NCBI GenBank assembly: GCA_944323785.1
Contig: CALUTU010000009.1
Span: 1 to 64,000, forward strand
Direction: 5' to 3'
Source: an uncultured Bacteroidales bacterium
GTDB taxonomy: Bacteria; Bacteroidota; Bacteroidia; Bacteroidales; UBA932
Length of the DNA: 64,000 nt
Made by a program: the position numbers and the translations under genes. The notes below the pieces were generated by a model. That model saw only the letters and a program-made list of their open reading frames with translations, was not told the DNA's origin and searched no databases. Below, piece after piece: positions 1-64,000 of the stretch. Position 1 is the stretch's first letter. The number at the start of each line of letters is the position of its first letter.

Positions 1-662
1 CGGTTGCGGGGTCTGCGGCCGAGCCAGCGGCTGCGTCCTGCCTTACCGGACGATTCGAGGTTGTGATCGGAATTGGAGACAGTTCCGACAGTCGCACGGC
101 AGGTTACGAGCACCATTCTGGTCTCGCCTGAAGGGAGACGGAGGATGGCGTGCTTGCCCTCACGTGCGGTGAGCTGAGCGTATGTTCCGGCACTGCGGGC
201 CATAGCGGCACCCTGACCGGGACGGAGCTCGATGTTGTGGATAACTGTTCCGAGAGGAATTTCTGAGAGAGGAAGAGCGTTGCCGAGCTCGGGAGCCACG
301 CCGGGACCTGACATGATGGTCTGGCCTACGCGGATTCCGGCAGGAGCAATGATATATCTCTTCTCACCGTCGGCATATACTACCAGCGCAATGCGGGCAC
401 TGCGGTTGGGATCGTACTCGATGGTCCTGACAGTAGCGGGGCAGTTGTCCTTGTCACGACGGAAGTCAATGACACGGTACATCCTCTTGTGTCCGCCACC
501 GATGTAGCGCATGGTCATCTTACCGGAGTTGTTGCGTCCGCCGGTCTTCCTGAGGGGCTCGAGAAGGGACTTCTCGGGCTTTGTGCAGGTTATCTCGTCA
601 AATGCGCTTATTGCCTTATTTCTCTGACCAGGTGTGGTCGGTTTGAATTTACGTATTGCCAT
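1..662 (-). CDS. rplB: 50S ribosomal protein L2 (3' part cut by window edge)
   Basis: The minus strand from the ATG at 662 reads [19 protein letters not shown] and continues open to the window edge, giving about 220 of the usual 270-275 residues. L2 is a 23S rRNA-binding primary assembly protein needed for subunit joining and peptidyl transferase function. Recognisable L2 stretches include [15 protein letters not shown] and a [14 protein letters not shown] region. It follows rplW by 4 bases, the normal S10-operon order (rplC-rplD-rplW-rplB). The rest of the gene lies outside the window. Nothing is odd in the visible part. Confidence 0.97.
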
Positions 663-666
663 AGGA

Positions 667-957
667 TTAAATGTTGCTATAGAAATCAATCTTATCCTCG
701 CCTGCCAGTGTCACATAAGCTTTCTTATAGTGGTTGGCACGGCCTCTAAGTAATCCCGCCTTGGTGTAGCGGCTCTTACGCTTGCCATGGTAGTTGACAG
801 TATTGACGTCCTTTACTGTCACTCCGTAGTGCTCCTCGACAGCCTTTCTGATCTCTATCTTGTTGGCTGAGCGGTCTACGATGAAACCGTAACGGTTCAA
901 TTTATCGCCCTGAACCGTCATCTTTTCTGTTACGATAGGCTTAATGATAATTCCCAT
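667..957 (-). CDS. rplW: 50S ribosomal protein L23
   Basis: This 96-residue protein ([13 protein letters not shown]...) matches L23 in length and in its N-terminal PIVTEK motif, with a lysine/arginine-rich central loop typical of the rRNA contact. L23 binds 23S rRNA at the polypeptide exit and docks trigger factor and SRP. It lies 12 bases after rplD and 4 bases before rplB, so it is co-transcribed from the promoter ahead of rplC. Confidence 0.97.
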
Positions 958-969
958 GTCTCCTATGGT

Positions 970-1596
970 TTATTTGCGTCTTTCTGCAATGATGTCCTGT
1001 ACACCGTCCACCATCACGAGCTGATAGGCGTTCATGATGTTGTAGGTGTTGATCTCATCTACTGAGATCACATTGACATTCTGAAGATTGCGCGAAGATT
1101 TGTAAATATTCACACTGTTTTCAGGAAGTACGAACAGAGTTCTTCTTCCGTTGGCCTTGAGGTTGTCCAGGATCTGGATGAACTCCTTGGTCTTGGGAGC
1201 GTCCATAGCGAAGGGCTCGACCATGATGATGGCGTTCTCCTGAGCCTTGTAGGACAAAGCTGAGTAACGGGCCAGCTGCTTGAGCTTCTTGTTGAGCTTG
1301 AAGCCATAGCCGTGAGGCTTGGGACCGAAGGCACGGCCACCGCCAACGTAGATGTTGGACTTGATGCTGCCGTGACGGGCTCCGCCACCGCCTTTCTGAC
1401 GGCCCATTTTCTTGGTGCTGTAGCTGACTTCGGATCTGTCCTTGGTCTTGTGAGTACCCTGACGCTGGTTGGCCAGATACTGCTTAACGTCGAGATAGAT
1501 CGCATGGTCGTTCGGCTCAATGCCGAAGATAGACGAATCAAGGGTCACTTTCTTTCCCGATTCGGTTCCGTCGATTTTGTAAACTGACAATTCCAT
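970..1596 (-). CDS. rplD: 50S ribosomal protein L4
   Basis: I choose the ATG at 1596 ([17 protein letters not shown]), not an upstream in-frame ATG at 1614, because the L4 family starts here and GGAGGA precedes it. The product is 208 residues. The L4 extended loop motif [14 protein letters not shown] is visible near residues 63-76. L4 lines the exit tunnel. In Escherichia coli it represses its own S10 operon, but no such regulation can be shown here. It lies 4 bases after rplC. Confidence 0.97.
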
Positions 1597-1600
1597 AACG

Positions 1601-2224
1601 TTAGTCCTCCACAATTACGTATGAACCCTTTGCTCCGGGGATAGAACCCTTCACGAGAACCAGATTGTTCTCAGGGATAACCTTGATAACCTTGAGGTTG
1701 AGAATCTTCACGCGGTCACCGCCCATGCGGCCTGCCATTCTCATACCCTTGAATACTCTTGAAGGCCAAGAGGATGCACCCATAGAACCAGGGTGACGGA
1801 GTCTGTCGGCCTGACCGTGGGTAGCTCCGCCCACGCCGCCGAATCCGTGACGCTTAACGACGCCCTGGAATCCCTTACCTTTAGAGATACCGGTAACGTC
1901 TACCCATTCCACTCCCTCGCTGAGGTCTGAAACGGTCACTGTGTCTCCAAGCTTGAGCTCCTTGGGGAAGTCCGCCTTGAACTCCACCAGTTTGCGCTTG
2001 GGTGTGGTTCCTGCCTTGTCAAAATGGCCCTTGAGAGCCTTGCTGGTGTGTTTCTCTTTCATCTCGTCATAGGCAAGTTGTACAGCGGCATAACCATCTT
2101 TCTCTACTGTACGAATCTGCGTGACAACACAGGGACCAGCCTCAATAACGGTGCATGGGATATTCTTCCCATCAGCATCGAAAACGGAAGTCATTCCGAT
2201 TTTTTTTCCAATTAATCCAGGCAT
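1601..2224 (-). CDS. rplC: 50S ribosomal protein L3
   Basis: The start at 2224 gives [15 protein letters not shown], the canonical L3 N-terminus, and a 207-residue protein. An in-frame upstream extension is not L3-like and is ignored. The central loop reaching the peptidyl transferase centre ([16 protein letters not shown], then [18 protein letters not shown]) is intact. In related bacteria rpsJ lies directly upstream of rplC. Here rpsJ is 27.6 kb away and rplC has its own promoter, so it heads a detached S10 operon. Confidence 0.97.
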
Positions 2225-2264
2225 TGGTTTAATTAATTTGTTGTTAATCAATGAACTAAATGTT

Positions 2265-2283
2265 CCCGCGCACTTTTCGCGGG
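2265..2283 (-). promoter_or_regulatory. Leader hairpin upstream of rplC
   Basis: A 6-bp inverted repeat, CCCGCG / CGCGGG (2265-2270 and 2278-2283) with a 7-nt loop, lies in the leader between the -7 box and the rplC start, followed by an A/T-rich stretch. It could be a ribosomal-protein-responsive leader or an mRNA-stabilising 5' hairpin. Function is inference. Confidence 0.4.
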
Positions 2284-2287
2284 GCTG

Positions 2288-2317
2288 CAAATATACCACT
2301 AATATTTTAATCTACAA
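2288..2317 (-). promoter_or_regulatory. Bacteroidota-type promoter of rplC
   Basis: On the minus strand a TTG (2317-2315) is followed by 19 bases and TATATTTG (2295-2288), an exact TAnnTTTG -7 box at the standard distance. This explains how the rplC block is expressed although it is separated from rpsJ. Confidence 0.75.
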
Positions 2318-2436
2318 GGATTTTCGTGATTTTTTCCAGGCTCCAGCGGTAAAGTCTGCACTATCTCCCGGCAGAAACCTCCGATTACTCATCCTTAACT
2401 TGAGGTCATCGACCGCCGCGACCAGATGCTGGACGC

Positions 2437-2583
2437 ATGGAGCTGTTCAGAGCGACCACGAAAACCCGAAAGGCCCTGCATCCCACCATGGTCACCACTT
2501 ACGGTCTCAAACCGAACGCATGGTCCGGTATGGTACAGAACGAAATCGTACTGAACGACCTGTTTGCCGCAGACCCTAAATAA
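2437..2583 (+). pseudogene. C-terminal remnant of an AAA-family ATPase
   Basis: A 48-codon open frame reads MELFRATTKTRKALHPTMV, then TTYGLKPNAWSGMVQNEIVL, and ends DLFAADPK and stop. From memory this resembles the C-terminal tail (TRKAL...MVTTYGL...GMVQ/DDLF) of the Bacteroidota ATP-binding proteins with a C-terminal nuclease-like domain. The rest of the gene is missing: upstream sequence carries stops and frame changes and shows no Walker motifs. It sits at the junction between the rplC promoter and the non-ribosomal genes, so it may mark an old recombination or mobile-element scar. The flanks, 2318-2436 and 2584-2683, show nothing else recognisable. Confidence 0.5.
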
Positions 2584-2683
2584 AACAATGTTTAATGTTT
2601 CTTTCCCAGTATCTCCCAGCATAGGTGGGGCAGAAGGGCTGAAAGTTCCAGAAGACGGACTTCGGACTTAATTCTAATTTGAT

Positions 2684-2715
2684 TTTGGAAATACCGTAAC
2701 TGTTTATTAACTTTA
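2684..2715 (+). promoter_or_regulatory. Promoter of TonB_C lipoprotein gene
   Basis: TTTG (2684-2687), 20 bases, then TAACTTTA (2708-2715), close to the TAnnTTTG consensus. The ATG follows 26 bases later. Confidence 0.5.
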
Positions 2716-2741
2716 GCACATATTTAAACCATAAATACCTT

Positions 2742-3215
2742 ATGAAAAGATTTACCGCATATCTGACTGTACTGCTGCCGGCTATTATCAGTCTCTGCCT
2801 GTCGGGCTGTAATGTAACCTACCGCACCTCTATGCCGTCAATGCCATGGAAGATGGCAGCAGACAGCATCAAGCCGGACATACCTCCTAAGTTCAATGGA
2901 GGAGACGCAAAGACAGAATTTTCACAGTGGGTGTATCAGAACCTCCATTTCCCTGAAGAAGCCCGTAAGGCAAATGCCTCAGGCACTGCTTTGGTGGAGT
3001 TCGCCGTCAACCCGGACGGAACCGTGTCCGACATAAATGTTCAGGAGAGTCCGCATGAGTCTATAACCGAAGAGATTATAAGGGTTTTTTCCGAGTCTCC
3101 GCTTTGGACACCAGCATACCTTGACGGCAAGCCTATCAAAGTAGTCTACACCATGCCGCTGACTTTCAGGGTTCGAGACTCAGCATCCAGAATCCCGAAC
3201 CGTCCCCGGTTTTAA
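2742..3215 (+). CDS. TonB C-terminal-domain lipoprotein
   Basis: This 157-residue protein has an SPII signal peptide with lipobox LSGC (Cys23), a short linker, then a TonB/energy-transducer C-terminal domain (about residues 45-150: PPKFNGGDAK, FPEEARK, VEFAVNPDGTVSDI, WTPAYLDGKPIKV). It lacks the N-terminal membrane anchor and proline-rich stalk of true TonB, so it is unlikely to energise receptors. The domain closely resembles the C-terminus of the M56 peptidase encoded convergently next door (VPPKFNGGDARQEFPQW), suggesting partial duplication and a shared ligand. Role unknown. Own promoter at 2684-2715. Confidence 0.8.
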   Translation: MKRFTAYLTVLLPAIISLCLSGCNVTYRTSMPSMPWKMAADSIKPDIPPKFNGGDAKTEFSQWVYQNLHFPEEARKANASGTALVEFAVNPDGTVSDINVQESPHESITEEIIRVFSESPLWTPAYLDGKPIKVVYTMPLTFRVRDSASRIPNRPRF

Positions 3216-3236
3216 CATCATATCTGCGCAGAAGAC

Positions 3237-3284
3237 ACTGCCCGGCGGTGGATATCCTCAAAAGGATCCGGACCGTCGGGCAGT
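3237..3284. terminator. Bidirectional terminator between convergent genes
   Basis: A long imperfect inverted repeat (arms ACTGCCCGGCGGT and ACCGTCGGGCAGT with inner GGATATCC/GGATCC pairing) lies between the convergent genes ending at 3215 and 3309. Confidence 0.6.
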
Positions 3285-3308
3285 AAGCATACACCGCTAC
3301 AGCAATGG

Positions 3309-4616
3309 TCATTTGTCAGAGTCTCCGCCCCGGAGCTGGAAGAGCACCGGGAAGGCGTATGTCACTTTCACCGGCTTACCGTCTATGTAACCGGGTGTCC
3401 AATCAGGTGACTCGGACACCACTCTTATGACTTCATTGTCTATAGACTCACACACACCTTCCAGAATCGAGATATCGGACACACTGCCGTCCTTGTTGAT
3501 CTGAAACTGCACTATGACCCTTCCTTCCATACCCGCATCACGGGCATCTTCAGGATAGACCAGCCGGGTATAGAACCATTGGGGGAATTCCTGCCTGGCA
3601 TCACCGCCGTTGAACTTAGGCGGAACATCCAGTGCAAAGTATTCGTACACCTTGGCTGTGTCGGCGGACTCAGGCCCGGCGGCAACTAGTTCCACTGACC
3701 CAGCCAAAGCTGTCAATGTATCCGTGCCGGACATTACATCGTTGCCGCCATCCTTCGTATTGAAACTCATAGCGGCCAGAAGCAGGGGCAGGCAGGCGAT
3801 ATAAGCCAGAGCTGCCCATTTCGTAGTCTTTACTTTTCCAATCATGGCTATTCGGTTTTTAAGTTTGCTGTGACCAAAGCTGTTCGCGATCAGGAAACGG
3901 CTGTCTCCCACAGCTTTTCTCACAAGCAGAAGTTGATATTGAGTAGCATCGACGCCTTGTTTGAGCACAGCCTCGTCGGCCTCGTATTCATGCATCATCC
4001 GGAGCTCGGAGCGCATCATCCACACGAGCGGATTGAACCAATGGAGCGCACAGACCAGCGACATGAAAAGCATATCCGCCGAATGATGATGTCCGGCGTG
4101 CGCACACTCGTGTGTCAATATCTCCGGATGCCCGTCATAATCGCTGCGGCTGATGACGACATGGTTCATGAAGCTGAACGACGGCATATCATGTTCTGCA
4201 ATATGAAGCATCACATACCTTTTCCCGTCATAGCAGTAACGCACACCTTTATACTGACGGATGACCTTGCGGATACGGCCCAATGAAACTGCCGCTGATA
4301 TAAGGACGACGGTGAACCCGACGGCATAAACGCCGTACAGCAGTACTTTCCAGTCCAACCCGCCTGCGGCAGTCTCCGACACATCTCCGCCTCCGACAAC
4401 CGTCTCAGGCAGGACAATCCGCAACGGCAGATAATCAGCTACCGGGGTAGAGGGATCCACATTGATCCTGACCAGCGGCAGCAGCAGACAGGCCACCGTC
4501 CCGACCAGCAGGACCGCACGGTTGAGGCGGAACAACGTGGTCTTCCTCATGAAAAGCATGAAGAAAGCGTAGAATCCCGCCAGCAGCAGGGCCGTTTTCA
4601 GTATCCAGTGTATCAT
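3309..4616 (-). CDS. BlaR1/MecR1-like M56 peptidase with TonB C-terminal domain
   Basis: The 435-residue protein has N-terminal membrane helices (about 4-22, 33-50, 93-115), a zinc metallopeptidase motif HECAH (169-173) with a downstream HEYEADEAV ligand motif, a further helix (about 265-285), and a C-terminal TonB-type domain (about 330-430) in place of the penicillin-binding sensor of classical BlaR1. By family knowledge, M56 proteins of this kind sense an envelope signal and cleave the partner BlaI repressor. Its start overlaps the blaI-like stop by 4 bases (ATGA), so the two are translationally coupled. The signal sensed is unknown, and the absence of a beta-lactam sensor domain argues against a resistance role. 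Confidence 0.85.
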   Translation of the reverse strand: MIHWILKTALLLAGFYAFFMLFMRKTTLFRLNRAVLLVGTVACLLLPLVRINVDPSTPVADYLPLRIVLPETVVGGGDVSETAAGGLDWKVLLYGVYAVGFTVVLISAAVSLGRIRKVIRQYKGVRYCYDGKRYVMLHIAEHDMPSFSFMNHVVISRSDYDGHPEILTHECAHAGHHHSADMLFMSLVCALHWFNPLVWMMRSELRMMHEYEADEAVLKQGVDATQYQLLLVRKAVGDSRFLIANSFGHSKLKNRIAMIGKVKTTKWAALAYIACLPLLLAAMSFNTKDGGNDVMSGTDTLTALAGSVELVAAGPESADTAKVYEYFALDVPPKFNGGDARQEFPQWFYTRLVYPEDARDAGMEGRVIVQFQINKDGSVSDISILEGVCESIDNEVIRVVSESPDWTPGYIDGKPVKVTYAFPVLFQLRGGDSDK

Positions 4617-4987
4617 TTTCTCAGGTTCTTACTTTCTATTTCCGATATCAGGGCCTTCAGCTCGTCAAGTCCCATCTTCTCCTCCTCCACGAACTGCGAG
4701 ACCAGACTGGTGTAGGAATTGCCGTAGTATCTCGACACCACGTCCCCGACAGTCTGTCCCCTGTACTCCCGCTCGCTCACCGCAACGCTGTACTGATACG
4801 AGTTCGCCATGGGCCTGCGCACCACGAATCCCTTTTCCTCCAGGAACCGGACCTGGGTCGCCACTGTATTGTAATTGGGTCTCGGCTCGGGCATGGCCGC
4901 CACTATATCCCGGATGAACATGCTTTCTCCGCTTTTCCAGAGGATGTTCATCACCTCCTCTTCCTTAGCTGTAAGTCTCTGCTTCAT
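4613..4987 (-). CDS. BlaI/MecI/CopY-family transcriptional repressor
   Basis: The 124-residue protein is a winged-helix repressor: LTAKEEEVMNILWKSGE at the N-terminus, the recognition segment RPNYNTVATQVRFLEEKGF, and a C-terminal dimerisation helix region (FVEEEKMGLDELKALISEI). Length and layout match BlaI/MecI. It is encoded directly before the M56 peptidase with a 4-base overlap. A dyad of BlaI-operator type overlaps the expected -33 region of its own promoter (5033-5053), so autorepression relieved by the peptidase is likely (inference). Confidence 0.9.
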   Translation of the reverse strand: MKQRLTAKEEEVMNILWKSGESMFIRDIVAAMPEPRPNYNTVATQVRFLEEKGFVVRRPMANSYQYSVAVSEREYRGQTVGDVVSRYYGNSYTSLVSQFVEEEKMGLDELKALISEIESKNLRK

Positions 4988-5009
4988 ATCTTTCTGTATC
5001 TATTTACCG

Positions 5010-5053
5010 CAAATGTAATCAATATTTCCGTAACTCCTAAAATTTTTAGTAGT
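5010..5053 (-). promoter_or_regulatory. BlaI promoter with overlapping operator dyad
   Basis: On the minus strand the -7 box TACATTTG is at 5017-5010. A 21-bp near-perfect dyad (arms ACTCCTAAAA and TTTTAGTAGT on the plus strand, 5033-5053, one mismatch) covers the place where the -33 box should be, about 20 bp upstream. A repressor bound there would block RNA polymerase. The remainder up to the heat-shock gene (5054-5415) has no gene. It is A/T-rich to about 5270 and G/C-rich and potentially structured from 5270 to 5395, perhaps a leader of the hsp20 mRNA. It also contains the 12-mer listed at 5253. Confidence 0.65.
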
Positions 5054-5252
5054 TTTCTTAAATTTCTTAATAGTTCCCGGCAGTCCGTCGTCAGCATCCC
5101 TCCACCACAATCCCGTCTCACTTCCACAACGGCAGCATTTCCTGCATTTCTCTGCCGTTGCGGCACGGGTAGTAGTGGTATAGGCGAACTGACAAAATGT
5201 CGCATAAATATTTGATTATCTGCATATTACAGACAAAGTGGCAGAATTTTGC

Positions 5253-5264
5253 GACAAATTTGCC
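5253..5264. promoter_or_regulatory. Orphan copy of the 12-mer GACAAATTTGCC
   Basis: This 12-mer is identical to the core of the two lipoprotein-operon operators at 39190-39201 and 46043-46054, and identical over 13 bases (with a leading C) to the 39 kb site. No TTTG/TAnnTTTG promoter at the 18-bp spacing and no surrounding dyad is present here, so its target is unclear. Confidence 0.4.
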
Positions 5265-5430
5265 GGGTGGCGGGCGGCACAGGGCACTGGTCCGCAATTT
5301 GCGATACACTCTATCGAACGCCCGAAAGGGAGAGCGGAACGGAGGCCCCGATGAGGGGTGCCGGAAAGACTCCCGGGAAAGCGTTCGGAAACATTTTTAG
5401 AAACAATTTAAAATTATGGAGGATAACATT

Positions 5431-5871
5431 ATGGTACCTAGCAGAAGAACACAGCAGAATTGGCTGCCCGCATTTTTCAATGACTTTTTCGATGATGACT
5501 TCAGACATTTCGGCAATATGATGAGGACTTCGTCCCCTGCCATCAATGTCAAGGAAAGCGACAAGGAGTACACGGTGGAGATAGCCGCTCCCGGTATGTC
5601 GAAGGATGACTTCAAAATCCGCATCAACGAGGAGAACGAACTGGTGGTCACACTGGAACACAAGGACGAAAAGAAAGAAGAGAAGAAGGACGAGAAATAC
5701 CTCAGAAGGGAATTCTCCTACTCACACTTCGAGCAGACCCTGCTTCTCCCGGACGACATCAAGAAAGAGGAGATCAGCGCAAGCATGGAGCACGGCGTGC
5801 TGAACATCACCCTGCCCAAGATGACGGAAGTTCCCGCAACTCCCAAAGAAAGATTCATCGACATCAAATAG
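5431..5871 (+). CDS. Small heat-shock protein, Hsp20/alpha-crystallin family
   Basis: From the ATG at 5431 the product is 146 residues (MVPSRRTQQNWLPAFFNDFF). An in-frame ATG at 5416 would add five residues, but GGAGGA lies just before 5431 and the family N-terminus fits the shorter form. The alpha-crystallin domain spans about residues 35-130 (INVKESDKEYTVEIAAPGM, ELVVTLEHK) and ends with GVLNITLPK, the conserved GxLxxxxPK motif that precedes the C-terminal extension. These proteins are ATP-independent holdases that bind unfolding cytoplasmic proteins. It is monocistronic and terminated by the hairpin at 5898. Confidence 0.95.
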   Translation: MVPSRRTQQNWLPAFFNDFFDDDFRHFGNMMRTSSPAINVKESDKEYTVEIAAPGMSKDDFKIRINEENELVVTLEHKDEKKEEKKDEKYLRREFSYSHFEQTLLLPDDIKKEEISASMEHGVLNITLPKMTEVPATPKERFIDIK

Positions 5872-5897
5872 CCTGTGGGCTGAATGACAACACTACG

Positions 5898-5933
5898 AGC
5901 CGCACTTCGGACAACACCGGAGCGCGGCTTTTT
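5898..5933. terminator. Rho-independent terminator after hsp20
   Basis: Stem AGCCGC ... GCGGCT with extended internal pairing (CTTCGG/CCGGAG), followed by TTTTT on the plus strand. An outer CTACGA/TCGTAG pair allows action on the minus strand as well, where the fused gene ends at 5980. Confidence 0.7.
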
Positions 5934-5979
5934 CGTAGCATTTCACGTAACTCAATGCCGTTGCTGTATATGAAGCAGA

Positions 5980-7497
5980 TCACAGCACCTCCATACCGGC
6001 CACAGCCCGACGGTAGCCGTTCACCATCGAGCGGACGATGTCGGCAGCCGAAGGCAGGTCGGAGATGAGCGAAACACCCTGGCCTATCTCCAGTTCGCCT
6101 GCGGAAAGGTCTCCGTCGAAGATACCCGACTTGGCCCGTCCGCGTCCGAGCAGTTCCGTAAGCTCCTCTTTTGACGCCCCACGGTCCTCCGCCTCCTGTA
6201 CCTGAGCGTAGAAATCGTTCTTGATCAGGCGGGTAGGACTCAGTTTCTTGAGGGACAGCATAGTGTCGCCCTCCTTAAGGCTCAGACACAGCTGCTTGAA
6301 CTCCTCGCTGGCGCTGCTCTCACGGCTGAGGGCAAAACGGGTCCCGACCTGCACTCCCTCGGCGCCGAGAGCGAAGGCAGCAGCCATTCCCGCACCCGAG
6401 ACGATACCGCCCGCAGCCAGCAGAGGCAGCGATACTGCCGCCCGGACCTGAGGTACCAGCACCATCGTAGCCGTCTCTTCCCGGCCATTGTGCCCGCCGG
6501 CCTCGAATCCCTCAGCCACCACCGCGTCCACTCCGGCCTCGGCGCATTTGACCGCAAACCTGGAGCTGGAGACTACATGAGCCACCTTGACGCCCGCATC
6601 CTTGAGCCGCGCCGTCCAGGTCCTGGGATTGCCGGCCGAAGTGAAGACCACCGGCACTTTCTCCGCCAGCACCGTCTCCATCAGCTCAGTGGCGTATGGG
6701 GACATCAGAGGGACGTTGACCCCGAAAGGCCTGTCTGTAGCCGCACGGCACTTGGCGATATGCTCCCGCAGCAGCTCCGGCTTCATCGAACCGGCCCCGA
6801 GCAGACCCAGACCACCGGCGGCACTAACCGCAGAGGCCAGACACCAGCCGCTGCACCAGACCATTCCGCCCGCCACTATCGGATAGCGGATGCCGAACAC
6901 GGAGCAGACCCGGTTGTCATTGCGGATAATCTCAGTGCGGGTCTCGCATACCACCGCATCCATCAGCATATCGTGAGCCTCCCTCGGCACCGCATCCACC
7001 ATCTGGAAATCGAAGCAGACCCCGACCTTGTAAGGCCCGCCCTGACAACAGTCCGAAGCTCCGCAAAGCAGCCTATCATAAAAGCCCTTGCCGCGTCCCA
7101 TCCGTCCACCGTCCGCGTCAAAAGCCACTCCCGGCACCACAACCAGGTCGATATCGGATATACGCACTTCCTCCGAGCCCTCCACCGGCTCCGGAATCGA
7201 ATACGACTCGCCCGGCACCAACGCGGCCCGTCCGGAGAAACGCCTGATCCTCAGCATCTCCCCATCCACCACCGGCAGAAACACATTCTTTCCGGCAGCG
7301 GCACAGGAGAGCACCGCGTCCTGAGTGGACACCTCATCCTGCATTGCCCAGTAAAACAGAATATTCTGCGCCCTGCGGAACCGCGGCAGCCCCATCAGCC
7401 TCTCCATCACCGGCACAGAGCGACGGCGGCGCTCCTCGACGGGTACCTGTTTCTTGCGCATCGATATCAATTTGCGAAGTTCCTTTTTACTTTCCAT
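5980..7497 (-). CDS. Fusion: 5-formyl-THF cyclo-ligase + FabK/nitronate-monooxygenase-like oxidoreductase
   Basis: The start at 7497 (MESKKELRKLISMRKKQV) gives 505 residues in one unbroken frame. Residues 1-190 form a complete 5-formyltetrahydrofolate cyclo-ligase (MTHFS), with the substrate motif MGRGKGFYDR near 133-142 and VPGVAFD at about 121-127. Residues 196-505 form a flavin TIM-barrel of the nitronate monooxygenase / enoyl-ACP reductase II family: FGIRYPIVAGGMVWCSG, the catalytic-type segment EAGGHNGRE, and the FMN-phosphate motif AAGGIVSGAGMAAAFALGAE. MTHFS converts 5-formyl-THF to 5,10-methenyl-THF using ATP. The second domain would be FMN-dependent, with substrate not deducible. Both domains look intact. 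No start codon suggests separate translation of the second domain. It is divergent from queH. Confidence 0.85.
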   Translation of the reverse strand: MESKKELRKLISMRKKQVPVEERRRRSVPVMERLMGLPRFRRAQNILFYWAMQDEVSTQDAVLSCAAAGKNVFLPVVDGEMLRIRRFSGRAALVPGESYSIPEPVEGSEEVRISDIDLVVVPGVAFDADGGRMGRGKGFYDRLLCGASDCCQGGPYKVGVCFDFQMVDAVPREAHDMLMDAVVCETRTEIIRNDNRVCSVFGIRYPIVAGGMVWCSGWCLASAVSAAGGLGLLGAGSMKPELLREHIAKCRAATDRPFGVNVPLMSPYATELMETVLAEKVPVVFTSAGNPRTWTARLKDAGVKVAHVVSSSRFAVKCAEAGVDAVVAEGFEAGGHNGREETATMVLVPQVRAAVSLPLLAAGGIVSGAGMAAAFALGAEGVQVGTRFALSRESSASEEFKQLCLSLKEGDTMLSLKKLSPTRLIKNDFYAQVQEAEDRGASKEELTELLGRGRAKSGIFDGDLSAGELEIGQGVSLISDLPSAADIVRSMVNGYRRAVAGMEVL

Positions 7498-7540
7498 AAT
7501 TTTCAATATTTTTACAAAAATATAACTTTTGCGAGTCAAT

Positions 7541-8236
7541 ATGGAAGGAACTTCCGAAAAAGTGCTTCTGCACTCCTGCTGCGCCCCCTGCTCGGCCGCC
7601 ATTCTCGAATGGATGGGGCTGAACGGCTATGAACCGACCATCCTCTTCTACAACCCCAACATTTTCCCGGAGGAGGAATACCTCAAGCGGAAAACCGAGA
7701 TAGTACGGTATGCGCATAAGATCGGAGTGGCGATAACGGACCTGGACGGGGACAATGCGGAAGGCTGTATTATACAGGAATGGGTATCAGGCCAGAAAAT
7801 CACAGGCAATGCAGCAGCACAACAAGGATGTACCGGAGAGTTCTGGGAGCGACAGCACGCACAGTGGCTAAAATGTACTGCCGGGATGGAGGGCGAGCCG
7901 GAACGGGGCCGGCGATGTCTGGCCTGCTTCAGGCACCGGCTCTGCGTTGCGGCGGACTACGCGGCCTCGCACGGATTCCCCCTGTTCACCACCACCCTCG
8001 CCTCCTCCCGCTGGAAGGACATCCGGCAGATCAACGAGGCCGGTCTCTACGCTCAGGAACAATGCGGCCGGGGCCTGACCCGCTTCTGGGACCGCAACTG
8101 GCGCAAGGGCGGCCTCTACGAACGCCGCAACATCCTCGCCCGCCAGTTCTACAACCAGCAGTACTGCGGCTGCGAGTTCAGCCTTGCCCACCGCACTGCG
8201 CCCCAAAGCAACTGCTCACATTCCGACAAACCATAA
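7541..8236 (+). CDS. queH: Epoxyqueuosine reductase QueH
   Basis: I choose the ATG at 7541 (MEGTSEKVLLHSCCAPC) over a TTG at 7529, giving 231 residues. QueH (formerly DUF208) reduces epoxyqueuosine to queuosine in tRNA, replacing the unrelated QueG. The expected cysteines are present: Cys13, Cys14 and Cys17 in HSCCAPC, a CLAC pair near the middle, and CGC near the C-terminus, which bind an iron-sulfur cluster and extra iron in characterised QueH. The motif YNPNIFPEEEYLKRK also fits. The stop codon falls inside the 5' arm of palindromic element A. Confidence 0.9.
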   Translation: MEGTSEKVLLHSCCAPCSAAILEWMGLNGYEPTILFYNPNIFPEEEYLKRKTEIVRYAHKIGVAITDLDGDNAEGCIIQEWVSGQKITGNAAAQQGCTGEFWERQHAQWLKCTAGMEGEPERGRRCLACFRHRLCVAADYAASHGFPLFTTTLASSRWKDIRQINEAGLYAQEQCGRGLTRFWDRNWRKGGLYERRNILARQFYNQQYCGCEFSLAHRTAPQSNCSHSDKP

Positions 8237-8386
8237 AGCACCTGACATAGGACTATCTACCACATTATCAATTAATTGCACGCAGACTAGTTGCTCTATG
8301 CCCTGAAAAAACAAGCCATAGAGCAACCCGATAATCAGCACCCACCTGATTACAAGCACATTATCCAGACACCCCTTGCTTTATGG
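8231..8386 (+). repeat. Palindromic structured element, copy A
   Basis: Outer arms CCATAAAGCA (8231-8240) and TGCTTTATGG (8377-8386) are perfect inverted repeats. Exactly in the middle is a hairpin with 16-nt arms (GTTGCTCTATGCCCTG at 8290-8305, CAAGCCATAGAGCAAC at 8312-8327) and an AAAAAA loop. The single-stranded flanks are 49 nt on each side. It shares this geometry with copies at 29379-29530 and 59989-60146. The 5' arm overlaps the queH stop and the 3' arm lies inside the last codons of the convergent gene at 8361. Confidence 0.75.
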
Positions 8387-8852
8387 TCAACAGCAGAGTA
8401 CGACTACTGACGATATAGGCCCGGCCATTGGAGAGCCTGATTAAACACAGGTCTTTTAAATTTGTGGCGAAAAGAGTATACCAGCCCAAAGAGTCGCTCT
8501 GCCAACGGCCCCAATAACCGAACGGACCGCCGCTGCCCACCCGGAACGAGTTCAGGACGACACCGGAAGAGACTTCCTCAACCCTGACGATATCGCTGCG
8601 GTTGATACGCAGGCGGCCAACCGGGCGGCACAGTTGGATCTGTCGGTCCGTCACGATGATACGCAACGGAGTCCAAAGGGCACAGACTGACACCACAGCG
8701 GCTATCACCCAACATACTATACCCGCAGCCGGCTCTCCATTCCGCCACTCTGCAATACCTTCTGCTGCCAGAATGACCATAAGTGCTACGAAAACCACAG
8801 TCCACGCCACGGCACTCCTGCTCCACCTCATCCGTATATTCCTTTCATTCAT
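8361..8852 (-). CDS. Membrane protein with PH-like domain, uncharacterised
   Basis: I choose the ATG at 8852 (MNERNIRMRWSRSAVAWTV), giving 163 residues. Upstream in-frame codons run through the promoter. Two hydrophobic segments (about residues 12-31 and 42-61) precede a beta-rich part (PLRIIVTDRQIQLCRPVGRL, then IVRVEEVSSG and a final strand IVSSRTLLLTI) that resembles the bacterial PH-domain (bPH) fold of small Bacteroidota membrane proteins. The last residues, TIKQGVSG and the stop, are encoded by the 3' arm region of palindromic element A, so the native C-terminus may have been replaced. Function unknown. Confidence 0.6.
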   Translation of the reverse strand: MNERNIRMRWSRSAVAWTVVFVALMVILAAEGIAEWRNGEPAAGIVCWVIAAVVSVCALWTPLRIIVTDRQIQLCRPVGRLRINRSDIVRVEEVSSGVVLNSFRVGSGGPFGYWGRWQSDSLGWYTLFATNLKDLCLIRLSNGRAYIVSSRTLLLTIKQGVSG

Positions 8853-8878
8853 AACCATTTTACTTATTCTAAAACAGA

Positions 8879-8907
8879 CAAATATATGGTTAATTTTCAT
8901 ATCTTTG
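8879..8907. promoter_or_regulatory. Divergent promoter pair
   Basis: TATATTTG on the minus strand (8886-8879) serves the PH-like gene, and TATCTTTG on the plus strand (8900-8907) serves the metallopeptidase. The two -7 boxes are only 13 bp apart, so the polymerases would compete. Clear -33 TTTG boxes are not visible. Confidence 0.55.
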
Positions 8908-8935
8908 TATGCGTAATGGCTAAACACTGCGCAAT

Positions 8936-10990
8936 ATGATGAAACGGATACCTACTGTCATGCTGGCCGCGGCAACGATGATTATGAGCGGCTGTAACGG
9001 AAACAATAACGGCAATCAACAGAAGACCATGAGCAATATTTCGGAAGAGACCGTCGGCAGGACGGTGCAGGCTATCACGGAGAAATGCCCGGAAGCCGAC
9101 AAGGCCCTGGTGCAGAAAGGAGTGACACAGGCAGCTGCCCTGTGGAGGGCCGAGGACGGCACCGAAACGGAGTTCGAGCAGTTCGCAACGGAGAGCTACG
9201 CTGCGACTCCCGAGGACCGCAAAGTACTGTTTGACAAGCTGTCGGAGGCATTCGAGACCCTTTACGGAACATCCAACCAGGTAGCGGTCAGACTGCAGAA
9301 GCCCCTCCATCTGACCGGGCCGGAGCCTACGGAGATAGACTACATCCTCGGGGCGTTCGATCCCTACTCCCACCTGTCGGACGACCTGTTCGCCAACAAG
9401 ACGGCATTTGTCACCATTCTCAATTTCCCCTTCTACACCCTCGAGGAGAAGAATACCCTCGGCAAGGACTGGAACCGCCTCGAATGGGCCTACGCCCGCA
9501 TGGGGGACGCCTTTACCATCAGGGTACCGGCCAAGGTGAAGTCGGAATACTCCCAGGTGCTAAGTGCATCGGAGAACTACATAGCCTCCTACAATATCAT
9601 GATGGGACATCTGCTCACTGAGGACGGCCGCCGCCTCTTCCCGGAGGACATGATACTGCTCTCGCACTGGAACCTTCGCGACGAGCTCAAGAGTAACTAC
9701 GCTGACGTCCCTAACGCCAACGAGAAGCAGGAGATGATCTATCAGGTGATGCTGCGCATTGTGGATCAAAGTATTCCGAAAGACGTGGTGAATAATCCGG
9801 AATACGACTGGGCCCCGTACTCCAACAAGACCTGGAAGGACGGCAAGGAAGTGCAGCTCCAACCCGAGACTGACGTGCGCTACTCCCATATCCTCAACAC
9901 TTTCCACGTAGAGGAGCAGATAGACCGCTACAGCCCGCAGCTTCCGACCGGCATCGCCCGCAACTTCGAGGAGGGGATGGAGGTGTCCGCCGCTGACATA
10001 GAGCAGCTTTTCATCCGGCTGATCTCATCCGACGAGGTAAAGGAAGTGGCCGCGCTCATCAAGGAGCGTCTGGGCCGCGAGCTCAGGCCCTACGACATAT
10101 GGTACGACGGATTCAAAAGCCGTACTGCCATGTCCGAGGACGAACTGACAAAGATGACCCAGAAGAAATACCCCGACGCACAGGCATTTGCCAAGGACAT
10201 GCCGAGAATGCTGAGGTATCTCGGATTCCCTGCGCATGACGCGAAATACATAGCTGAGCGCATCGTCGTCGAGCCGGCCCGTGGCTCAGGACACGCCTGG
10301 GGCGCACAGGGACGCTGGGAGCCCGCCCGTCTGCGTACACGCATCGGAGACAAGGGCATGGACTATAAGGGCTACAACATCGCCGTACACGAGTTCGGAC
10401 ACAATGTGGAGCAGACCCTCGACCTCTACGACATCGACTACTACATGCTGAACGGGGTGCCCAACACCGCTTTCACGGAGGCCTTGGCCTTCATCTTCCA
10501 GAAACGCGACCTGGAGCTTTTAGGCTTTGACTACAGGATGGACGACAACACCACCCTGGATATCTTCTGGGGCGCCTACGAGATTATGGGCGTGGCCCTG
10601 ACCGACATGTACACCTGGCAGTGGCTCTACGCCCACCCGGAAGCCACGGCATCTGAATTGCGCGACGCGGTGGTATCCATCGCCAAGGACGTATGGAACA
10701 AGTACTACGCCCCTGTCCTCGGCACTCCCGACTGTCCCCTGCTGGCAGTCTACTCCCACATGGTCAACTCCCCGATGTACCTGCCCAACTACCCCTTCGG
10801 GCACATCATCGAATACCAGCTTGAGAACCATCTGGCCCAGTGCCGCAACAGGCTGGAATTCGCCTCGGAGCTCCGCCGCATCTACACCCTCGGCCGTCTG
10901 ACTCCCCAGATATGGATGCAGCAGGCCGTCGGCTCCGAAGTCAGCGTAGACCCGCTCCTCGAAGCTGTCGGCACCATCGTCAGGAAATAA
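8936..10990 (+). CDS. Lipoprotein zinc metallopeptidase (HEFGH), unassigned family
   Basis: The 684-residue protein begins with an SPII signal (lipobox MSGC, Cys20) and a short N/Q-rich linker. Near residue 485 it carries HEFGH, followed about 25 residues later by FTEALAF, a pattern of a gluzincin active site (two His and a downstream Glu). The preceding segment RTRIGDKGMDYKGYNIAVHE is M3/M32-like in feel, but the protein as a whole is not one I can place in a named MEROPS family. A periplasmic or surface peptidase or oligopeptidase role is inferred. It is monocistronic, with a terminator right after the stop. Confidence 0.7.
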   Translation: MMKRIPTVMLAAATMIMSGCNGNNNGNQQKTMSNISEETVGRTVQAITEKCPEADKALVQKGVTQAAALWRAEDGTETEFEQFATESYAATPEDRKVLFDKLSEAFETLYGTSNQVAVRLQKPLHLTGPEPTEIDYILGAFDPYSHLSDDLFANKTAFVTILNFPFYTLEEKNTLGKDWNRLEWAYARMGDAFTIRVPAKVKSEYSQVLSASENYIASYNIMMGHLLTEDGRRLFPEDMILLSHWNLRDELKSNYADVPNANEKQEMIYQVMLRIVDQSIPKDVVNNPEYDWAPYSNKTWKDGKEVQLQPETDVRYSHILNTFHVEEQIDRYSPQLPTGIARNFEEGMEVSAADIEQLFIRLISSDEVKEVAALIKERLGRELRPYDIWYDGFKSRTAMSEDELTKMTQKKYPDAQAFAKDMPRMLRYLGFPAHDAKYIAERIVVEPARGSGHAWGAQGRWEPARLRTRIGDKGMDYKGYNIAVHEFGHNVEQTLDLYDIDYYMLNGVPNTAFTEALAFIFQKRDLELLGFDYRMDDNTTLDIFWGAYEIMGVALTDMYTWQWLYAHPEATASELRDAVVSIAKDVWNKYYAPVLGTPDCPLLAVYSHMVNSPMYLPNYPFGHIIEYQLENHLAQCRNRLEFASELRRIYTLGRLTPQIWMQQAVGSEVSVDPLLEAVGTIVRK

Positions 10991-11002
10991 CAGGAAATAA
11001 TG

Positions 11003-11035
11003 AAGCCCGCCATTACTCTCTGCAGTGGCGGGCTT
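11003..11035. terminator. Bidirectional terminator
   Basis: Arms AAGCCCGCCA and TGGCGGGCTT form a perfect 10-bp stem between the metallopeptidase stop (10990) and the convergent gene ending at 11013, which it overlaps. Confidence 0.8.
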
Positions 11036-11447
11036 TGAGATTTAAAATCAGAAACTTACTCTTTTTCCGGTCCTCTGCGGTGTATTTCCTTTCAAGGACG
11101 AATGAGACCAAAAGGCCTATGCCTGCGAAGAGGAATGTCGCACCGAAATAAAGAACCTGCACATCATCATTGTACCAATTCTTGTCAGGCAACATTCCAT
11201 CCTTTATAAAGAAAGCCACCAGCAGACCGAGCGCCGCACCGACGAGCATAAGGCCCCAGCGCAGAGGCGCGTACTTGTTCGTAGCCACGGCCCCGAACCA
11301 TCTGTTCAGGTCTATCTGTCCGTTCTTCTGAGGGTCGAGGGTCTCGATTTTCTGGGCCACGATGAGCCTCTCCTTGCGGTGAATAAGGTTTTCGAGGATG
11401 CGATAGACAAAGTAGAAAATTATCGCACAAATAATTGCTCCTTCCAT
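11013..11447 (-). CDS. DUF6249-like small membrane protein
   Basis: The 144-residue protein has three predicted membrane segments (about 4-20, 63-82, 99-120) and a basic C-terminus. Layout and sequence feel (LVAFFIKDG, FLFAGIGLLVSFVLE) resemble DUF6249 proteins, which in Bacteroidota usually sit in operons with an ECF sigma factor. Consistent with this, an ECF-type promoter on the minus strand (11488-11515) reads into it and a decayed sigma gene lies divergently. The C-terminal codons overlap the terminator hairpin. Molecular function unknown. Confidence 0.65.
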   Translation of the reverse strand: MEGAIICAIIFYFVYRILENLIHRKERLIVAQKIETLDPQKNGQIDLNRWFGAVATNKYAPLRWGLMLVGAALGLLVAFFIKDGMLPDKNWYNDDVQVLYFGATFLFAGIGLLVSFVLERKYTAEDRKKSKFLILNLKARHCRE

Positions 11448-11487
11448 AACTTTAATTTTAAAAGGTTTTTAATGTTCCGTTTGCATC

Positions 11488-11515
11488 TTTGACGCACGAA
11501 ATGGAAAAGGTTACA
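11488..11515 (-). promoter_or_regulatory. ECF-type promoter toward the DUF6249-like gene
   Basis: On the minus strand TGTAACC (11515-11509), 14 bases, CGTCAAA (11494-11488). This matches the classic ECF layout (AAC in the -35, CGTC in the -10). Confidence 0.6.
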
Positions 11516-11559
11516 CCGGCGGACAGAAAATTTTGAAAAATTCAATTTTTAAATTTCGA

Positions 11560-11588
11560 TGTAACCTTTTATTTTTACCAGCGTCTTA
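11560..11588 (+). promoter_or_regulatory. ECF-type promoter toward the broken sigma gene
   Basis: TGTAACC (11560-11566), 15 bases, CGTCTTA (11582-11588). With the opposite site it forms a perfect 11-bp inverted repeat (AAAAGGTTACA at 11505-11515, TGTAACCTTTT at 11560-11570), as expected of divergent promoters read by one autoregulated sigma factor. Confidence 0.65.
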
Positions 11589-11611
11589 TATGCAGAAAGA
11601 ACACAGCACCT

Positions 11612-11677
11612 ATGACAAGAGCCGAGGAGAGCGCACTCATATTCAAGATACTGGACGGGGACAAGGAAATAGCCTAA
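11612..11677 (+). pseudogene. Truncated ECF sigma factor gene (N-terminal 21 codons)
   Basis: The ATG 24 bases after the ECF -10 opens a frame reading MTRAEESALIFKILDGDKE, the typical start of an ECF sigma (LIxKILxGDxEAF), and then stops after two more codons. The stop overlaps the stop of the lipoprotein gene ending at 11674 on the other strand. The rest of the sigma gene is absent from the window. It appears cut at exactly the point where the lipoprotein operon begins, implying insertion or deletion there. Confidence 0.6.
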
Positions 11678-13299
11678 TCGACTTTAAATAGCGTAATGTC
11701 GGACACCCCAAGATAGTGAATCATCCAGCCCGTATCAGTACGCGTAAACAAAGAAGGATAGTAACCCTGATAATCGCATCTGATAGTCATCATGTTAGCC
11801 GAGGGATGTAGCACGGTTAGCGGAGTATCCAGACGCCGGTATTCATCATTTGCTCCCATCATGAAGACATCCCCCAGTTCAGACCATCCATACAGGATAT
11901 CCGTACCGTCCGCCTGTATACGTATCTGTTCCTGCTCGTTTATAGTCATTATCAGCTTTGGACCGAACTTATGATAAGCTTCCTCTTCCGAAAAACCCTC
12001 TTCAATCAACCGCATAGGACTGTAATACGGAATACCTTCAGTACCGTATTCCGGCAGGCAAGTGTATCCGTCAAGCTTGCAGACAAGCTGATTCCACATA
12101 CGGTAGTCGTAGCTCCCTTCCGAAGTGGCTATCGTCATGGTAAACTCACTCCGTGCCATGACACCGTTGCCGTCCATGAATGTCTGCACACCCTGCCACT
12201 CTCCTACAAGTTCCTCGAAAAGTCTTGAATCTATCAGTTCCACACCCGTGACAGCCTCCGCCGTCTCCAGAAAGACATTCTCATAGAGGTCAAAACCGAC
12301 AACACAAAGTGTATATGAGGTTCCGGGCTGCAGATTGATCCAGTCCTCCTCAGTTATCCCCTGAAGCATACCAGACTGCTGTACCTCAAGCAGTTCCTTT
12401 ATAAATGTCTCCTCACCTACCTTTTCCAGTTCCTCCATAGCCTGGGATGTCTCCAGCATCACCTGATAATAACACCCGGTACCTGCATCCGGAGTACACA
12501 CCGTATGCAGCAAGTCTGGCTGGGTGTCAGTGAATTCTATGCCCACAGACCCATCGACGGACATGTCGGGAAAGATTTTGGAAAAATCCGTCCACTCTAT
12601 TGCTCCCGTCGAACCGTCATCATATACGGCAAAGGCGTAAGCCACATATTCCGTATCATAAGACACATCAAAAACTGTCTCTGACTCACCCCAGTATCTT
12701 ATATTTTCCTCTAAGAGTATTTCCGGGAACGTGGTTCCAAGATCGGCGGCTATATCCTTCAGTTCTTCTATTTTCCACTCCACTACATCCTGAGGTTCCT
12801 GAAAAGAGTCCCACCGCTCACGGCTCATGAAATAATAATAGTAAGGCAGCTCACTATCCTGCGGAACAACTTTGCAGTAAAAACTGTCGCCAGTCCTGCG
12901 AAACGAAAACGCGAACATTCCGGCCTCCTCCGTGGAAAGTTCTATATCAGACCATGGAGAGTCACCGTATCTGCCACCATCACCCAAGGCCCGGACGCTT
13001 ATCCGATAACGCGTTCCAGACTCCAGCCCGGTGACAGTCCATGAGACAGAGTCTGTCACCGTCTCCTCTCCTTCATTCACTCTGCAGGCATACCCTGACG
13101 CATTGTCCACAGCACTCCAGCCCACACTGATGGATGTTGTTGTGACATCTCCCGGGACAAGCACAGGCGGAGCCAGCTGCTCCTGCGTTCCGGATGAAGG
13201 GTTCTCATCTGCACCATCATCTATGCCGCCGTCGGCGCATCCATACAGGATGAACGCGCCGATGCAGCATATATAAGACAACAACCGTTCTGTTCTCAT
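11674..13299 (-). CDS. Surface lipoprotein with Fn3 domain and envelope repeat modules
   Basis: The 541-residue protein has an SPII lipobox (ILYGC, Cys21), a fibronectin type III domain (about 42-112: PPVLVPGDVTTTSISVGW, ASGYACRV, GTRYRISVRA), and two of the roughly 115-residue modules found in the other lipoproteins here (about 118-235 and 240-345, ending in TEYVAYAFAVYDDG and TSYTLCVVGFDL). A distinct C-terminal domain begins LVGEWQGVQTFMDGNG. It is the last gene of the seven-gene operon and overlaps the upstream gene by 4 bases. Role unknown; probably surface adhesion or ligand binding (inference). Confidence 0.75.
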   Translation of the reverse strand: MRTERLLSYICCIGAFILYGCADGGIDDGADENPSSGTQEQLAPPVLVPGDVTTTSISVGWSAVDNASGYACRVNEGEETVTDSVSWTVTGLESGTRYRISVRALGDGGRYGDSPWSDIELSTEEAGMFAFSFRRTGDSFYCKVVPQDSELPYYYYFMSRERWDSFQEPQDVVEWKIEELKDIAADLGTTFPEILLEENIRYWGESETVFDVSYDTEYVAYAFAVYDDGSTGAIEWTDFSKIFPDMSVDGSVGIEFTDTQPDLLHTVCTPDAGTGCYYQVMLETSQAMEELEKVGEETFIKELLEVQQSGMLQGITEEDWINLQPGTSYTLCVVGFDLYENVFLETAEAVTGVELIDSRLFEELVGEWQGVQTFMDGNGVMARSEFTMTIATSEGSYDYRMWNQLVCKLDGYTCLPEYGTEGIPYYSPMRLIEEGFSEEEAYHKFGPKLIMTINEQEQIRIQADGTDILYGWSELGDVFMMGANDEYRRLDTPLTVLHPSANMMTIRCDYQGYYPSLFTRTDTGWMIHYLGVSDITLFKVD

Positions 13300-16091
13300 T
13301 TCCGACCGATTTTCTCCCAGACATAGACAGGCCTTTCCACAGGCACAGGTAAGCGCATGGATTCAGGCATGTCATTTATCTGGAAACGTCTCATAAGATA
13401 TCCGCGCATGGCATCCTCAGCCTCTCTGAGTGTCATTGCCACCGTCCCTGCAGCCTCACCGGCATTACTGTCGGAAATCTCTCCGAGTTCTGAGCCGTCC
13501 CATGCCCTTAGTCCCGATGTTTCCTGAGGCACAGCGCCCATCGGCTGAACGGAAGGCATAAAGCCGCCGGCCGTTCCGCGCCACGATGCAGCAGGAGACA
13601 GTGCCCCTGCAGCGACCGGATCTGCATAGTACTCCTCTATGCGCATCTGTCCATACTCTCCGTACCTGTCCACAGGCAGGACCACTGCGACTATTGTGGT
13701 ATACCAATACTCTCTTCTTCTCGCTGTAAGGGGCTTGTAATCCCCCTGATTGCGGATGATATCGATAAGTTCCTGCTCATCCATACGCATCACCTCATCG
13801 ATGGAAGCATTGTTGATAGTGGCGAAATACCAGCCGTCCGCATATTGATTGGGAGTAAATGTAAAGTCAAATACGGCGAAATTGTAGTAATCCTCATACG
13901 GATACCTGTAAGGGTCCTCGTAATACAGGTCGGCACCGTTGATAAGCTCGCATTCCATGGTCACATCAGCCTGGCTGTACACCTTGCCGGAGGTTGAGAA
14001 ACGTATCTTGGTCAGTCCGGTAGTCACATCTCCCATATAACCGAAAGCAAAAGCATAATACTCTGTCTGCGCCTGAATATTCCCATAAAAGATATCATTC
14101 GTGGTATTTCTCTCTATCTCTCCCATACAGCCCACACTTCCATAGATACCGAACAGACTCTGTACGTGATAATCCACTACAGCCTGCATGAAAGCCTCAT
14201 CACTGCCATAGTCGCCGTACTGGTCTACGGAGATACAGCCCATGACATAGTATTCATTGTTGTTGGAAGGCGTACACTGTATGGTTACAGATGAAGTGGT
14301 CACATCCGTGACTGAGAGGTCAAATGTAATGGAGGAAGGCTGCAGCGGCCCGGTCCTGAACTGTGACGTGGCCACACGGGTAGTCCTGCATCCGTTATCC
14401 ACGCCGAATATGAACACAGTGAAGTCCGTAGACGGTGTGAGAGGAGCAACGTCCATATCATACAGGGTATTGAGGCTTTGCGTCCCGGAATAAGTGTACG
14501 TATCAAGTATGCCGCTCTCAACAGCCGAGTTCAGCATCAATGTGGCCATGTCGTCAGGACTGTACTGCACGGCAACAGAACTTTCCACCACTTCCACATA
14601 GTAACGGGTCGAATTGTTAGAAGGCTCTATCTTCATATCGGCCATATACGAGGCTGACGCATGGACATCCACGTCGAAAGTACAGTTATCGGTAATATCC
14701 ACTTCCTCAGTTGTAAACAGCTGCTTCTGAAGATTGGTGGTTATGAGGCCCTCGTCAAGGCCGAAAGCATACGCATAATAGCCAGTGGACGAGAAAAGCT
14801 TTTCCGCCTCCACCTCGCTGGTGCCGATCTCTGTATAGTCACTCCAAGTGGCGGTAATGCCAAGCTGAGGGTTCTGCTGATAGATCCAGATCCAGTCCTC
14901 TATTTCATCCGATATCAGATTCATCATTGCCTCATCGCTCTCCCATGCGTCATACTCACTTTTTGCCACTATGCCGGTATAGTATCTGACATTAGGATTG
15001 TCCGGGATGACCCTCACCTTAAGTGAGGTTGCGGTAGTCCCGGCATCCTCGAATGAGAATGTGCAGTCCAACTGGTCTACTTTCCTGGTCTGAAAACGCT
15101 CGACCGCAAGTCCTGAGAGAGGCTCTCCAGTAGTCTCCAATGCGAAAGCAAACGCACAGTATTCGGTAGCCGGTTCCAGATTAGACCACTTGACTCCCAC
15201 GTCACCCAGACGCAGGACCTTGCTCAGATACTCCTCGAGAGACATACCTGACTGTTCGGCCTGATAACGGAAATTGAGTATCTCATCCTCGATATACTCC
15301 GACTCATTACCCTCGTACTCATCCATATATGACTTGGGAGCCAGACCGTTGGCATAGGTCATCTCCTTGTCATCAGGCATCCAGTACACATTGACCTGTG
15401 TCTCCGTTATACTGTCAACAACGATAGTGAAAGGCGGTTCACCGGCAATGGCATCCTGCTCCAACAGGACAGTTACAGGCTCTGCACCGGGATAAGACAG
15501 AGTGAGTTCTGCTGTCCTCGGAGCCGTACTGAAATTAATCTGCGCATGAACAACTATCACACCGTACTCAGAAGTATCGTAATCCTGAGCCCAGCTTTCA
15601 CCACACGAGACTTCTATTTCAGTACTGTCCACATAGTTATCAATACTGTACTCTATAGCAATGTCACCTCCGGCTGCCGGAACATTCACAGGTGACTCAG
15701 TCAGCAGGGTTATCACTGCATCTCCTGCATCGGCAGAAGTAAGCTGCCGTACCGTCACTATTACCTGTTCCGCGCCCTCATACGACACGGTCACATTAGC
15801 CGTACGCGCCCCGTCATTCATGTTCGGCTCGGCCTGAAAATGTATCTCTCCGGGAATGTCATACTCAAATGAATGCAGCCATTCCTGATCGGACTCGGCC
15901 AGGGGCGTCAGACCGTCCACAGGATTCTCGATTGTATATTTGATTACATTCTCTCCACCTTCGTAGGAGATGGACATCTGCTCCTCCACATTGATGACGC
16001 TGAGCACATTGCCTGTATCCTCCCGGCATCCTGCAAGCACTGACACAGTTGCTGTCAGAGCGATGATTGTCTTAATAGATATTCGTTTCAT
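13296..16091 (-). CDS. Large BACON-domain surface lipoprotein
   Basis: The 931-residue protein has an SPII lipobox (LAGC, about Cys22) and two BACON domains (about 38-117, ISYEGGENVIKYTIENP; and 128-212, VPAAGGDIAIEYSIDN). Four repeat modules of about 115 residues follow (about 215-335, 340-460, 465-580, 585-700), each ending in a TxYxxFxFGxD-type motif and an FxT strand. The roughly 230-residue C-terminal part is acidic and tyrosine-rich. BACON domains occur in Bacteroidota surface proteins and are proposed to bind carbohydrate or mucin; no enzyme motif is visible. It is the sixth gene of the operon, 25 bases after the preceding gene. Confidence 0.78.
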   Translation of the reverse strand: MKRISIKTIIALTATVSVLAGCREDTGNVLSVINVEEQMSISYEGGENVIKYTIENPVDGLTPLAESDQEWLHSFEYDIPGEIHFQAEPNMNDGARTANVTVSYEGAEQVIVTVRQLTSADAGDAVITLLTESPVNVPAAGGDIAIEYSIDNYVDSTEIEVSCGESWAQDYDTSEYGVIVVHAQINFSTAPRTAELTLSYPGAEPVTVLLEQDAIAGEPPFTIVVDSITETQVNVYWMPDDKEMTYANGLAPKSYMDEYEGNESEYIEDEILNFRYQAEQSGMSLEEYLSKVLRLGDVGVKWSNLEPATEYCAFAFALETTGEPLSGLAVERFQTRKVDQLDCTFSFEDAGTTATSLKVRVIPDNPNVRYYTGIVAKSEYDAWESDEAMMNLISDEIEDWIWIYQQNPQLGITATWSDYTEIGTSEVEAEKLFSSTGYYAYAFGLDEGLITTNLQKQLFTTEEVDITDNCTFDVDVHASASYMADMKIEPSNNSTRYYVEVVESSVAVQYSPDDMATLMLNSAVESGILDTYTYSGTQSLNTLYDMDVAPLTPSTDFTVFIFGVDNGCRTTRVATSQFRTGPLQPSSITFDLSVTDVTTSSVTIQCTPSNNNEYYVMGCISVDQYGDYGSDEAFMQAVVDYHVQSLFGIYGSVGCMGEIERNTTNDIFYGNIQAQTEYYAFAFGYMGDVTTGLTKIRFSTSGKVYSQADVTMECELINGADLYYEDPYRYPYEDYYNFAVFDFTFTPNQYADGWYFATINNASIDEVMRMDEQELIDIIRNQGDYKPLTARRREYWYTTIVAVVLPVDRYGEYGQMRIEEYYADPVAAGALSPAASWRGTAGGFMPSVQPMGAVPQETSGLRAWDGSELGEISDSNAGEAAGTVAMTLREAEDAMRGYLMRRFQINDMPESMRLPVPVERPVYVWEKIGRK

Positions 16092-16116
16092 ATTAATTGA
16101 AAGTGTTTATATTCAG

Positions 16117-18291
16117 TTAAATCTGAGATGGAATCACAGCCTCTATCAGCACCGGCTCTCCTTCCCTGCCTTCGCTGTCCATGGCGAAACCGGCACCGCA
16201 GAGCCTTGAATTCCACGGTACGGCATACATTACACTGGTCTTGTTGTAATTGGCTCGCCCGTTACTGCGGATACTGTAAATAAGTTCCTCCGTATTGAGC
16301 GCCTGCATATAGCTCAATGAGTTTCCGAAACCGCTGAAGTACCATGAGCCGGCATCCTCGGAGGGACTTATGGAAAAGACTACAGCCGCCATATCTTTAA
16401 AGTCATAATTCCTGACAGTATCCTGAAGGTAGATATCATTACCGTCCATTACGGTATACGATATCTCCATAGAAGCACTGCTGAACTCCCTTTTCAGAGT
16501 ACGGAATCCCTCCTGGAAAAGAGGGGTGGTCACACCTCCGCTGTATCCAAATGCAAATGCCGTATATTCTGTATCCGAACGAAGATAATATCCGTCCACG
16601 GTATATTCATAGAGTCCTCTGACCAGCTCCATCGTGCCGTCCATTTCCGCCTGCTCAATCACATAATTCATAAAATCCACGTCATCAGAAAAGTACGAAT
16701 ACTCCTCATACGGTATCACATAGGAATAATAGAACTCATCATCGGTAGACGGAGTGCATCTTATATTGGCTGTAGACGGACCTATGCCACTTATATCTAT
16801 GTCAATAGTCATAGAGGAACTTTCAGGGGAGCCGGTCGTACAGGATGCGAATGCCACTTCTGTCGTCCGCTCGCCAGCACTGTTGACTCCAAAAACAAAC
16901 ACGGTGTATTCAGTCTCTGAATCGAACGGAGCGTAGTTAAGATCCGCATAAGTGTCCAAAGTATGCATACCGGTTCGTATCTGTGATGATGATTCCCAGT
17001 CCATACCGCTCTGCTGCGCCATATTGATAAACATTGCAGCCACCTCGTCCGGCGTGTTGGATTCAAGTATCCCGCTAAGTGACAGTTGTATCCACCAGCG
17101 TGTATCCGGATTGGAAGGAGATACGGACACATCAAAATCTGAAGAACGTACATCACTGAAAGTTATCTCAAACTTGCAGTCATCCGTTATGACTACATCC
17201 TCTGTACTGTGGAATATTCCCGACACCTTTGTGAGAATGAGACCATTGTCATCCAGACCGAACGCATATATGAAATACTCCGTACCGGGAATCAAGTCCT
17301 CCATGACTGCAGCGGTCAACGTTCCTGTCCTTGTGAAATCACTGAAAGAAAACGACAGTCCCATACTGTTGTAATAGTCGATGATATTCTGCGTATCGGC
17401 TATTACCGCTGCCGCCAGTCTGTCTGCATTGCCTCCATACTCCGACTCATACTCCGTCATGGCAATGATATCAAGCATGTACGGGAGTTCGGCTTCCGAC
17501 GGTTCCACTCTCACCGTGATTGATGACATATTGCTCTCCGTCACTTCAATATCATATACAGCATCGGGATACCATGCCTCAGGAGCGGTATAGTCCTCAT
17601 GGAACACCACTCCTTCCGACTTGCCCATCACATCCAGAGAAAAGGCATATATACTATATGTGACACCGGGTTGAAGCCTGTCAAACACGCGCTCAGACTC
17701 TCCGGTCACAATACTGCGCTTAAGCAGAGTTGTCAGATATATGCCCGCCTCCTCGGCCTGCGCCTCCAAAGTAGCCAGAATATCTTCCACGAACGAGGTT
17801 CCATCCGGACATCCGGCCAATTCATCTGCCATTACAATGCCCGTATAGTAAGAAGACGTGTCGTCATCGGGATAAAAGGAGGCTGAAACTGAATACTCCT
17901 CATTCTCCGTAAGCACAATATCCACAAAAAGTTCGAAATCCGCCTTATTCTGCCGGATGTGCAGTACGGCCTCCTCGCATCCGTCTCCGGACACGGTAAT
18001 ATCCGCCTCGCGCTCAGAGTCCGTCTTATTAGGGTTGACCGAGAAAGACAGCTCTCCGCCGTCGCATTCCAATGAATCCAACCATGAGGCATCAGAAGAC
18101 GGTACCAGTACGGTCTCCAATCCACCCTCTACTGTACACGAGAGAGAGAAGCGCCCGCCTACGGCAGGCACATCTCCTATTGCACCGATTTTGATTTTCG
18201 CCTTGGTATCCACGCCCTCTCCGTTATCCGTGCATCCTGAGACACACAAAAGCACTGAAAAAAACAAGGATATGAATGTTTCTGCTCTCAT
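16117..18291 (-). CDS. BACON-like surface lipoprotein with four repeat modules
   Basis: The 724-residue protein has lipobox VSGC (about Cys20), a divergent BACON-like domain (about 30-112: VGGRFSLSCTVEGG, DASWLDSL, SEREADITVSG), then four modules (about 113-235, 240-360, 365-485, 490-610) with signatures VTYSIYAFSLD, TEYFIYAFGLDDNG, TEYTVFVFGVNSAG and TEYTAFAFGYSGG. The C-terminal 110 residues resemble the tail of the 931-residue neighbour (MEISYTVMDGNDIYLQD), so the two are paralogues. No catalytic motif. Fifth gene of the operon. Confidence 0.75.
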   Translation of the reverse strand: MRAETFISLFFSVLLCVSGCTDNGEGVDTKAKIKIGAIGDVPAVGGRFSLSCTVEGGLETVLVPSSDASWLDSLECDGGELSFSVNPNKTDSEREADITVSGDGCEEAVLHIRQNKADFELFVDIVLTENEEYSVSASFYPDDDTSSYYTGIVMADELAGCPDGTSFVEDILATLEAQAEEAGIYLTTLLKRSIVTGESERVFDRLQPGVTYSIYAFSLDVMGKSEGVVFHEDYTAPEAWYPDAVYDIEVTESNMSSITVRVEPSEAELPYMLDIIAMTEYESEYGGNADRLAAAVIADTQNIIDYYNSMGLSFSFSDFTRTGTLTAAVMEDLIPGTEYFIYAFGLDDNGLILTKVSGIFHSTEDVVITDDCKFEITFSDVRSSDFDVSVSPSNPDTRWWIQLSLSGILESNTPDEVAAMFINMAQQSGMDWESSSQIRTGMHTLDTYADLNYAPFDSETEYTVFVFGVNSAGERTTEVAFASCTTGSPESSSMTIDIDISGIGPSTANIRCTPSTDDEFYYSYVIPYEEYSYFSDDVDFMNYVIEQAEMDGTMELVRGLYEYTVDGYYLRSDTEYTAFAFGYSGGVTTPLFQEGFRTLKREFSSASMEISYTVMDGNDIYLQDTVRNYDFKDMAAVVFSISPSEDAGSWYFSGFGNSLSYMQALNTEELIYSIRSNGRANYNKTSVMYAVPWNSRLCGAGFAMDSEGREGEPVLIEAVIPSQI

Positions 18292-18302
18292 CTCCTCAGT
18301 TT

Positions 18303-19874
18303 TTATTGCAATTGAACCAACAGAACGGCCAGAACACCGGTTTCTTCCGTTTTAAGCTTAACGTCATACAGTCCCCACGTATAAGCATAACTCGGGCCGA
18401 ATACGCTATCCTCTATGCAAGTCCAGCACTCGTCAGGGAAAGCAGAGCCTCCGGAATCAATAACAGCGGACTCCACCACGGACCGCACATCCCTATACAG
18501 GACCTCACACTCTTTTCTTGTAGGTAGTCCCCACCCGGATCCCTTCTCCACACACCACTCATAAGCGGGGAAATTGCCCGGATGCGCTGCCTCAGCCGCG
18601 GCTAGCGCCGCATTGCCCTCAGTGCAGTCCACCGCCTCATAATCCGTATAACCCGAAGTATACAACGGATTGACTGCCCATGAAAGGAATGCCTTGTCTA
18701 TGGACACCACCTTGATATGGTCAGTAGAGGCCTCGAACACGATTCCCCTGCCATAACCCCTGACATCGAAAAGCTCTCCCACCGTCCAGTCAGACTTAAT
18801 CTCCCCTTTCGCCTCAACAGTCACATGGCAGTCTGCACTGACGGTCCCGACCGATGCCGTTACTGTCGCGTCCCCTTCTGCAAGTGCGGTGATTACTCCG
18901 TTATCCACAGAGACCACAGACGGCTTGTCCACACTCCATACAACCGTCTTGTCAGTCGTATTCTCTGGCAGAATCACTGCCGTAAGGACATATGTCTCCC
19001 CTACATACAAGTTGCGCTCATTGACAGAAAGGGTTATGTTCTCGGCCTCCACAGGATTGACAGTCACGTGACATTCCGCCGTCACCCCACCGGCAGACGC
19101 ACTGACAACAGCCTGACCTGCTCCCACGGCAGTCACGACCCCGTTGTCGACGGCAGCCACTCCGGCATCTGAAGAACTCCAGCTGACAGTCCTGTTCTCA
19201 GCATCCTCAGGCAGCACTTCTACCGTAAGTTCCACAGACTCTCCTATTCTAAGAGTCAGCTGCGTCTCACTGAGAACAACCTCCTCCACCTCCACCGGTT
19301 CTACTGTCACCCTGCATGAGGCGCTCTTGTCTCCTGCAGTAAATGTCACCACTGTCTCACCTACGGCAATGGCAGTCACAAGTCCGGCATCACTTATCCC
19401 GGCGACAGTGTTGTCCGCCGTTGTCCATTCCGGAACATATTCCGCGTCCTCAGGTGTCACGACAGCCTCAAGCTGATGAGTATCTCCCGGCATGAGAGTT
19501 ATGACACTGTCACTGAGCATTACTGACTCCACCACTACGGGGGTCACTGTAACGGCACAGGTGTCGTTGAAGCCGTCAATCGATACTATTATGCGGGCTG
19601 TTCCCTTCGAGACAGCCAGGACCTCACCATCAGAGACCGTGCAGCAGGCCTCGTTGTCACTGCTCCATACTACCTCTCCCTCCGGAACAGCACCATCGGG
19701 CTGTATCACGTATTCCAGCACGGCCTTCTGCCCTTTCTCCAGGACAATCTCGTCTCTTGACAAGACTATTCCTTCAACTGAAGGAGGAGTCTGAAACTCC
19801 TCCCCATTATCGCATCCGCTGCAGAACAAGACCATCGCCGCGGCGGACATCATTGTCAATATAGATTTTCCCAT
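18303..19874 (-). CDS. Lipoprotein with four Big_2 domains and DUF1566-like C-terminus
   Basis: The 523-residue protein has a signal with a Cys at about 21 (FCSGC), then four bacterial Ig-like (Big_2) domains of about 80 residues (roughly 32-112, 113-190, 191-270, 271-350), each with the pattern GESVELTVEVLPEDAENRTV / VSWSSSD / GVVTAVGAGQAVVSA. The C-terminal domain (about 355-523: WEVGELFD-type opening, EWCVEKGSGWGLPTRKECE, YAYTWG) resembles the DUF1566/Lcl-type C-terminal fold of Bacteroidota surface proteins. It is the fourth gene of the operon and one of four such proteins here. Confidence 0.75.
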   Translation of the reverse strand: MGKSILTMMSAAAMVLFCSGCDNGEEFQTPPSVEGIVLSRDEIVLEKGQKAVLEYVIQPDGAVPEGEVVWSSDNEACCTVSDGEVLAVSKGTARIIVSIDGFNDTCAVTVTPVVVESVMLSDSVITLMPGDTHQLEAVVTPEDAEYVPEWTTADNTVAGISDAGLVTAIAVGETVVTFTAGDKSASCRVTVEPVEVEEVVLSETQLTLRIGESVELTVEVLPEDAENRTVSWSSSDAGVAAVDNGVVTAVGAGQAVVSASAGGVTAECHVTVNPVEAENITLSVNERNLYVGETYVLTAVILPENTTDKTVVWSVDKPSVVSVDNGVITALAEGDATVTASVGTVSADCHVTVEAKGEIKSDWTVGELFDVRGYGRGIVFEASTDHIKVVSIDKAFLSWAVNPLYTSGYTDYEAVDCTEGNAALAAAEAAHPGNFPAYEWCVEKGSGWGLPTRKECEVLYRDVRSVVESAVIDSGGSAFPDECWTCIEDSVFGPSYAYTWGLYDVKLKTEETGVLAVLLVQLQ

Positions 19875-19882
19875 AGCGCTAT

Positions 19883-21226
19883 TTAGAACTCATACACGGC
19901 CACCATCTGATATCCCTCGCTCTTGGACGTGTTGGCCGTTGTATAACCGTTACTGTAATTCGTGTTCACCTGCACATACTCACCGGCATTGACCTCCGTG
20001 GAGGATGTCTGCATAGCATTGAGCCACATACCGCCCTCATTGGAAATAATCGTTCTGAGATCATTGAAGTGCCTCATAATCTCAGCCAGTTCATTCTGAG
20101 CCGGGACATACCAGTCCGGACCATATGTGTCCTCAATCCACTTAAATCCCGGATAAGACGTCTCATAAGCGGATGACTGCCGTATCTTCTCGGTATTCTC
20201 ACGTCCGTTGTCCGGGCTTACCGCTCCAATGAACACAGACTCACTGCTGTAATACGAACTGCTAAAGGGAGTAGCCTGCAGTCCGACAACTTTGCCGTGA
20301 CGGCCATTGTCTGTAATGTAGAACACCACTCCACTGTTGCCGTCAGGAGCTGTAAATATATCTCCTATCGCATATCTGACGCCTTCCACTTGAGTGACCG
20401 TAACCTCACATGACGCCGACAAGCCGCCGCAATAAGCAGTTATCACGGCACTGCCCGCTTTCAGCGCAGTCACTCTTCCTGCAGCCACAGTAGCTACAGA
20501 CAGGTCGGAACTTTCCCATGTGACATCACGGTAAGTGGCATTGGACGGGGCCACATTGGCTACGAGAAGCTCATTGTCCCCTTCTTCCAATGTCAACTCG
20601 TTCATACTGAGAGTCAATGATGTCACATCAACGGGACGCACACTGACATAGCAAGATGCACTTATACCATTTACAGACAAGGTGACTACAGTATTGCCTA
20701 CATTACGGGCCCTCACATAACCTTCCTCAGAGACTGAGGCTATCATCTCATCCTCGGAACTCCACTGGGCCACATACTCGCCTGCATTGACTGGTATGAC
20801 CTCATATGTAAGAGTGTCCACGTCGTCAACACTAAGAGCCAAGTTGGTCTCACTAAGAACCACATCTTTGACCACAGGCTCAACCACTGTCACCTCACAC
20901 TGTCCCAGACGGTTGCCGCAACGTGCGGATATAACGGTCACGCCCTCGCCGACAGCCTTGACAAGACCGGTTTCGTCCACTGTCGCTATACTCTCATCAG
21001 CAGACATCCAGACTACTGTACTGTCTGCGAGCGACTCCGGGAAAACGACTGCCTCCAATGACACTTCTCCACCTACCTGGATAGTCACCGACTCGGGACT
21101 GATCTCAACGGCAAGTACTTCATGAGACACAGGCTCCACCTCTTCTTTATTGCCGCATGATGCTGCCAGAACGATACCGGCAGTCAACAGGAACATACTG
21201 TATACTGATTGTTTTAACGTATTCAT
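19883..21226 (-). CDS. Lipoprotein with three Big_2 domains and DUF1566-like C-terminus
   Basis: The 447-residue protein has an SPII signal (lipobox LAASC, about Cys24), three Big_2 domains (about 40-118, 119-197, 198-277, with VVWMSADESIATVDETGLV and similar repeats) and a C-terminal DUF1566-like domain (about 280-447) containing FKWIEDTYGPDWYVPAQNEL. Big_2 domains act as stalks or adhesion modules on cell surfaces. It is one Big_2 unit shorter than its neighbours, as expected of repeat loss or gain. Third gene of the operon. Confidence 0.75.
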   Translation of the reverse strand: MNTLKQSVYSMFLLTAGIVLAASCGNKEEVEPVSHEVLAVEISPESVTIQVGGEVSLEAVVFPESLADSTVVWMSADESIATVDETGLVKAVGEGVTVISARCGNRLGQCEVTVVEPVVKDVVLSETNLALSVDDVDTLTYEVIPVNAGEYVAQWSSEDEMIASVSEEGYVRARNVGNTVVTLSVNGISASCYVSVRPVDVTSLTLSMNELTLEEGDNELLVANVAPSNATYRDVTWESSDLSVATVAAGRVTALKAGSAVITAYCGGLSASCEVTVTQVEGVRYAIGDIFTAPDGNSGVVFYITDNGRHGKVVGLQATPFSSSYYSSESVFIGAVSPDNGRENTEKIRQSSAYETSYPGFKWIEDTYGPDWYVPAQNELAEIMRHFNDLRTIISNEGGMWLNAMQTSSTEVNAGEYVQVNTNYSNGYTTANTSKSEGYQMVAVYEF

Positions 21227-21257
21227 AATATAAAAGTTTTAACTGTTGGACAATCCG

Positions 21258-22871
21258 TTACAATTCAATTCTCTGAATCAAAATAACATAATGCGTCTCC
21301 GTCTTCAACCGGCCGCCATTTGTGACTTCCATAACGCCAGGCGCCCAGTCGTACTCTGTAAAATACCCGGATTTTGCATTCTCCGCAGAGAAGTCTGACT
21401 CATAGCAGGTCCAGTACCTTGCTCCTTTTTCAACCGTCATGGCAGTACCTCCGTTGGCTTCCAGACCCGCATTTATGGCCTCATGGTTTTTCATCAGATC
21501 CAACAGCTCTGTCTCGGACGGGATATACCAGTCTCCGCCCTGTGAGGCACACCATTCCGCTGCCGGATACTCTCCTGGATGCTCCTCTGCATACTGGATG
21601 AGAAGTTCAGTACCTTCCTTTCCATAACCGGTAAAATCATCCCAAAGATCAGTATTTACCATAACAGTCGACCACTGAGCAGAACCTATCTCGAGATGCA
21701 TGACAGTTATGTAAGTGTCCGACACCAGCGCGACAATACCCTTGTCATGACCTTCGACATCGTACAGGTCTCCCACTTCCCATTCTACAACCGGCGCGTC
21801 GCTCTCCACCGTGACCGTGCAGACAGCATCCATACCTCCGGCCGAGGCCGTAATGACAGTCTCCCCTGAAGAGACTGCTGTCACAAGACCGTCCTTGGAA
21901 ACAGCGGCCACATTTCGGTTCCCCGTACTCCAGACGACATCAGCATCTGTCGCGTTATCGGGTTGGACAACTGCTGTAAGCTGCACTGTCTCACCTTCCT
22001 TCAGGGTATACTCGGTATAGTTGAGGACAATACTCTCAACCTCTACATTTGTCACGCTGACATTACAGCTTGCGCTCATTCCGCCTACCGTTGCGGTAAT
22101 GACTGCTTCTCCAGCGGAAATCGCGCTTACAGTGCCGTTGGCGACAGTAGCCACATTCTCATTGTCAGATGCCCAAAGAACATAACTATCGGCCAGTTCC
22201 TCAGGCTCTATGGTCAATGTGAGCTCAGACTTCTCTCCGACTTTCAGATTAAGCTCACCGGGGTCAACGGTGACATTCTCAACCTCCTTGGGTTCTACGA
22301 CAATACTGCATTTCGCATACACCTCACCGGCAGATGCCTGAATCACCGCCAGTCCCTCCGAGACCGCCGTCACCATGCCGTTCTCATCCACAGAGGCAAT
22401 ACCCTCATTGTCAGAACTCCAACTCAGGTCACACACTGCATCCTCTGGACTTACAGTTGCCTCCAACTGCACAGTCCCCCCTATCGGAAGCCGGACCATG
22501 GTCTCGCTGAGGATTATGGAATCTATCTGAATGTCGGACACCGTCACCTCGCAACGGTCAGTCTTACCGGCAATCTCAAGCACTATGCCCGCCGTACCTG
22601 TTCCTACTGCCGTCACCCGGCCTGCCTCGACTGTCACGACGGACTCATCCTCGCTGGACCAGACTGCAAGGCTGTCCGTCTCCGCATCCTCAGGCAGAAT
22701 CCTGTATGTCAACTCATACTCTCCCCCGACAGTCAATGACAGGCTGTGCCGTGAAAGCAAAATGTCATCAATGCCTCCCTGCAGGGAAACATCCTCATTG
22801 CAGGAGACTGCTCCGATAAGAATGGCGGCAACAGCCAAAGCAGACATGGCCGCCCTGTAAAATCTTTTCAT
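21258..22871 (-). CDS. Lipoprotein with four Big_2 domains and DUF1566-like C-terminus
   Basis: The 537-residue protein has a signal with Cys at about 25 (GAVSC), four Big_2 domains (about 33-110, 111-190, 191-270, 271-350; repeats such as VWSSEDESVVTVEAGRVTAV), then a C-terminal domain (about 355-537) opening with WEVGDLYDVEGHDKGIV and containing EWCASQGGDWYIPSETELLD. Its close likeness to the protein at 18303-19874 (both WEVG/WTVG openings, HPGEYPAAEWC/HPGNFPAYEWC) shows tandem duplication. Second gene of the operon. Confidence 0.75.
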   Translation of the reverse strand: MKRFYRAAMSALAVAAILIGAVSCNEDVSLQGGIDDILLSRHSLSLTVGGEYELTYRILPEDAETDSLAVWSSEDESVVTVEAGRVTAVGTGTAGIVLEIAGKTDRCEVTVSDIQIDSIILSETMVRLPIGGTVQLEATVSPEDAVCDLSWSSDNEGIASVDENGMVTAVSEGLAVIQASAGEVYAKCSIVVEPKEVENVTVDPGELNLKVGEKSELTLTIEPEELADSYVLWASDNENVATVANGTVSAISAGEAVITATVGGMSASCNVSVTNVEVESIVLNYTEYTLKEGETVQLTAVVQPDNATDADVVWSTGNRNVAAVSKDGLVTAVSSGETVITASAGGMDAVCTVTVESDAPVVEWEVGDLYDVEGHDKGIVALVSDTYITVMHLEIGSAQWSTVMVNTDLWDDFTGYGKEGTELLIQYAEEHPGEYPAAEWCASQGGDWYIPSETELLDLMKNHEAINAGLEANGGTAMTVEKGARYWTCYESDFSAENAKSGYFTEYDWAPGVMEVTNGGRLKTETHYVILIQRIEL

Positions 22872-22883
22872 CGTATTGCTGTA

Positions 22884-25172
22884 TTAAAGGTTAGTTTTTT
22901 CCAAATCACTGTAAAATACCTGCGCTGACGCAGCATGAGCTCCGAGCACGGAGGGGTCAAAATCCTCCGCGTCATCACGACTCACACAAAGGCTTCTGAT
23001 AACCGGGGTTCCATCCACTCCGTCCGCATCGACGCCCAGCGACAGCACGCTGACGTTCTGATAATCCCATGGAAGCACTCCGACAGTAGTACCTGCGGCC
23101 GGAGAATCGAAGTAAGTACCGCGATCCTTGATCGCACCCAAGAGGATGTCATAATTGAGACCTTCCATATACTCAGCGCTTCTTGTCTCCATCCATCCAT
23201 ACCAGGAGGCAGTCGCCTGATTGGGCAGGAAACGGATATACACCACAGCCTGATTGCCGTATTTGTCCTCGGGGTATGTCACAGGGTCATAAGCGACAAA
23301 GTCGTCTCCATTATACACCGTAATCTCTATGTCCACCTGTGCGTCGCTGACCTCCCGCGCCGGAGTACTGCACTCCGCTGTAAAGAGCCTCGTCGTGGGA
23401 TACCAGTAACTGCATCCGAAAGCAAAGAGCACGTAATCCTCACCAGGCTTGATAAAACCATACTCAGCATCATAGTACAGTATCTGTCCGGGCATGTCTC
23501 CGACACCGGATCTCAGCGAAAGTTCCGGATGACTTGCGATGATGCTGTTCAGCACGGCCTCATCGTTTCCACCCATGCTCTCGTATAGATCACGTGTCAT
23601 TATACCGTACATATACTCCTCGTCTGCTGAGGTCGATGCTATATTGACCGTCACATTGGAGTATGTGCTGGAAACCACTTCTATTGACAACTCCATATCT
23701 GACTGCGGCACCGCCTGAGTAGTGAAGTTCTGCATTTCTACAGCCGTAGTCCTCTCACCTTCAGTGGTAATTCCGAAAACTACAAGCATATAAGAGGTAA
23801 CAGGCGTAAGATCTCCATAACTCTCACTTACTTGACCCCGAAATACAAAATTATCGTCGGTTGCCCAACCCGGAGAGCTTTCATTCAATGAATTAATGCA
23901 CGCATCAGCCACCTCGGAGTCATCAAGTCCTAAAATGTCTTCTGCTTCTGTCACCAGAACCACGTATCTGGTCTGGTCTGATGTGGGAGTCACACTGAAT
24001 GCCACATCATACGTCCCAGTTTCGGTTATACTGATATCAAAAGTACAGTCATCAGATACCTCAACACCGCTTGTGGCAACTGTCTGCGTGAACAACTCCG
24101 TATTCTGATACCCGCGCTCGGCCCCGAACGCCCAGAACACATAGTTGCAGTCAGAAAACAGACCGGAGGCGTTGATAGTACTGTCCCCGCCCCTTGTGAC
24201 CGTTTCCCATGTCATATCTATACCGAAGCCCTGATTCATGTCAATCACAAACTGGGTCTCCTGTATCATATACGGAACAAAATCCACTATAGCCTCAAAC
24301 TCCTCCTCTGAAAGATATCCGGCAAGATAGCGGAAATCCCAGCTTTCAGGACTCACCGTCATACTGATATCTCTTGTTCCCACTTGTTCCTTGACAAAAT
24401 CGATTCTCTGGTCATACCAAGTGACGGACGTGGTAGTAAACGGAGCCTTGAACACTGATGTCGTAACAGTCGCATCAGTCTGCAAGCCGAAAGCATATAT
24501 ATAATAGTCACTCTCCGGCTGGAAAACGTCCATCTTGCCCTCATAGTCTCCATGATACAGTATTGAGGAATTCTCAAGAAGGAACTCAAGCGAGTACCCG
24601 TAATAGTCCGCCGCTTCCTGGAACACGCCAAGCGCATACTCAGTAACCGCTTCATCACTGCCCAAAGCATCTATATCGCTCTGCAGACCATTGAGTATGA
24701 CATAAGTCATTTCCTTATCTTTCGGGATCACTGTTATATCCGCTGCGAAAGCCGTCACATTGCTCACCTCAACACTCAGATCCTCATCCGGCTGCGGATC
24801 TTCACCAGAAGAACCGGCCTGAACAATTCTTATGACCACGCTCTCCGCTCCTGGATAGGACAGGACAATACTGCCCTCTCTGGAATCGGTTTGATCATTT
24901 TCTGTCACAGAGAATGTAAGCGATGTCTCGTCAAGCACCTGAATGCCGGTCACCCAGTCCTCACCGGACACGGCCTCCGGCAAGACTCCGGAAACTCCAT
25001 TCTCTATCTTATAATTCACAGTATACAGCCTGCTATCCGACGAGATCTCGTAAAGTTCCTGCTCAACGTCGATAACAGGCACCGCCTCCTCATCTTTTCT
25101 GCAGCCCGCAAGAAGAACTGACAGGACAGCGGTCAGAAGCAGTGGACAAATCAATCTGAATTTTAAATTCAT
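22884..25172 (-). CDS. BACON-domain surface lipoprotein, first gene of the operon
   Basis: The 762-residue protein has lipobox LAGC (about Cys24), a BACON domain (about 33-118: YTVNYKIENGVSGVLPEAVS, DWVTGI, SREGSIVLSYPGAE), four repeat modules (about 125-245, 250-370, 375-490, 495-605; signatures SDYYIYAFGLQ, NYVFWAFGAE, TSYMLVVFGITTEG, EDYVLFAFGCS) and a C-terminal part similar to the 931- and 724-residue proteins. No enzyme motif. Its promoter region (25212-25244) faces the divergently transcribed TPR/AraC-type regulator at 25324, a natural arrangement for specific control (inference). Confidence 0.78.
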   Translation of the reverse strand: MNLKFRLICPLLLTAVLSVLLAGCRKDEEAVPVIDVEQELYEISSDSRLYTVNYKIENGVSGVLPEAVSGEDWVTGIQVLDETSLTFSVTENDQTDSREGSIVLSYPGAESVVIRIVQAGSSGEDPQPDEDLSVEVSNVTAFAADITVIPKDKEMTYVILNGLQSDIDALGSDEAVTEYALGVFQEAADYYGYSLEFLLENSSILYHGDYEGKMDVFQPESDYYIYAFGLQTDATVTTSVFKAPFTTTSVTWYDQRIDFVKEQVGTRDISMTVSPESWDFRYLAGYLSEEEFEAIVDFVPYMIQETQFVIDMNQGFGIDMTWETVTRGGDSTINASGLFSDCNYVFWAFGAERGYQNTELFTQTVATSGVEVSDDCTFDISITETGTYDVAFSVTPTSDQTRYVVLVTEAEDILGLDDSEVADACINSLNESSPGWATDDNFVFRGQVSESYGDLTPVTSYMLVVFGITTEGERTTAVEMQNFTTQAVPQSDMELSIEVVSSTYSNVTVNIASTSADEEYMYGIMTRDLYESMGGNDEAVLNSIIASHPELSLRSGVGDMPGQILYYDAEYGFIKPGEDYVLFAFGCSYWYPTTRLFTAECSTPAREVSDAQVDIEITVYNGDDFVAYDPVTYPEDKYGNQAVVYIRFLPNQATASWYGWMETRSAEYMEGLNYDILLGAIKDRGTYFDSPAAGTTVGVLPWDYQNVSVLSLGVDADGVDGTPVIRSLCVSRDDAEDFDPSVLGAHAASAQVFYSDLEKTNL

Positions 25173-25211
25173 GGTCAGGTATTATTAATGGTGGTTATTT
25201 AAAACTGATTG

Positions 25212-25244
25212 TAAATTTATCTATGATATATTGTCCTTGACAAA
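25212..25244 (-). promoter_or_regulatory. Candidate promoter of the seven-gene lipoprotein operon
   Basis: On the minus strand TTTG (25244-25241), 21 bases, TAAATTTA (25219-25212), an imperfect -7 box, suggesting activator dependence. At the position where the other two lipoprotein promoters have GACAAATTTGCC (18 bp upstream), only a half-site, ATTTGAC, is seen at 25268-25274. Confidence 0.4.
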
Positions 25245-25323
25245 ACCACCGCAAATCTTTTTTGAGCATTTGACAATTTAACAAATCGTCACTTCCGTAT
25301 CACATTTTTTCTATTTTTGCAGT

Positions 25324-27018
25324 ATGAGTTCAAGACATAGAATATTACTCTTACTCTTCTTCCCGATTCTGATATCCGGGATAGCCCAATCGTGCAACAC
25401 CATTGACAATCAGACACATATAGGAAGGGGTAAAATTAACTCCCAATTATCAGGCACACATATAGACTCCCTGATAACACTCTGGAACAGCTACAACAGA
25501 ACCGGACAACACGAGCTCACCATCCAATCCGCCCGTCCCATAGCGATAAAGGCCATGCGTGAGGCGGACTCGGTCACGGCCATTTACGCCGGCATCTTCA
25601 CTGCCCAGTCATTCCTGTTCACAGAAAACGAGGTGGACTCGGCAAAATACTATGCCGATATGATAAGCCGGTACGTCAAGACTTCTGGAGAGCCGTCCCT
25701 TATGATTAACTTTGACAACATAATGGGCAGCTACTACCTCAAGACAGAGCTGGATTATTCCAAGGCATTGGAGTACTATCTGGACGGGCTGGCCTGCGCG
25801 GAGACATACGGTTCCACACAAAGCCGTATCGTCATGCTGGCCAACATAGTCACCATATTCTATCTTCGCGGTGACGGAAGCGGCATAGACTATGCTGTAC
25901 AGGCATACAACGCCGGTCAGGAAAACGGCATATCGGAATACAGCAAATGCATCTCCCTCATACCAATGGCCCAGATGCTGTGCCTCTCGTCAAAGACAGA
26001 CGAGGCCCTTCCATACATTGTCGAGGCCATGAGACTGGCCCATATGGCGGAAGCCATGACCACGTACACCATCATACACGCCATCTACGCCGGCATCTGC
26101 TCAGAGCAAGGTGATACAGACGAGGCTGAGAAACACTACAGTACAGCCGTCAGATACATAGACTACACCGACCCCGGAACCGCAACGCTCGTATATCTGG
26201 AATACGGCAACCTGCTTTCCAAACTTACAAGGGTTCAGGAAGCCATAGGCATGTATCTCAGCGGACTGGAGATTTCCAAGAAAAGCAAGAATATGGAGTT
26301 CCGTCAGGAACTGCTTTACAAGACCGCAATAATGTACAGTAAGGAAGGAGATCCGGATACCGCACTGAAGTACGCCCTGCAATACATGACATACTCGGAC
26401 AGTCTGGTACAGAAAAAAGAACAGGATTTCAACAGACTTATCCTGAGTAACTCCCAGATAGAACACGACCGTCAGATGATTGCCAAGGAGTTGGAGAAAC
26501 AGAAGTCCGACAGGATGCTTGTCAACTCGCTGTTCATATCCTTGGTGGTCTGTATCTTCGCATGCTCAATGTTTATCCTGTACAGGAAACAGCTCAAGAT
26601 GTACCGCACTCTTGTGGCTCAGCACCTTGCCACACATCATGAAGAGAGCAAGCCACGCGGCAAGGACAGTTCCTCCGCCAACAGAAAGGAGATATTCCTG
26701 AAATCGGAAAAACTTATGAAAACCGACAAGCTATACAGGCAGAAAGATCTGACGCAGGAGAAATTCGCATCCATAGTAGGCACCAACAGGACGTACCTGT
26801 CCCAGGCAGTAAACGAGTTCTCAGGCATGTCATTCAACTCGTGGCTCAACATGTACCGCATCACAGAGGCAACGACCATCCTGGCCAATCCCGACAACGA
26901 CATGACCCTTAAACAGTTGGCCGACTTCTTAGGATACAATTCCGTCTCTGTCTTCCACCGTGCCTTTCAGAAAGGCACCGGTATGACCCCGGCATCATGG
27001 AAAAAGACAAACCAATAA
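25324..27018 (+). CDS. Membrane-spanning TPR sensor / AraC-type transcription regulator
   Basis: The 564-residue protein starts with a signal peptide resembling SPII (IAQSC, Cys24), followed by about 350 residues of helical TPR-like repeats (for example SKALEYYLDGLACAETYGST, AIGMYLSGLEISKKSKN), one membrane helix (about 400-421, LFISLVVCIFACSMFILY) and a cytoplasmic C-terminal AraC-type double HTH (about 472-562: FASIVGTNRTYLSQAVNEF, KQLADFLGYNSVSVFHRAFQ). The layout implies a periplasmic sensor directly coupled to DNA binding. It is divergent from the seven-gene lipoprotein operon and paralogous to the regulator at 39220-40920. A TATTTTTG -7 box lies just before the start codon. Confidence 0.85.
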   Translation: MSSRHRILLLLFFPILISGIAQSCNTIDNQTHIGRGKINSQLSGTHIDSLITLWNSYNRTGQHELTIQSARPIAIKAMREADSVTAIYAGIFTAQSFLFTENEVDSAKYYADMISRYVKTSGEPSLMINFDNIMGSYYLKTELDYSKALEYYLDGLACAETYGSTQSRIVMLANIVTIFYLRGDGSGIDYAVQAYNAGQENGISEYSKCISLIPMAQMLCLSSKTDEALPYIVEAMRLAHMAEAMTTYTIIHAIYAGICSEQGDTDEAEKHYSTAVRYIDYTDPGTATLVYLEYGNLLSKLTRVQEAIGMYLSGLEISKKSKNMEFRQELLYKTAIMYSKEGDPDTALKYALQYMTYSDSLVQKKEQDFNRLILSNSQIEHDRQMIAKELEKQKSDRMLVNSLFISLVVCIFACSMFILYRKQLKMYRTLVAQHLATHHEESKPRGKDSSSANRKEIFLKSEKLMKTDKLYRQKDLTQEKFASIVGTNRTYLSQAVNEFSGMSFNSWLNMYRITEATTILANPDNDMTLKQLADFLGYNSVSVFHRAFQKGTGMTPASWKKTNQ

Positions 27019-27026
27019 AATAAAAA

Positions 27027-27058
27027 TCCCCGTCACTGACACAATGCCGTGGCGGGGA
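27027..27058. terminator. Bidirectional terminator
   Basis: Arms TCCCCGTC and GGCGGGGA around a 16-nt loop, flanked by A-runs and T-runs, lie between the convergent regulator and pruA genes. Confidence 0.7.
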
Positions 27059-27084
27059 ATGATTTTACTTGAAAGGCATATGCC

Positions 27085-28716
27085 CTACTCCTCCTTCATG
27101 TAGGTATAGCGGTGGTCCGTGGGAGGCACGAGGGTCTCCTTGACAGCGCGGGGCAGTACCCAGCGGATGAGGTTGAACTCGCCGCCGGCCTTGTCGTTGG
27201 TACCGGATGCGCGGGCACCGCCGAAAGGCTGCATGCCGACAACGGCTCCGGTGGGCTTGTCGTTGATGTAGAAGTTGCCGGCAGCATATTTCAGCCTGCG
27301 GGAAATCTTCTCGAGAGCCAGACGGTCGCGGCCCCAGATGGCACCGGTCAGGCCGTAAGGAGAGGTGGTGTCGCAAAGCTCGACAGCCTTGTCCACATCA
27401 GCGTCGTCATAGACGTAGACTGTGAGGACGGGGCCGAAGATCTCCTCCTCCATGCTCTTGAAATGGGGATCTGTGGTGACGATGACAGTAGGCTCCACGA
27501 AATAGCCCTTGGACTTGTCATATCCGCCGCCCAGCACGATCTCAGCGTCTTTCGATGTCTTGGCGTATTCGATGTAGGATGCGATGTTGTCGAAGGAAGT
27601 CTCATCGATGACGGCGTTGATGAAATTCATCGGGTCGCAGACATCACCCATCCTCACCTTTGCGGCTGTATCCTTGATCTTCTCGAGGACAGCGGGCCAC
27701 AGGGACTTGGGCACGTACATGCGGGAAGCGGCGGAGCACTTCTGGCCCTGGTACTCGAAAGCACCGCAGTAAGCCGCATTGCCGACCTCCTCAGCCACAG
27801 CCGAAGGATGCACGAAGATGAAGTCCTTGCCGCCGGTCTCGCCCACTAAGCGGGGATAGGAGCGGTAGTTGGCGATATTCTCGCCCACCTGTTTCCAGAG
27901 AGTGTTGAAGGTGGCACTGGAGCCGGTGAAATGCACTCCTGCGAGGTCCTTCGAGGCGAAGATCTCCTTGCCTATGACAGCGCCGCTGCCGGGAATGAAG
28001 TTTACCACGCCCGCGGGCACTCCGGCCTCCTCGTAGATCTTCATCAGGTAGTAGTTCGAGAGAATGGCGGTGGTAGAGGGCTTCCATACCACGGTGTTGC
28101 CCATCAGCACGGGGGACATCGAGAGGTTGGAGGCAATGGATGTGAAGTTGAACGGGGTCAGGGCGAAGATGAATCCCTCGAGAGGACGGTACTCCACGCT
28201 ATTGATCTGGTTCGGGCCGCTCTTGGGCTGGATGCCGTAGATCTTGGAAGCAAATGCTGCATTGTAGCGCAGGAAATCGATGGTCTCGCAGGCCGAGTCA
28301 ATCTCCGCCTGGTAGAAGTTCTTGCTCTGGCCGAGCATGCATGCGGCGTTGATGACAGCGCGGTACTTGCCGGCAAGCAAGTCAGCAATCTTCAATATTA
28401 TCGAGGCCCTGACTGTCCAGTCAAGCTCAGCCCATTCCTCATGCGCATCCAGGGCGGCCTTTATGGCCATTTTAACCTCCTCAGGACCCGCCTTGTGATA
28501 TATTGCCAGCACATGGCCATGGTCATGAGGCATGACCACCTTTCCGGTGTTGCCGGTGCGGATCTCCTTGCCGCCGATAATCAACGGTATGTCGAGCTGG
28601 ATACCGCTCTGTCTTTTAAGTTCGGCTTCGAGGGCCACTCTCTCAGGAGAGCCTTTCAGATAGGACTTTACCGGTTCATTGGCCGGTACAGGGAAATTGA
28701 AAACTGCATTTTTCAT
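27085..28716 (-). CDS. pruA: L-glutamate gamma-semialdehyde (P5C) dehydrogenase
   Basis: The 543-residue protein is an aldehyde dehydrogenase of the P5C dehydrogenase type, oxidising pyrroline-5-carboxylate/glutamate semialdehyde to glutamate with NAD+. The NAD-binding and catalytic segments are visible: TPFNFTSIASNLSMSPVLMG, the general-base Glu in LVGETGGKDF, the nucleophile Cys in EYQGQKCSAASR (about residue 317), and the EEIFGPVLTVYVYDD motif. It is monofunctional, without a PutA proline dehydrogenase domain. It would complete ornithine breakdown begun by the aminotransferase at 35868-37094, which lies beyond the ribosomal genes. Own promoter at 28753-28783. Confidence 0.95.
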   Translation of the reverse strand: MKNAVFNFPVPANEPVKSYLKGSPERVALEAELKRQSGIQLDIPLIIGGKEIRTGNTGKVVMPHDHGHVLAIYHKAGPEEVKMAIKAALDAHEEWAELDWTVRASIILKIADLLAGKYRAVINAACMLGQSKNFYQAEIDSACETIDFLRYNAAFASKIYGIQPKSGPNQINSVEYRPLEGFIFALTPFNFTSIASNLSMSPVLMGNTVVWKPSTTAILSNYYLMKIYEEAGVPAGVVNFIPGSGAVIGKEIFASKDLAGVHFTGSSATFNTLWKQVGENIANYRSYPRLVGETGGKDFIFVHPSAVAEEVGNAAYCGAFEYQGQKCSAASRMYVPKSLWPAVLEKIKDTAAKVRMGDVCDPMNFINAVIDETSFDNIASYIEYAKTSKDAEIVLGGGYDKSKGYFVEPTVIVTTDPHFKSMEEEIFGPVLTVYVYDDADVDKAVELCDTTSPYGLTGAIWGRDRLALEKISRRLKYAAGNFYINDKPTGAVVGMQPFGGARASGTNDKAGGEFNLIRWVLPRAVKETLVPPTDHRYTYMKEE

Positions 28717-28752
28717 ACTAGATCGTAGTTAATTTGTTTTGTCAATTACCCA

Positions 28753-28783
28753 CGAATATACAGTTTTTTCAAATCTTTTCAAA
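28753..28783 (-). promoter_or_regulatory. Promoter of pruA
   Basis: On the minus strand TTTG (28783-28780), 19 bases, TATATTCG (28760-28753), one mismatch from TAnnTTTG. Confidence 0.6.
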
Positions 28784-28795
28784 TAAATAAATTTA

Positions 28796-28987
28796 CTAAG
28801 GCTGTTTTATTCTAGAAACGAGGGTATATCCCAGACCGAGTATATGCTCATCCAGTCCCGAGGAAATGAACGTCTGCTGAAAACGGTAATATCCGCTGAA
28901 AGAGTGCATCTTCCCTACCGGCACCCTCACCCCGGCCGCTGCCGAATATCTGACGCAGCCCTCAGGAACTGAGCCGCCGTCACATGC
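28796..28987 (-). pseudogene. C-terminal fragment of an outer-membrane beta-barrel protein (DUF2490-like)
   Basis: The frame on the minus strand ends RYSAAAGVRVPVGKMHSFSG, then YYRFQQTFISSGLDEHILGL, then GYTLVSRIK and stop. Alternating hydrophobic strands with a final strand are typical of small outer-membrane barrels such as DUF2490, of which only about the last 60 residues remain. The frame upstream is unrelated, and no signal peptide is present. From here to 29720 the sequence is a decayed region: apart from palindromic element C and the att-like sequence listed separately, I recognise no gene in it. Confidence 0.45.
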
Positions 28988-29378
28988 CTCAACGGCAGGT
29001 ATGCACACGCCTAATTCACCCTCGCTACGGATACCCGGAAAGCCATTTTTACAAATATAACGAGATACCTTCGGATATTTTTAAATAAACTAAAAGAACT
29101 CGTTTGATATGCAATTTTCTTGTTTTACCGCACTTTACACGATCAGCCCGCAACTCTGCTTACCGTTGCTTCACATGAATTGAATGTCTGTCACATGGCT
29201 GCGCAGACACATCTTACGATGGCCTTTTGGCATGCACGATAGCGGTTTACCACAACGGCAGCAGTTTCCGCGATTCGGTGCCGGTGTGGAAAGAGGCCCG
29301 AAAATCCAGACCGCCCAGGCAATGCCGACCGTAATGGCCGGAAACTAAAACTATGTAGTGACCGGAATCAACTGCAGG

Positions 29379-29530
29379 CATGAGCACACTCTATATTTAT
29401 AACACATTGACCAAAAGCAACTTAGAGAAGCACCCTGATCTTTTCGGCCTGTTTTTTCAGGTCGAGAAGAACGCAACCTTCCCGTATATCATTGTATCAT
29501 AGACGATTACAAAATATGGGTGTGCTCCTG
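29379..29530 (-). repeat. Palindromic structured element, copy C
   Basis: Read on the minus strand. Outer arms CAGGAGCACA (29530-29521) and TGTGCTCATG (29388-29379) pair at 9 of 10 positions. The central hairpin has 15-nt arms (GTTCTTCTCGACCTG, 29472-29458, and CAGGCCGAAAAGATC, 29451-29437) around AAAAAA. The flanks are 48 nt on each side. It has the same geometry and the same CCTG-A6-CAGG apex as copies A and B, in reverse orientation. Confidence 0.65.
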
Positions 29531-29637
29531 ATTACGGTTGTTCAAAAGGCTCCCGGGCACGATGGGCGAAAAGGTATGTTTTGGGAAGTGCGGCCACAGT
29601 TATCCTTCTTAGTAATTAAATCTGTAAAAATTCTATT

Positions 29638-29710
29638 GAACCAAAAAATGTTGGTGCTTTTGTTGGTGCCAATAAGAAGAAAGGAGTTACAACCACCGCT
29701 GCAACTCCTT
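29638..29710. other. Possible attachment-site remnant beside tRNA, with hairpin
   Basis: Just beyond the tRNA 3' end lie a hairpin (AAGGAGTT at 29681-29688, AACTCCTT at 29703-29710, with T-runs outside), likely the tRNA terminator, and short repeats TTGGTGCTTT and TTGGTGCC with an upstream ACCAAAAAATG. From memory, such TTGGTGCC-type repeats flank tyrosine-integrase att sites at Bacteroidota tRNA genes. No integrase gene is present. Confidence 0.35.
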
Positions 29711-29721
29711 GATTTTTAGAG

Positions 29722-29796
29722 TGGACCCGGCTGGGCTTGAACCAGCGACCCCCTGATTATGAGTCAGGTGCTACTAACCGACTGAGCTACGGGTCC
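29722..29796 (-). tRNA. tRNA with CAT anticodon (elongator Met or lysidine-modified Ile2)
   Basis: The minus strand forms a full cloverleaf: acceptor GGACCCG/CGGGTCC with discriminator A, anticodon stem CCTGA/TCAGG around loop CTCATAA (anticodon CAT), and a T arm with GGTTCAAGC. CCA is not encoded. The T-arm region, GGTCGCTGGTTCAAG, resembles tRNA-Ile2 of Escherichia coli, so Ile(CAU, lysidine) is at least as likely as Met. The D arm (GCTC...GTAGC) seems to have one extra base relative to the usual GCTC...GAGC, weakening one D-stem pair. It lies 51 bases after rpsJ. Confidence 0.9.
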
Positions 29797-29801
29797 TAAT
29801 C

Positions 29802-29832
29802 ACTATCTTTGAATCAGAGACGCAAAGATAGT
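29802..29832 (-). promoter_or_regulatory. tRNA promoter inside a perfect dyad after rpsJ
   Basis: A perfect 10-bp inverted repeat (ACTATCTTTG at 29802-29811, CAAAGATAGT at 29823-29832) includes a TATCTTTG -7 box on the minus strand (29830-29823), with TTTG 18 bases upstream inside the rpsJ stop region. It can drive the tRNA and also act as the 3' hairpin of the rpsJ transcript. Confidence 0.55.
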
Positions 29833-29847
29833 TATTTTTTCTAATTA

Positions 29848-30153
29848 TCAAACTTTGATTTCAACTTCTACTCCACTGGGAAGCTCAAGCTTCATCAAAG
29901 CGTCCACTGTGCTGGGTGTCGAGCTGTAGATGTCGAGGAGACGACGGTATGAATTAAGCTCGAACTGCTCGCGGGACTTCTTGTTGACGAAAGTAGAGCG
30001 GTTGACGGTGAATATCTTCTTGTCTGTAGGAAGAGGTATAGGACCATTCACGACAGCACCGGTAGCCTTCACCGTTTTCACGATCTTGTCCGCGGACTTG
30101 TCCACGAGGGCATGATCGAAAGATTTCAGTTTTATTCTTATTTTTTGGCTCAT
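29848..30153 (-). CDS. rpsJ: 30S ribosomal protein S10 (NusE)
   Basis: The 101-residue protein ([20 protein letters not shown] ...) is S10 at full length with the conserved GPIPLPT loop. S10 is a small-subunit head protein and a transcription antitermination partner of NusB and NusG. It follows fusA by 20 bases. Unusually, the gene after it is a tRNA and a decayed region, not rplC. Confidence 0.97.
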
Positions 30154-30173
30154 TGCTTTTAATTTTAATCTGG

Positions 30174-32294
30174 TTATTCTTCATCCTCGTCATACTTGCG
30201 CGCTCCACCGGCCTTTTCAATAACCTCTTTGGCAAGGTTGGCGGGTAGCTCGGCATAATGCGAGAACTCCATAGTACTGGTCGCACGTCCCGATGTGATG
30301 GTACGGAGGATGGTGACATAGCCGAACTGCTCTGCAAGGGGCACTTTGGCCTTGACGATCCTCGCGTTGCCCTTCGAGTCCATGTTGGTAATCTGTCCAC
30401 GGCGCTTGTTGAGGTCACCGATGACATCTCCCATGTACTCCTCGGGAGTAACGACTTCCAATGACATGATAGGTTCCAGAAGAATAGGATTAGCTTTTGG
30501 CATGGCATGCCTGAATGCCATACGGGCGCAGATCTCGAAGGACAGCGCATCGGAGTCCACGGGGTGGAAGGAGCCGTCGAGCAGAGTCACCTTGAGCGAA
30601 GGAACCTCGAATCCGGCAAGGACACCGTTGGCCATTGCGGACTTGAATCCCTTCTCCACTGCAGGTATGTACTCGCGGGGAACGTTTCCTCCCTTGACCT
30701 GGTCGATGAACTGAAGTCCTGTGACTCCCTCATCGGCGGGTCCGATCTCGACGATGATGTCGGCGAACTTACCGCGGCCACCAGTCTGCTTCTTGAACAC
30801 CTCACGGTGCTGTACTGTGGAGCGGATGGCCTCTTTGTAGTTGACCTGAGGCGCACCCTGATTGATCTCCACTCCGAACTCGCGTTTCAGACGGTCTACG
30901 ATGATCTCCAGGTGGAGCTCACCCATACCGCTGATGACGGTCTGTCCTGTCTCATGGTCTGAGCGCACTGTGAATGTAGGGTCCTCCTCGGAGAGCTTGC
31001 CGAGAGCGATACCGAGCTTGTCGAGGTCCTTCTGGGTCTTGGGCTCCACTGCCAGTCCGATCACAGGATCAGGGAATGTCATGGACTCCAGAACGATAGG
31101 ATGATTCTCGTCACAGATGGTGTCACCTGTACGCAGCTCCTTGAAGCCTACTGCGGCGCAGATATCACCAGCCTCAACGAAGTCGATGGGGTTCTGCTTG
31201 TTGGAATGCATCTGATACAGACGGGCCACACGCTCCTTCTTGCCGGAACGGGTATTGAGCACGTATGTACCTGCGTCCAGCCTTCCAGAATAAGCCCTAA
31301 GGAATGCCAGACGGCCCACGAAGGGGTCTGTGGCAATCTTGAACACGAGGGCACAGAAAGGCTCCTTGGCATTGGGATGACGCTCCTCCGGCTTGTCAGT
31401 CACGGGATTGGTACCCTCTACCTCGGGAACATCCAGAGGTGAAGGCAGATATCTCATGACAGCATCCAAAAGGAACTGTACACCTTTATTCTTGAATGAG
31501 GAGCCGCAGCACATAGGCACGACTGCCATCTCGATGGTAGCCTTGCGGATAGCGGCGATAATCTCATCCTCGGTAATGGTGGCAGGATCATCGAAGAATT
31601 TCTGGAGAATACGGTCGTCATACTCGGCGACAGTCTCCAGCAACCTGTTCCTCCACTCCTCGGCGTCGGATTGCAGGTCTGCCGGAATATCCTTTATCTC
31701 GTAGTTGACGAGTTCCTTGCTGTCCTGATCGTAGTAGATGGCCTTCATGGCTATCAGGTCTACGATACCTGCGAATTTATCCTCCGATCCGATGGGGATG
31801 CAGATAGGAAGAGGGTTGGCGCCCAGCTTCTCACGGATCTCATCCACTACGGCGAAGAAGTCAGCTCCTACGCGGTCCATCTTGTTGACGTAGGCGATCT
31901 TGGGTACATGGTACTTGTCAGCCTGACGCCATACGGTCTCAGACTGAGGCTGTACGCGGCCTACTGCGCAGAATGTCGCAACAGTTCCGTCAAGTACGCG
32001 CAGAGATCTCTCGACCTCCACTGTAAAGTCCACGTGGCCCGGAGTATCTATCAGGTTGATCTGATAGGTCTCTCCGTTGTAATGCCAGAAGGCTGTGGTG
32101 GCAGCGGAAGTAATGGTTATACCCCTTTCCTGCTCCTGGACCATCCAGTCCATGGTAGCAGCTCCGTCATGCACCTCACCTATCTTATGAGTTTTTCCCG
32201 TATAGTACAGGATACGCTCGGACGTGGTAGTCTTTCCGGCATCGATGTGAGCCATGATACCGATATTTCTGGTGTATTTTAAATCCCTTGCCAT
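30174..32294 (-). CDS. fusA: Translation elongation factor G
   Basis: The 706-residue protein carries the translational GTPase motifs: G1 AHIDAGKTT (about 16-24), G2 [11 protein letters not shown]3 DTPGHVDF, G4 NKMDR. All EF-G domains are present to the C-terminal [16 protein letters not shown]. It catalyses ribosomal translocation and ribosome recycling. It sits in the str operon between rpsG (17-base gap) and rpsJ (20-base gap). Confidence 0.98.
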
Positions 32295-32311
32295 CAGCTA
32301 ATCTTTAAACG

Positions 32312-32788
32312 CTAAAATCTGAAATGGGCGAAGGCCTTGTTAGCCTCTGCCATCTTGTGCATATCTTCTTTTCTCTTGTAGGCAGCACCTTCACAGTTAT
32401 AGGCTGCCATGATTTCTGCGGCCAACTTTTCCGCCATGGAGTGACCGGAACGCTTGCGCGAGAAGACTATCATATTCTTGATCGCGAGAGAGACTTTTCT
32501 TTCCGGACGCACCTCGGTCGGAACTTGGAAGTTCGCTCCACCAACCCTGCGGCTTTTTACCTCCACCTGAGGGGTGATGTTTTCCAACGCTTTTTTCCAA
32601 ATGTCGAGAGGAGCCTTGTCAGAATCTTTCATCTTCTCGCCCACCATGTCGATGGCGTCGTAAAAAATAGAATACGCGATACTCTTCTTACCCTGGAGCA
32701 TGAGGTTGTTCACAAACTGTGTGACCAGAACTTCATGATACTTGGGATCAGGAAGTAGAATCCTCTTTTTAGGCTTCGATTTTCTCAT
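32312..32788 (-). CDS. rpsG: 30S ribosomal protein S7
   Basis: The 158-residue protein ([20 protein letters not shown]) is full-length S7 with the [20 protein letters not shown] rRNA-binding segment. It nucleates assembly of the 30S head. It lies between rpsL (32-base gap) and fusA. Confidence 0.98.
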
Positions 32789-32820
32789 TTTTTGATACTT
32801 TAGGAAAAATTAATAAATGT

Positions 32821-33210
32821 TTACTTCTTAGCGGCTGTCTTCTTCGGTCTCTTAGCTCCGTAGAGTGAACGGCTCTGAGTACGTCCCTCTACACCAGCTG
32901 TATCCAAAGCGCCCCTAAGGATGTGGTAACGTACACCGGGAAGGTCCTTCACACGGCCGCCGCGCACCAGCACGATGGAGTGTTCCTGAAGGTTGTGTCC
33001 CTCACCGGGGATGTATGCGTTGACCTCTTTCTGATTGGTAAGTCTCACACGGGCTACCTTACGCATAGCCGAGTTAGGCTTCTTGGGAGTGGTGGTGTAG
33101 ACACGCACGCACACACCTCTCTTCTGAGGGCACGCATCCAGCGCGCGAGATTTGCTCTTCTCGACGATAACCTCGCGTCCTTTGCGAACTAACTGTTGAA
33201 TTGTTGGCAT
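32821..33210 (-). CDS. rpsL: 30S ribosomal protein S12
   Basis: The 129-residue protein ([20 protein letters not shown]) is S12, the decoding-centre protein. The streptomycin-determining loop TTPKKPNSA is present with Lys at the equivalents of Escherichia coli K42/K43, and the second loop [11 protein letters not shown] corresponds to the K87 region, so nothing here predicts classical resistance alleles. First gene of the str operon. Confidence 0.98.
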
Positions 33211-33241
33211 AAATGTTTGTTAATCTTAACTTTACATTATT

Positions 33242-33270
33242 CCCGTTAAATTAAACGGGCTGCAAAGATA
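33242..33270 (-). promoter_or_regulatory. str operon promoter -7 box and leader hairpin
   Basis: TATCTTTG on the minus strand (33270-33263) is followed at once by a 6-bp hairpin (CCCGTT/AACGGG, 33242-33259) in the leader of rpsL. A hairpin in the same place follows the rplC promoter, suggesting a shared leader architecture for ribosomal operons in this genome. Confidence 0.55.
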
Positions 33271-33370
33271 CACAATTTTCATTGAAACACTAATTTTTCT
33301 TCACCTTTTATTCTAATTGTCATAAATTTTCATTTCCTTTGTAATGGAATTGTTAACTCCAACAAGATTT

Positions 33371-34477
33371 ATGAAGAGACTGTTCATCTCATGTACCGTC
33401 ACAGCTGTTGCATTTATTATTGCATCCTGCGATAAAGACAGCACCCGTACCGACACTCCGGAAAATCCGCCATCGGACACCTTATTAATTGAAAGCATCA
33501 TCATCAACCCGTCCTCCCTGGAACTGGAAGCAGGGGATTCCGCCACACTGACACCGCTGATACTGCCGGAGCAGTCCGGAACTGTCGCCCTTGAATGGGT
33601 ATCCTCCGACAACACCGTCGCCACAGTCTCCGCCTCAGGGACCGTGACGGCAGTAAGCGAGGGTACAGCCACGGTGACAGCCTCCTCGGGCGAAGTTCAC
33701 GGTTCGTCCACAATCACCGTAACAGCCGGGAAGACAGAGCCTCCCGCAGATGAGCCGGAAGTCGGTGACTACTTTTATTCTGACGGCACATGGTCCTCAG
33801 ACCTTGACGTAGACAAAGAAGTCATAGGAATAGTATTCTATACAGGCAATCCGGCAAAGGACGATCCGACCCTCCAGGCCGACCATCCGGAATGCACCCA
33901 TGGACTGGCAGTCGCGATATCCGGAGACGAATACGTCCCGTGGCAGTCCGCATACTTCCAATACGGCAGGACTGTAGACGAATGGGTAAGAGCCAACACC
34001 GAGTTCACATCCATTGCCACGTCCTCCAATTCCGACGACAATATCAACAAAATGCTCGGATACAATAACACCTGCGCCATAGAGGCCTTCAACGCCGACC
34101 CGGCAAACAGCCAGTGGCCAGTGGAGGCAGTCCAGGCCGTACTGCAGTACAGGGAGACCAATCCGGCACCCGCAGGCACCAGTGACTGGTATCTTCCGTC
34201 AATAAAGGAATACATAATCATGTGCTATAAGGAGACAGATGCGTATGCCGGTACTCTTCCCGGCTCCGACAACTATGACATGCTTAATGCCAAGTTGGAG
34301 ACACTGCCTGACGCACAACCCATAGGTACAGACGGATACGGATTCTATTCTTCCAGCACCGAGGAGGTAAACGCCATAGACAAGGCATATGCCATCTCTT
34401 TCTGCTACAAGATGGTGGCGACCAACTCAAAGGACAACTCCTCCCTGTATTCCACCAGATTCATACTGGCCTTCTGA
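33371..34477 (+). CDS. Lipoprotein with Big_2 domain and DUF1566-like C-terminus
   Basis: I choose the ATG at 33371 (MKRLFISCTVTAVAFIIASC), which puts an SPII lipobox at Cys20, over an in-frame ATG at 33344. The 368-residue protein has one Big_2 domain (about 43-120: SLELEAGDSATLTPLI, VSSDNTVATVSASGTVTAVS) and a C-terminal domain (about 125-368) with GTSDWYLPSIKEY, as in the three Big_2 proteins at 18.3-22.9 kb. It is divergent from rpsL and followed after 44 bases by a BACON lipoprotein, repeating the gene pairing of the large operon. Confidence 0.75.
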   Translation: MKRLFISCTVTAVAFIIASCDKDSTRTDTPENPPSDTLLIESIIINPSSLELEAGDSATLTPLILPEQSGTVALEWVSSDNTVATVSASGTVTAVSEGTATVTASSGEVHGSSTITVTAGKTEPPADEPEVGDYFYSDGTWSSDLDVDKEVIGIVFYTGNPAKDDPTLQADHPECTHGLAVAISGDEYVPWQSAYFQYGRTVDEWVRANTEFTSIATSSNSDDNINKMLGYNNTCAIEAFNADPANSQWPVEAVQAVLQYRETNPAPAGTSDWYLPSIKEYIIMCYKETDAYAGTLPGSDNYDMLNAKLETLPDAQPIGTDGYGFYSSSTEEVNAIDKAYAISFCYKMVATNSKDNSSLYSTRFILAF

Positions 34478-34521
34478 AACAGACACATCACCTATTTATC
34501 AACTTAATAAAACTAACAGTC

Positions 34522-35733
34522 ATGCATTATCAAAAATTGTTATGGACAACTATCTGCGCTATGGCAATACTGTCATGTGACACACAGCAGAAACAGGAAA
34601 CGGAAGTTCCGGTCCTGACGCCTACGACTACCGAAGACATCAACGTATTAAAGGAGGGAGGACAATACAACCTGACATACTACATTGACCATCCGGCAGA
34701 CGACGGCAGGATAGAGGCATCTGTCTCTCCAGAGGGATGGATTGACGGCATCAACACGGAAACGCCCGGAATAGTCTCATTCAATGCCTCCGCAAATGAA
34801 AGCGAGGAGATACGTGAGGCTTCCATGAAAGTCACATATATCTATACCGGAGGAGAGCCCCAGTCGTTCTCGGTGCGCATAGTTCAGGAAGCGGCTGACG
34901 GCACTGATAATCCGTCAGACGCCCCTTTCACAATAACGGTTACCGACATTACCTATTCGACAGCCGACATCACTATTGTGCCGGACGACCCGTCCATGCC
35001 TTTCATCGTATGGGTTGACGAAGCCAGCGAGATAAATGGTCTTGACGACGACGCGCTTTTCACTGAGGACCTCACTATTATGGAAAGTAATGCGGCCATG
35101 ATGGGACAAAGTCTGCAGGGCTATATCAATCTGATTGTCAAGCACGGGGAGCAGAACCGCAAGCAAGGCAAATTGAATCCCGACACCGAATATGCCGTAT
35201 GGTGCTATGGAATAGACAATTCAGGCAGCTATCCTGAAAGGACTACGAGCATAGCCAGAAAGACATTCATTACAGATGTTCCCGAAGTCACCGACAACGG
35301 TATAACCCTGGAGGTAGAGGTGACAGGCAATACTTTCTCAGCTGTCGCAACGCCCTACACCAACGACAAATACTACAACCTGAACTGGAACAGCGAAAGC
35401 ACCCTTCAGAATAGTGGCTTTACCGATGGAACCGCTGCTGAAAGATGCTTCGAATTTGAATACGATTATATGTCCAAATATCTCGCATTTATGCCTGTGA
35501 CTTCATGGGCCAACGTAAAGCAAGGACCGGCGACCACCTCCTCAACATTCAAGAATGAGGACACCTACTATGTATTCGCATATTTCATCAATGATGATGC
35601 GACTGCCGATGGAGACATCTACATAAAGACAATAGAATACGACGGAGAAAACGCTACCGTACTTGATGCCCCGGGCGTATCCTTCCTGAGAGCGTCACTG
35701 ACCGACAAGAAAGTTGAAAGGCCCATGCCTTGA
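34522..35733 (+). CDS. BACON-domain surface lipoprotein
   Basis: The 403-residue protein has lipobox ILSC (about Cys19), a BACON domain (about 38-130: VLKEGGQYNLTYYIDHP, PEGWIDGI, SEEIREASMKVTY) and two repeat modules (about 137-262 and 265-385; signatures TEYAVWCYGIDNSG and TYYVFAYFIND). No enzyme motif. It probably shares a transcript with the preceding Big_2 lipoprotein and ends before the terminator at 35766. Confidence 0.75.
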   Translation: MHYQKLLWTTICAMAILSCDTQQKQETEVPVLTPTTTEDINVLKEGGQYNLTYYIDHPADDGRIEASVSPEGWIDGINTETPGIVSFNASANESEEIREASMKVTYIYTGGEPQSFSVRIVQEAADGTDNPSDAPFTITVTDITYSTADITIVPDDPSMPFIVWVDEASEINGLDDDALFTEDLTIMESNAAMMGQSLQGYINLIVKHGEQNRKQGKLNPDTEYAVWCYGIDNSGSYPERTTSIARKTFITDVPEVTDNGITLEVEVTGNTFSAVATPYTNDKYYNLNWNSESTLQNSGFTDGTAAERCFEFEYDYMSKYLAFMPVTSWANVKQGPATTSSTFKNEDTYYVFAYFINDDATADGDIYIKTIEYDGENATVLDAPGVSFLRASLTDKKVERPMP

Positions 35734-35765
35734 GCTGGGGACACACAGCCTGACATGAACAGATA

Positions 35766-35792
35766 AGGACGTACACAGTGCGTCCTTTTTTT
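35766..35792 (+). terminator. Rho-independent terminator
   Basis: Stem AGGACG/CGTCCT followed by a run of seven T, after the lipoprotein genes and just ahead of the ornithine aminotransferase promoter. Confidence 0.75.
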
Positions 35793-35814
35793 ACACAGAA
35801 CACCCCGCACAGAC

Positions 35815-35844
35815 TTGCAAAAACGGTAAAGTTTGCTAATTTTG
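35815..35844 (+). promoter_or_regulatory. Promoter of ornithine aminotransferase operon
   Basis: TTG (35815-35817), 19 bases, TAATTTTG (35837-35844), an exact TAnnTTTG box, with the ATG 23 bases downstream. Confidence 0.7.
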
Positions 35845-35867
35845 CGATACTTCTAATATTCACGCTT

Positions 35868-37094
35868 ATGAACATATCACAGAAAGCCCGGCACTACATT
35901 GACCTCGAAGAAAGATACGGGGCACACAACTACCATCCACTGCCTGTAGTCCTCTCGAAAGGAGAAGGCGTATACGTATGGGACGTGGACGGAAAACGCT
36001 ACTATGATTTCCTTTCTGCTTATTCGGCTGTCAACCAAGGGCACTGCCATCCTAAAATAGTAAAGGCCCTGTGCGACCAGGCCCAGAGGCTGTGCCTGAC
36101 CTCAAGGGCATTCTACAACGACTGCCTTGGGCCATACGAGGAAATGGCCACGAAATTCTTCGGCTACGACAAGCTGCTGCCCATGAACTCCGGGGCGGAA
36201 GCTGTGGAGACAGCTCTCAAGCTGGCCCGCAGATGGGGATATATAAAGAAAGGTATACCGGAGAACGAGGCCCTGATTATAACCTGCGAGGGCAACTTCC
36301 ACGGACGTACCATCACCATCGTATCCATATCCACGGATCCGGACAGCTACTCTCAGTACGGTCCGTTCACTCCGGGCTTCATCTCCATCCCCTACGACGA
36401 CAGCGAGGCCCTGCGCAAGGTGCTGGAGGAAAAAGGCGACAAGGTGGCGGCTTTCCTGGCCGAGCCTATCCAGGGCGAGGCCGGCGTCTATGTTCCGCAC
36501 GACGGATATCTGAAAGAGTGCTACGACCTCTGCAAGAAGTACAACGTGCTCTTCGTGGCAGACGAGGTGCAGACCGGCATCGGACGTACCGGCAAGATGT
36601 TCGCCTGTGACCACGAGGGCATACGTCCCGACATGATCACCATCGGCAAGGCCCTCTCTGGCGGAGTGCTGCCCATCTCGGCAGTCCTGGCAGACGATGA
36701 TATAATGCTGACTATCAAGCCCGGCGAGCACGGCTCAACATTCGGCGGCTTCCCTCTTGCAGCAAAAGTAGCCGTCGCTGCCCTTGAGGTCATCCGCGAC
36801 GAGCACCTGACCGAGAATGCCGAAAGGCTCGGCAGGATATTCCGGGAGGAGATATCGCGGATACAGTCCCCGTTCTTCAAGTCAGTCCGTGGAAAAGGAC
36901 TGCTGAACGCGGTCATTACGGAGCCTCAGAGAGGCCTTGAGGCCTGGGACATCTGCCTGGCCATGGCGGAAAAGGGCCTGCTGGCAAAGCCCACGCATAC
37001 CCATATCATCCGTTTCGCCCCGCCTCTGGTAATCAACGAGGAACAGCTCCGCGAGGCTGTAAGCATCATCAAAGACGTATTTGAACATATCTAA
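35868..37094 (+). CDS. rocD: Ornithine aminotransferase
   Basis: The start at 35868 ([20 protein letters not shown]) gives 408 residues, as expected. An upstream in-frame extension runs through the promoter. This fold-type I PLP enzyme moves the delta-amino group of ornithine to 2-oxoglutarate, giving glutamate semialdehyde. Visible motifs: [18 protein letters not shown], the PLP-contacting Asp in [15 protein letters not shown], and the PLP-lysine in [10 protein letters not shown]. It is followed after 7 bases by a citrulline hydrolase-like gene. Its product is the substrate of pruA at 27085. Confidence 0.94.
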
Positions 37095-37101
37095 AGACAT
37101 T

Positions 37102-37998
37102 ATGCAGACGACATCCAGAGTACTGATGGTCAAACCAGCCCGCTTCGCCTTCAATCCGGAGACAGGCGGCAACAATGCATTCTCCCGTCCGGGACGCGAG
37201 TCCTCAAGCCAGGAGAACGCCCTGCGCGAGTTCACCTCCTACGTTGCCCTGCTGAGGGCCAATAAGATAGACGTGGTCATCGCGGAGGACACCCCTCATC
37301 CGCACACTCCAGACTCCATCTTCCCCAACAACTGGTTCAGCACTCATGAGGACGGCACCCTCGTCCTCTACCCTATGTCCGCCGTCAACCGAAGGAACGA
37401 GCGCAAGCCGGAAGTTCTGGAGGTGATAAGGAAGAACTTTGAGGTGCGCCGCCTTATCGACCTGACATGGTGGGAAAATGACAATCTCTTCCTCGAAGGG
37501 ACAGGCAGCATGATCCTTGACCGGGAGAATAAAATCGCTTACGCCTGCAAATCCTACCGCACGTCGGAGCAGGTACTCGCGGATTTCTGCAAACAGATGG
37601 ATTACAGCCCGGTATTTTTCGAGGCTTACGACCGCAACGGCGTAGATGTCTACCACACCAATGTGATGATGAGCCTCGGCACCGCCTACTGCATCATCTG
37701 CACCGAATCCATCAAGCCTGATGACAGGGACAGAGTACTGGGCTCCATCAGGGACAGCGGAAGAAAAATACTGGACATATCGTTCGACCAGCTGGAGCAT
37801 TTCGCGGGCAACATGCTGGAGCTGCACAATTCCGAGGGCAGGCCGATCCTGGTAATGTCAGCTTCCGCCCGTAAAAGCCTGACCACAGAACAAAACCGGG
37901 AGTTGAGCGCCCATTACAAGCTGCTCTCCCCCCAGTTGGACTATATTGAGACTCACGGAGGAGGCTCGGCCCGCTGTATGCTGGCCGAGCTCTTCTGA
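37102..37998 (+). CDS. ctlX: Citrulline hydrolase / amidinotransferase-fold enzyme (CtlX-like)
   Basis: The ATG at 37102 (MQTTSRVLMVKPARFAFNPE) gives 298 residues. The guanidino-group-modifying fold is shown by HTPDSIFPNNWFSTHEDG, the Asp-containing GTGSMILDR segment, the catalytic His in YHTNVMMSLG, and the nucleophile Cys in GGGSARCMLAELF near the C-terminus. CtlX-family enzymes hydrolyse citrulline to ornithine, ammonia and CO2, which fits co-transcription with ornithine aminotransferase. A dimethylargininase or arginine-deiminase-like activity cannot be excluded from sequence alone. Confidence 0.8.
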   Translation: MQTTSRVLMVKPARFAFNPETGGNNAFSRPGRESSSQENALREFTSYVALLRANKIDVVIAEDTPHPHTPDSIFPNNWFSTHEDGTLVLYPMSAVNRRNERKPEVLEVIRKNFEVRRLIDLTWWENDNLFLEGTGSMILDRENKIAYACKSYRTSEQVLADFCKQMDYSPVFFEAYDRNGVDVYHTNVMMSLGTAYCIICTESIKPDDRDRVLGSIRDSGRKILDISFDQLEHFAGNMLELHNSEGRPILVMSASARKSLTTEQNRELSAHYKLLSPQLDYIETHGGGSARCMLAELF

Positions 37999-38011
37999 TG
38001 AGCCTGACAAC

Positions 38012-39112
38012 TTAAATCTCCGATTCACACACCAGCATCGAGACATTGGAGATTATCTGGCCGGTATAGACATCTATCGCTACCGCGAAAGCTGTGAACT
38101 CCGATGCCATCGGTATATCTATGGGAGTACTTGTGGCCTCTCCCTGGTAGGACATTTCCATAAAGTAATCATATACCGTTCCACCGCCAAGAATCGGAAG
38201 CAGATATATTATCTCGTCCAGCATCTTCTGATACGACTCGGCTATCGCCTCCGGAGTATTGGTGCCATTGTATACATCCATCAGATAGCGCACCTCATCG
38301 TTATTGGGCACAGCCGATATGGTCAGCGTCCATTCTTCGGCATTCTGCTCTACGGACAACTTGAAGACGACATCCTCGGGTGTGACAGGAAGAGTCCTCG
38401 CCTGCGCATAATATATATCCGTCAGGATATTGCCGGCAGCATCCATTCCGTAGGCATACACGATATAATCGGAATCAGCACTCAGGTCCTCCGCAGAATA
38501 CGTCCCCTCTCCTTGCTTGAGAACATATTTCTCAAGAAACTCCTCGTATGACAGATTGCGTTTTGCCGCCTGCTCCTGGAAATACTCAATGTCATACGCT
38601 ATATACTCCTCATACGAGTCAAAAGAGTCCCATGTAGCCTTATCCACAGCCATACTTACATACGTAAGCTCAGGATCCGGCGGAACCACTTTCCAAACCA
38701 CCATACCGGTAGTACACTCGCTTTCCTGCACGGATATGGTGAATGAGGCATAGGGCTCCTGCGTCACGGTAAATTCAAGAGCCTGTCCCTCATAGGTCAG
38801 AACAATATCCGCAGTTCTGGACTCATTGCCACTGTTGACGGACACGGTGAAATAGACCTCTCCATACGCGCTTGTCGTATTGACCTCCTCAATCCAGTCA
38901 ACATTTGGACTGACTTCAGCGGCCACGGATGCCCCGGTAGGGCTGGCTATGTCGTAATAAATAGTATGGATACCGGCCTCAGGTCCGACCGTCATCTGCT
39001 GGTCTGACTTCGGACTGAACCCTACATTGTCGCGACCGTTGTCGTCATTGTTACACGAAGTGAACGCTGCTGCAAATGCAGAAATAAGAATAAAGACAAT
39101 TTGTTTTTTCAT
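38012..39112 (-). CDS. BACON-domain surface lipoprotein
   Basis: The 366-residue protein has lipobox FTSC (Cys20), a BACON domain (about 38-122: VGPEAGIHTIYYDIASP, NVDWIEEV, ESRTADIVLTYEGQ) and two repeat modules (about 124-245 with SDYIVYAYGMDAAGN, and 248-366 with SEFTAFAVAIDVYTG). It resembles the N-terminal 370 residues of the protein at 44362-45957 (shared KATWDSFDSYEEYI / KTTWDSFDSFDEYF), so they are paralogues under the same operator type. It is monocistronic, convergent with the citrulline hydrolase-like gene, and its promoter faces the 3' end of the regulator gene. Confidence 0.78.
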   Translation of the reverse strand: MKKQIVFILISAFAAAFTSCNNDDNGRDNVGFSPKSDQQMTVGPEAGIHTIYYDIASPTGASVAAEVSPNVDWIEEVNTTSAYGEVYFTVSVNSGNESRTADIVLTYEGQALEFTVTQEPYASFTISVQESECTTGMVVWKVVPPDPELTYVSMAVDKATWDSFDSYEEYIAYDIEYFQEQAAKRNLSYEEFLEKYVLKQGEGTYSAEDLSADSDYIVYAYGMDAAGNILTDIYYAQARTLPVTPEDVVFKLSVEQNAEEWTLTISAVPNNDEVRYLMDVYNGTNTPEAIAESYQKMLDEIIYLLPILGGGTVYDYFMEMSYQGEATSTPIDIPMASEFTAFAVAIDVYTGQIISNVSMLVCESEI

Positions 39113-39139
39113 ATCGGATGCGTTTTAATTTGTTCAACG

Positions 39140-39171
39140 CAAAACTATCCGATATATATCTGATTATCAAA
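39140..39171 (-). promoter_or_regulatory. Promoter of the 38012-39112 lipoprotein gene
   Basis: On the minus strand TTTG (39171-39168), 20 bases, TAGTTTTG (39147-39140), an exact TAnnTTTG match. Confidence 0.7.
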
Positions 39172-39182
39172 TATTAATAATA

Positions 39183-39208
39183 ACAAAACGACAAATTTGC
39201 CATTTTGT
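39183..39208 (-). promoter_or_regulatory. Operator with core GACAAATTTGCC, 18 bp upstream of -33
   Basis: The core (39190-39201) is centred exactly inside a dyad with arms ACAAAA (39183-39188) and TTTTGT (39203-39208). The distance from core to the -33 TTTG is 18 bp (39172-39189). Core, spacing and central dyad position are identical at 46033-46064, the promoter of the other nearby lipoprotein operon. The upstream position suggests an activator. Confidence 0.65.
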
Positions 39209-39219
39209 CATAAAGTACG

Positions 39220-40920
39220 TTATACGGCCCTCACTTCCTTCATATATCTTCCGGCAGTGACACCGGTCTCTTTCTGAAAAGAACGGTAAAACACAGATAT
39301 CGAGCTATATCCCAGATCATCAGCGAGCTGCTTGAGAGGTATGTCCACCGACTTGTCGGACATAATCAGAGTAGCCTCTACTATGCGCCATGAATTGAGG
39401 TAGTCGCTGAAAGACTTTCCCGACATACTGTTTATAGCCCTTGAAAGATAGGTTCTGTTTGTTCCAAGTATATCAGCCAGACTGTCTCTTGTCAAAGACT
39501 TCATCCTATACACCTTCTGCTCCCGCATAAGGTTCTCAACTTTTGCAAACAGCTCGCGGTCTGTTTCTGTAACAACGGAGTCCTGGCGCTTCTCCCCATT
39601 CTGCTTGGCAGCAACCTCCAGTTCCTGCTTCCTCTTGAACTCCTCCACATACCGCTGATGCTTCTCGACCAGCAGCCTGTAGGTATTGCGCTGATGCCGA
39701 TATAAGAACAGCAGAAACAGCATCACGAGAACTGCTATCAGGAGGACAGCTATATAAATCAGCATCCGCTGCCTGGTCTTAAGATGATCCAGCTCTGCCG
39801 CCTGCGCCATGTTCTCATACTTCATCTTCTGGATAGACATAAGCATGGAATTGAACTCCAGCTCTCTCTTCCTGTTGGAGACACTGTCAAGGTAAGCCCT
39901 GTAATTCTCCAGCCACGACACAGCCTCATCATTGCGGTTCTGGATAAGGGCATTGTCTATCAGACAGGACAACAGTTCCTTGCGGCACTCGTGATTGTCA
40001 TGCCTGTACGAGACATCCAGTCCTCTCTCAAACATATCCTCGGCCTCAGCATACTGCCCTGAAGACATAAGCATCCTTCCATAATCCAGATACACAAAGG
40101 TCTCTGTCCCGGCATCCGCATAATGCGCATACTCCAGAGCCGATATATAATATCTCTCAGCCTCGGCATAATTGCCTGACGATGAATTGATATCTGCATA
40201 TACCTTACAGATAAGCGCATAGAGAGTCACCACCTCGCCGCGGCGGGCCAGATCCCAGGCCGGGCCGATATACTTGAGTGCCTCGGCATCTTGACCGCAG
40301 ACATGCAGCATCATGGCCATCATAAGGCTGGCAGAGGCCTTATTGTCAACTAATGAAGAATACTCCACCAGCTTGTAAGCTTCCTCGGCATATTCCATAC
40401 CCTGCCTGTCGGACCTGATGTAGAAGAGATAGATGATGTCCATGAGAACGCCGAGACGGTTCCCGGGACTCATAGTAAGGGACGCATAATGATAACTTTT
40501 CTGATAGTACTCCATGGCTTTTGAGTAATTCAGCTCGGCCTTTATCGCGCATCCCCCATAAATACTGTAATACAGATACTTAAGAACATTGTCCCAGGAT
40601 TGTTCAACATAAGGCTCTATACTGTCCAGATAGTAAAGAGCCGAATCGGTACGTTCCTTGAAGAGCCAGGCCTGCGCCATATACACACCGCTGTATAAAG
40701 CGCAGAGAGTATCTCCGGCAGCTATGGCGTCCCTGAGGACAGGACGGGTATATATTATAACAGAGTCATCATTACCGACACTGTTGAAACGCCTCCAGGC
40801 ATCCTTGTGCTCATCGAGTTGTCCACTGTCATACTTAATGTCGACGGAAGGGGACTCCGAACATGATGCGGCGACGCATAATACCGCAGCGCACAATATG
40901 ATAAAACCCTGTACTCTCAT
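39220..40920 (-). CDS. Membrane-spanning TPR sensor / AraC-type transcription regulator
   Basis: I choose the ATG at 40920 (MRVQGFIILCAAVLCVAASC), which gives an SPII-like signal with Cys20 and sits behind a clear promoter; the longer frame from 40983 runs through it. The 566-residue protein has TPR-like helical repeats (about 40-370), one membrane helix (about 383-410, MLIYIAVLLIAVLVMLFLLF), a basic linker and a C-terminal AraC-type HTH (about 457-563: LADILGTNRTYLSRAINSMS, KQLADDLGYSSISVFYRSFQ). It is a paralogue of the regulator at 25324. It lies between two lipoprotein operons that share an operator, and is the obvious candidate to control them. Confidence 0.85.
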   Translation of the reverse strand: MRVQGFIILCAAVLCVAASCSESPSVDIKYDSGQLDEHKDAWRRFNSVGNDDSVIIYTRPVLRDAIAAGDTLCALYSGVYMAQAWLFKERTDSALYYLDSIEPYVEQSWDNVLKYLYYSIYGGCAIKAELNYSKAMEYYQKSYHYASLTMSPGNRLGVLMDIIYLFYIRSDRQGMEYAEEAYKLVEYSSLVDNKASASLMMAMMLHVCGQDAEALKYIGPAWDLARRGEVVTLYALICKVYADINSSSGNYAEAERYYISALEYAHYADAGTETFVYLDYGRMLMSSGQYAEAEDMFERGLDVSYRHDNHECRKELLSCLIDNALIQNRNDEAVSWLENYRAYLDSVSNRKRELEFNSMLMSIQKMKYENMAQAAELDHLKTRQRMLIYIAVLLIAVLVMLFLLFLYRHQRNTYRLLVEKHQRYVEEFKRKQELEVAAKQNGEKRQDSVVTETDRELFAKVENLMREQKVYRMKSLTRDSLADILGTNRTYLSRAINSMSGKSFSDYLNSWRIVEATLIMSDKSVDIPLKQLADDLGYSSISVFYRSFQKETGVTAGRYMKEVRAV

Positions 40921-40944
40921 ATCTGTCTCATAACTGTCAAACGG

Positions 40945-40975
40945 CAAAGATACGAAAAATAGGGGCCATGTCAAA
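40945..40975 (-). promoter_or_regulatory. Promoter of the 39220-40920 regulator gene
   Basis: On the minus strand TTTG (40975-40972), 19 bases, TATCTTTG (40952-40945), a full consensus promoter. Confidence 0.75.
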
Positions 40976-40989
40976 TATGACACAGCCCC
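40962..40989. terminator. Terminator of the lipoprotein operon overlapping the regulator promoter
   Basis: An imperfect inverted repeat (GGGGCCATGTCA at 40962-40973, TGACACAGCCCC at 40978-40989) follows the operon ending at 41018 and is followed by T-rich sequence on the minus strand. Its loop and distal arm contain the -33 box of the regulator promoter, so read-through and initiation could interfere. Confidence 0.5.
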
Positions 40990-41017
40990 CGAGCAAGTTT
41001 AAAACACATCAACTAAA

Positions 41018-42793
41018 TTATCCTCTTTCCGCCCTCCTCAGCATCTTATTTATAACTCGCACATTGTCTGCCTTGTACGGTGACATATAATTTTCGGAGA
41101 CAGAAACTTCGCCAGACTTCCTGCAGAACGTGCGCTCAGGCGCGTAACTTCTGTTACTGAAATCCAGAACACCTGTCCATTCTCCGTCCCACACATGTCC
41201 CAAGTCATCTGTAAATGCAAATGATATCGTATATGTATCATCTCCGTTATTTGTAATGCTCAGGTCTCCGCTGACCGCAGGAGCACAACCTACAATCAAA
41301 CCTTCCAAGGTCTCCATATAATTGGTTCCCATAAGATAATCGCCATCCAGATAACCTGTCACATACTCTCCGGGTGCAGGATTCACAGGATCAACGGAGG
41401 GAGTATACACCGCTGATGCCAATCCGGCGTTGAAATCCACCTCTTCTGTGATAAGTTCCAGCTGCACGACATCCGTAGCCGATTCCAGGACCACAATCCA
41501 GTTCCCGGTGCCGTTTCCATAATAATCCCCCCAGAACTGGGCAGAACCAGACGCCCCTTCAAGGTCCAGAGTATAGTCATCAGTCAATGTCGAATAAGGC
41601 CCGGGGAACCCCGTCACCTCAAGCGCACCGTTATATGAGCATTCCACAGAGTATCCCTCAGCTGTAACGAAAGAACACTCGACTGTATAATTTCCAGGCT
41701 CACCGCTGACTTTCATCTCTCCGTCGGAAATAAGTCCTTCAAATACATTCTCAGATTCATCAATATAACTGATATAAGTACCCATAGTAAGAGTCACACC
41801 CATGTAGTTGAAGTACTCTCCAGGATTAATGGACATTGCCTCAGGCACACTGGAACCAGCAAGTGTATAGTCACCTGTCGCGATATTTCCACTTTCGTCA
41901 TAATGCATAAATACATCCACATTCAAAATACTTCCCGGCGGCACTACATATCCGAAGAAGTCAACTTCCATGTCTGTAAAAGTCAATTGAACTTCCATAA
42001 GGCCGCCTTCCTCTCCAGACACGTACACAGCCGCTCCCTGCGAAGCCTCCATATCGATATCCTGATTAAGTACCGTTTCGCCGCCACTGCCTCCAGATGC
42101 ATTGTCGTAGTCAGGATTACCAGAATAGGTAAGATAATGCCTCATTCCCGTCTCATCGGTAAGACTGGCCTCCGCATGCATTACACCGCCGTCATAAGAT
42201 ATGATCAACGTCCCTTCGGTAAATCCGACATCAAAAACCACCTCTCCGTCCACCGACGTTCTCAATGCCTGAGTATGATCGGGTGCAAATGTCATATCCG
42301 CAGTAGCTCCCTGCTCTCCCAGGACATACGTACCGGCCGCAGGCAGAGGGTTGTCCGGATTCTCAGGAGCTGATGCCGTATATAAATCAAACGCATAATA
42401 GGAACCTCCGTCCATAGCACCGTCATTATACTCCATATCCGACAATATCGTATAGTAATTGTACTCACCGTTCAGTCCATACTGCGAACCATAATAGGTA
42501 CCGCTCATGAACGTACAATCGATGACGTAATCATACGAAGCCTGAATCACGTTGAGCTGAGCAGTCACACTTTCATTCTCATCATAGGTATATGTAAGCG
42601 TGACTATGGAACTTCTGTCCTCATCCGCCGTGTTTTCGTCAACGTTGAACACTATGCGGCCGGGTGTATCGTAATTGAACCCGCCAAGCCAATTTTCCGT
42701 AGGCTCTGCTAAAATCGTTCCTCCTTCCACAGGATTTACAATCCGGTATTCTATAACAGCCTCGCCTCCTTCCATAGGAACGGTCAGGTTCAT
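41018..42793 (-). CDS. BACON and repeat-domain surface protein, separated from its signal peptide by a frame change
   Basis: The 591-residue frame opens MNLTVPMEGGEAVIEYRIVN, already inside a BACON domain (about 1-85), and has no signal peptide. Three C-terminal-type repeats follow (about 90-230, 245-400, 405-560), with FWGDYYGNGTGNWIVVLE in the third resembling HSNYFGNGYNNWELDI in the protein at 44362-45957. The matching lipoprotein signal (42790-42909) is in another frame, overlapping this start by ATGA. Either a one-base frameshift has split one gene, or this mature part is made without export. Last gene of the operon starting at 45957. Confidence 0.65.
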   Translation of the reverse strand: MNLTVPMEGGEAVIEYRIVNPVEGGTILAEPTENWLGGFNYDTPGRIVFNVDENTADEDRSSIVTLTYTYDENESVTAQLNVIQASYDYVIDCTFMSGTYYGSQYGLNGEYNYYTILSDMEYNDGAMDGGSYYAFDLYTASAPENPDNPLPAAGTYVLGEQGATADMTFAPDHTQALRTSVDGEVVFDVGFTEGTLIISYDGGVMHAEASLTDETGMRHYLTYSGNPDYDNASGGSGGETVLNQDIDMEASQGAAVYVSGEEGGLMEVQLTFTDMEVDFFGYVVPPGSILNVDVFMHYDESGNIATGDYTLAGSSVPEAMSINPGEYFNYMGVTLTMGTYISYIDESENVFEGLISDGEMKVSGEPGNYTVECSFVTAEGYSVECSYNGALEVTGFPGPYSTLTDDYTLDLEGASGSAQFWGDYYGNGTGNWIVVLESATDVVQLELITEEVDFNAGLASAVYTPSVDPVNPAPGEYVTGYLDGDYLMGTNYMETLEGLIVGCAPAVSGDLSITNNGDDTYTISFAFTDDLGHVWDGEWTGVLDFSNRSYAPERTFCRKSGEVSVSENYMSPYKADNVRVINKMLRRAERG

Positions 42794-42909
42794 AAGTTTG
42801 CCGAGATCAGATCTATCTCAGGGAGACTGGTGTTTACGTCCGGCTCTTTTTCACAGCCGGACAGTACCGGCACTAAAGCCAGAAACAATGGCATCAGATA
42901 TTTTTTCAT
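42790..42909 (-). CDS. Orphan lipoprotein signal peptide (39 residues), 5' part of the split gene
   Basis: From the ATG at 42909 the frame reads MKKYLMPLFLALVPVLSGC, then EKEPDVNTSLPEIDLIS, and stops at TGA. It has a perfect SPII signal with lipobox LSGC, and its tail is the natural lead-in to the BACON domain that begins in the overlapping frame at 42793. It would be in frame after a single -1 shift just before the stop. No classical slippery heptamer is evident, so a mutation or sequence error is likelier than programmed frameshifting. Confidence 0.6.
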   Translation of the reverse strand: MKKYLMPLFLALVPVLSGCEKEPDVNTSLPEIDLISANL

Positions 42910-42930
42910 ACAGTAGAAATCCATTAAAGC

Positions 42931-44334
42931 TTATTCGTACTCAAATACTGCAAAACCATTGACAGGAATACTTACCGCATTGTCCATGACATATCCGTAA
43001 TCACCATATATGGCATACTGGGCACTTCCAGTAAACGAACCTTTTCTGTTCAGCATTACAAGAATATGAAGATTGTCCGAATCAAGGACAGACTCAGGCA
43101 CAGGTATGGAGAACGTTTTCTCCAGAAGACCGTTCGCTGTCAAAGAAACAGCATCACCCCACATCTCCGTCATCTCCGCTCTGGCCACATTGTTGTGAAC
43201 ATAATCCGAGGAACCGCCCAACTGCTCGTACACCATGCCGTCCTCCAGAACAAATACGCTCACTAAATACTCTCCGGCCTGCTTTGAGGCAATACTCAAA
43301 TCCACTACGATATTGCCGTCCTCAATACGCGAGGACCCGGCCGCCATAGTATTTGCAGGAAGATCCTCAGCCGCCTCGACAGCCAGATCATTTATGATGT
43401 TCTGCACTATCGCACTCGGATAGGTGCCGCCTATCTCCGCATAATTGTTCATAAATCCGGCAGGCAGACCGTCTATACTGAAATAATCCGCATAATCCTC
43501 TCCCGCATCATAATTAAGGCCCCCTTCCGACTGCCATACATGCACGCTGAGGGGAAGAATATGCCTGGGATCGTTCTCAATAGCGTCCATAAGGCCGACA
43601 TTCATCCTCGGACAGTTGCCGCACCATGTCGCCGTAAATCTCATCATGACCGAACGGCGCAGGAACTCACTGCCATAATCAGCCTCAAGCCGGCCCATCT
43701 GTGTCACATTGACAACTGCATTGGTGACACCGTCAACACCATTGAGAGAGATACTGCCCTCGCGGACATTGCCCTCATTGGAAGCCACAGTCATGTGGAT
43801 TCTGGATGTCATGTACTTGGAGTAGGTACTGCCATCCGACAAAAGCGTCGAGTCATACTCAATGCTGCTCACCTCTATCCAGTCTTCTACGGGCACGGCC
43901 TCGTATTTCACGTTACCCTGCAGGGAAAATGTGTACTCTCCGCCTTTTATGCCCACCATAGCCATGGACGAGACATCGATACCGGGAGTAACATCCTGAA
44001 TAACCATGTATTTGGTAGCAGATCCTCCGGACTCCACAGTGAAAGACGATACCCTCTCACTATGCTCCGGATTAAGAGACTGTACATTGATATGCAGCGT
44101 AGCCGCACCCGCAGCTCCACTAAGGGGTGAGACATAGAACCAGTCTCCCTCGGTCCCCGTCACCTTCCAGCTGTCGTCAAACTCAAGAGCCACCCCTACC
44201 TGCCCCTCGGCATTGGGCACCTGTATAGACTGCCCCAACAAGACCACAGGACTTTCGTCCTCTCCTGCAGGGTTGCAGGAGAAGACGGAAAGACCGATGG
44301 CCAATATAATGACCGTATAAAGCAAATTTTTCAT
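42931..44334 (-). CDS. Lipoprotein with BACON-like domains and Omp28/thioredoxin-like domain
   Basis: I choose the ATG at 44334 (MKNLLYTVIILAIGLSVFSC, Cys20 lipobox), two codons after an alternative at 44340; 467 residues. Two BACON-like domains (about 30-115 and 118-215: SWKVTGTEGDWFYVSP, IKGGEYTFSLQGNVKYEAVP, DWIEVSS) precede a thioredoxin-fold region with FTATWCGNCPRM (CxxC near 235-239), as in Omp28-related Bacteroidota proteins, then a beta-rich tail. A surface thiol-disulfide or binding role is possible, but redox activity is not proven. Second gene of the operon. Confidence 0.75.
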   Translation of the reverse strand: MKNLLYTVIILAIGLSVFSCNPAGEDESPVVLLGQSIQVPNAEGQVGVALEFDDSWKVTGTEGDWFYVSPLSGAAGAATLHINVQSLNPEHSERVSSFTVESGGSATKYMVIQDVTPGIDVSSMAMVGIKGGEYTFSLQGNVKYEAVPVEDWIEVSSIEYDSTLLSDGSTYSKYMTSRIHMTVASNEGNVREGSISLNGVDGVTNAVVNVTQMGRLEADYGSEFLRRSVMMRFTATWCGNCPRMNVGLMDAIENDPRHILPLSVHVWQSEGGLNYDAGEDYADYFSIDGLPAGFMNNYAEIGGTYPSAIVQNIINDLAVEAAEDLPANTMAAGSSRIEDGNIVVDLSIASKQAGEYLVSVFVLEDGMVYEQLGGSSDYVHNNVARAEMTEMWGDAVSLTANGLLEKTFSIPVPESVLDSDNLHILVMLNRKGSFTGSAQYAIYGDYGYVMDNAVSIPVNGFAVFEYE

Positions 44335-44361
44335 ACACATCTGATTATCAATCCGACAATA

Positions 44362-45957
44362 CTATTCTGAGAGAACCATATCGCCTGTCCATGTGCCATA
44401 GAACTCATTGGCAAGAGGCGAGTCGTCAATAAACCGGAACTCTATAGTATAGTTACCGTTTCCGTTATTAGTAATCTCCAAGGTTCCTCCTGTAGCCGGC
44501 GCAACTGACTGAGGTTTGCCGTCAGCACCGAAGTCCCCTTTGAACCAAGTGTAAATATATCCAAAGTAATACTCGCCGGCAATAAACTCTCCAGGCAGAG
44601 GATCCCTGTTGTCCGGACTGTCAGCAGCGACTGAATATGTTCCAGACGGTATCCCGTCCTCAACACCTTCAGTATCTACTATAATATCTATCTTTATCTC
44701 ATCTCCGGAGACTCCGTCCGACGGCTTGATGTCCAGTTCCCAGTTGTTATACCCGTTACCGAAATAGTTGGAATGGAACTCGGCAGTCATTACTGCACCG
44801 TCAAGGTTAAGTTCCCTGTCTTCGGTCAGGGTAGACTTCCATTCTCCTACCAGCTCTTCCGTAGTGAACGTCTTGAGCACCGGAACAGAATTGAATATGC
44901 CTGTATACAGGTCCACTGCCATAGCAAAACCGGTATATACTGTGGACGGAGCAAGCTCATCAACCAGATAAGAGTCCGGTCCGATGGATGAGAGAGGCTT
45001 GATTATATCTTCTATCGGCAGGTTTATACCGCCAAGTGCAAGCATCTCGTCTATGAGACCATTGATATATACCTGATAGCTTTCCCTGATCTGATCAGGT
45101 GTATAATCGGAGCCCTCCGCAGTGGAGAACATGTAGTAAACCTCGTTGTCGTCAGGGGTAACAGACATCATAACCGTAGTGCTGGTCACATCCGTGTACT
45201 CAATGGTAAAGTCAACATCCACCATCGGCATATCTTTGGTCGTAAATGCCTCATAAGCAACCTCGGAGAGCTTCTCCAACTCAGGTGTCAAACCTATGGC
45301 ATACACAACATAGTCAGTTGCCGGAAGCATGCCTTTTGCACTCACATTCAGGGTATCTCCATAGATAAGCAGACTTTGCTCGATATAGTCGGCCAACGTA
45401 AGCCCGGCTGAGTTCGCCCTCTCCTCTATGGTAAGAAGGCTGTAATTGAAATACTCATCAAATGAATCGAAGGAGTCCCAGGTAGTCTTGTCCACAAGCA
45501 TATTGATATAAGGCATCTCCTGATCCTTGGCAATGATATCCCATGTAGCCGACATATAGTCGACTTCCTTCATGGTTATCCTATATGCAGGTATCTCCCC
45601 GCCTTCGCCCTGGATCACCTTAAGTTCAATACTGAGTGTGCCGTACGAGAGATTAATCGAAGCCTCTCTGGTCGCCTTCTCCTCGTTGGCCAGGACATCG
45701 AATGTCACTTTGCCGAATGCGGAGTGCGCGTCAAGCTCCGTTATCCAGTCCACGCCTTCCTGAACTTCTGCTGTCACTGCATCGTTCGTAGGATTCTTTA
45801 TATCATAAAGGAATTCGAAACTGCCTCCGGCCATGTCTACATTGAAGGTAGTCTCGCTTAAAGGGGTGAACTGTGTAGAGGTCTTATCGTCCTTGTTGCA
45901 GGATACTGACAAAACAGCCGCTGCGGCTGCGAAAAGAAATAATGCTGCTTTTCTCAT
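44362..45957 (-). CDS. BACON-domain surface lipoprotein, first gene of operon
   Basis: The 531-residue protein has lipobox SVSC (Cys20), a BACON domain (about 35-125: VDMAGGSFEFLYDIKNP, GVDWITEL, TREASINLSYGTL), two repeat modules (about 128-245 with TDYVVYAIGLTPE, 250-370 with TVYTGFAMAVDLYTG) and a C-terminal domain (about 372-531) opening ELVGEWKSTLTEDRELNLDG. That domain recurs, repeated, in the protein at 41018. Its promoter and operator are at 45993-46064. Confidence 0.78.
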   Translation of the reverse strand: MRKAALFLFAAAAAVLSVSCNKDDKTSTQFTPLSETTFNVDMAGGSFEFLYDIKNPTNDAVTAEVQEGVDWITELDAHSAFGKVTFDVLANEEKATREASINLSYGTLSIELKVIQGEGGEIPAYRITMKEVDYMSATWDIIAKDQEMPYINMLVDKTTWDSFDSFDEYFNYSLLTIEERANSAGLTLADYIEQSLLIYGDTLNVSAKGMLPATDYVVYAIGLTPELEKLSEVAYEAFTTKDMPMVDVDFTIEYTDVTSTTVMMSVTPDDNEVYYMFSTAEGSDYTPDQIRESYQVYINGLIDEMLALGGINLPIEDIIKPLSSIGPDSYLVDELAPSTVYTGFAMAVDLYTGIFNSVPVLKTFTTEELVGEWKSTLTEDRELNLDGAVMTAEFHSNYFGNGYNNWELDIKPSDGVSGDEIKIDIIVDTEGVEDGIPSGTYSVAADSPDNRDPLPGEFIAGEYYFGYIYTWFKGDFGADGKPQSVAPATGGTLEITNNGNGNYTIEFRFIDDSPLANEFYGTWTGDMVLSE

Positions 45958-45992
45958 AAGCTAAATAATTTAGTTGATTGATTTATTTTTCA

Positions 45993-46024
45993 CAAATATA
46001 CTCCGGCATATCGCAGTTTCCAAA
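45993..46024 (-). promoter_or_regulatory. Promoter of the 41018-45957 lipoprotein operon
   Basis: On the minus strand TTTG (46024-46021), 20 bases, TATATTTG (46000-45993), an exact match. Confidence 0.75.
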
Positions 46025-46032
46025 TACAAAAA

Positions 46033-46064
46033 ATGGCAATTTGACAAATTTGCCGAATTGCCAT
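46033..46064 (-). promoter_or_regulatory. Operator with core GACAAATTTGCC inside a 9-bp dyad
   Basis: Perfect arms ATGGCAATT (46033-46041) and AATTGCCAT (46056-46064) are centred exactly on the core (46043-46054). Core to -33 TTTG is 18 bp (46025-46042), the same as at the 39.1 kb promoter. The 14-nt gap between arms is also the same at both sites. Confidence 0.7.
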
Positions 46065-46086
46065 TCATTGATTATCAAGCACTATC

Positions 46087-47187
46087 TTAAACATTGAAAA
46101 GGAAGTGCATGATATCTCCGTCATCAACAGTGTAATCCTTGCCCTGGACAGCCAACTTGCCTGCCGCACGGCACTCGGCCTCGGAACCGTACTTTACAAA
46201 GTCATCGTACTTGATTACCTCTGCCCTAATGAATCCTTTTTCAAAATCAGAGTGAATGACTCCGGCAGCACGGGGAGCCTTGTCTCCTTTATGAATAGTC
46301 CACGCGCGGACCTCAGGCTCTCCGGCCGTAAAATAAGTGCGCAGACCGAGCAGGTCGTATGCGGCACGGATCAGTCTCTCAATACCCGAATGCTCCAGAC
46401 CAAGCTCGGTGAGAAACATCTGACGCTCCTCATAGCTGTCCAGTTCGGCAATCTCGGACTCTATCTTGGCCGCGATGACCAGCACGCCGGCATCCTCGTC
46501 CCTCACGGCCTCCCGGACCCGGTCCACGTAGGCATTGCCGCTTGCCGCAGACGCCTCATCTACATTGCAGACATAGAGGACCGGCTTGGCGGTAAGCAGA
46601 AAGAACTCACGGGCAGTCTTCTCGTCCTCCGGATTGTCAAACACCACCGTGCGGGCCGACTTGCCTGCCTCCAGCGCGGCCTTATACTGCATAAGTATCT
46701 CACAGGCCTTCCTCGCGTGCTTGTCTCCTCCTGTAGCCTGCTTCTGAAGCTTGCCCAGACGGCTCTCGACGGTCTCAAGGTCCTTGAGCTGCAGCTCGAG
46801 GTCGATGATCTCCTTGTCCCTCACCGGATCCACACTGCCGTCCACATGGGTGACATTGGGATCGTCAAAACAACGAAGTACATGAAGAATCGCATCTGTC
46901 TCGCGGATATTGGCCAGAAACTGATTGCCCAGCCCCTCGCCTTTGCTCGCGCCCTTGACCAGACCGGCGATATCCACTATCTCCACCGTAGCAGGCACGA
47001 CCCGTTTGGGATGTACCAGCGACTCCAGCACCTGAAGCCTTGGATCCGGCACGGTAGTCGAGCCGATATTGGGTTCGATGGTACAGAAAGGGAAATTGGC
47101 CGCCTGGGCCTTTCCGGAGCTGATACAGTTGAAGAGGGTGGATTTCCCTACGTTGGGAAGTCCGACTATTCCGCATTTCAGAGACAT
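46087..47187 (-). CDS. ychF: Redox-regulated P-loop ATPase/GTPase YchF (OLA1 family)
   Basis: The 366-residue protein starts MSLKCGIVGLPNVGKSTLFN (P-loop 8-16), has the G3 region DIAGLVKGASKGEGLGNQFL, a coiled-coil insertion and a C-terminal TGS domain ending YTVDDGDIMHFLFNV. YchF hydrolyses ATP better than GTP and associates with ribosomes and the stress response. It is 18 bases downstream of the transporter gene and probably co-transcribed. Confidence 0.97.
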   Translation of the reverse strand: MSLKCGIVGLPNVGKSTLFNCISSGKAQAANFPFCTIEPNIGSTTVPDPRLQVLESLVHPKRVVPATVEIVDIAGLVKGASKGEGLGNQFLANIRETDAILHVLRCFDDPNVTHVDGSVDPVRDKEIIDLELQLKDLETVESRLGKLQKQATGGDKHARKACEILMQYKAALEAGKSARTVVFDNPEDEKTAREFFLLTAKPVLYVCNVDEASAASGNAYVDRVREAVRDEDAGVLVIAAKIESEIAELDSYEERQMFLTELGLEHSGIERLIRAAYDLLGLRTYFTAGEPEVRAWTIHKGDKAPRAAGVIHSDFEKGFIRAEVIKYDDFVKYGSEAECRAAGKLAVQGKDYTVDDGDIMHFLFNV

Positions 47188-47205
47188 ATCTTAAATATTT
47201 TTCAT

Positions 47206-48861
47206 TTACAAAACCATCAGCTGGGCCACTATCACCCTCAGGAACATGGACAGAGGATATACCGTCGCATAAGCCACTGCTATCCTGGACTCGTCAAACG
47301 TACTGTTCATGAAAGCCAGGGCCGTAGGATTGGTATGCGAGCCGCACACCAGACCGGAAATGGAATAATAGTCCAGTTTGAAGACCAGTCTTGCCAGGGT
47401 GCAGACTATAATCAGCGGAATCACCGTTATCAGGAAACCGTAGAGAATCCACATATATCCGCCGCCGACGAGCGCCTCCACGAATCCCTGACCTGCCCCC
47501 AGACCGACTGCCGCCAGGAACAGCGTTATACCCACCTCGCGGAGCATCATATTGGAGCTGGCCGTAGTGTACGTGACCATACCGAAATTGGGGCCGAAAC
47601 GGGCTATGAGTATCGCCACTACCAGAGAACCTCCGGCAAGTCCTAGCTTGAGCGGCTGGGACAGTCCGGGCAGCATAATGGGGATGGAGCCGACTATGAT
47701 ACCGAAGAATATACCTATGAATATAGGGATCAGCTTGGGTTCCCTCAGTTTCCGGACCTGATTGCCGACAAGATTCGCCACTTTGTCTATGGCGCTCTGG
47801 GCTCCCACTACCATTATGCGGTCACCCAACTGCAGATGCAGTCCCGGGCCGGCAGTAAGGTCGATACCGGCACGGTTGACCCTGGTGATGTTCAGACCGA
47901 ACTGGGCCCTTATATTAAGCTCGCCCAGGCTCTTGCCGTTGATCTCGCTGTTGGTGACCACCAGACGGCGGGATACCAGATTTGTGTCCAGCTTCTCCCA
48001 TGCGCTCTGGTCCATCTCCAGCTTCTTGCCGATAAAGGCGATTACCACATCCGCATTGGCCGCCGACGTGATGACCAGAAGCTTGTCACCTTGCTTGATC
48101 ACAGAGTCCGAGGTAGGAATCTCCATATGTCCGTCGGGATGATACTGACGCGAGACCACAAAATGACGGTTCAGGAGGTGGTCCACTTCCGATATCGTCC
48201 TGCCGAATATGGCCTCATTGCGCACCTCGACGGCTATCTTACAGGCACTGTCCTTGCTAACCTCCTGCTTCTCGACTATCTCCTTCTCCTTTTTAAGATC
48301 GACCCGGAATATCGCCCTGGCTCCGAGCAGCGTGAGTATGACACCCACGACTCCCAGAGGATAGGCCACCGCATAACCGGTCGCGATAGTATTGTCCGCA
48401 GCTCCCGTAATCTCAGCGACAGTCTGCTGAGCCGCACCGAGACCGGGCGTATTGGTCACCGCTCCGGACATGACTCCCACCATCGTAGGCATAGGAGTAT
48501 CGGTTATCAGGTGTATGGCCACCGTTATCACGACTCCCAGAACGACAATCATGACCGCGAGCATGTTCATCCGCATTCCGCCTTTCTTGAACGAGGCGAA
48601 GAAACCGGGACCGACCTGCAGACCGAGAGAGAAGACAAAAAGTATGAGTCCGAAGTCACTGACGAAACTCCGGACTGATTCGTTGATTGTAAAGCCGAAA
48701 TGCGACAGGAGAATACCCACGAAGAGTATCCATGTCACTCCCAGGGATACGCCGAAGACCTTTATCTTGCCGAGCATTATCCCGAGCGCGATTACAATGG
48801 CTATGATCAGAATCGCGTGCGCTACGCTGTCTGAGAATAAAAGTTGGTTCAACCATTCCAT
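47206..48861 (-). CDS. AspT/YidE-family putative transporter with TrkA-C domains
   Basis: The 551-residue membrane protein has two blocks of helices (about 10-200 and 375-551) flanking a cytoplasmic region with two TrkA-C (RCK_C) domains (about 205-375: HLLNRHFVVSRQYHPDGHME, GDKLLVIT; GLHLQLGDRIMVVGA). The Asp-Al_Ex repeat signatures GPGFFASFKKGGMRMN and SGLVCGSHTNPTALAFMN are present. Members include the aspartate/alanine antiporter AspT, but the substrate of this YidE-like branch is unknown. It has a TACATTTG -7 box just ahead of the start and is followed by ychF. Confidence 0.88.
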   Translation of the reverse strand: MEWLNQLLFSDSVAHAILIIAIVIALGIMLGKIKVFGVSLGVTWILFVGILLSHFGFTINESVRSFVSDFGLILFVFSLGLQVGPGFFASFKKGGMRMNMLAVMIVVLGVVITVAIHLITDTPMPTMVGVMSGAVTNTPGLGAAQQTVAEITGAADNTIATGYAVAYPLGVVGVILTLLGARAIFRVDLKKEKEIVEKQEVSKDSACKIAVEVRNEAIFGRTISEVDHLLNRHFVVSRQYHPDGHMEIPTSDSVIKQGDKLLVITSAANADVVIAFIGKKLEMDQSAWEKLDTNLVSRRLVVTNSEINGKSLGELNIRAQFGLNITRVNRAGIDLTAGPGLHLQLGDRIMVVGAQSAIDKVANLVGNQVRKLREPKLIPIFIGIFFGIIVGSIPIMLPGLSQPLKLGLAGGSLVVAILIARFGPNFGMVTYTTASSNMMLREVGITLFLAAVGLGAGQGFVEALVGGGYMWILYGFLITVIPLIIVCTLARLVFKLDYYSISGLVCGSHTNPTALAFMNSTFDESRIAVAYATVYPLSMFLRVIVAQLMVL

Positions 48862-48893
48862 ATCATACGCAAATAAGCGCGCAAATGTAGCAC

Positions 48894-50870
48894 TTATTTA
48901 CGAGAGGACGGAATATTTTTTTCAAAAATAAGTCCCGCACGATAGGCCGCCAGCAGACGCTTGAGGTCCTTTATCTGCTCTTTCAGTTCTTTTCCCACAT
49001 CGGTATCGCCCACCAGGGTGCGCTTGTCCACGGACTCCACGACGCGGGTCAGGGACTTGATGTCCACCCCATCCCGCACGGCTCTGTCTATGGACTTGAA
49101 CGGCTCGTGCTGGGCCAGCATCAGACCGTAGGAGTTGTAGATCAGCGTATAGCCTGCGATACCGGTCTCGGACTGATACGGCTTGGAATATCCTCCGTCG
49201 ATTACCAGCAGACGGCCTCCAGCCTTGATGGGAGACTCGCCTTTCTTGGTCTTGACCGGCACATGGCCGTTGATGATGTGGGTATGCTCTCCGTGCAGGC
49301 CGAACTCGTCGAGAATCATCTCACAGATGTCCTTACGGTCCTTGTACTGCGAGTAGTAGCCCAGCGTCTCCTTGTGAGTCTCCTTCTCGGCTATGAAATA
49401 CCTCTCGAAAGTGGCCATCTTGTCCTTGTCAAACGGAGGAGCGTAGGGGCCGCACCACAGATACCACATGAAATCCTGGGCATAGGCCTTGAGCTTCATG
49501 TCCTTCTCCTCATAATAAGCCGCCCGGGCCACCTTGTCCACCATATCAAACAGGGCCTTCCCCTTATACGGCTTGCCCAGTATCACAAGTTCCTTGAACG
49601 AGCCGTCCGCGTTCAGGGGCATGGAGGCGTGGAACAGCAGGTTGGAGTTCCGCACCAGATACAGCGAGCCCTTAGAGTAGAGACAGCGGATATGCTTGTC
49701 CAGCTGGGCGTTGTTGGTAAAGTTGCCCAGCAGTTTGGTCACCACGCTCTTCTCCTCGGCTGTCAGTCTGTACGGATGCTCCCGGTCTATGGTGGGGAAA
49801 TTCATATCCTTCATGGCATAGTCCTTGTCCCCAACCCGGACTGTACCGTGCTCGAAGTCTATCTTGTCCAGCAGGTTGCGGTCAGACATACCGAACTCCC
49901 TGCGGCGGTGTATCACATCTCCTTCCAGCTTGAACTGTATGACGGTAATCGCCTTGTGCATCCTGGATATGAGAGTCAGCGTCTTGTCATCATACTTTGA
50001 GCCGGCATCTACCTTGGGCTTGAAGCAGGCACAGGGATCGTCGGCATAGGCGTCCATGGCAAATGTGGCCAGCGGCAGCAGATTGACTCCGTAGCCGTCC
50101 TCAAGAGTCTCCAGATTGGCGTATCTGAGGCATATGCGCACCACGTTGGCCATACATGCGGCGCTTCCGGCGGCGGCACCCATCCAGATGATGTCGTGAT
50201 TGCCCCACTGGAAATCCACATTGTGGTAACTGCAGAGCATATCCATGATCTTGTGCGCCCCGGGACCGCGGTCGTAGATGTCACCGAGCACGTGCAGAGT
50301 GTCGATGGTCAGACGCTGTATCACATACGCGATGGCGCAGATGAAGCTATCAGCCGAGCCGGTCTCTATTATGGTGTTGAGTATCGAGTAGATATACTCA
50401 TGCTTGTTGTTGTCGTTAAGTGACTCGTGTATGAGCTCCTCTATGATGTAGGAATACTCGGGCGGCAGAGCCTTGCGGACCTTGGAACGGGTGTATTTGG
50501 AAGCCGCCACCTCCAGCACCCTGACCATATTGACCAGGTTGATCTTGTACCAGTCCGACATGTTCTTCTCCTTGGCCTTGACCAGTTTGAGTTTCTGCTC
50601 GGGATAATAGATGAGCGTACACAGCTCTTTCTTCTCGTTCTCCTTGAGCTGGAAACCGAAGAGTTCGTCCACCTTGCGCCTGATGACACCGGAAGCGTTG
50701 CGGAGCACGTGCTGAAACGCATCGTACTCCCCGTGCAGGTCCGTCACGAAATGCTCAGTGCCTTTCGGGAGATTGAGAATCGCCTCCAGATTGATTATTT
50801 CAGTGCTGGCAGCCTGCACTGTTGGAAAGCTTTTGGATAAAAGCTCGAGATATTTGAGATCTTTCGCCAT
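48894..50870 (-). CDS. fbp: Fructose-1,6-bisphosphatase, class III
   Basis: The 658-residue protein is the large class III FBPase first known from Bacillota and common in Bacteroidota. Metallophosphatase motifs are visible: VTDLHGEYDAF near 43-53, GDIYDRGPGAHKIMD, WGNHDIIWMG, and late NGHVPVKTKKGESPIKAGGR. It hydrolyses fructose-1,6-bisphosphate for gluconeogenesis. It lies 29 bases after dnaE on the same strand, so co-transcription is possible. Confidence 0.95.
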   Translation of the reverse strand: MAKDLKYLELLSKSFPTVQAASTEIINLEAILNLPKGTEHFVTDLHGEYDAFQHVLRNASGVIRRKVDELFGFQLKENEKKELCTLIYYPEQKLKLVKAKEKNMSDWYKINLVNMVRVLEVAASKYTRSKVRKALPPEYSYIIEELIHESLNDNNKHEYIYSILNTIIETGSADSFICAIAYVIQRLTIDTLHVLGDIYDRGPGAHKIMDMLCSYHNVDFQWGNHDIIWMGAAAGSAACMANVVRICLRYANLETLEDGYGVNLLPLATFAMDAYADDPCACFKPKVDAGSKYDDKTLTLISRMHKAITVIQFKLEGDVIHRRREFGMSDRNLLDKIDFEHGTVRVGDKDYAMKDMNFPTIDREHPYRLTAEEKSVVTKLLGNFTNNAQLDKHIRCLYSKGSLYLVRNSNLLFHASMPLNADGSFKELVILGKPYKGKALFDMVDKVARAAYYEEKDMKLKAYAQDFMWYLWCGPYAPPFDKDKMATFERYFIAEKETHKETLGYYSQYKDRKDICEMILDEFGLHGEHTHIINGHVPVKTKKGESPIKAGGRLLVIDGGYSKPYQSETGIAGYTLIYNSYGLMLAQHEPFKSIDRAVRDGVDIKSLTRVVESVDKRTLVGDTDVGKELKEQIKDLKRLLAAYRAGLIFEKNIPSSRK

Positions 50871-50899
50871 ACCGACAGTTTTTCAGAGTGTTGATGTTT

Positions 50900-53800
50900 T
50901 TATGATTTGTTTATTCTATAATGCAGTCCGTTTAGTCTGAGGAAAGACAGGAAGTCATCCGCCGCCGTCACGCTGTACTTGCGCGAGAAGAACTCGGCGT
51001 TGACCTTGTCATCATGTACATTGAGCGTCAGCATGGACTTGCCCTTGTTGTGACGCACTGATTTCTTCAGGGATCTGATAAACTCGCTGTTGACGATCTC
51101 CAGCGGCACGTCTATCACTATCTCCTTTATCATGGACTCCCTGACATTGGCCAGCAGGGATATAGCCCTGATCTTCGGGAAACCGCCCGAAATCTCAAAC
51201 CGCTTGCCTCCCCTGGCGTTCTTGTCCTCGACCTTGTTGAAGCGCGGGGCCACATAGACCCGGAGCAGCAGGAACTCATGAACCCTGAGGAATCCGCTGA
51301 ACGCCTCATAGTCCTTGTCAAAGAGTGTAAACGTCACAGATCCCTTAAAATCCTCTACAGTCACCTTGCAGATAGTCCCCACGCCATTGGATTTGGGCCT
51401 TATGTCCACACCGCTCACCAGACCGGCTATATACTGGTCCTTCTCGAAAGCCTCGCGCTCCTTGCTGGACGACACCTCGTCCACATAGGCACTCCACTCC
51501 GGAATACTCATGGTTGTGAAATTCTCCACCTCGAAACGGAACCTGTCCAGCGGGTGCGCCGAGATGTACATACCCACCAGCTCCTTCTCCTTCTTAAGCA
51601 TCTCTATCTGGTCCAGTTCGTGCAGTACGGGCAGCTGAGGCCGCACCGTCTCCACCTCGTCCGCACCCCCGAAGAGACTGTTTTTCATGGACTCGGCTGT
51701 CTTCTGATACAGAGAACCGTAACGCAGCAGCAGATCCAGACAGGTCTCCCCCTTGCCGGCATCCATGGCAAACGAGCCCCGGTTGATCTCCGGGAACGAA
51801 TCGAAAGCACCGCTGTACGCCAGAGCCTCCACTCCCTTCTTATTGACCGAAGTATACGGAATCCTCTCCATGAAATTGAAGATGTCCTTGAACGGGCCGC
51901 CGGCCTTGCGAACCTCTATGATACTGTTCACCGCTCCGATACCGATACCCTTGATACCGGCCATACCGAAACGGATGTTGCCGTCCTTGTTGACGGTGAA
52001 CTTGGTGTAACTCTCGTTGACATCCGGCCCGAGAATCTTCATGCCGTTGCGCCGGCAGTCATCCATGAACTTGGTGATCTCGTCGATGTTGTTGAGGTTG
52101 TTGCTCAGGACGGCGGCCATGTACTCAGCCCTGTAGTGAGCTTTCAGGTAACCGGTCTGGTAGCCTACCCATGCGTAGCAGGTGGCATGGGACTTGTTGA
52201 AGGCGTAGGACGCAAATGCCTCCCAGTCGTTCCATATCTTATTGAGTATGGCTTCGGGATGTCCGTGTTCCAGACCTCCGGCAAAGAACTCGTCCTTTAG
52301 CTCGGCCATAACCTTGATCTGCTTCTTTCCCATCGCCTTACGCAGCTTGTCGGCCTTTCCCTTGGTGAAGCCGGCCAGCTTCTGGGACAGCAGCATGACC
52401 TGCTCCTGGTAGACGGTCACTCCGTAAGTGTCGTGCAGGTACTCCTCCATATCCGGCAGGTCGTACTCGATCTTGCTCCGGCCGTGCTTGCGGGCCACAA
52501 AGTCGGGGATATAGTCCATAGGACCCGGACGGTAGAGAGCGTTCATCGCGATAAGGTCCTCGAACCTGGAGGGCTGAAGCTCCATAAGCCACTTCTGCAT
52601 ACCGTCGGACTCAAACTGGAACACACCCACCGTGTCGCCCCGGGAAAAAAGCTCATATGTTTCCTTGTCATCAATAGGAATGGAGTTGATGTCCAATTCC
52701 TCGCCCCGCGACTGCCGGATATTCTCCACGGCATCCTTAAGTATTGTCAGGGTCTTAAGGCCCAGAAAGTCCATCTTCAGCATACCGGCCGACTCAATCA
52801 GGCTGCCCTCGAACTGCGAGACGAGGATGTCCTTGCCGGTCTCCTTATCCTTGGCCGTGCTCAGGGGGATGAAGTTCGTAAGGTCGTCGCGGCCGATGAT
52901 GGTGGCGCAGGCATGTACGCCGGTGTTGCGGACCGTACCCTCCAGCCGCTCGGCGTACAAGAGGGTGTCGTGGACCAGCTGGTCGCCACTGTTGAAGGCT
53001 TCCTTGAACTCTGGCACCTTCTCCAGACAGAGCTTTATTGTAGGGTCCTCATCCTTGGACTCAGTCACCTTTTTCTTCTGTCCGGGATGGTCAGGATCAT
53101 CTATCTCCTTATCTTTCTGAACAGTAACCTTTCTGGGCACCAGCTTGGCCAGCCTGTCCGTAGTGTCCAGACTCAACTTCTGGATACGGCCCACGTCGCG
53201 GATAACGCTCTTGGTGGCCATCGTACCGAAGGTAATCACGTGCGATACGTGGTCCTTGCCGTACTTGTCCTCCACGTACTTGAACACCCGGTAGCGGCCC
53301 TCATCATCGAAGTCAATGTCGATATCGGGCATGGATATACGGTCGGGGTTCAGGAAACGCTCGAACAGCAGGTCGTACTTTATCGGGTCTATATTGGTAA
53401 TCGTAAGACAGTAGGCCACCACCGAGCCGGCAGCGGAGCCTCGTCCCGGCCCCACCCACACGCCCATATTGCGGGCAGCCTTGATAAAATCCTGGACTAT
53501 AAGAAAATAATCGGGAAATCCCATCTTCTTGATAGTCGCCAGCTCGAAGTCAATCCTCTCCCTCGTGGCCTCGGGTATGTCCTCCCCGTAGCGGCGGTGC
53601 GCTCCCTCGTAGGTAAGGAAGTGCAGGTAGTCGTTGGAATCGGTAAATCCCTCCGGCAGAGGGAATATCGGGAGAATCGGGTCGTGGTTGAGGTTCAGCA
53701 CCTCGCATTTGTCCACGATCTCCAGGGTATTGGATATCACCTCGGGATGATCGGCGAAGATGGCCGACATCTCCTCGGTGGACTTGAGGTATTCCTGCTG

Positions 53801-54547
53801 GGTGTAGCGCAGACGCTTGGGGTCGTCAAAGTCGGAGTTGGTGCTGATGCAGATCAGACGGTCGTGTGCCGGGCCGTCCTCCTTGCGCACGAAATGCACG
53901 TCATTGGTGGCCACCACCTTGATGCCCAATTTCTCCGCAATCCGGAATATGACCTCATTGACCTCCTGCTGATGGGCGAAAGTGCTCTTCTCCGCCCCCG
54001 GCACATCGGTCTCGTGCCGCTGCACCTCTAAATAATAGTCCTCCCCGAAGATGGACCTGTACCATGCCGCCACCTCCTCCGCCTTGGCCGTGTCGCCCTC
54101 CATGATGGCCTGAGGCACCTCGCCGCCGAGACAGGCCGAGCAGCAGACGATGCCCTCATGGTACTGCTCTATCAGCTCGTGGTCGATACGCGGCTTGTAG
54201 TAGAAACCCTCGATGTAGGCCTTCGAGGAGAGCTTGATGAGATTGTGGTAGCCCTGCATGTTCTTGGCCAGCATGATCAGGTGGTAGGAGCTCTGGTCCT
54301 CACGGCCCTTCCGGTCGAAACGGCTTGCACCTGCCACATAGAACTCGCAGCCCACGATAGGCTTCAGCGGGGCATTCTTCTTAGCCACTGTATCGAGAAA
54401 CTCCTTCACGCCGAACATGTTCCCATGGTCAGTTATCGCCAGGGCCGGCTGGCCGTTCGCCACAGCAGTATCGATCAGGTCCCCTATCTTGGACTGACCG
54501 TCCAGAATCGAATACTGGGTATGGACATGCAGGTGGGCAAATGACAT
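50900..54547 (-). CDS. dnaE: DNA polymerase III alpha subunit (DnaE1 type)
   Basis: The 1215-residue protein opens with the PHP domain (FAHLHVHTQYSILDGQSKIG), followed by the C-family polymerase core with the catalytic aspartates in MPDIDIDFDDEGR, the GPGRGSAAGSVVAYCL motif, the tandem HhH region (FGMAGIKGIGIGAVN) and a C-terminal OB fold (YIAGLVSGVDIRPKSNGVGT). It is the replicative polymerase. A TATCTTTG -7 box lies at 54579-54572 on the minus strand. No frameshift or inactivating change is visible. Confidence 0.98.
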   Translation of the reverse strand: MSFAHLHVHTQYSILDGQSKIGDLIDTAVANGQPALAITDHGNMFGVKEFLDTVAKKNAPLKPIVGCEFYVAGASRFDRKGREDQSSYHLIMLAKNMQGYHNLIKLSSKAYIEGFYYKPRIDHELIEQYHEGIVCCSACLGGEVPQAIMEGDTAKAEEVAAWYRSIFGEDYYLEVQRHETDVPGAEKSTFAHQQEVNEVIFRIAEKLGIKVVATNDVHFVRKEDGPAHDRLICISTNSDFDDPKRLRYTQQEYLKSTEEMSAIFADHPEVISNTLEIVDKCEVLNLNHDPILPIFPLPEGFTDSNDYLHFLTYEGAHRRYGEDIPEATRERIDFELATIKKMGFPDYFLIVQDFIKAARNMGVWVGPGRGSAAGSVVAYCLTITNIDPIKYDLLFERFLNPDRISMPDIDIDFDDEGRYRVFKYVEDKYGKDHVSHVITFGTMATKSVIRDVGRIQKLSLDTTDRLAKLVPRKVTVQKDKEIDDPDHPGQKKKVTESKDEDPTIKLCLEKVPEFKEAFNSGDQLVHDTLLYAERLEGTVRNTGVHACATIIGRDDLTNFIPLSTAKDKETGKDILVSQFEGSLIESAGMLKMDFLGLKTLTILKDAVENIRQSRGEELDINSIPIDDKETYELFSRGDTVGVFQFESDGMQKWLMELQPSRFEDLIAMNALYRPGPMDYIPDFVARKHGRSKIEYDLPDMEEYLHDTYGVTVYQEQVMLLSQKLAGFTKGKADKLRKAMGKKQIKVMAELKDEFFAGGLEHGHPEAILNKIWNDWEAFASYAFNKSHATCYAWVGYQTGYLKAHYRAEYMAAVLSNNLNNIDEITKFMDDCRRNGMKILGPDVNESYTKFTVNKDGNIRFGMAGIKGIGIGAVNSIIEVRKAGGPFKDIFNFMERIPYTSVNKKGVEALAYSGAFDSFPEINRGSFAMDAGKGETCLDLLLRYGSLYQKTAESMKNSLFGGADEVETVRPQLPVLHELDQIEMLKKEKELVGMYISAHPLDRFRFEVENFTTMSIPEWSAYVDEVSSSKEREAFEKDQYIAGLVSGVDIRPKSNGVGTICKVTVEDFKGSVTFTLFDKDYEAFSGFLRVHEFLLLRVYVAPRFNKVEDKNARGGKRFEISGGFPKIRAISLLANVRESMIKEIVIDVPLEIVNSEFIRSLKKSVRHNKGKSMLTLNVHDDKVNAEFFSRKYSVTAADDFLSFLRLNGLHYRINKS

Positions 54548-54599
54548 ATATTATCCTTGATTTCTTCCCCACAAAGATAACACTATTTCCTCCGCCCGC

Positions 54600-54652
54600 C
54601 TATTGAAAAGCGTAGTTTTTCATAGCATTTTCTATTGAAAAGTTTAACTTTG
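54600..54652 (+). promoter_or_regulatory. Promoter and direct-repeat operator of the mntA-hepT module
   Basis: Two identical 11-mers, CTATTGAAAAG (54600-54610 and 54632-54642), are 32 bp apart, three helical turns. The second abuts the -7 box TAACTTTG (54645-54652). This fits cooperative autorepression by the antitoxin or toxin-antitoxin complex (inference). Confidence 0.5.
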
Positions 54653-54671
54653 TAAGTGAATCTATTTAAGA

Positions 54672-54968
54672 ATGAAAACAAAAGAAGAATATATATCACT
54701 TTTATCCTCCCACACCGATGAGTTGAGATCTGACTATGGAGTAAAATCCATGAGGATCTTCGGCTCCGTATCCCGTGACGAGCACGGTGAGGACAGCGAC
54801 ATCGATGTATGCGTAGATATGGCTCCCAAAGCTTATCTGGTAGCGGCATTAAAGAGGTTTTTGGAGAATCTCCTTCAATGTTCCGTGGACATAGTCCGGA
54901 TACACAGGCATATAAACCCTTTCTTACTTAAAGAGATCGAACATGACGGAATCTTCATATTCAAATAA
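54672..54968 (+). CDS. mntA: MntA-like minimal nucleotidyltransferase (antitoxin)
   Basis: The 98-residue protein has the nucleotidyltransferase signature GS-x10-DxD: Gly31-Ser32 and Asp43/Asp45 in GSVSRDEHGEDSDIDV, with a third acidic residue in CSVDIVRIHR. MntA antitoxins transfer AMP to a tyrosine of the partner HepT ribonuclease and so neutralise it. It overlaps the HEPN gene by 26 bases, the usual tight coupling. Confidence 0.88.
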   Translation: MKTKEEYISLLSSHTDELRSDYGVKSMRIFGSVSRDEHGEDSDIDVCVDMAPKAYLVAALKRFLENLLQCSVDIVRIHRHINPFLLKEIEHDGIFIFK

Positions 54969-55329
54969 CCGCGTACGCAGTCTCTTTCTGCAAATCAAAG
55001 ACGCAATCCTTCAATTAATTGAATGGAACAAGGATGTCTGTTCTCCTGAAGATTACTATTCATCACCGGATGGAATGAAAAATCTCGCAGCCAGCTGCAT
55101 GCTCATCGAAGCTATCGGCGAAGGCATCAAGCAGGTTGACAAACTCACACAGTCCAAGTTGCTGTGCGAACGTCCGGAAATTCCATGGATTGATGTAATA
55201 GGCATACGGAATCACATAGCACACGGATATTTTGATATAGACGGAGATATCGTTTTCGACATCGTCAAAAATAATCTCAACGATCTTTTGGCAGCTGTCG
55301 ATTACTTCTTATCTGCCGATATTCGGTAA
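54943..55329 (+). CDS. hepT: HepT-like HEPN ribonuclease (toxin)
   Basis: The 128-residue helical protein carries the HEPN catalytic motif RX4H as RNHIAH (Arg89-His94), and the tyrosine of RX4HXY, the known site of AMPylation by MntA, is present (Tyr96 in HIAHGYF). It overlaps mntA by 26 bases. The gene ends 5 bases before the convergent U32 peptidase stop. Such modules act as type VII toxin-antitoxin systems, with possible phage-defence or maintenance roles. Confidence 0.87.
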   Translation: MTESSYSNNRVRSLFLQIKDAILQLIEWNKDVCSPEDYYSSPDGMKNLAASCMLIEAIGEGIKQVDKLTQSKLLCERPEIPWIDVIGIRNHIAHGYFDIDGDIVFDIVKNNLNDLLAAVDYFLSADIR

Positions 55330-55334
55330 ACGCA

Positions 55335-56576
55335 TTATTTGTGCTCGAAGATGTAGACTTTGTCGGCACGGCGGACACGGGCAGGGACTGGGATGGAGCA
55401 GGCGACACCCTGGGCCGCACTCTGAGCTGGTATGAGGTCTACGCGGATCTCCGGGATATCCATCTCGACAACTCCGGTAGTAGGGCCGATGATGAGGATG
55501 TGCTGGCCGACTTTCAGCGGGGCCGCTTCGACGAGAATCTCCGCCACTCCCAGATTGGAAAAGTAATTGTTGACCTTGCCGGCATAGACCTTCTTCATGG
55601 TCGCGCTGCTGCCGTAGACACTGCTCCATTCTCCCAGACGGGCGCCCTGGTAGTAGCCGTCCCAGAAGCCCCGGTTAAACACCTGCGAGAGCTGGTCCCG
55701 GAACGAGGCCCCGAACTCCGGAGTGAACGTACCGTTCTCCACGGCATCGGCGGCGGCGCGGTACGCACTGACCACCTTCTGCACATACTCCGCCGGACGG
55801 GCACGCCCCTCGATCTTGAACACCGAAACGCCGGCCGCCGCCATTTTATCCAAGAACTCTATGGTACACAAGTCCTTGGGAGACATGATATACTTGTTGT
55901 CTATCTCCAGTTCGTAACCGGTCTCCAGGTCCGTGACCCTGTACCCCCGGCGGCAGAGCTGGAGGCAGGAGCCGCGGTTGGCCGACTTGCCGTTCTCGTG
56001 CAGGCTCAGATAGCATTTGCCCGAGACAGCCATGCACAAAGCCCCGTGGCAGAACATCTCGATCTGCACGGGACGGCCCGAAGGACCTGTGATATGCTCC
56101 GATGCTATCCTGTCGCTGATTGCCCGCACCTGGTCCAGATTGAGTTCCCTGGCCAGAACCATCACGTCCGCATACTGCGAATAAAAGCGGACCGCTTCCG
56201 TGTTGGAGATATTGAGCTGGGTGGAGATATGCACTTCCATACCGATACGGCGGGCGTACTCTATAGTCGTGATATCCGAAGCTATGACGGCCGTAACTCC
56301 CGCCTCCTTCGCTGCATCAAGAGTGCTGTATGCCTTGGGGACATCCTCGTCATACAGGATGATATTGAGAGCCAGATAGGTCTTTACGTCATTCTCCGAA
56401 CAGTAGCGGACTATCTCCGGAAGGTCGGAGAGAGTAAAATTGTTCGCGCTGTGCGAGCGCATGTTCAGGTCCTCGACCCCGAAATACACCGAATCAACCC
56501 CGGCCTGCACGGCAGCTGTAAGGGCCTCGAAGCATCCGGCCGGGGCCATTATCTCAAGTCTGTGTCCACTGCTCAT
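55335..56576 (-). CDS. U32 peptidase-family protein (tRNA/rRNA hydroxylation type)
   Basis: The 413-residue protein is a U32-family member: N-terminal APAGCFEALTAAVQAGVDSV, STQLNISNTEAVRFY, and the cysteine-rich segment FCHGALCMAVSGKCYLSLH ... NRGSCLQLCRRGY that binds an iron-sulfur cluster in this family. Characterised relatives TrhP and RlhA use prephenate in RNA C5-hydroxylation. This one is closest in length and layout to TrhP, but I cannot separate the two. It overlaps the polyprenyl synthetase gene by 4 bases (ATGA). Confidence 0.87.
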   Translation of the reverse strand: MSSGHRLEIMAPAGCFEALTAAVQAGVDSVYFGVEDLNMRSHSANNFTLSDLPEIVRYCSENDVKTYLALNIILYDEDVPKAYSTLDAAKEAGVTAVIASDITTIEYARRIGMEVHISTQLNISNTEAVRFYSQYADVMVLARELNLDQVRAISDRIASEHITGPSGRPVQIEMFCHGALCMAVSGKCYLSLHENGKSANRGSCLQLCRRGYRVTDLETGYELEIDNKYIMSPKDLCTIEFLDKMAAAGVSVFKIEGRARPAEYVQKVVSAYRAAADAVENGTFTPEFGASFRDQLSQVFNRGFWDGYYQGARLGEWSSVYGSSATMKKVYAGKVNNYFSNLGVAEILVEAAPLKVGQHILIIGPTTGVVEMDIPEIRVDLIPAQSAAQGVACSIPVPARVRRADKVYIFEHK

Positions 56577-57550
56577 TTGCGGCGGTAGGTTATCTGGGTT
56601 GCGAACTCCTCGAGCAGGGAGAGCTTCTGCGTTCCGAGGGATAGTCCCTCGACAGTCTCCATTGCCCTATGGAAATAGTGCTCTATGGCCTTCTCGGCAT
56701 TGTCCTTGACTCCAAGCTCCGTAAACAGCTGCTGAGCCGCAGCGATCTTCTCCGCCGCACGGTCCTCACCCATCCGGAATATCTGCTCGAAACGCGACCT
56801 CTGCTCTCCGACAGCCAGACGGGCAGCCTCAATGTAGAGCCACGTCTTCTTGTTATTCATGATATCCCCTCCGATATTCTTGCCGAAGACAGCGGGATCC
56901 CCGAAAGTGTCCAGATAGTCATCCGTTATCTGGAAAGCCAGACCCAGATCATAGCCGTACTGATACAGGGCCTCGGCCGACTTCACGTCAGCTCCGCCGA
57001 GCACCGCACCCATCCTGGCCGCACCGGCTATCAGGGCCGAGGTCTTCAGTCCTATCATCATGATATAGTCGTCCATAGTGACTACCGGCATCGTCTCATA
57101 ATTCATGTCGTACTGCTGGCCCTCACACACTTTCCTGGCGGTATCACTGAATATCTCCAGCACAGCTCGCAGTTTGTCCGAAGGTGCCTTGCTTACATAC
57201 TCATAGGCCTGGATTGACATCACGTCTCCGGAAAGGATAGCGATATTCTCGTTCCATTTCTTATAGACGGTGAGCTGCCCTCGCCTGAGGTCCGCCCTGT
57301 CCATGATATCATCGTGTATCAGAGTAAATGAATGGAATATCTCCAGGCCGAGGGCGGGATACACCTGCGAGGCATTTATCTCGTCCGAAAAGAGCGAGCA
57401 TGCCAGCAGGGCCAGACGCGGACGGATCCGCTTGCCGCCGATGGACATGGTGTATTCTATAGGTCTGTAAAGTTCCTCCGGCTCCCCTTTCAGGTCCAGG
57501 GTGCCAATCCCGTTGGATACTATCTTGTCAATTTCAGCTAAGGTGTACAT
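56573..57550 (-). CDS. Polyprenyl (farnesyl/geranylgeranyl-type) diphosphate synthase
   Basis: The 325-residue all-helical prenyltransferase has the first aspartate-rich motif HDDIMDRADLRRG (Asp80, Asp81, Asp84) and the second FQITDDYLD. An aromatic Phe lies five residues ahead of the first motif, which in this family favours shorter (C15-C20) products, though product length needs assay. It supplies isoprenoid precursors. It is translationally coupled to the U32 gene and divergent from rsgA. Confidence 0.9.
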   Translation of the reverse strand: MYTLAEIDKIVSNGIGTLDLKGEPEELYRPIEYTMSIGGKRIRPRLALLACSLFSDEINASQVYPALGLEIFHSFTLIHDDIMDRADLRRGQLTVYKKWNENIAILSGDVMSIQAYEYVSKAPSDKLRAVLEIFSDTARKVCEGQQYDMNYETMPVVTMDDYIMMIGLKTSALIAGAARMGAVLGGADVKSAEALYQYGYDLGLAFQITDDYLDTFGDPAVFGKNIGGDIMNNKKTWLYIEAARLAVGEQRSRFEQIFRMGEDRAAEKIAAAQQLFTELGVKDNAEKAIEHYFHRAMETVEGLSLGTQKLSLLEEFATQITYRRK

Positions 57551-57618
57551 AGTTTTTCAATCGTGCAAATCATGCAAATATAGCGAAAATTTGTATCTTC
57601 GCGCCACAAAAGAAGCAC

Positions 57619-58590
57619 ATGGGAGAGAACAGAATACAGACCGGGACCGCAACCGTGGTCAAGAACACCGGCAGCCACTATTTGCTGTCGGAGCTGCCTG
57701 AATGGCGGCCGTTCAATGCGGTAGTAAGAGGCAAGTTGCGGCTGAGCGGCTCGACCGCCACCAACCCCGTGGCTGTAGGCGACCGCGTGGAGTATTCTGT
57801 ACCGGTAAGCAGCGACGGCACATCGGCGGACGAAGCCACCATCACCAAAGTACTGCCGAGAAAAAACTACGTCATCCGCAAGTCCACCAACCTCTCCCGC
57901 CAGTGCCACATTCTGGCGTCCAACATCGATATGGCCTACCTCATAGTCACGCTTGACTGTCCCGAGACCAAGTGGCCCTTCATCGACCGCTTTCTCGTCA
58001 CCTGCGAGGCCTATAAAGTACCCGTCACCATCATCCTCAACAAGACAGACCTCTATAGGGACAACGAGGAACTGGCTGCAAAGAGCGAGCTCTTTCACAG
58101 CATCTACACCGACGCCGGATACTCGATAATGGACATCTCTGCCCTCACAGGCGAAGGTATTGACGACCTGCGGGTAAAATGCAACGCGGGCGGCATCTCC
58201 ATGTTCAGCGGAGTATCCGGAGTGGGCAAATCCTCGCTTATCAAGGCAATAGACCCGTCTCTCGACCCCAGGACATCGGAGATATCGGACAAATACCGGC
58301 AGGGAAAGCACACCACCACCTTCTACGAGATATATCCCGTTCACGGAGGCGGGTTCATCATCGACACCCCGGGAATCAGGGGTTTCGGCCTGGTGGACAT
58401 CGAGCCGGAAGAAATTTCCACCTATTTCCCGGAAATGCTCCGCGTCGCCGACAACTGCCGCTACAAGCCCTGTACCCACACACACGAGCCCGGGTGCGCG
58501 GTAATCCAGGCCGTTGAGGAGGGCACAATATCGCCCGAACGCTATACATCCTATCTCGGAATGTTGGACGAGGAAGGGAAATACCGGTAA
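57619..58590 (+). CDS. rsgA: Ribosome small subunit-dependent GTPase A
   Basis: The 323-residue protein has an OB-fold N-terminus, circularly permuted GTPase motifs (NKTDLYRD as G4 ahead of the P-loop SGVSGVGKSSLI, then DTPGIRGFG), and a C-terminal zinc knuckle (CRYKPCTHTHEPGC). RsgA is a late 30S assembly GTPase that checks the decoding centre. The start at 57619 (MGENRIQTGTATVVKNTG) follows a TATCTTCG box by about 20 bases. Confidence 0.95.
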   Translation: MGENRIQTGTATVVKNTGSHYLLSELPEWRPFNAVVRGKLRLSGSTATNPVAVGDRVEYSVPVSSDGTSADEATITKVLPRKNYVIRKSTNLSRQCHILASNIDMAYLIVTLDCPETKWPFIDRFLVTCEAYKVPVTIILNKTDLYRDNEELAAKSELFHSIYTDAGYSIMDISALTGEGIDDLRVKCNAGGISMFSGVSGVGKSSLIKAIDPSLDPRTSEISDKYRQGKHTTTFYEIYPVHGGGFIIDTPGIRGFGLVDIEPEEISTYFPEMLRVADNCRYKPCTHTHEPGCAVIQAVEEGTISPERYTSYLGMLDEEGKYR

Positions 58591-58621
58591 GCCGCATGCC
58601 CGCCGCAGAGATTTTCAGGAA

Positions 58622-59956
58622 ATGAGAAAAGCAGAAAAACGCATAGCTTCCCCGTCTATGAACGGCAGGATTCTCAGGCTGGCAGTGCCGAGCATCCTGG
58701 CCAATATCACCGTTCCTCTGGTCGGAATGGTGGACATCGCCGTATCAGGCCGTCTAGGCAACGTGGCCGCTATCGGCGCCATCGCAGTAGGCTCCATGCT
58801 CTTCGACCTGCTGTACTGGAACTTCGGTTTCCTGCGGGTCGGCACGGGAGGCCTGACCGCCCAGGCCTACGGCCGCAAGGACATGGCCGGAGCCATAAGG
58901 TATTTCGTCCAGGGAGAATCGACTGCCCTGTTCTCGGCTACTTTCCTGATAGCCATCCAGTGGCTGTTCGTCGAGGCGGCATTTATGTTCATAGACTGCT
59001 CGGGAGAAGTACAGGAACTGGCCCGCAAATATTTCTTCATCAGGATATGGGACGCTCCGGCAACCCTGTCGCTGATGGTCTTCAAGGGCTGGTTCATAGG
59101 CATGCAGAACACCGTCTTTCCGATGATAGTGGACATGACCGTCAACATAGTCAACCTCTCGGCCAGCATCTGGCTGGGCCTGCACACTCCGCTCGGATTC
59201 GCAGGAGTGGCCCTCGGTACGGTCATTGCACAGTACACAGGCCTCATCCTGGCCTCTGTACTGATGCTCATCCACTACCGCAAGCTGTTCAGATACGTCA
59301 ACATAAAGCGGGACGTGAAATTCAAGTATATGAAATCATTCTACGTCCTCAACGCCAACCTCTTTCTGCGTTCACTCTGTTTCATGCTCATTTACTGCGG
59401 ATTCACCTCACTTGCCGCCCACTACGGCGACGTACAGCTGGCCGTAAGCACCATCATCATGAAGCTGCTGATGCTGTACTCCTACATCCTGGACGGATTC
59501 GCATACGCCGGCGAGGCACTTACGGGACGCTACATCGGAGCCCAGGACAAGCCGTCACTGCACAAGGCAGTCCGCCTGCTATTCATCTGGACTGCAGGAC
59601 TGGCAGTTATCTCGACCGTGGCCTACGGCATCGGCGGACAGTGGATGGTCAGTATGATGACCACGGAGACCGATGTCATCGATGCATCAAGACCTTACAT
59701 GATATGGCTGGTGATCATGCCGGCATTCAGCTGCCTGGCCTTCATGTGGGACGGTATCTTCATCGGAGCAACAGCGGCCAGAGCTATCCGCAACGGCATG
59801 ATCTGGGCCTGCGCCTCCTTCTACGTCTGCTATTTCGCCTTCAGGGGCGTCATGGGCATCCAGGCCCTCTACATGGCCTACTTCGCCCACCTCATCGCCC
59901 GCGACGTCTACATGACCGCCACAGCCCGCCGCCACGTCTTCTCCCGCATCCATTAA
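58622..59956 (+). CDS. MATE-family efflux transporter (DinF-like)
   Basis: The ATG at 58622 (MRKAEKRIASPSMNGRILRL) gives 444 residues with about 12 membrane helices. A longer in-frame reading overlaps rsgA and is unlikely. The family signatures LAVPSILANITVPLVGMVDI, with a membrane Asp, and the two-fold repeat (YVLNANLFLRSLCFMLIYCG) fit the DinF/prokaryotic MATE branch, which exports organic cations or other compounds in exchange for H+ or Na+. Substrate unknown. It lies 31 bases after rsgA. Palindromic element B follows. Confidence 0.9.
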   Translation: MRKAEKRIASPSMNGRILRLAVPSILANITVPLVGMVDIAVSGRLGNVAAIGAIAVGSMLFDLLYWNFGFLRVGTGGLTAQAYGRKDMAGAIRYFVQGESTALFSATFLIAIQWLFVEAAFMFIDCSGEVQELARKYFFIRIWDAPATLSLMVFKGWFIGMQNTVFPMIVDMTVNIVNLSASIWLGLHTPLGFAGVALGTVIAQYTGLILASVLMLIHYRKLFRYVNIKRDVKFKYMKSFYVLNANLFLRSLCFMLIYCGFTSLAAHYGDVQLAVSTIIMKLLMLYSYILDGFAYAGEALTGRYIGAQDKPSLHKAVRLLFIWTAGLAVISTVAYGIGGQWMVSMMTTETDVIDASRPYMIWLVIMPAFSCLAFMWDGIFIGATAARAIRNGMIWACASFYVCYFAFRGVMGIQALYMAYFAHLIARDVYMTATARRHVFSRIH

Positions 59957-59988
59957 TGCGGAGAAGCGTCATGCCACATGACAATCGC

Positions 59989-60146
59989 CCCATGAAGCAT
60001 CCGTGCCAGCCACAATCCACTAACAATCACCACTTTATCTAAAAAGCAGATGCTGCATGGCCTGAAAAAACAGGGCATACAGCATCCGTTTATTAAGCAA
60101 CTCTCTTATTATCAACCCATTATACTCAACAAGACTGCTTCATGGG
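59989..60146 (+). repeat. Palindromic structured element, copy B
   Basis: Outer arms CCCATGAAGCA (59989-59999) and TGCTTCATGGG (60136-60146) are perfect inverted repeats. The central hairpin has 16-nt arms (GATGCTGCATGGCCTG, 60049-60064; CAGGGCATACAGCATC, 60071-60086) around AAAAAA. Flanks are 49 nt on both sides, exactly as in copy A. The 3' flank matches copy A at about 25 of 49 positions without gaps. It lies between convergent genes. Confidence 0.75.
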
Positions 60147-60159
60147 TAAGATGTGCAGA

Positions 60160-61842
60160 CTACTCGGCCTTCTCCTCACCGGCTTCCTGAGATACCGGGA
60201 AAGGGACGGTACCGTCCCATAGCTCAAGGGCACGGGCCAGCTGGGTGTCCTGACGCAGAGCGGATTCGACACCACCACGGCGCAGATAGTACTTCAATGC
60301 TATCTCATCCTCCAGCAGCGGCTTGATGCGGGATTTGTTAGCCAGCAGGAATTCCTCCTTGGTCAGGGAAATGCGGTCCAGCAGTTCCTCCATCTCCTCG
60401 GACAACCCTTCCAAATTATCACAAAGCCCCTCCTGCTCAGCCACATCCAGCACACCTTCCATCTCTATCTGAGCCTCTGTTCTGACATCGAACTCCTTCT
60501 TCGAGGCAAACTTGACAAAATCCTCATATTCCTCATCGGTAAGCCTGAATTCCCCGGCAGGAGCTATGCTGTCATGCGCGTTGAAGTACTTTATAGCATA
60601 ATCGCTCAGGACATTGCTGTAAATCATGGAGAGGACGGGACGGCTGTACGTATCCGGCTCCACTATGATATCGGGAGTGATTCCGCCTCCGTCATAGACA
60701 GGACGCCCGCCCTTCGTCCTGAACTCCTTTTTAAGAGAGTCAGGGACGGTTCCCACACTGCCGTCCTCATTGCGGTGGCTGTAGTCTATGGCCTGAACAC
60801 AACGGCCGCTGGGCGTATAATACTTTGCAGTTGTCACCTTTAAAGAGGTATTGTATCCCACAGGCCTGATAGTCTGCACCAGTCCCTTTCCGTAGGTCCG
60901 GATACCGGCGACAGCAGCCCGGTCCATATCCTGTAGAGCTCCGGCGACTATCTCGGAAGACGACGCCGAACCAGAGTTGACCATCACCATCAAAGGCATC
61001 AGGGTGTCCACCGGAGCAGTCTCGGTCCTGTACTCAAAATGAGTCTCGGGATGCTTGCCTCTGGCCGAGACCACAAGCGAGCCTTTCGGAACGAACATGG
61101 AGACAATGTTTACCGCCTCGTCCATGAGTCCGCCCCCGTTGCCGCGAAGGTCAAGTACCAGCCGCTTCATCCTGCCGTCAGCCTTAAGGGACTCCAGTGC
61201 CCTGCGGACATCCTTGGAGCCGTCCTGGGTAAATCCGCCTATCTGGATATAGCCGGTCGAGTCATTCAGGAACCCATAATACACCACGTCCGGAATATGT
61301 ATCCTCTCACGGGTCAGGGCCACATCCACGGTGTCCCCACCGCGCCCCCTGACCACAGTCATGTTGAGCACCGTACCCGGGAGTCCCCTCATCTTCCCGC
61401 TGCACTGGTCTACAGGCAGGTCCTTGGTACTCACTCCTTCGATGGCGACGATGGTGTCCCCCGGATTGAGTCCTGCCTTTATGGCCGCTGAACCCTCATA
61501 CGGCTCCGCGATGATAATATACCCCTGAGGGGTCTTTTGTATCAAGGCTCCCACTCCGCCGTAACTGGCAGTGGTCAGTATGTCCAGATCCTCCTCATTC
61601 TCCTCGGGGATAAATACCGTATAGGGATCCAGAGTGGACAACATCGCATCGATACCATTGTGGATAAGCTCATCCAGCTTAACCGAATCCACATATTGAG
61701 ACTCCAGGGTCCTGAGAATCATGGACTGTATTTCCAGATACTTCCCGGTATTGAACTCCTCCGACTGCGCATATACGGAGAAAACAGCCGCAACTGTTAC
61801 CGCTGCGGACATCAACGTCTTCTTAAAAATGCCTGTAAACAT
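60160..61842 (-). CDS. C-terminal processing protease (S41 family)
   Basis: The 560-residue protein has a signal peptide (cleavage near SVYAQS), an N-terminal helical region, a PDZ domain (about 90-175: YGGVGALIQKTPQGYIIIAE, AGLNPGDTIVAIEG) and the S41 protease core with substrate-binding DLRGNGGGLMDEAV, nucleophile Ser in VNSGSASSSEIVAG, and Lys in RTYGKGLVQT. It is a periplasmic tail-specific protease. It is probably co-transcribed after the small lipoprotein and the M6 protease, with a 75-base gap. Confidence 0.94.
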   Translation of the reverse strand: MFTGIFKKTLMSAAVTVAAVFSVYAQSEEFNTGKYLEIQSMILRTLESQYVDSVKLDELIHNGIDAMLSTLDPYTVFIPEENEEDLDILTTASYGGVGALIQKTPQGYIIIAEPYEGSAAIKAGLNPGDTIVAIEGVSTKDLPVDQCSGKMRGLPGTVLNMTVVRGRGGDTVDVALTRERIHIPDVVYYGFLNDSTGYIQIGGFTQDGSKDVRRALESLKADGRMKRLVLDLRGNGGGLMDEAVNIVSMFVPKGSLVVSARGKHPETHFEYRTETAPVDTLMPLMVMVNSGSASSSEIVAGALQDMDRAAVAGIRTYGKGLVQTIRPVGYNTSLKVTTAKYYTPSGRCVQAIDYSHRNEDGSVGTVPDSLKKEFRTKGGRPVYDGGGITPDIIVEPDTYSRPVLSMIYSNVLSDYAIKYFNAHDSIAPAGEFRLTDEEYEDFVKFASKKEFDVRTEAQIEMEGVLDVAEQEGLCDNLEGLSEEMEELLDRISLTKEEFLLANKSRIKPLLEDEIALKYYLRRGGVESALRQDTQLARALELWDGTVPFPVSQEAGEEKAE

Positions 61843-61917
61843 TATCTTTTATATTCAATTATTCTATTCTGACAAAAATACGAAATCTCTATTCACAGAC
61901 AAATACAATACCAAACT

Positions 61918-62331
61918 TTACATGGGAACGATGATTCCTGTCTTAGTCTCGCCATTCCAAAGCCAGCTGCCACCATCCTCAGATTTGACGCACTCATATA
62001 CGAAAGTTCCCTGAGGCATAGAAGGTATTCCCTCCGACACAATACAGACCTCCACCTCAGCCCCTTCTGCCGGCACGAAAGAAATGCCGAAGGATACGAC
62101 CTGATTCAAATTATCTGTCTGAATCCTGAATGAAGATCCGTCACTCATCGTTGAAAGTTGATGCTCATACTTATCGTAGACCATCATTGGAGAGCCGTCG
62201 CAATACATGCCCGGACTATCCATGCTCAGAAAAAGTGTCTGTTCCGCACTCAGACTGTCTTCCTCTCTTGCACACCCTGCTACAAAAGCCACAAAGACGG
62301 CCAGGACAATGATATATACTATATTTTTCAT
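61918..62331 (-). CDS. Small lipoprotein of unknown function
   Basis: The 137-residue protein has lipobox VAGC (Cys20), then a beta-rich domain (VVSFGISFVPAEGAEVEVCI, GTFVYECVKSEDGGSWLW). I do not recognise the family. It starts 2 bases after the stop of the M6-type protease gene, so the two are co-expressed and may work together at the cell surface. Confidence 0.6.
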   Translation of the reverse strand: MKNIVYIIVLAVFVAFVAGCAREEDSLSAEQTLFLSMDSPGMYCDGSPMMVYDKYEHQLSTMSDGSSFRIQTDNLNQVVSFGISFVPAEGAEVEVCIVSEGIPSMPQGTFVYECVKSEDGGSWLWNGETKTGIIVPM

Positions 62332-62333
62332 AT

Positions 62334-64000
62334 TTATTCCACTGTTTTAATGTACTTTACTATAGTCTCTATTCTATTCCCGTAATCTATTGTCAATTTT
62401 ATCTCATGCTCAGGGCCTTCAACAGTAAACTCAACCGCATCTACAGGCACCCCGTCTACATACCATTCAATATCAACCCCGTCAGGAACGTTAGCTGCTT
62501 TTAACAGTAACGTCTCTCCTTTCTCGTAGAGAGAATGCAGAAGGATGACAGGATAAATGGAGGTCCGCTCCAAGGTTGTAAATGTTACGGAGCGAAAGTC
62601 TCCCTCTGCAACCCCGCTCATCTCGGAGACCTTTACAGTATAGGATGTATTACGTTCAAGACCTGCTATGTCCAGTTTCTTAACTTCCAGATCCACTGCC
62701 TTCCATGTTTCCGGTGACTTCGTCTCATACCACTCAACCCTCCATGCAGACGCATCGGAGCCAGGCCATGACACATAAGCAGAAGTCTCATACTCAGTAA
62801 CATTAACATTGAACTGAGCCACTCCTGACGCCAATTCTTCCTCAGTATAGACTATCAAATCACATACCGAGGCTCCCCGAATGATTGACAATCCTTTTCT
62901 CTGCTCAGGATAGTCCTGATGAGTCAATACTGCGACATAGGAACCTTCCGGTATTTCTTCTATGTACACTATGCCGTTCATATCAGCAACCGCAGAATAG
63001 CATTCATCTTCACTGGTAATCTTCAGCTCTGCTCCGACAAGGGGCTGTAGAGAAGAATTTGCAATCTTGGCACGGAATATTTGACGATCTTCCACTTTCA
63101 TGAGATGAGTGTCGGTGAGACCTCCGTCTTCAGCAGTTACCGTAATTGTTGCCTCGCCTGTCTTGAGTGCCTTTGCCACACCTCTCTCATCTATCTGGAT
63201 TACGGTAGTATCCGAACTGGTCCATAGAACATTCCGGTTATCGGCATTCGCCGGAGTAAGCACTGCTTTTAGCATCACTGTATCGTTGAGCACCACATTG
63301 CTGCGACCTTCAATACTGACTCCTGTAACAGGATAGTGTTCCGGAGACGAGGTCTCCGCACGAAATGTTATAACACCACCTTCCTCAACAATATTTGTCA
63401 ACTCAGCATCAATATGCGCTCCAGACCAAGAAACATTCTCAGGATTTGACATGGATGTAAACTCCGTCTTGCCGCTCTGACCGGGAAAGGGCATATACGG
63501 CTGATAACCGTCAGTAGAGCCTGGGCGGGCCGTGACAATACGGTAGCATTGATGTGACTTCACATTATTGGGCGAGTTGAAAAGCCATCTGTCCAAAGCA
63601 CTCTGACCTGCGACATAACGCCCTGAACGATCAACATGCCATATAAGCAGTCCATGCCCGCCTAGATACATGTCCCATCCTGAAATATTCTGTCTGTTCT
63701 CCAGAACAAAATATTCCCCATCAGTATCCGTTGGTATAAGGTAAGCCTCATTGGATGACTGAAGATCCTCAAGGGCATAGTTTCCTGTATATACAAGTTC
63801 TTCAGGCTCACACCAGCCGACCAGCATCCTCTCAACAGCACTAAGTGAAGGCGGAGTACGACCTTCATTATTGTAGGATCCGGTACACATCAGAGACCAA
63901 TCCCACACGCCCTCCGTATCACCGTTCTCACTTCCATCAGTGTCATAAAAGTCAGGCCATCCGAGCACATGTCCGAACTCATGGCAGAAAGTACCTATAC
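62334..64000 (-). CDS. M6-type metalloprotease with Big_2 and Fn3-like domains (5' end outside window)
   Basis: The frame is open to the window edge and covers about 555 residues. At the edge it reads TFCHEFGHVLGWPDFYDTDG, the HExxH zinc site with downstream Gly and Asp typical of M6 (immune inhibitor A-like) peptidases, then LMCTGSYNNEGRTPPSLSAV. After the catalytic part come a Big_2 domain (SVLTPANADNRNVLWTSSD-like region, with TGEATITVTAED), a carboxypeptidase-regulatory-like domain (ELKITSEDECYSAVADMNG) and an Fn3-like domain. It is probably secreted, though the N-terminus is not visible. Confidence 0.88.
   Translation of the reverse strand, partial: IGTFCHEFGHVLGWPDFYDTDGSENGDTEGVWDWSLMCTGSYNNEGRTPPSLSAVERMLVGWCEPEELVYTGNYALEDLQSSNEAYLIPTDTDGEYFVLENRQNISGWDMYLGGHGLLIWHVDRSGRYVAGQSALDRWLFNSPNNVKSHQCYRIVTARPGSTDGYQPYMPFPGQSGKTEFTSMSNPENVSWSGAHIDAELTNIVEEGGVITFRAETSSPEHYPVTGVSIEGRSNVVLNDTVMLKAVLTPANADNRNVLWTSSDTTVIQIDERGVAKALKTGEATITVTAEDGGLTDTHLMKVEDRQIFRAKIANSSLQPLVGAELKITSEDECYSAVADMNGIVYIEEIPEGSYVAVLTHQDYPEQRKGLSIIRGASVCDLIVYTEEELASGVAQFNVNVTEYETSAYVSWPGSDASAWRVEWYETKSPETWKAVDLEVKKLDIAGLERNTSYTVKVSEMSGVAEGDFRSVTFTTLERTSIYPVILLHSLYEKGETLLLKAANVPDGVDIEWYVDGVPVDAVEFTVEGPEHEIKLTIDYGNRIETIVKYIKTVE

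Follow-up and report, generated by a model that had tools for sequence, protein, structure and literature searches.

Three short palindromic elements in a stretch of 64,000 nucleotides from an uncultured Bacteroidales bacterium (the window; contig CALUTU010000009.1) belong to a dispersed, old family of short non-coding repeats. They are probably non-autonomous REP/REPIN-like repeats of an atypical, long RAYT (REP-associated tyrosine transposase) system. RAYTs are relatives of single-strand transposases, and their repeats are believed to shape bacterial genomes.

A copy typically measures 156 bp and consists of two 71-bp units flanking a 14-bp palindrome, CCTGAAAAAACAGG. Within each unit the arms are inverted (CCAT-NNN-GCA), and a motif in mid-arm position resembles the IHF consensus WATCARNNNNTTR. 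The order of the parts is fixed: arm, mid-arm motif and arm, then the 14-bp palindrome, then arm, motif and arm again. Outer and inner arms have the same CCAT-NNN-GCA sequence in the window's family. Sister families have other arm sequences but the same geometry and mid-arm motif. Most elements are 146-186 bp long. The features in the window are as follows.

8231-8386: copy A, full element; 71-bp units 8231-8301 and 8316-8386 around a 14-bp linker, 8302-8315
8231-8240, plus strand: copy A, left outer arm CCATAAAGCA
8377-8386, plus strand: copy A, right outer arm TGCTTTATGG
8291-8326, plus strand: copy A, inner hairpin with 15-nt arms, A6 loop 8306-8311, mismatches C.C and C.A
8266-8278, plus strand: copy A, IHF-like site, 9/9 match (TATCAATTAATTG), inward-facing
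8339-8351, minus strand: copy A, IHF-like site, 8/9 match (AATCAGGTGGGTG), inward-facing
29379-29532: copy B, sister-family element; plus-strand outer arms CATGAGCACA / TGTGCTCCTG
29448-29461, minus strand: copy B, core palindrome CCTGAAAAAACAGG
29487-29499, plus strand: copy B, weak IHF-like site, 7/9
29400-29412, minus strand: copy B, weak IHF-like site, 7/9
59990-60145: copy C, full element; 71-bp units 59990-60060 and 60075-60145 around a 14-bp linker, 60061-60074
59990-59999, plus strand: copy C, left outer arm CCATGAAGCA
60136-60145, plus strand: copy C, right outer arm TGCTTCATGG
60050-60085, plus strand: copy C, inner hairpin, A6 loop 60065-60070, mismatches C.A and G.G
60110-60122, plus strand: copy C, IHF-like site, 9/9 match (TATCAACCCATTA), outward-facing
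60025-60037, plus strand: copy C, IHF-like site, 8/9 match (AATCACCACTTTA)
60098-60110, minus strand: copy C, IHF-like site, 8/9 match (AATAAGAGAGTTG)

The QueH reading frame (7529-8236) ends with a TAA stop inside the left outer arm of copy A.

Re-inspection of the sequence confirmed the coordinates, lengths and symmetry given for the three copies in the original prediction. The outer arms listed there do occur, but those of B and C were swapped relative to their coordinates: the copy at 29379-29530 has CAGGAGCACA/TGTGCTCATG and the copy at 59989-60146 has CCCATGAAGCA/TGCTTCATGGG. The hairpin tip described as shared, CCTG-AAAAAA-CAGG, reads CCTG-AAAAAA-CAAG in copy A. Mismatches in the central stem had been noticed, but their number, one each in two of the copies, was understated; besides those listed for A and C, copy B has 4 in the 16 positions checked.

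The three copies are more than a chance finding. With up to two mismatches, CCTGAAAAAACAGG occurs three times in the window against 0.29 expected, and none of 100 shuffles reached three. A strict scan for a hairpin with symmetric arms returned copy A alone in the window and nothing in 10 resampled sequences. A relaxed scan for a central hairpin with symmetric outer arms returned two, A and the 59990 copy, and three in total over 20 resampled sequences; the 29379 copy fails both scans. The covariance model, built from 22 family copies, gives E values of 1.2e-24 for the 59990 copy and 2.8e-24 for the 8231 copy, both of which were in the training set, and 2.8e-7 for the 29379 copy, which lay outside it. 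Such a search had been proposed as a check. It supports all three copies as real and finds further copies in the home assembly (1.97 Mb, 87% complete): 8 places with the family model, and 24 with a broader model at E up to 0.01. Relatives are Candidatus Coprenecus and other Bacteroidales.

Several simpler patterns were considered and dropped. An early sign of chromosomal clustering, with 7 of 9 copies lying on two contigs, weakened as the number of known places rose to 24. A viral origin was set aside, the 22-base core pattern giving no hits in viral contigs. The gene contexts of 76 model hits are tandem (35), divergent (18), convergent (12) or undetermined (11). Because these contexts are mixed and the A6 sits in the loop, a bidirectional terminator was rejected.

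The link to RAYTs comes from neighbouring genes. Close RAYT homologues were taken as all matches at E up to 1e-34 in 19 congeneric genomes, with two pieces of one gene counted once, which gave 39 genes. At R2 E values up to 0.05, elements lie within 800 bp on both sides of 22 of them, on one side of 11 and on neither side of 6. The corresponding counts are 18, 14 and 7 at E up to 0.01, and 8, 18 and 13 at E up to 0.001. At a strict element threshold (E up to 1e-5), only 22 of the 39 have an element, 5 of them two. Given 24 places per 1.97 Mb, about one element would be expected by chance in the 59.5 kb of RAYT flank. Of the 55 flanking elements, 3 belonged to the model's training set. Twelve of the genes look like one orthologous group, and all 12 are flanked on both sides; the remaining 27 have elements on both sides (10), one (11) or neither (6). 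A nearby RAYT had been named as something to look for, and elements do adjoin most close homologues in the genus (33/39). Among distant homologues, none of the 11 examined (of 43) has an element alongside.

An example from the window's own family can be found at L270, a locus of genome G016. Here elements at 1190-1345 and 2480-2635 of the locus surround the frame 1504-2376 of an intact RAYT of 290 amino acids. Its nearest relative, the RAYT of L277, is 78% identical (next best 55%) and has a CCAT..GC element alongside. In the home assembly, 87% complete, no RAYT for the window's own arm family was found; the one close RAYT there (C8) is flanked by elements of another family. A Y1_Tnp gene of the home genome (L075) was rejected as a partner, as it carries different repeats of its own, GAGAGTGTACC, and lacks an element.

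The RAYT-like genes carry the motifs NHVH and YVLRNP. They match the NCBIfam model REP_Tyr_transpos (NF047646) at E values of 3e-6 and 6e-8, below its 80-bit cut-off. Of 16 members, 15 show a weak match to Pfam Y1_Tnp (E up to 1, the best being 9e-5), below curated cut-offs, and a sequence search of solved structures with the RAYT-like protein gave no match. Several of these genes have an in-frame TAG; in the five loci translated (L271, L273, L274, L276 and L283) it precedes the first methionine.

The original prediction had offered a non-autonomous, REPIN-like mobile element as one of its readings. This is supported because more copies were found and such elements flank RAYT-like genes; mobility itself we infer. 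The repeats are about 156 bp long, against 20-40 nt for a classical GTAG REP hairpin, and the GT[AG]G foot is not clearly present: it is found at the outer foot in 5 of 61 cases, about chance at roughly 0.075 each, and at the inner foot in 21 of 61.

Of 29 copies, 17 have a perfect 9/9 IHF-like motif at a single alignment column, against a background of 3.9e-5 per position, and 24 have one at any of the four symmetric places. In RAYT flanks picked without models (22.8 kb, 17 loci) there are 23 perfect sites, while 60 permuted consensuses gave a mean of 1.6 and a highest count of 7. Copy B reaches only 7/9 at best. A search of the home assembly, 87% complete, for an HU/IHF gene (PF00216) gave none, and one scores above cut-off in only 12 of 19 congeners.

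A mechanism consistent with this anatomy can be outlined. An IHF/HU-type protein would bend each unit at the mid-arm motif. Bending would join the outer and inner arms, both CCAT-NNN-GCA in the window's family. The RAYT would nick and rejoin the hairpins as single strands, and so spread copies. Tentatively, a Bacteroidales RAYT branch may have swapped the GTAG-tagged single REP for a double-stranded nucleoprotein design, in which two IHF/HU-bent units gather four family-specific arms around a hairpin core; the arms diversify, and the bend sites and spacing stay fixed. If so, RAYT action would depend on a host bending protein.

One home copy has A6 in its loop where an orthologue, 96% identical, has T6; the loop is likewise flipped at a second locus. 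Template switching at the hairpin is the most likely origin of these inversions at two orthologous loci. In G008 the A locus has lost a unit, leaving 73 bp where there are otherwise 158; the two flanks are 89% and 98% identical to those in the window. G008 at this locus, L169 and L168 are forms shortened within the element. Flank comparisons among the retrieved loci gave no clean empty site with a target duplication, and relatives without an element at the C locus show further differences besides its absence. The copies in the window appear to be ancient members passed on vertically, and the best reading is that the elements are now mostly inherited in this way.

An unlikely alternative is that the elements are MITEs of an unknown DDE transposon. 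The outer arms would then be terminal inverted repeats, the mid-arm sites would bind IHF, as those of Neisseria Correia elements do, and the RAYT link would be secondary. The size of 156 bp, the inverted ends, the IHF-like site and the short deletion forms recall Correia elements as described in the available part of PMC2649163, and copies at non-orthologous loci have up to about 440 bp in common. However, the genes with matching ends that were noticed incidentally were RAYTs alone, 33 of 39 close RAYTs have an adjoining element, and a target duplication was not seen in the flank comparisons.

Somewhat less likely still is a structured RNA family, with long hairpins that are transcribed, kept for their fold and dispersed by some mobile process. 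Fixed geometry with diverged sequence had been read as selection on structure, but the flanks are equal because the two units are equally long. In 17 copies the 49-nt flanks pair barely better than shuffled ones (mean z -0.75 and -0.63 on the two strands, range -2.53 to +1.05), so that an RNA with paired flanks is not supported for the window's family. Of 22 copies, 10 lack pairing at one stem position and 13 at another. An exchange of A-T for G-C described as compensatory is rare: the pair is G.U in 11 copies, A-U in 9, G-C in 1 and other in 1. In favour of structure, the covariation score of these 22 copies is 0.093 against a shuffle mean of 0.062, above all 500 shuffles, and 18 cells are changed on both sides against 9.7 in shuffles, of which 3 in 500 reached 18. 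High scores can also be obtained from related copies and template switching, by which palindromes may gain paired changes, and pairs with a change on both sides number 3 against a shuffle mean of 3.5.

Some sister families, which fold as one long hairpin on one strand, remain candidates for a structured RNA. L150 folds in this way at -79.3 kcal/mol (z -12). The L165 family comprises 4 sequences with 46 predicted pairs; 12 of the pairs vary, and 9 of these stay paired in every sequence, mostly as G.U. Across the 76 model hits, G.T oppositions outnumber A.C by 208 to 126 on the G/T-rich strand, a strand chosen by composition. That strand is not consistently the transcribed one: in tandem contexts it matches the neighbouring genes in 22 cases and opposes them in 13. 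No Rfam 15 family matches the elements: the window gave only a tRNA at gathering score, and five loci at E up to 1 gave a tRNA and two sub-threshold hits outside the elements.

A recombinase attachment site like a symmetric phage attP is very improbable: the order arm, IHF-like site, core, IHF-like site, arm fits, and the 6-bp centre inverts, but there are many copies per genome, they associate with RAYTs, and loop inversion requires no recombinase.

The REP/REPIN-like reading has several counterparts among known systems. To our knowledge, the best-known RAYT work concerns GTAG REPs. In E. coli RIB/RIP elements (BIME-1), inverted palindromic units surround an IHF site; the link between IHF and RIBs was reportedly published by Boccard and Prentki in 1993. 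Their sequences differ, and in the present family a conserved 14-bp palindrome connects two units of this kind. The arms and hosts of Neisseria Correia/NEMIS elements also differ from those of this family. Shared features are a size of about 155 bp, ends that are inverted, an IHF or IHF-like site, and short forms that arose by deletion (PMC2649163, PMC2229807, as far as available). Correia elements are given there as 153-157 bp, with an IHF site in the long form and short forms of 69-73 bp, and their mobilising mechanism is stated as undetermined (PMC2649163).

Further counterparts exist among RAYT (TnpAREP) genes with REP, REPIN or BIME repeats, where subclass 2.6 and class 3 likewise pair a Y1/HUH-type gene with flanking repeats. 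In the available part of Quentin et al. 2018 (PMC6006769), the atypical subclass 2.6, mostly from Bacteroidetes, is flanked by "atypical secondary structures" lacking GT[AG]G, with copies elsewhere in the genome. Those repeats have "weaker secondary structure", whereas the present ones are nested dyads of mostly 146-186 bp with an IHF-like site per arm, a plan absent from that part. Membership of subclass 2.6 is not claimed because the motifs are unequal (NHVH and YVLRNP here, NH[LIV]H and YIH[QN]NP there). TIRtrons (TIRYT), in the available part of Di Nocera et al. 2013 (PMC3733652), are likewise RAYT-like genes set between long inverted repeats that bear no relation to GTAG REPs; the repeat families are moderately abundant, and dimers and clusters occur. 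The examples there come from Pseudomonas, Stenotrophomonas, Acidobacteria and a few others, without a nested dyad or IHF site. These particular sequences belong to no named family, as the original prediction had it, but their kind, atypical repeats beside RAYT genes, has been published (PMC6006769, PMC3733652, as far as available). The nested plan was not found in the literature covered, mostly open-access articles without supplements.

The elements carry a caution for structured-RNA calls, since equal flanks and "covarying" arms need not imply an RNA fold. They also offer a Bacteroidales system that is well bounded, keeps its geometry across parallel families and includes a bending-protein motif. 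Such a system can be used to probe how a RAYT recognises a non-GTAG target, and allows one to ask whether IHF/HU takes part.

Three elements of the family lie in the window, at the positions given for them by the original prediction, which re-reading of the sequence bears out.

Copy A, 8231-8386
Copy B, 29379-29532
Copy C, 59990-60145

The arm sequences once assigned to copies B and C were exchanged with each other, and the central palindrome of copy A has CAAG as its last four bases, where CAGG had been given. The core pattern with up to two mismatches occurs three times in the window against 0.29 expected. The home genome, G000, comprises 1.97 Mb in 36 contigs and is 87% complete; CCTGAAAAAACARG has five exact matches in it. 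With up to two mismatches, CCTGAAAAAACAGG occurs there 37 times against 15 for a reversed control, so most of the 37 are not family copies.

The expected further copies exist: core and covariance-model searches match elsewhere in the home genome and in its congeners. A pattern scan of named genomes returned 39 stretches, which on reading divide into 33 family copies, some of them cut short where a contig ends or split by an insertion, and six unrelated sequences (L048, L058, L061, L065, L068 and L071). The hosts of the 33 are Candidatus Coprenecus species or uncultured Bacteroidales. A covariance model of the window's family (R1), trained on 22 copies, matches in at least 15 of 19 congeneric genomes (E ≤0.01) and, among the matches listed (15 of 16), at eight places in the home genome. 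Many places are matched on both strands because the element is nearly palindromic.

Weak R1 matches and a symmetric-dyad scan led to sister families, whose elements have different arms on a shared plan. One of them, L150, folds into one hairpin of 160 nt, with an energy of -79.3 kcal/mol and z -12. A broader model (R2), trained on 24 elements of both kinds including the window's three, matches at 24 places in the home genome (40 matches, E ≤0.01). A survey of 249 genomes from the taxonomic family with this model, using strict filters and scoring up to 12 candidates per genome, gave matches at E ≤1e-5 in 38 of them and in 9 of 25 genera. A sub-threshold R2 match (E 0.93) at 39111-39190 of the window, with a CTGATTATCAA motif adjoining a small hairpin, may be half of a decayed element or a chance match. 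Genome G058 has four loci (L246, L247, L248 and L249) at which the unit is repeated in tandem at intervals of 84 and 168 bp, over about 1.1 to 1.7 kb each as judged from the spread of model matches. In a subfamily comprising L013:1340-1783, L012, L137, L138 and L140, homology between non-orthologous loci extends over about 310-440 bp, exceeding the 156-bp element; no ends of a larger unit were discerned.

An ungapped copy consists of 71 + 14 + 71 bp, and the flanks are equal because the element contains two units of equal length. These units bear a resemblance to one another. Over their inner 47 positions, direct alignment gives identities of 0.26 to 0.49, against shuffle means of 0.25 to 0.30, with p <0.05 in 17 of 25 copies; inverted alignment gives 0.19 to 0.45, as high as or higher than the direct figure in 4 of 25. 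CTGATT stands at positions 31-36 in the consensus of both units, whereas other conserved letters, TAA and TTA, are mirror-placed, and the units could have arisen by either direct or inverted duplication.

Each of the four arms is a variant of a common motif, CCAT-NNN-GCA. Across 22 copies, 88.3% of the arm cells pair, where shuffles average 86.2 and 0 of 500 reach that value; the covariation score is 0.093 against 0.062 (0 of 500), and both sides have changed in 18 cells against 9.7 (3 of 500). The relatedness of the copies makes these shuffle comparisons look stronger than they are. Counted by base pair, both-side changes number 3 against 3.5 in shuffles (489 of 500), and pairs 7/150 and 72/85 are unpaired in 10 and 13 copies, respectively.

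Inside each unit lies a second conserved sequence. The IHF consensus is WATCARNNNNTTR, and the mid-arm motif agrees with it. All nine specified positions agree in 17 of 29 copies at column 121 of alignment A3, in 2 of 29 at the mirrored place and in 24 of 29 at any of four symmetric places, outward or inward; the chance of a perfect match per window position is 3.9e-5. This comparison is not blind, since the motif was picked after the conserved columns had been viewed and the copies are related. A second test used 22,780 bases of flank at 17 loci, placed by the position of a RAYT (REP-associated tyrosine transposase) gene and not by the models. It found 23 perfect sites (mean 1.6, maximum 7 for 60 permuted consensuses) and 77 sites at 8/9 (mean 28.1, maximum 45). 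Perfect sites number 10.1 per 10 kb in these flanks and 0.78 in the window. Each of copies A and C has one perfect site plus 8/9 sites; copy B has only 7/9 sites. Taking the best site per half, a site of 8/9 or better lies +40 to +43 from the dyad centre, on one side or both, in 14 of 21 sister elements; in three longer ones (178-186 bp) it lies at +53 to +57, and the remaining four lack such a site.

A single HU/IHF homologue exceeds the Pfam cut-off in 12 of 19 genomes of the genus; the Pfam search found none in the home assembly. In 10 of the 12 (G003, G004, G007, G010, G011, G012, G013, G014, G015 and G016, leaving out G006 and G018), this PF00216 gene is some 1.8 to 2.7 kb away from the end of its contig, a position that may account for its absence from other assemblies.

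RAYT-like genes with flanking elements, a partner the original prediction had proposed looking for, occur in congeners. At L251 (G033), a frame with an HVH motif (1682-2533) lies between inverted elements at 1351-1506 and 2534-2689. A search with this frame yielded 83 matches, spread over 17 of the 19 congeneric genomes. All 39 close homologues (E ≤1e-34, with a gene split into two pieces taken as one) were examined. Within 800 bp at R2 E ≤0.05, 22 have elements on both sides, 11 on one and 6 on none; L303 and L305 lack a left flank, the right flanks of L272 and L287 are short, and 3 of the 55 flanking elements belonged to the R2 training set. Stricter thresholds give (both/one/none) 18/14/7 at 0.01, 8/18/13 at 0.001 and 5/17/17 at 1e-5. 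Twelve of the 39, all flanked on both sides, resemble one orthologous group in sequence and element position; the other 27 divide into 10, 11 and 6. None of 11 distant homologues examined, out of 43, has an element at R2 E ≤0.05.

The proteins match the NCBIfam REP-associated tyrosine transposase model and Pfam Y1_Tnp only below curated cut-offs, and a sequence search against solved structures gave no match. They retain NH-V/I-H and the tyrosine in Y-V-L/H-RNP. Element similarity climbs with RAYT identity. For 440 pairs under 60% identical, the median best element score per bin is 17.5 to 19.3 bits; in higher bins it is 169, 88 and 284 bits (21, 20 and 47 pairs), many of these pairs being orthologous loci. 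In G016 (L270), an intact RAYT has an element of the window's own family on either side, at distances of 158 and 103 bp. The home genome carries a RAYT of a more distant type, with its own repeats, GAGAGTGTACC..GGTACACTCTC, at L075:1200-2900 on contig C13; a repeat of similar style, GGGAAAGTG..CACTTTCCC, lies at L251:7840-8177.

Copies often have orthologues in related genomes. G000, G009, G012, G015 and others have the A locus in common, with a single unit retained in G008; the element at the C locus is shared by G000, G009 and G017 among 19 genomes. When flanks were compared among family loci, no clean empty site came to light. In chloroplast genomes, hairpins are known to undergo small loop inversions. 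Here, the loop at C19:16531 of the home genome is A6, and its orthologues have T6 in G012 (96% over 2.6 kb), G015 (90%) and G009 (80%). A second locus has an A6 loop in G015 against T6 in G012 (96% over 3.1 kb).

An IS3-type insertion sequence with ends TGAGGTGTACC...GGTACACCTCA, and with rve and HTH_21 domains in L206, lies within or beside the core arms at five places in two genomes.

L036:1-96, IS3-type insertion
L039:1-96, IS3-type insertion
L053:1873-1968, IS3-type insertion
L206:1560-3071, IS3-type insertion
L272:2196-2357, IS3-type insertion

REPs are described as IS targets in an earlier paper (PMC1525189).

Comparable systems appear in the portions of the literature compared. According to Quentin et al. 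2018 (PMC6006769), RAYT subclass 2.6, mostly from Bacteroidetes, has atypical secondary structures on its flanks with copies elsewhere in the genome, and neither it nor class 3 has the GT[AG]G tag. Di Nocera et al. 2013 (PMC3733652) use the name TIRtrons for RAYT-like genes accompanied by long inverted repeats. Correia elements resemble the present ones in length, IHF site and short forms (PMC2649163, PMC2229807). The published RAYT-flanking repeats and the Correia likeness make this finding a variation on a known kind: the general kind is already published and the variant is new. Neither the nested-dyad plan with a bend site per arm nor fixed spacing across families with differing arms was found in the compared portions of these four papers (PMC6006769, PMC3733652, PMC2649163, PMC2229807).

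The elements are associated with RAYT genes. RAYT catalysis, DNA bending and present-day movement are inferences: most likely, RAYT would act on element hairpins as single strands and so seed copies, and the bending sites would allow outer and inner arms to meet. No RAYT matching the window's family was found in the home assembly. Together with long vertical inheritance, this suggests that the window's copies are relics.
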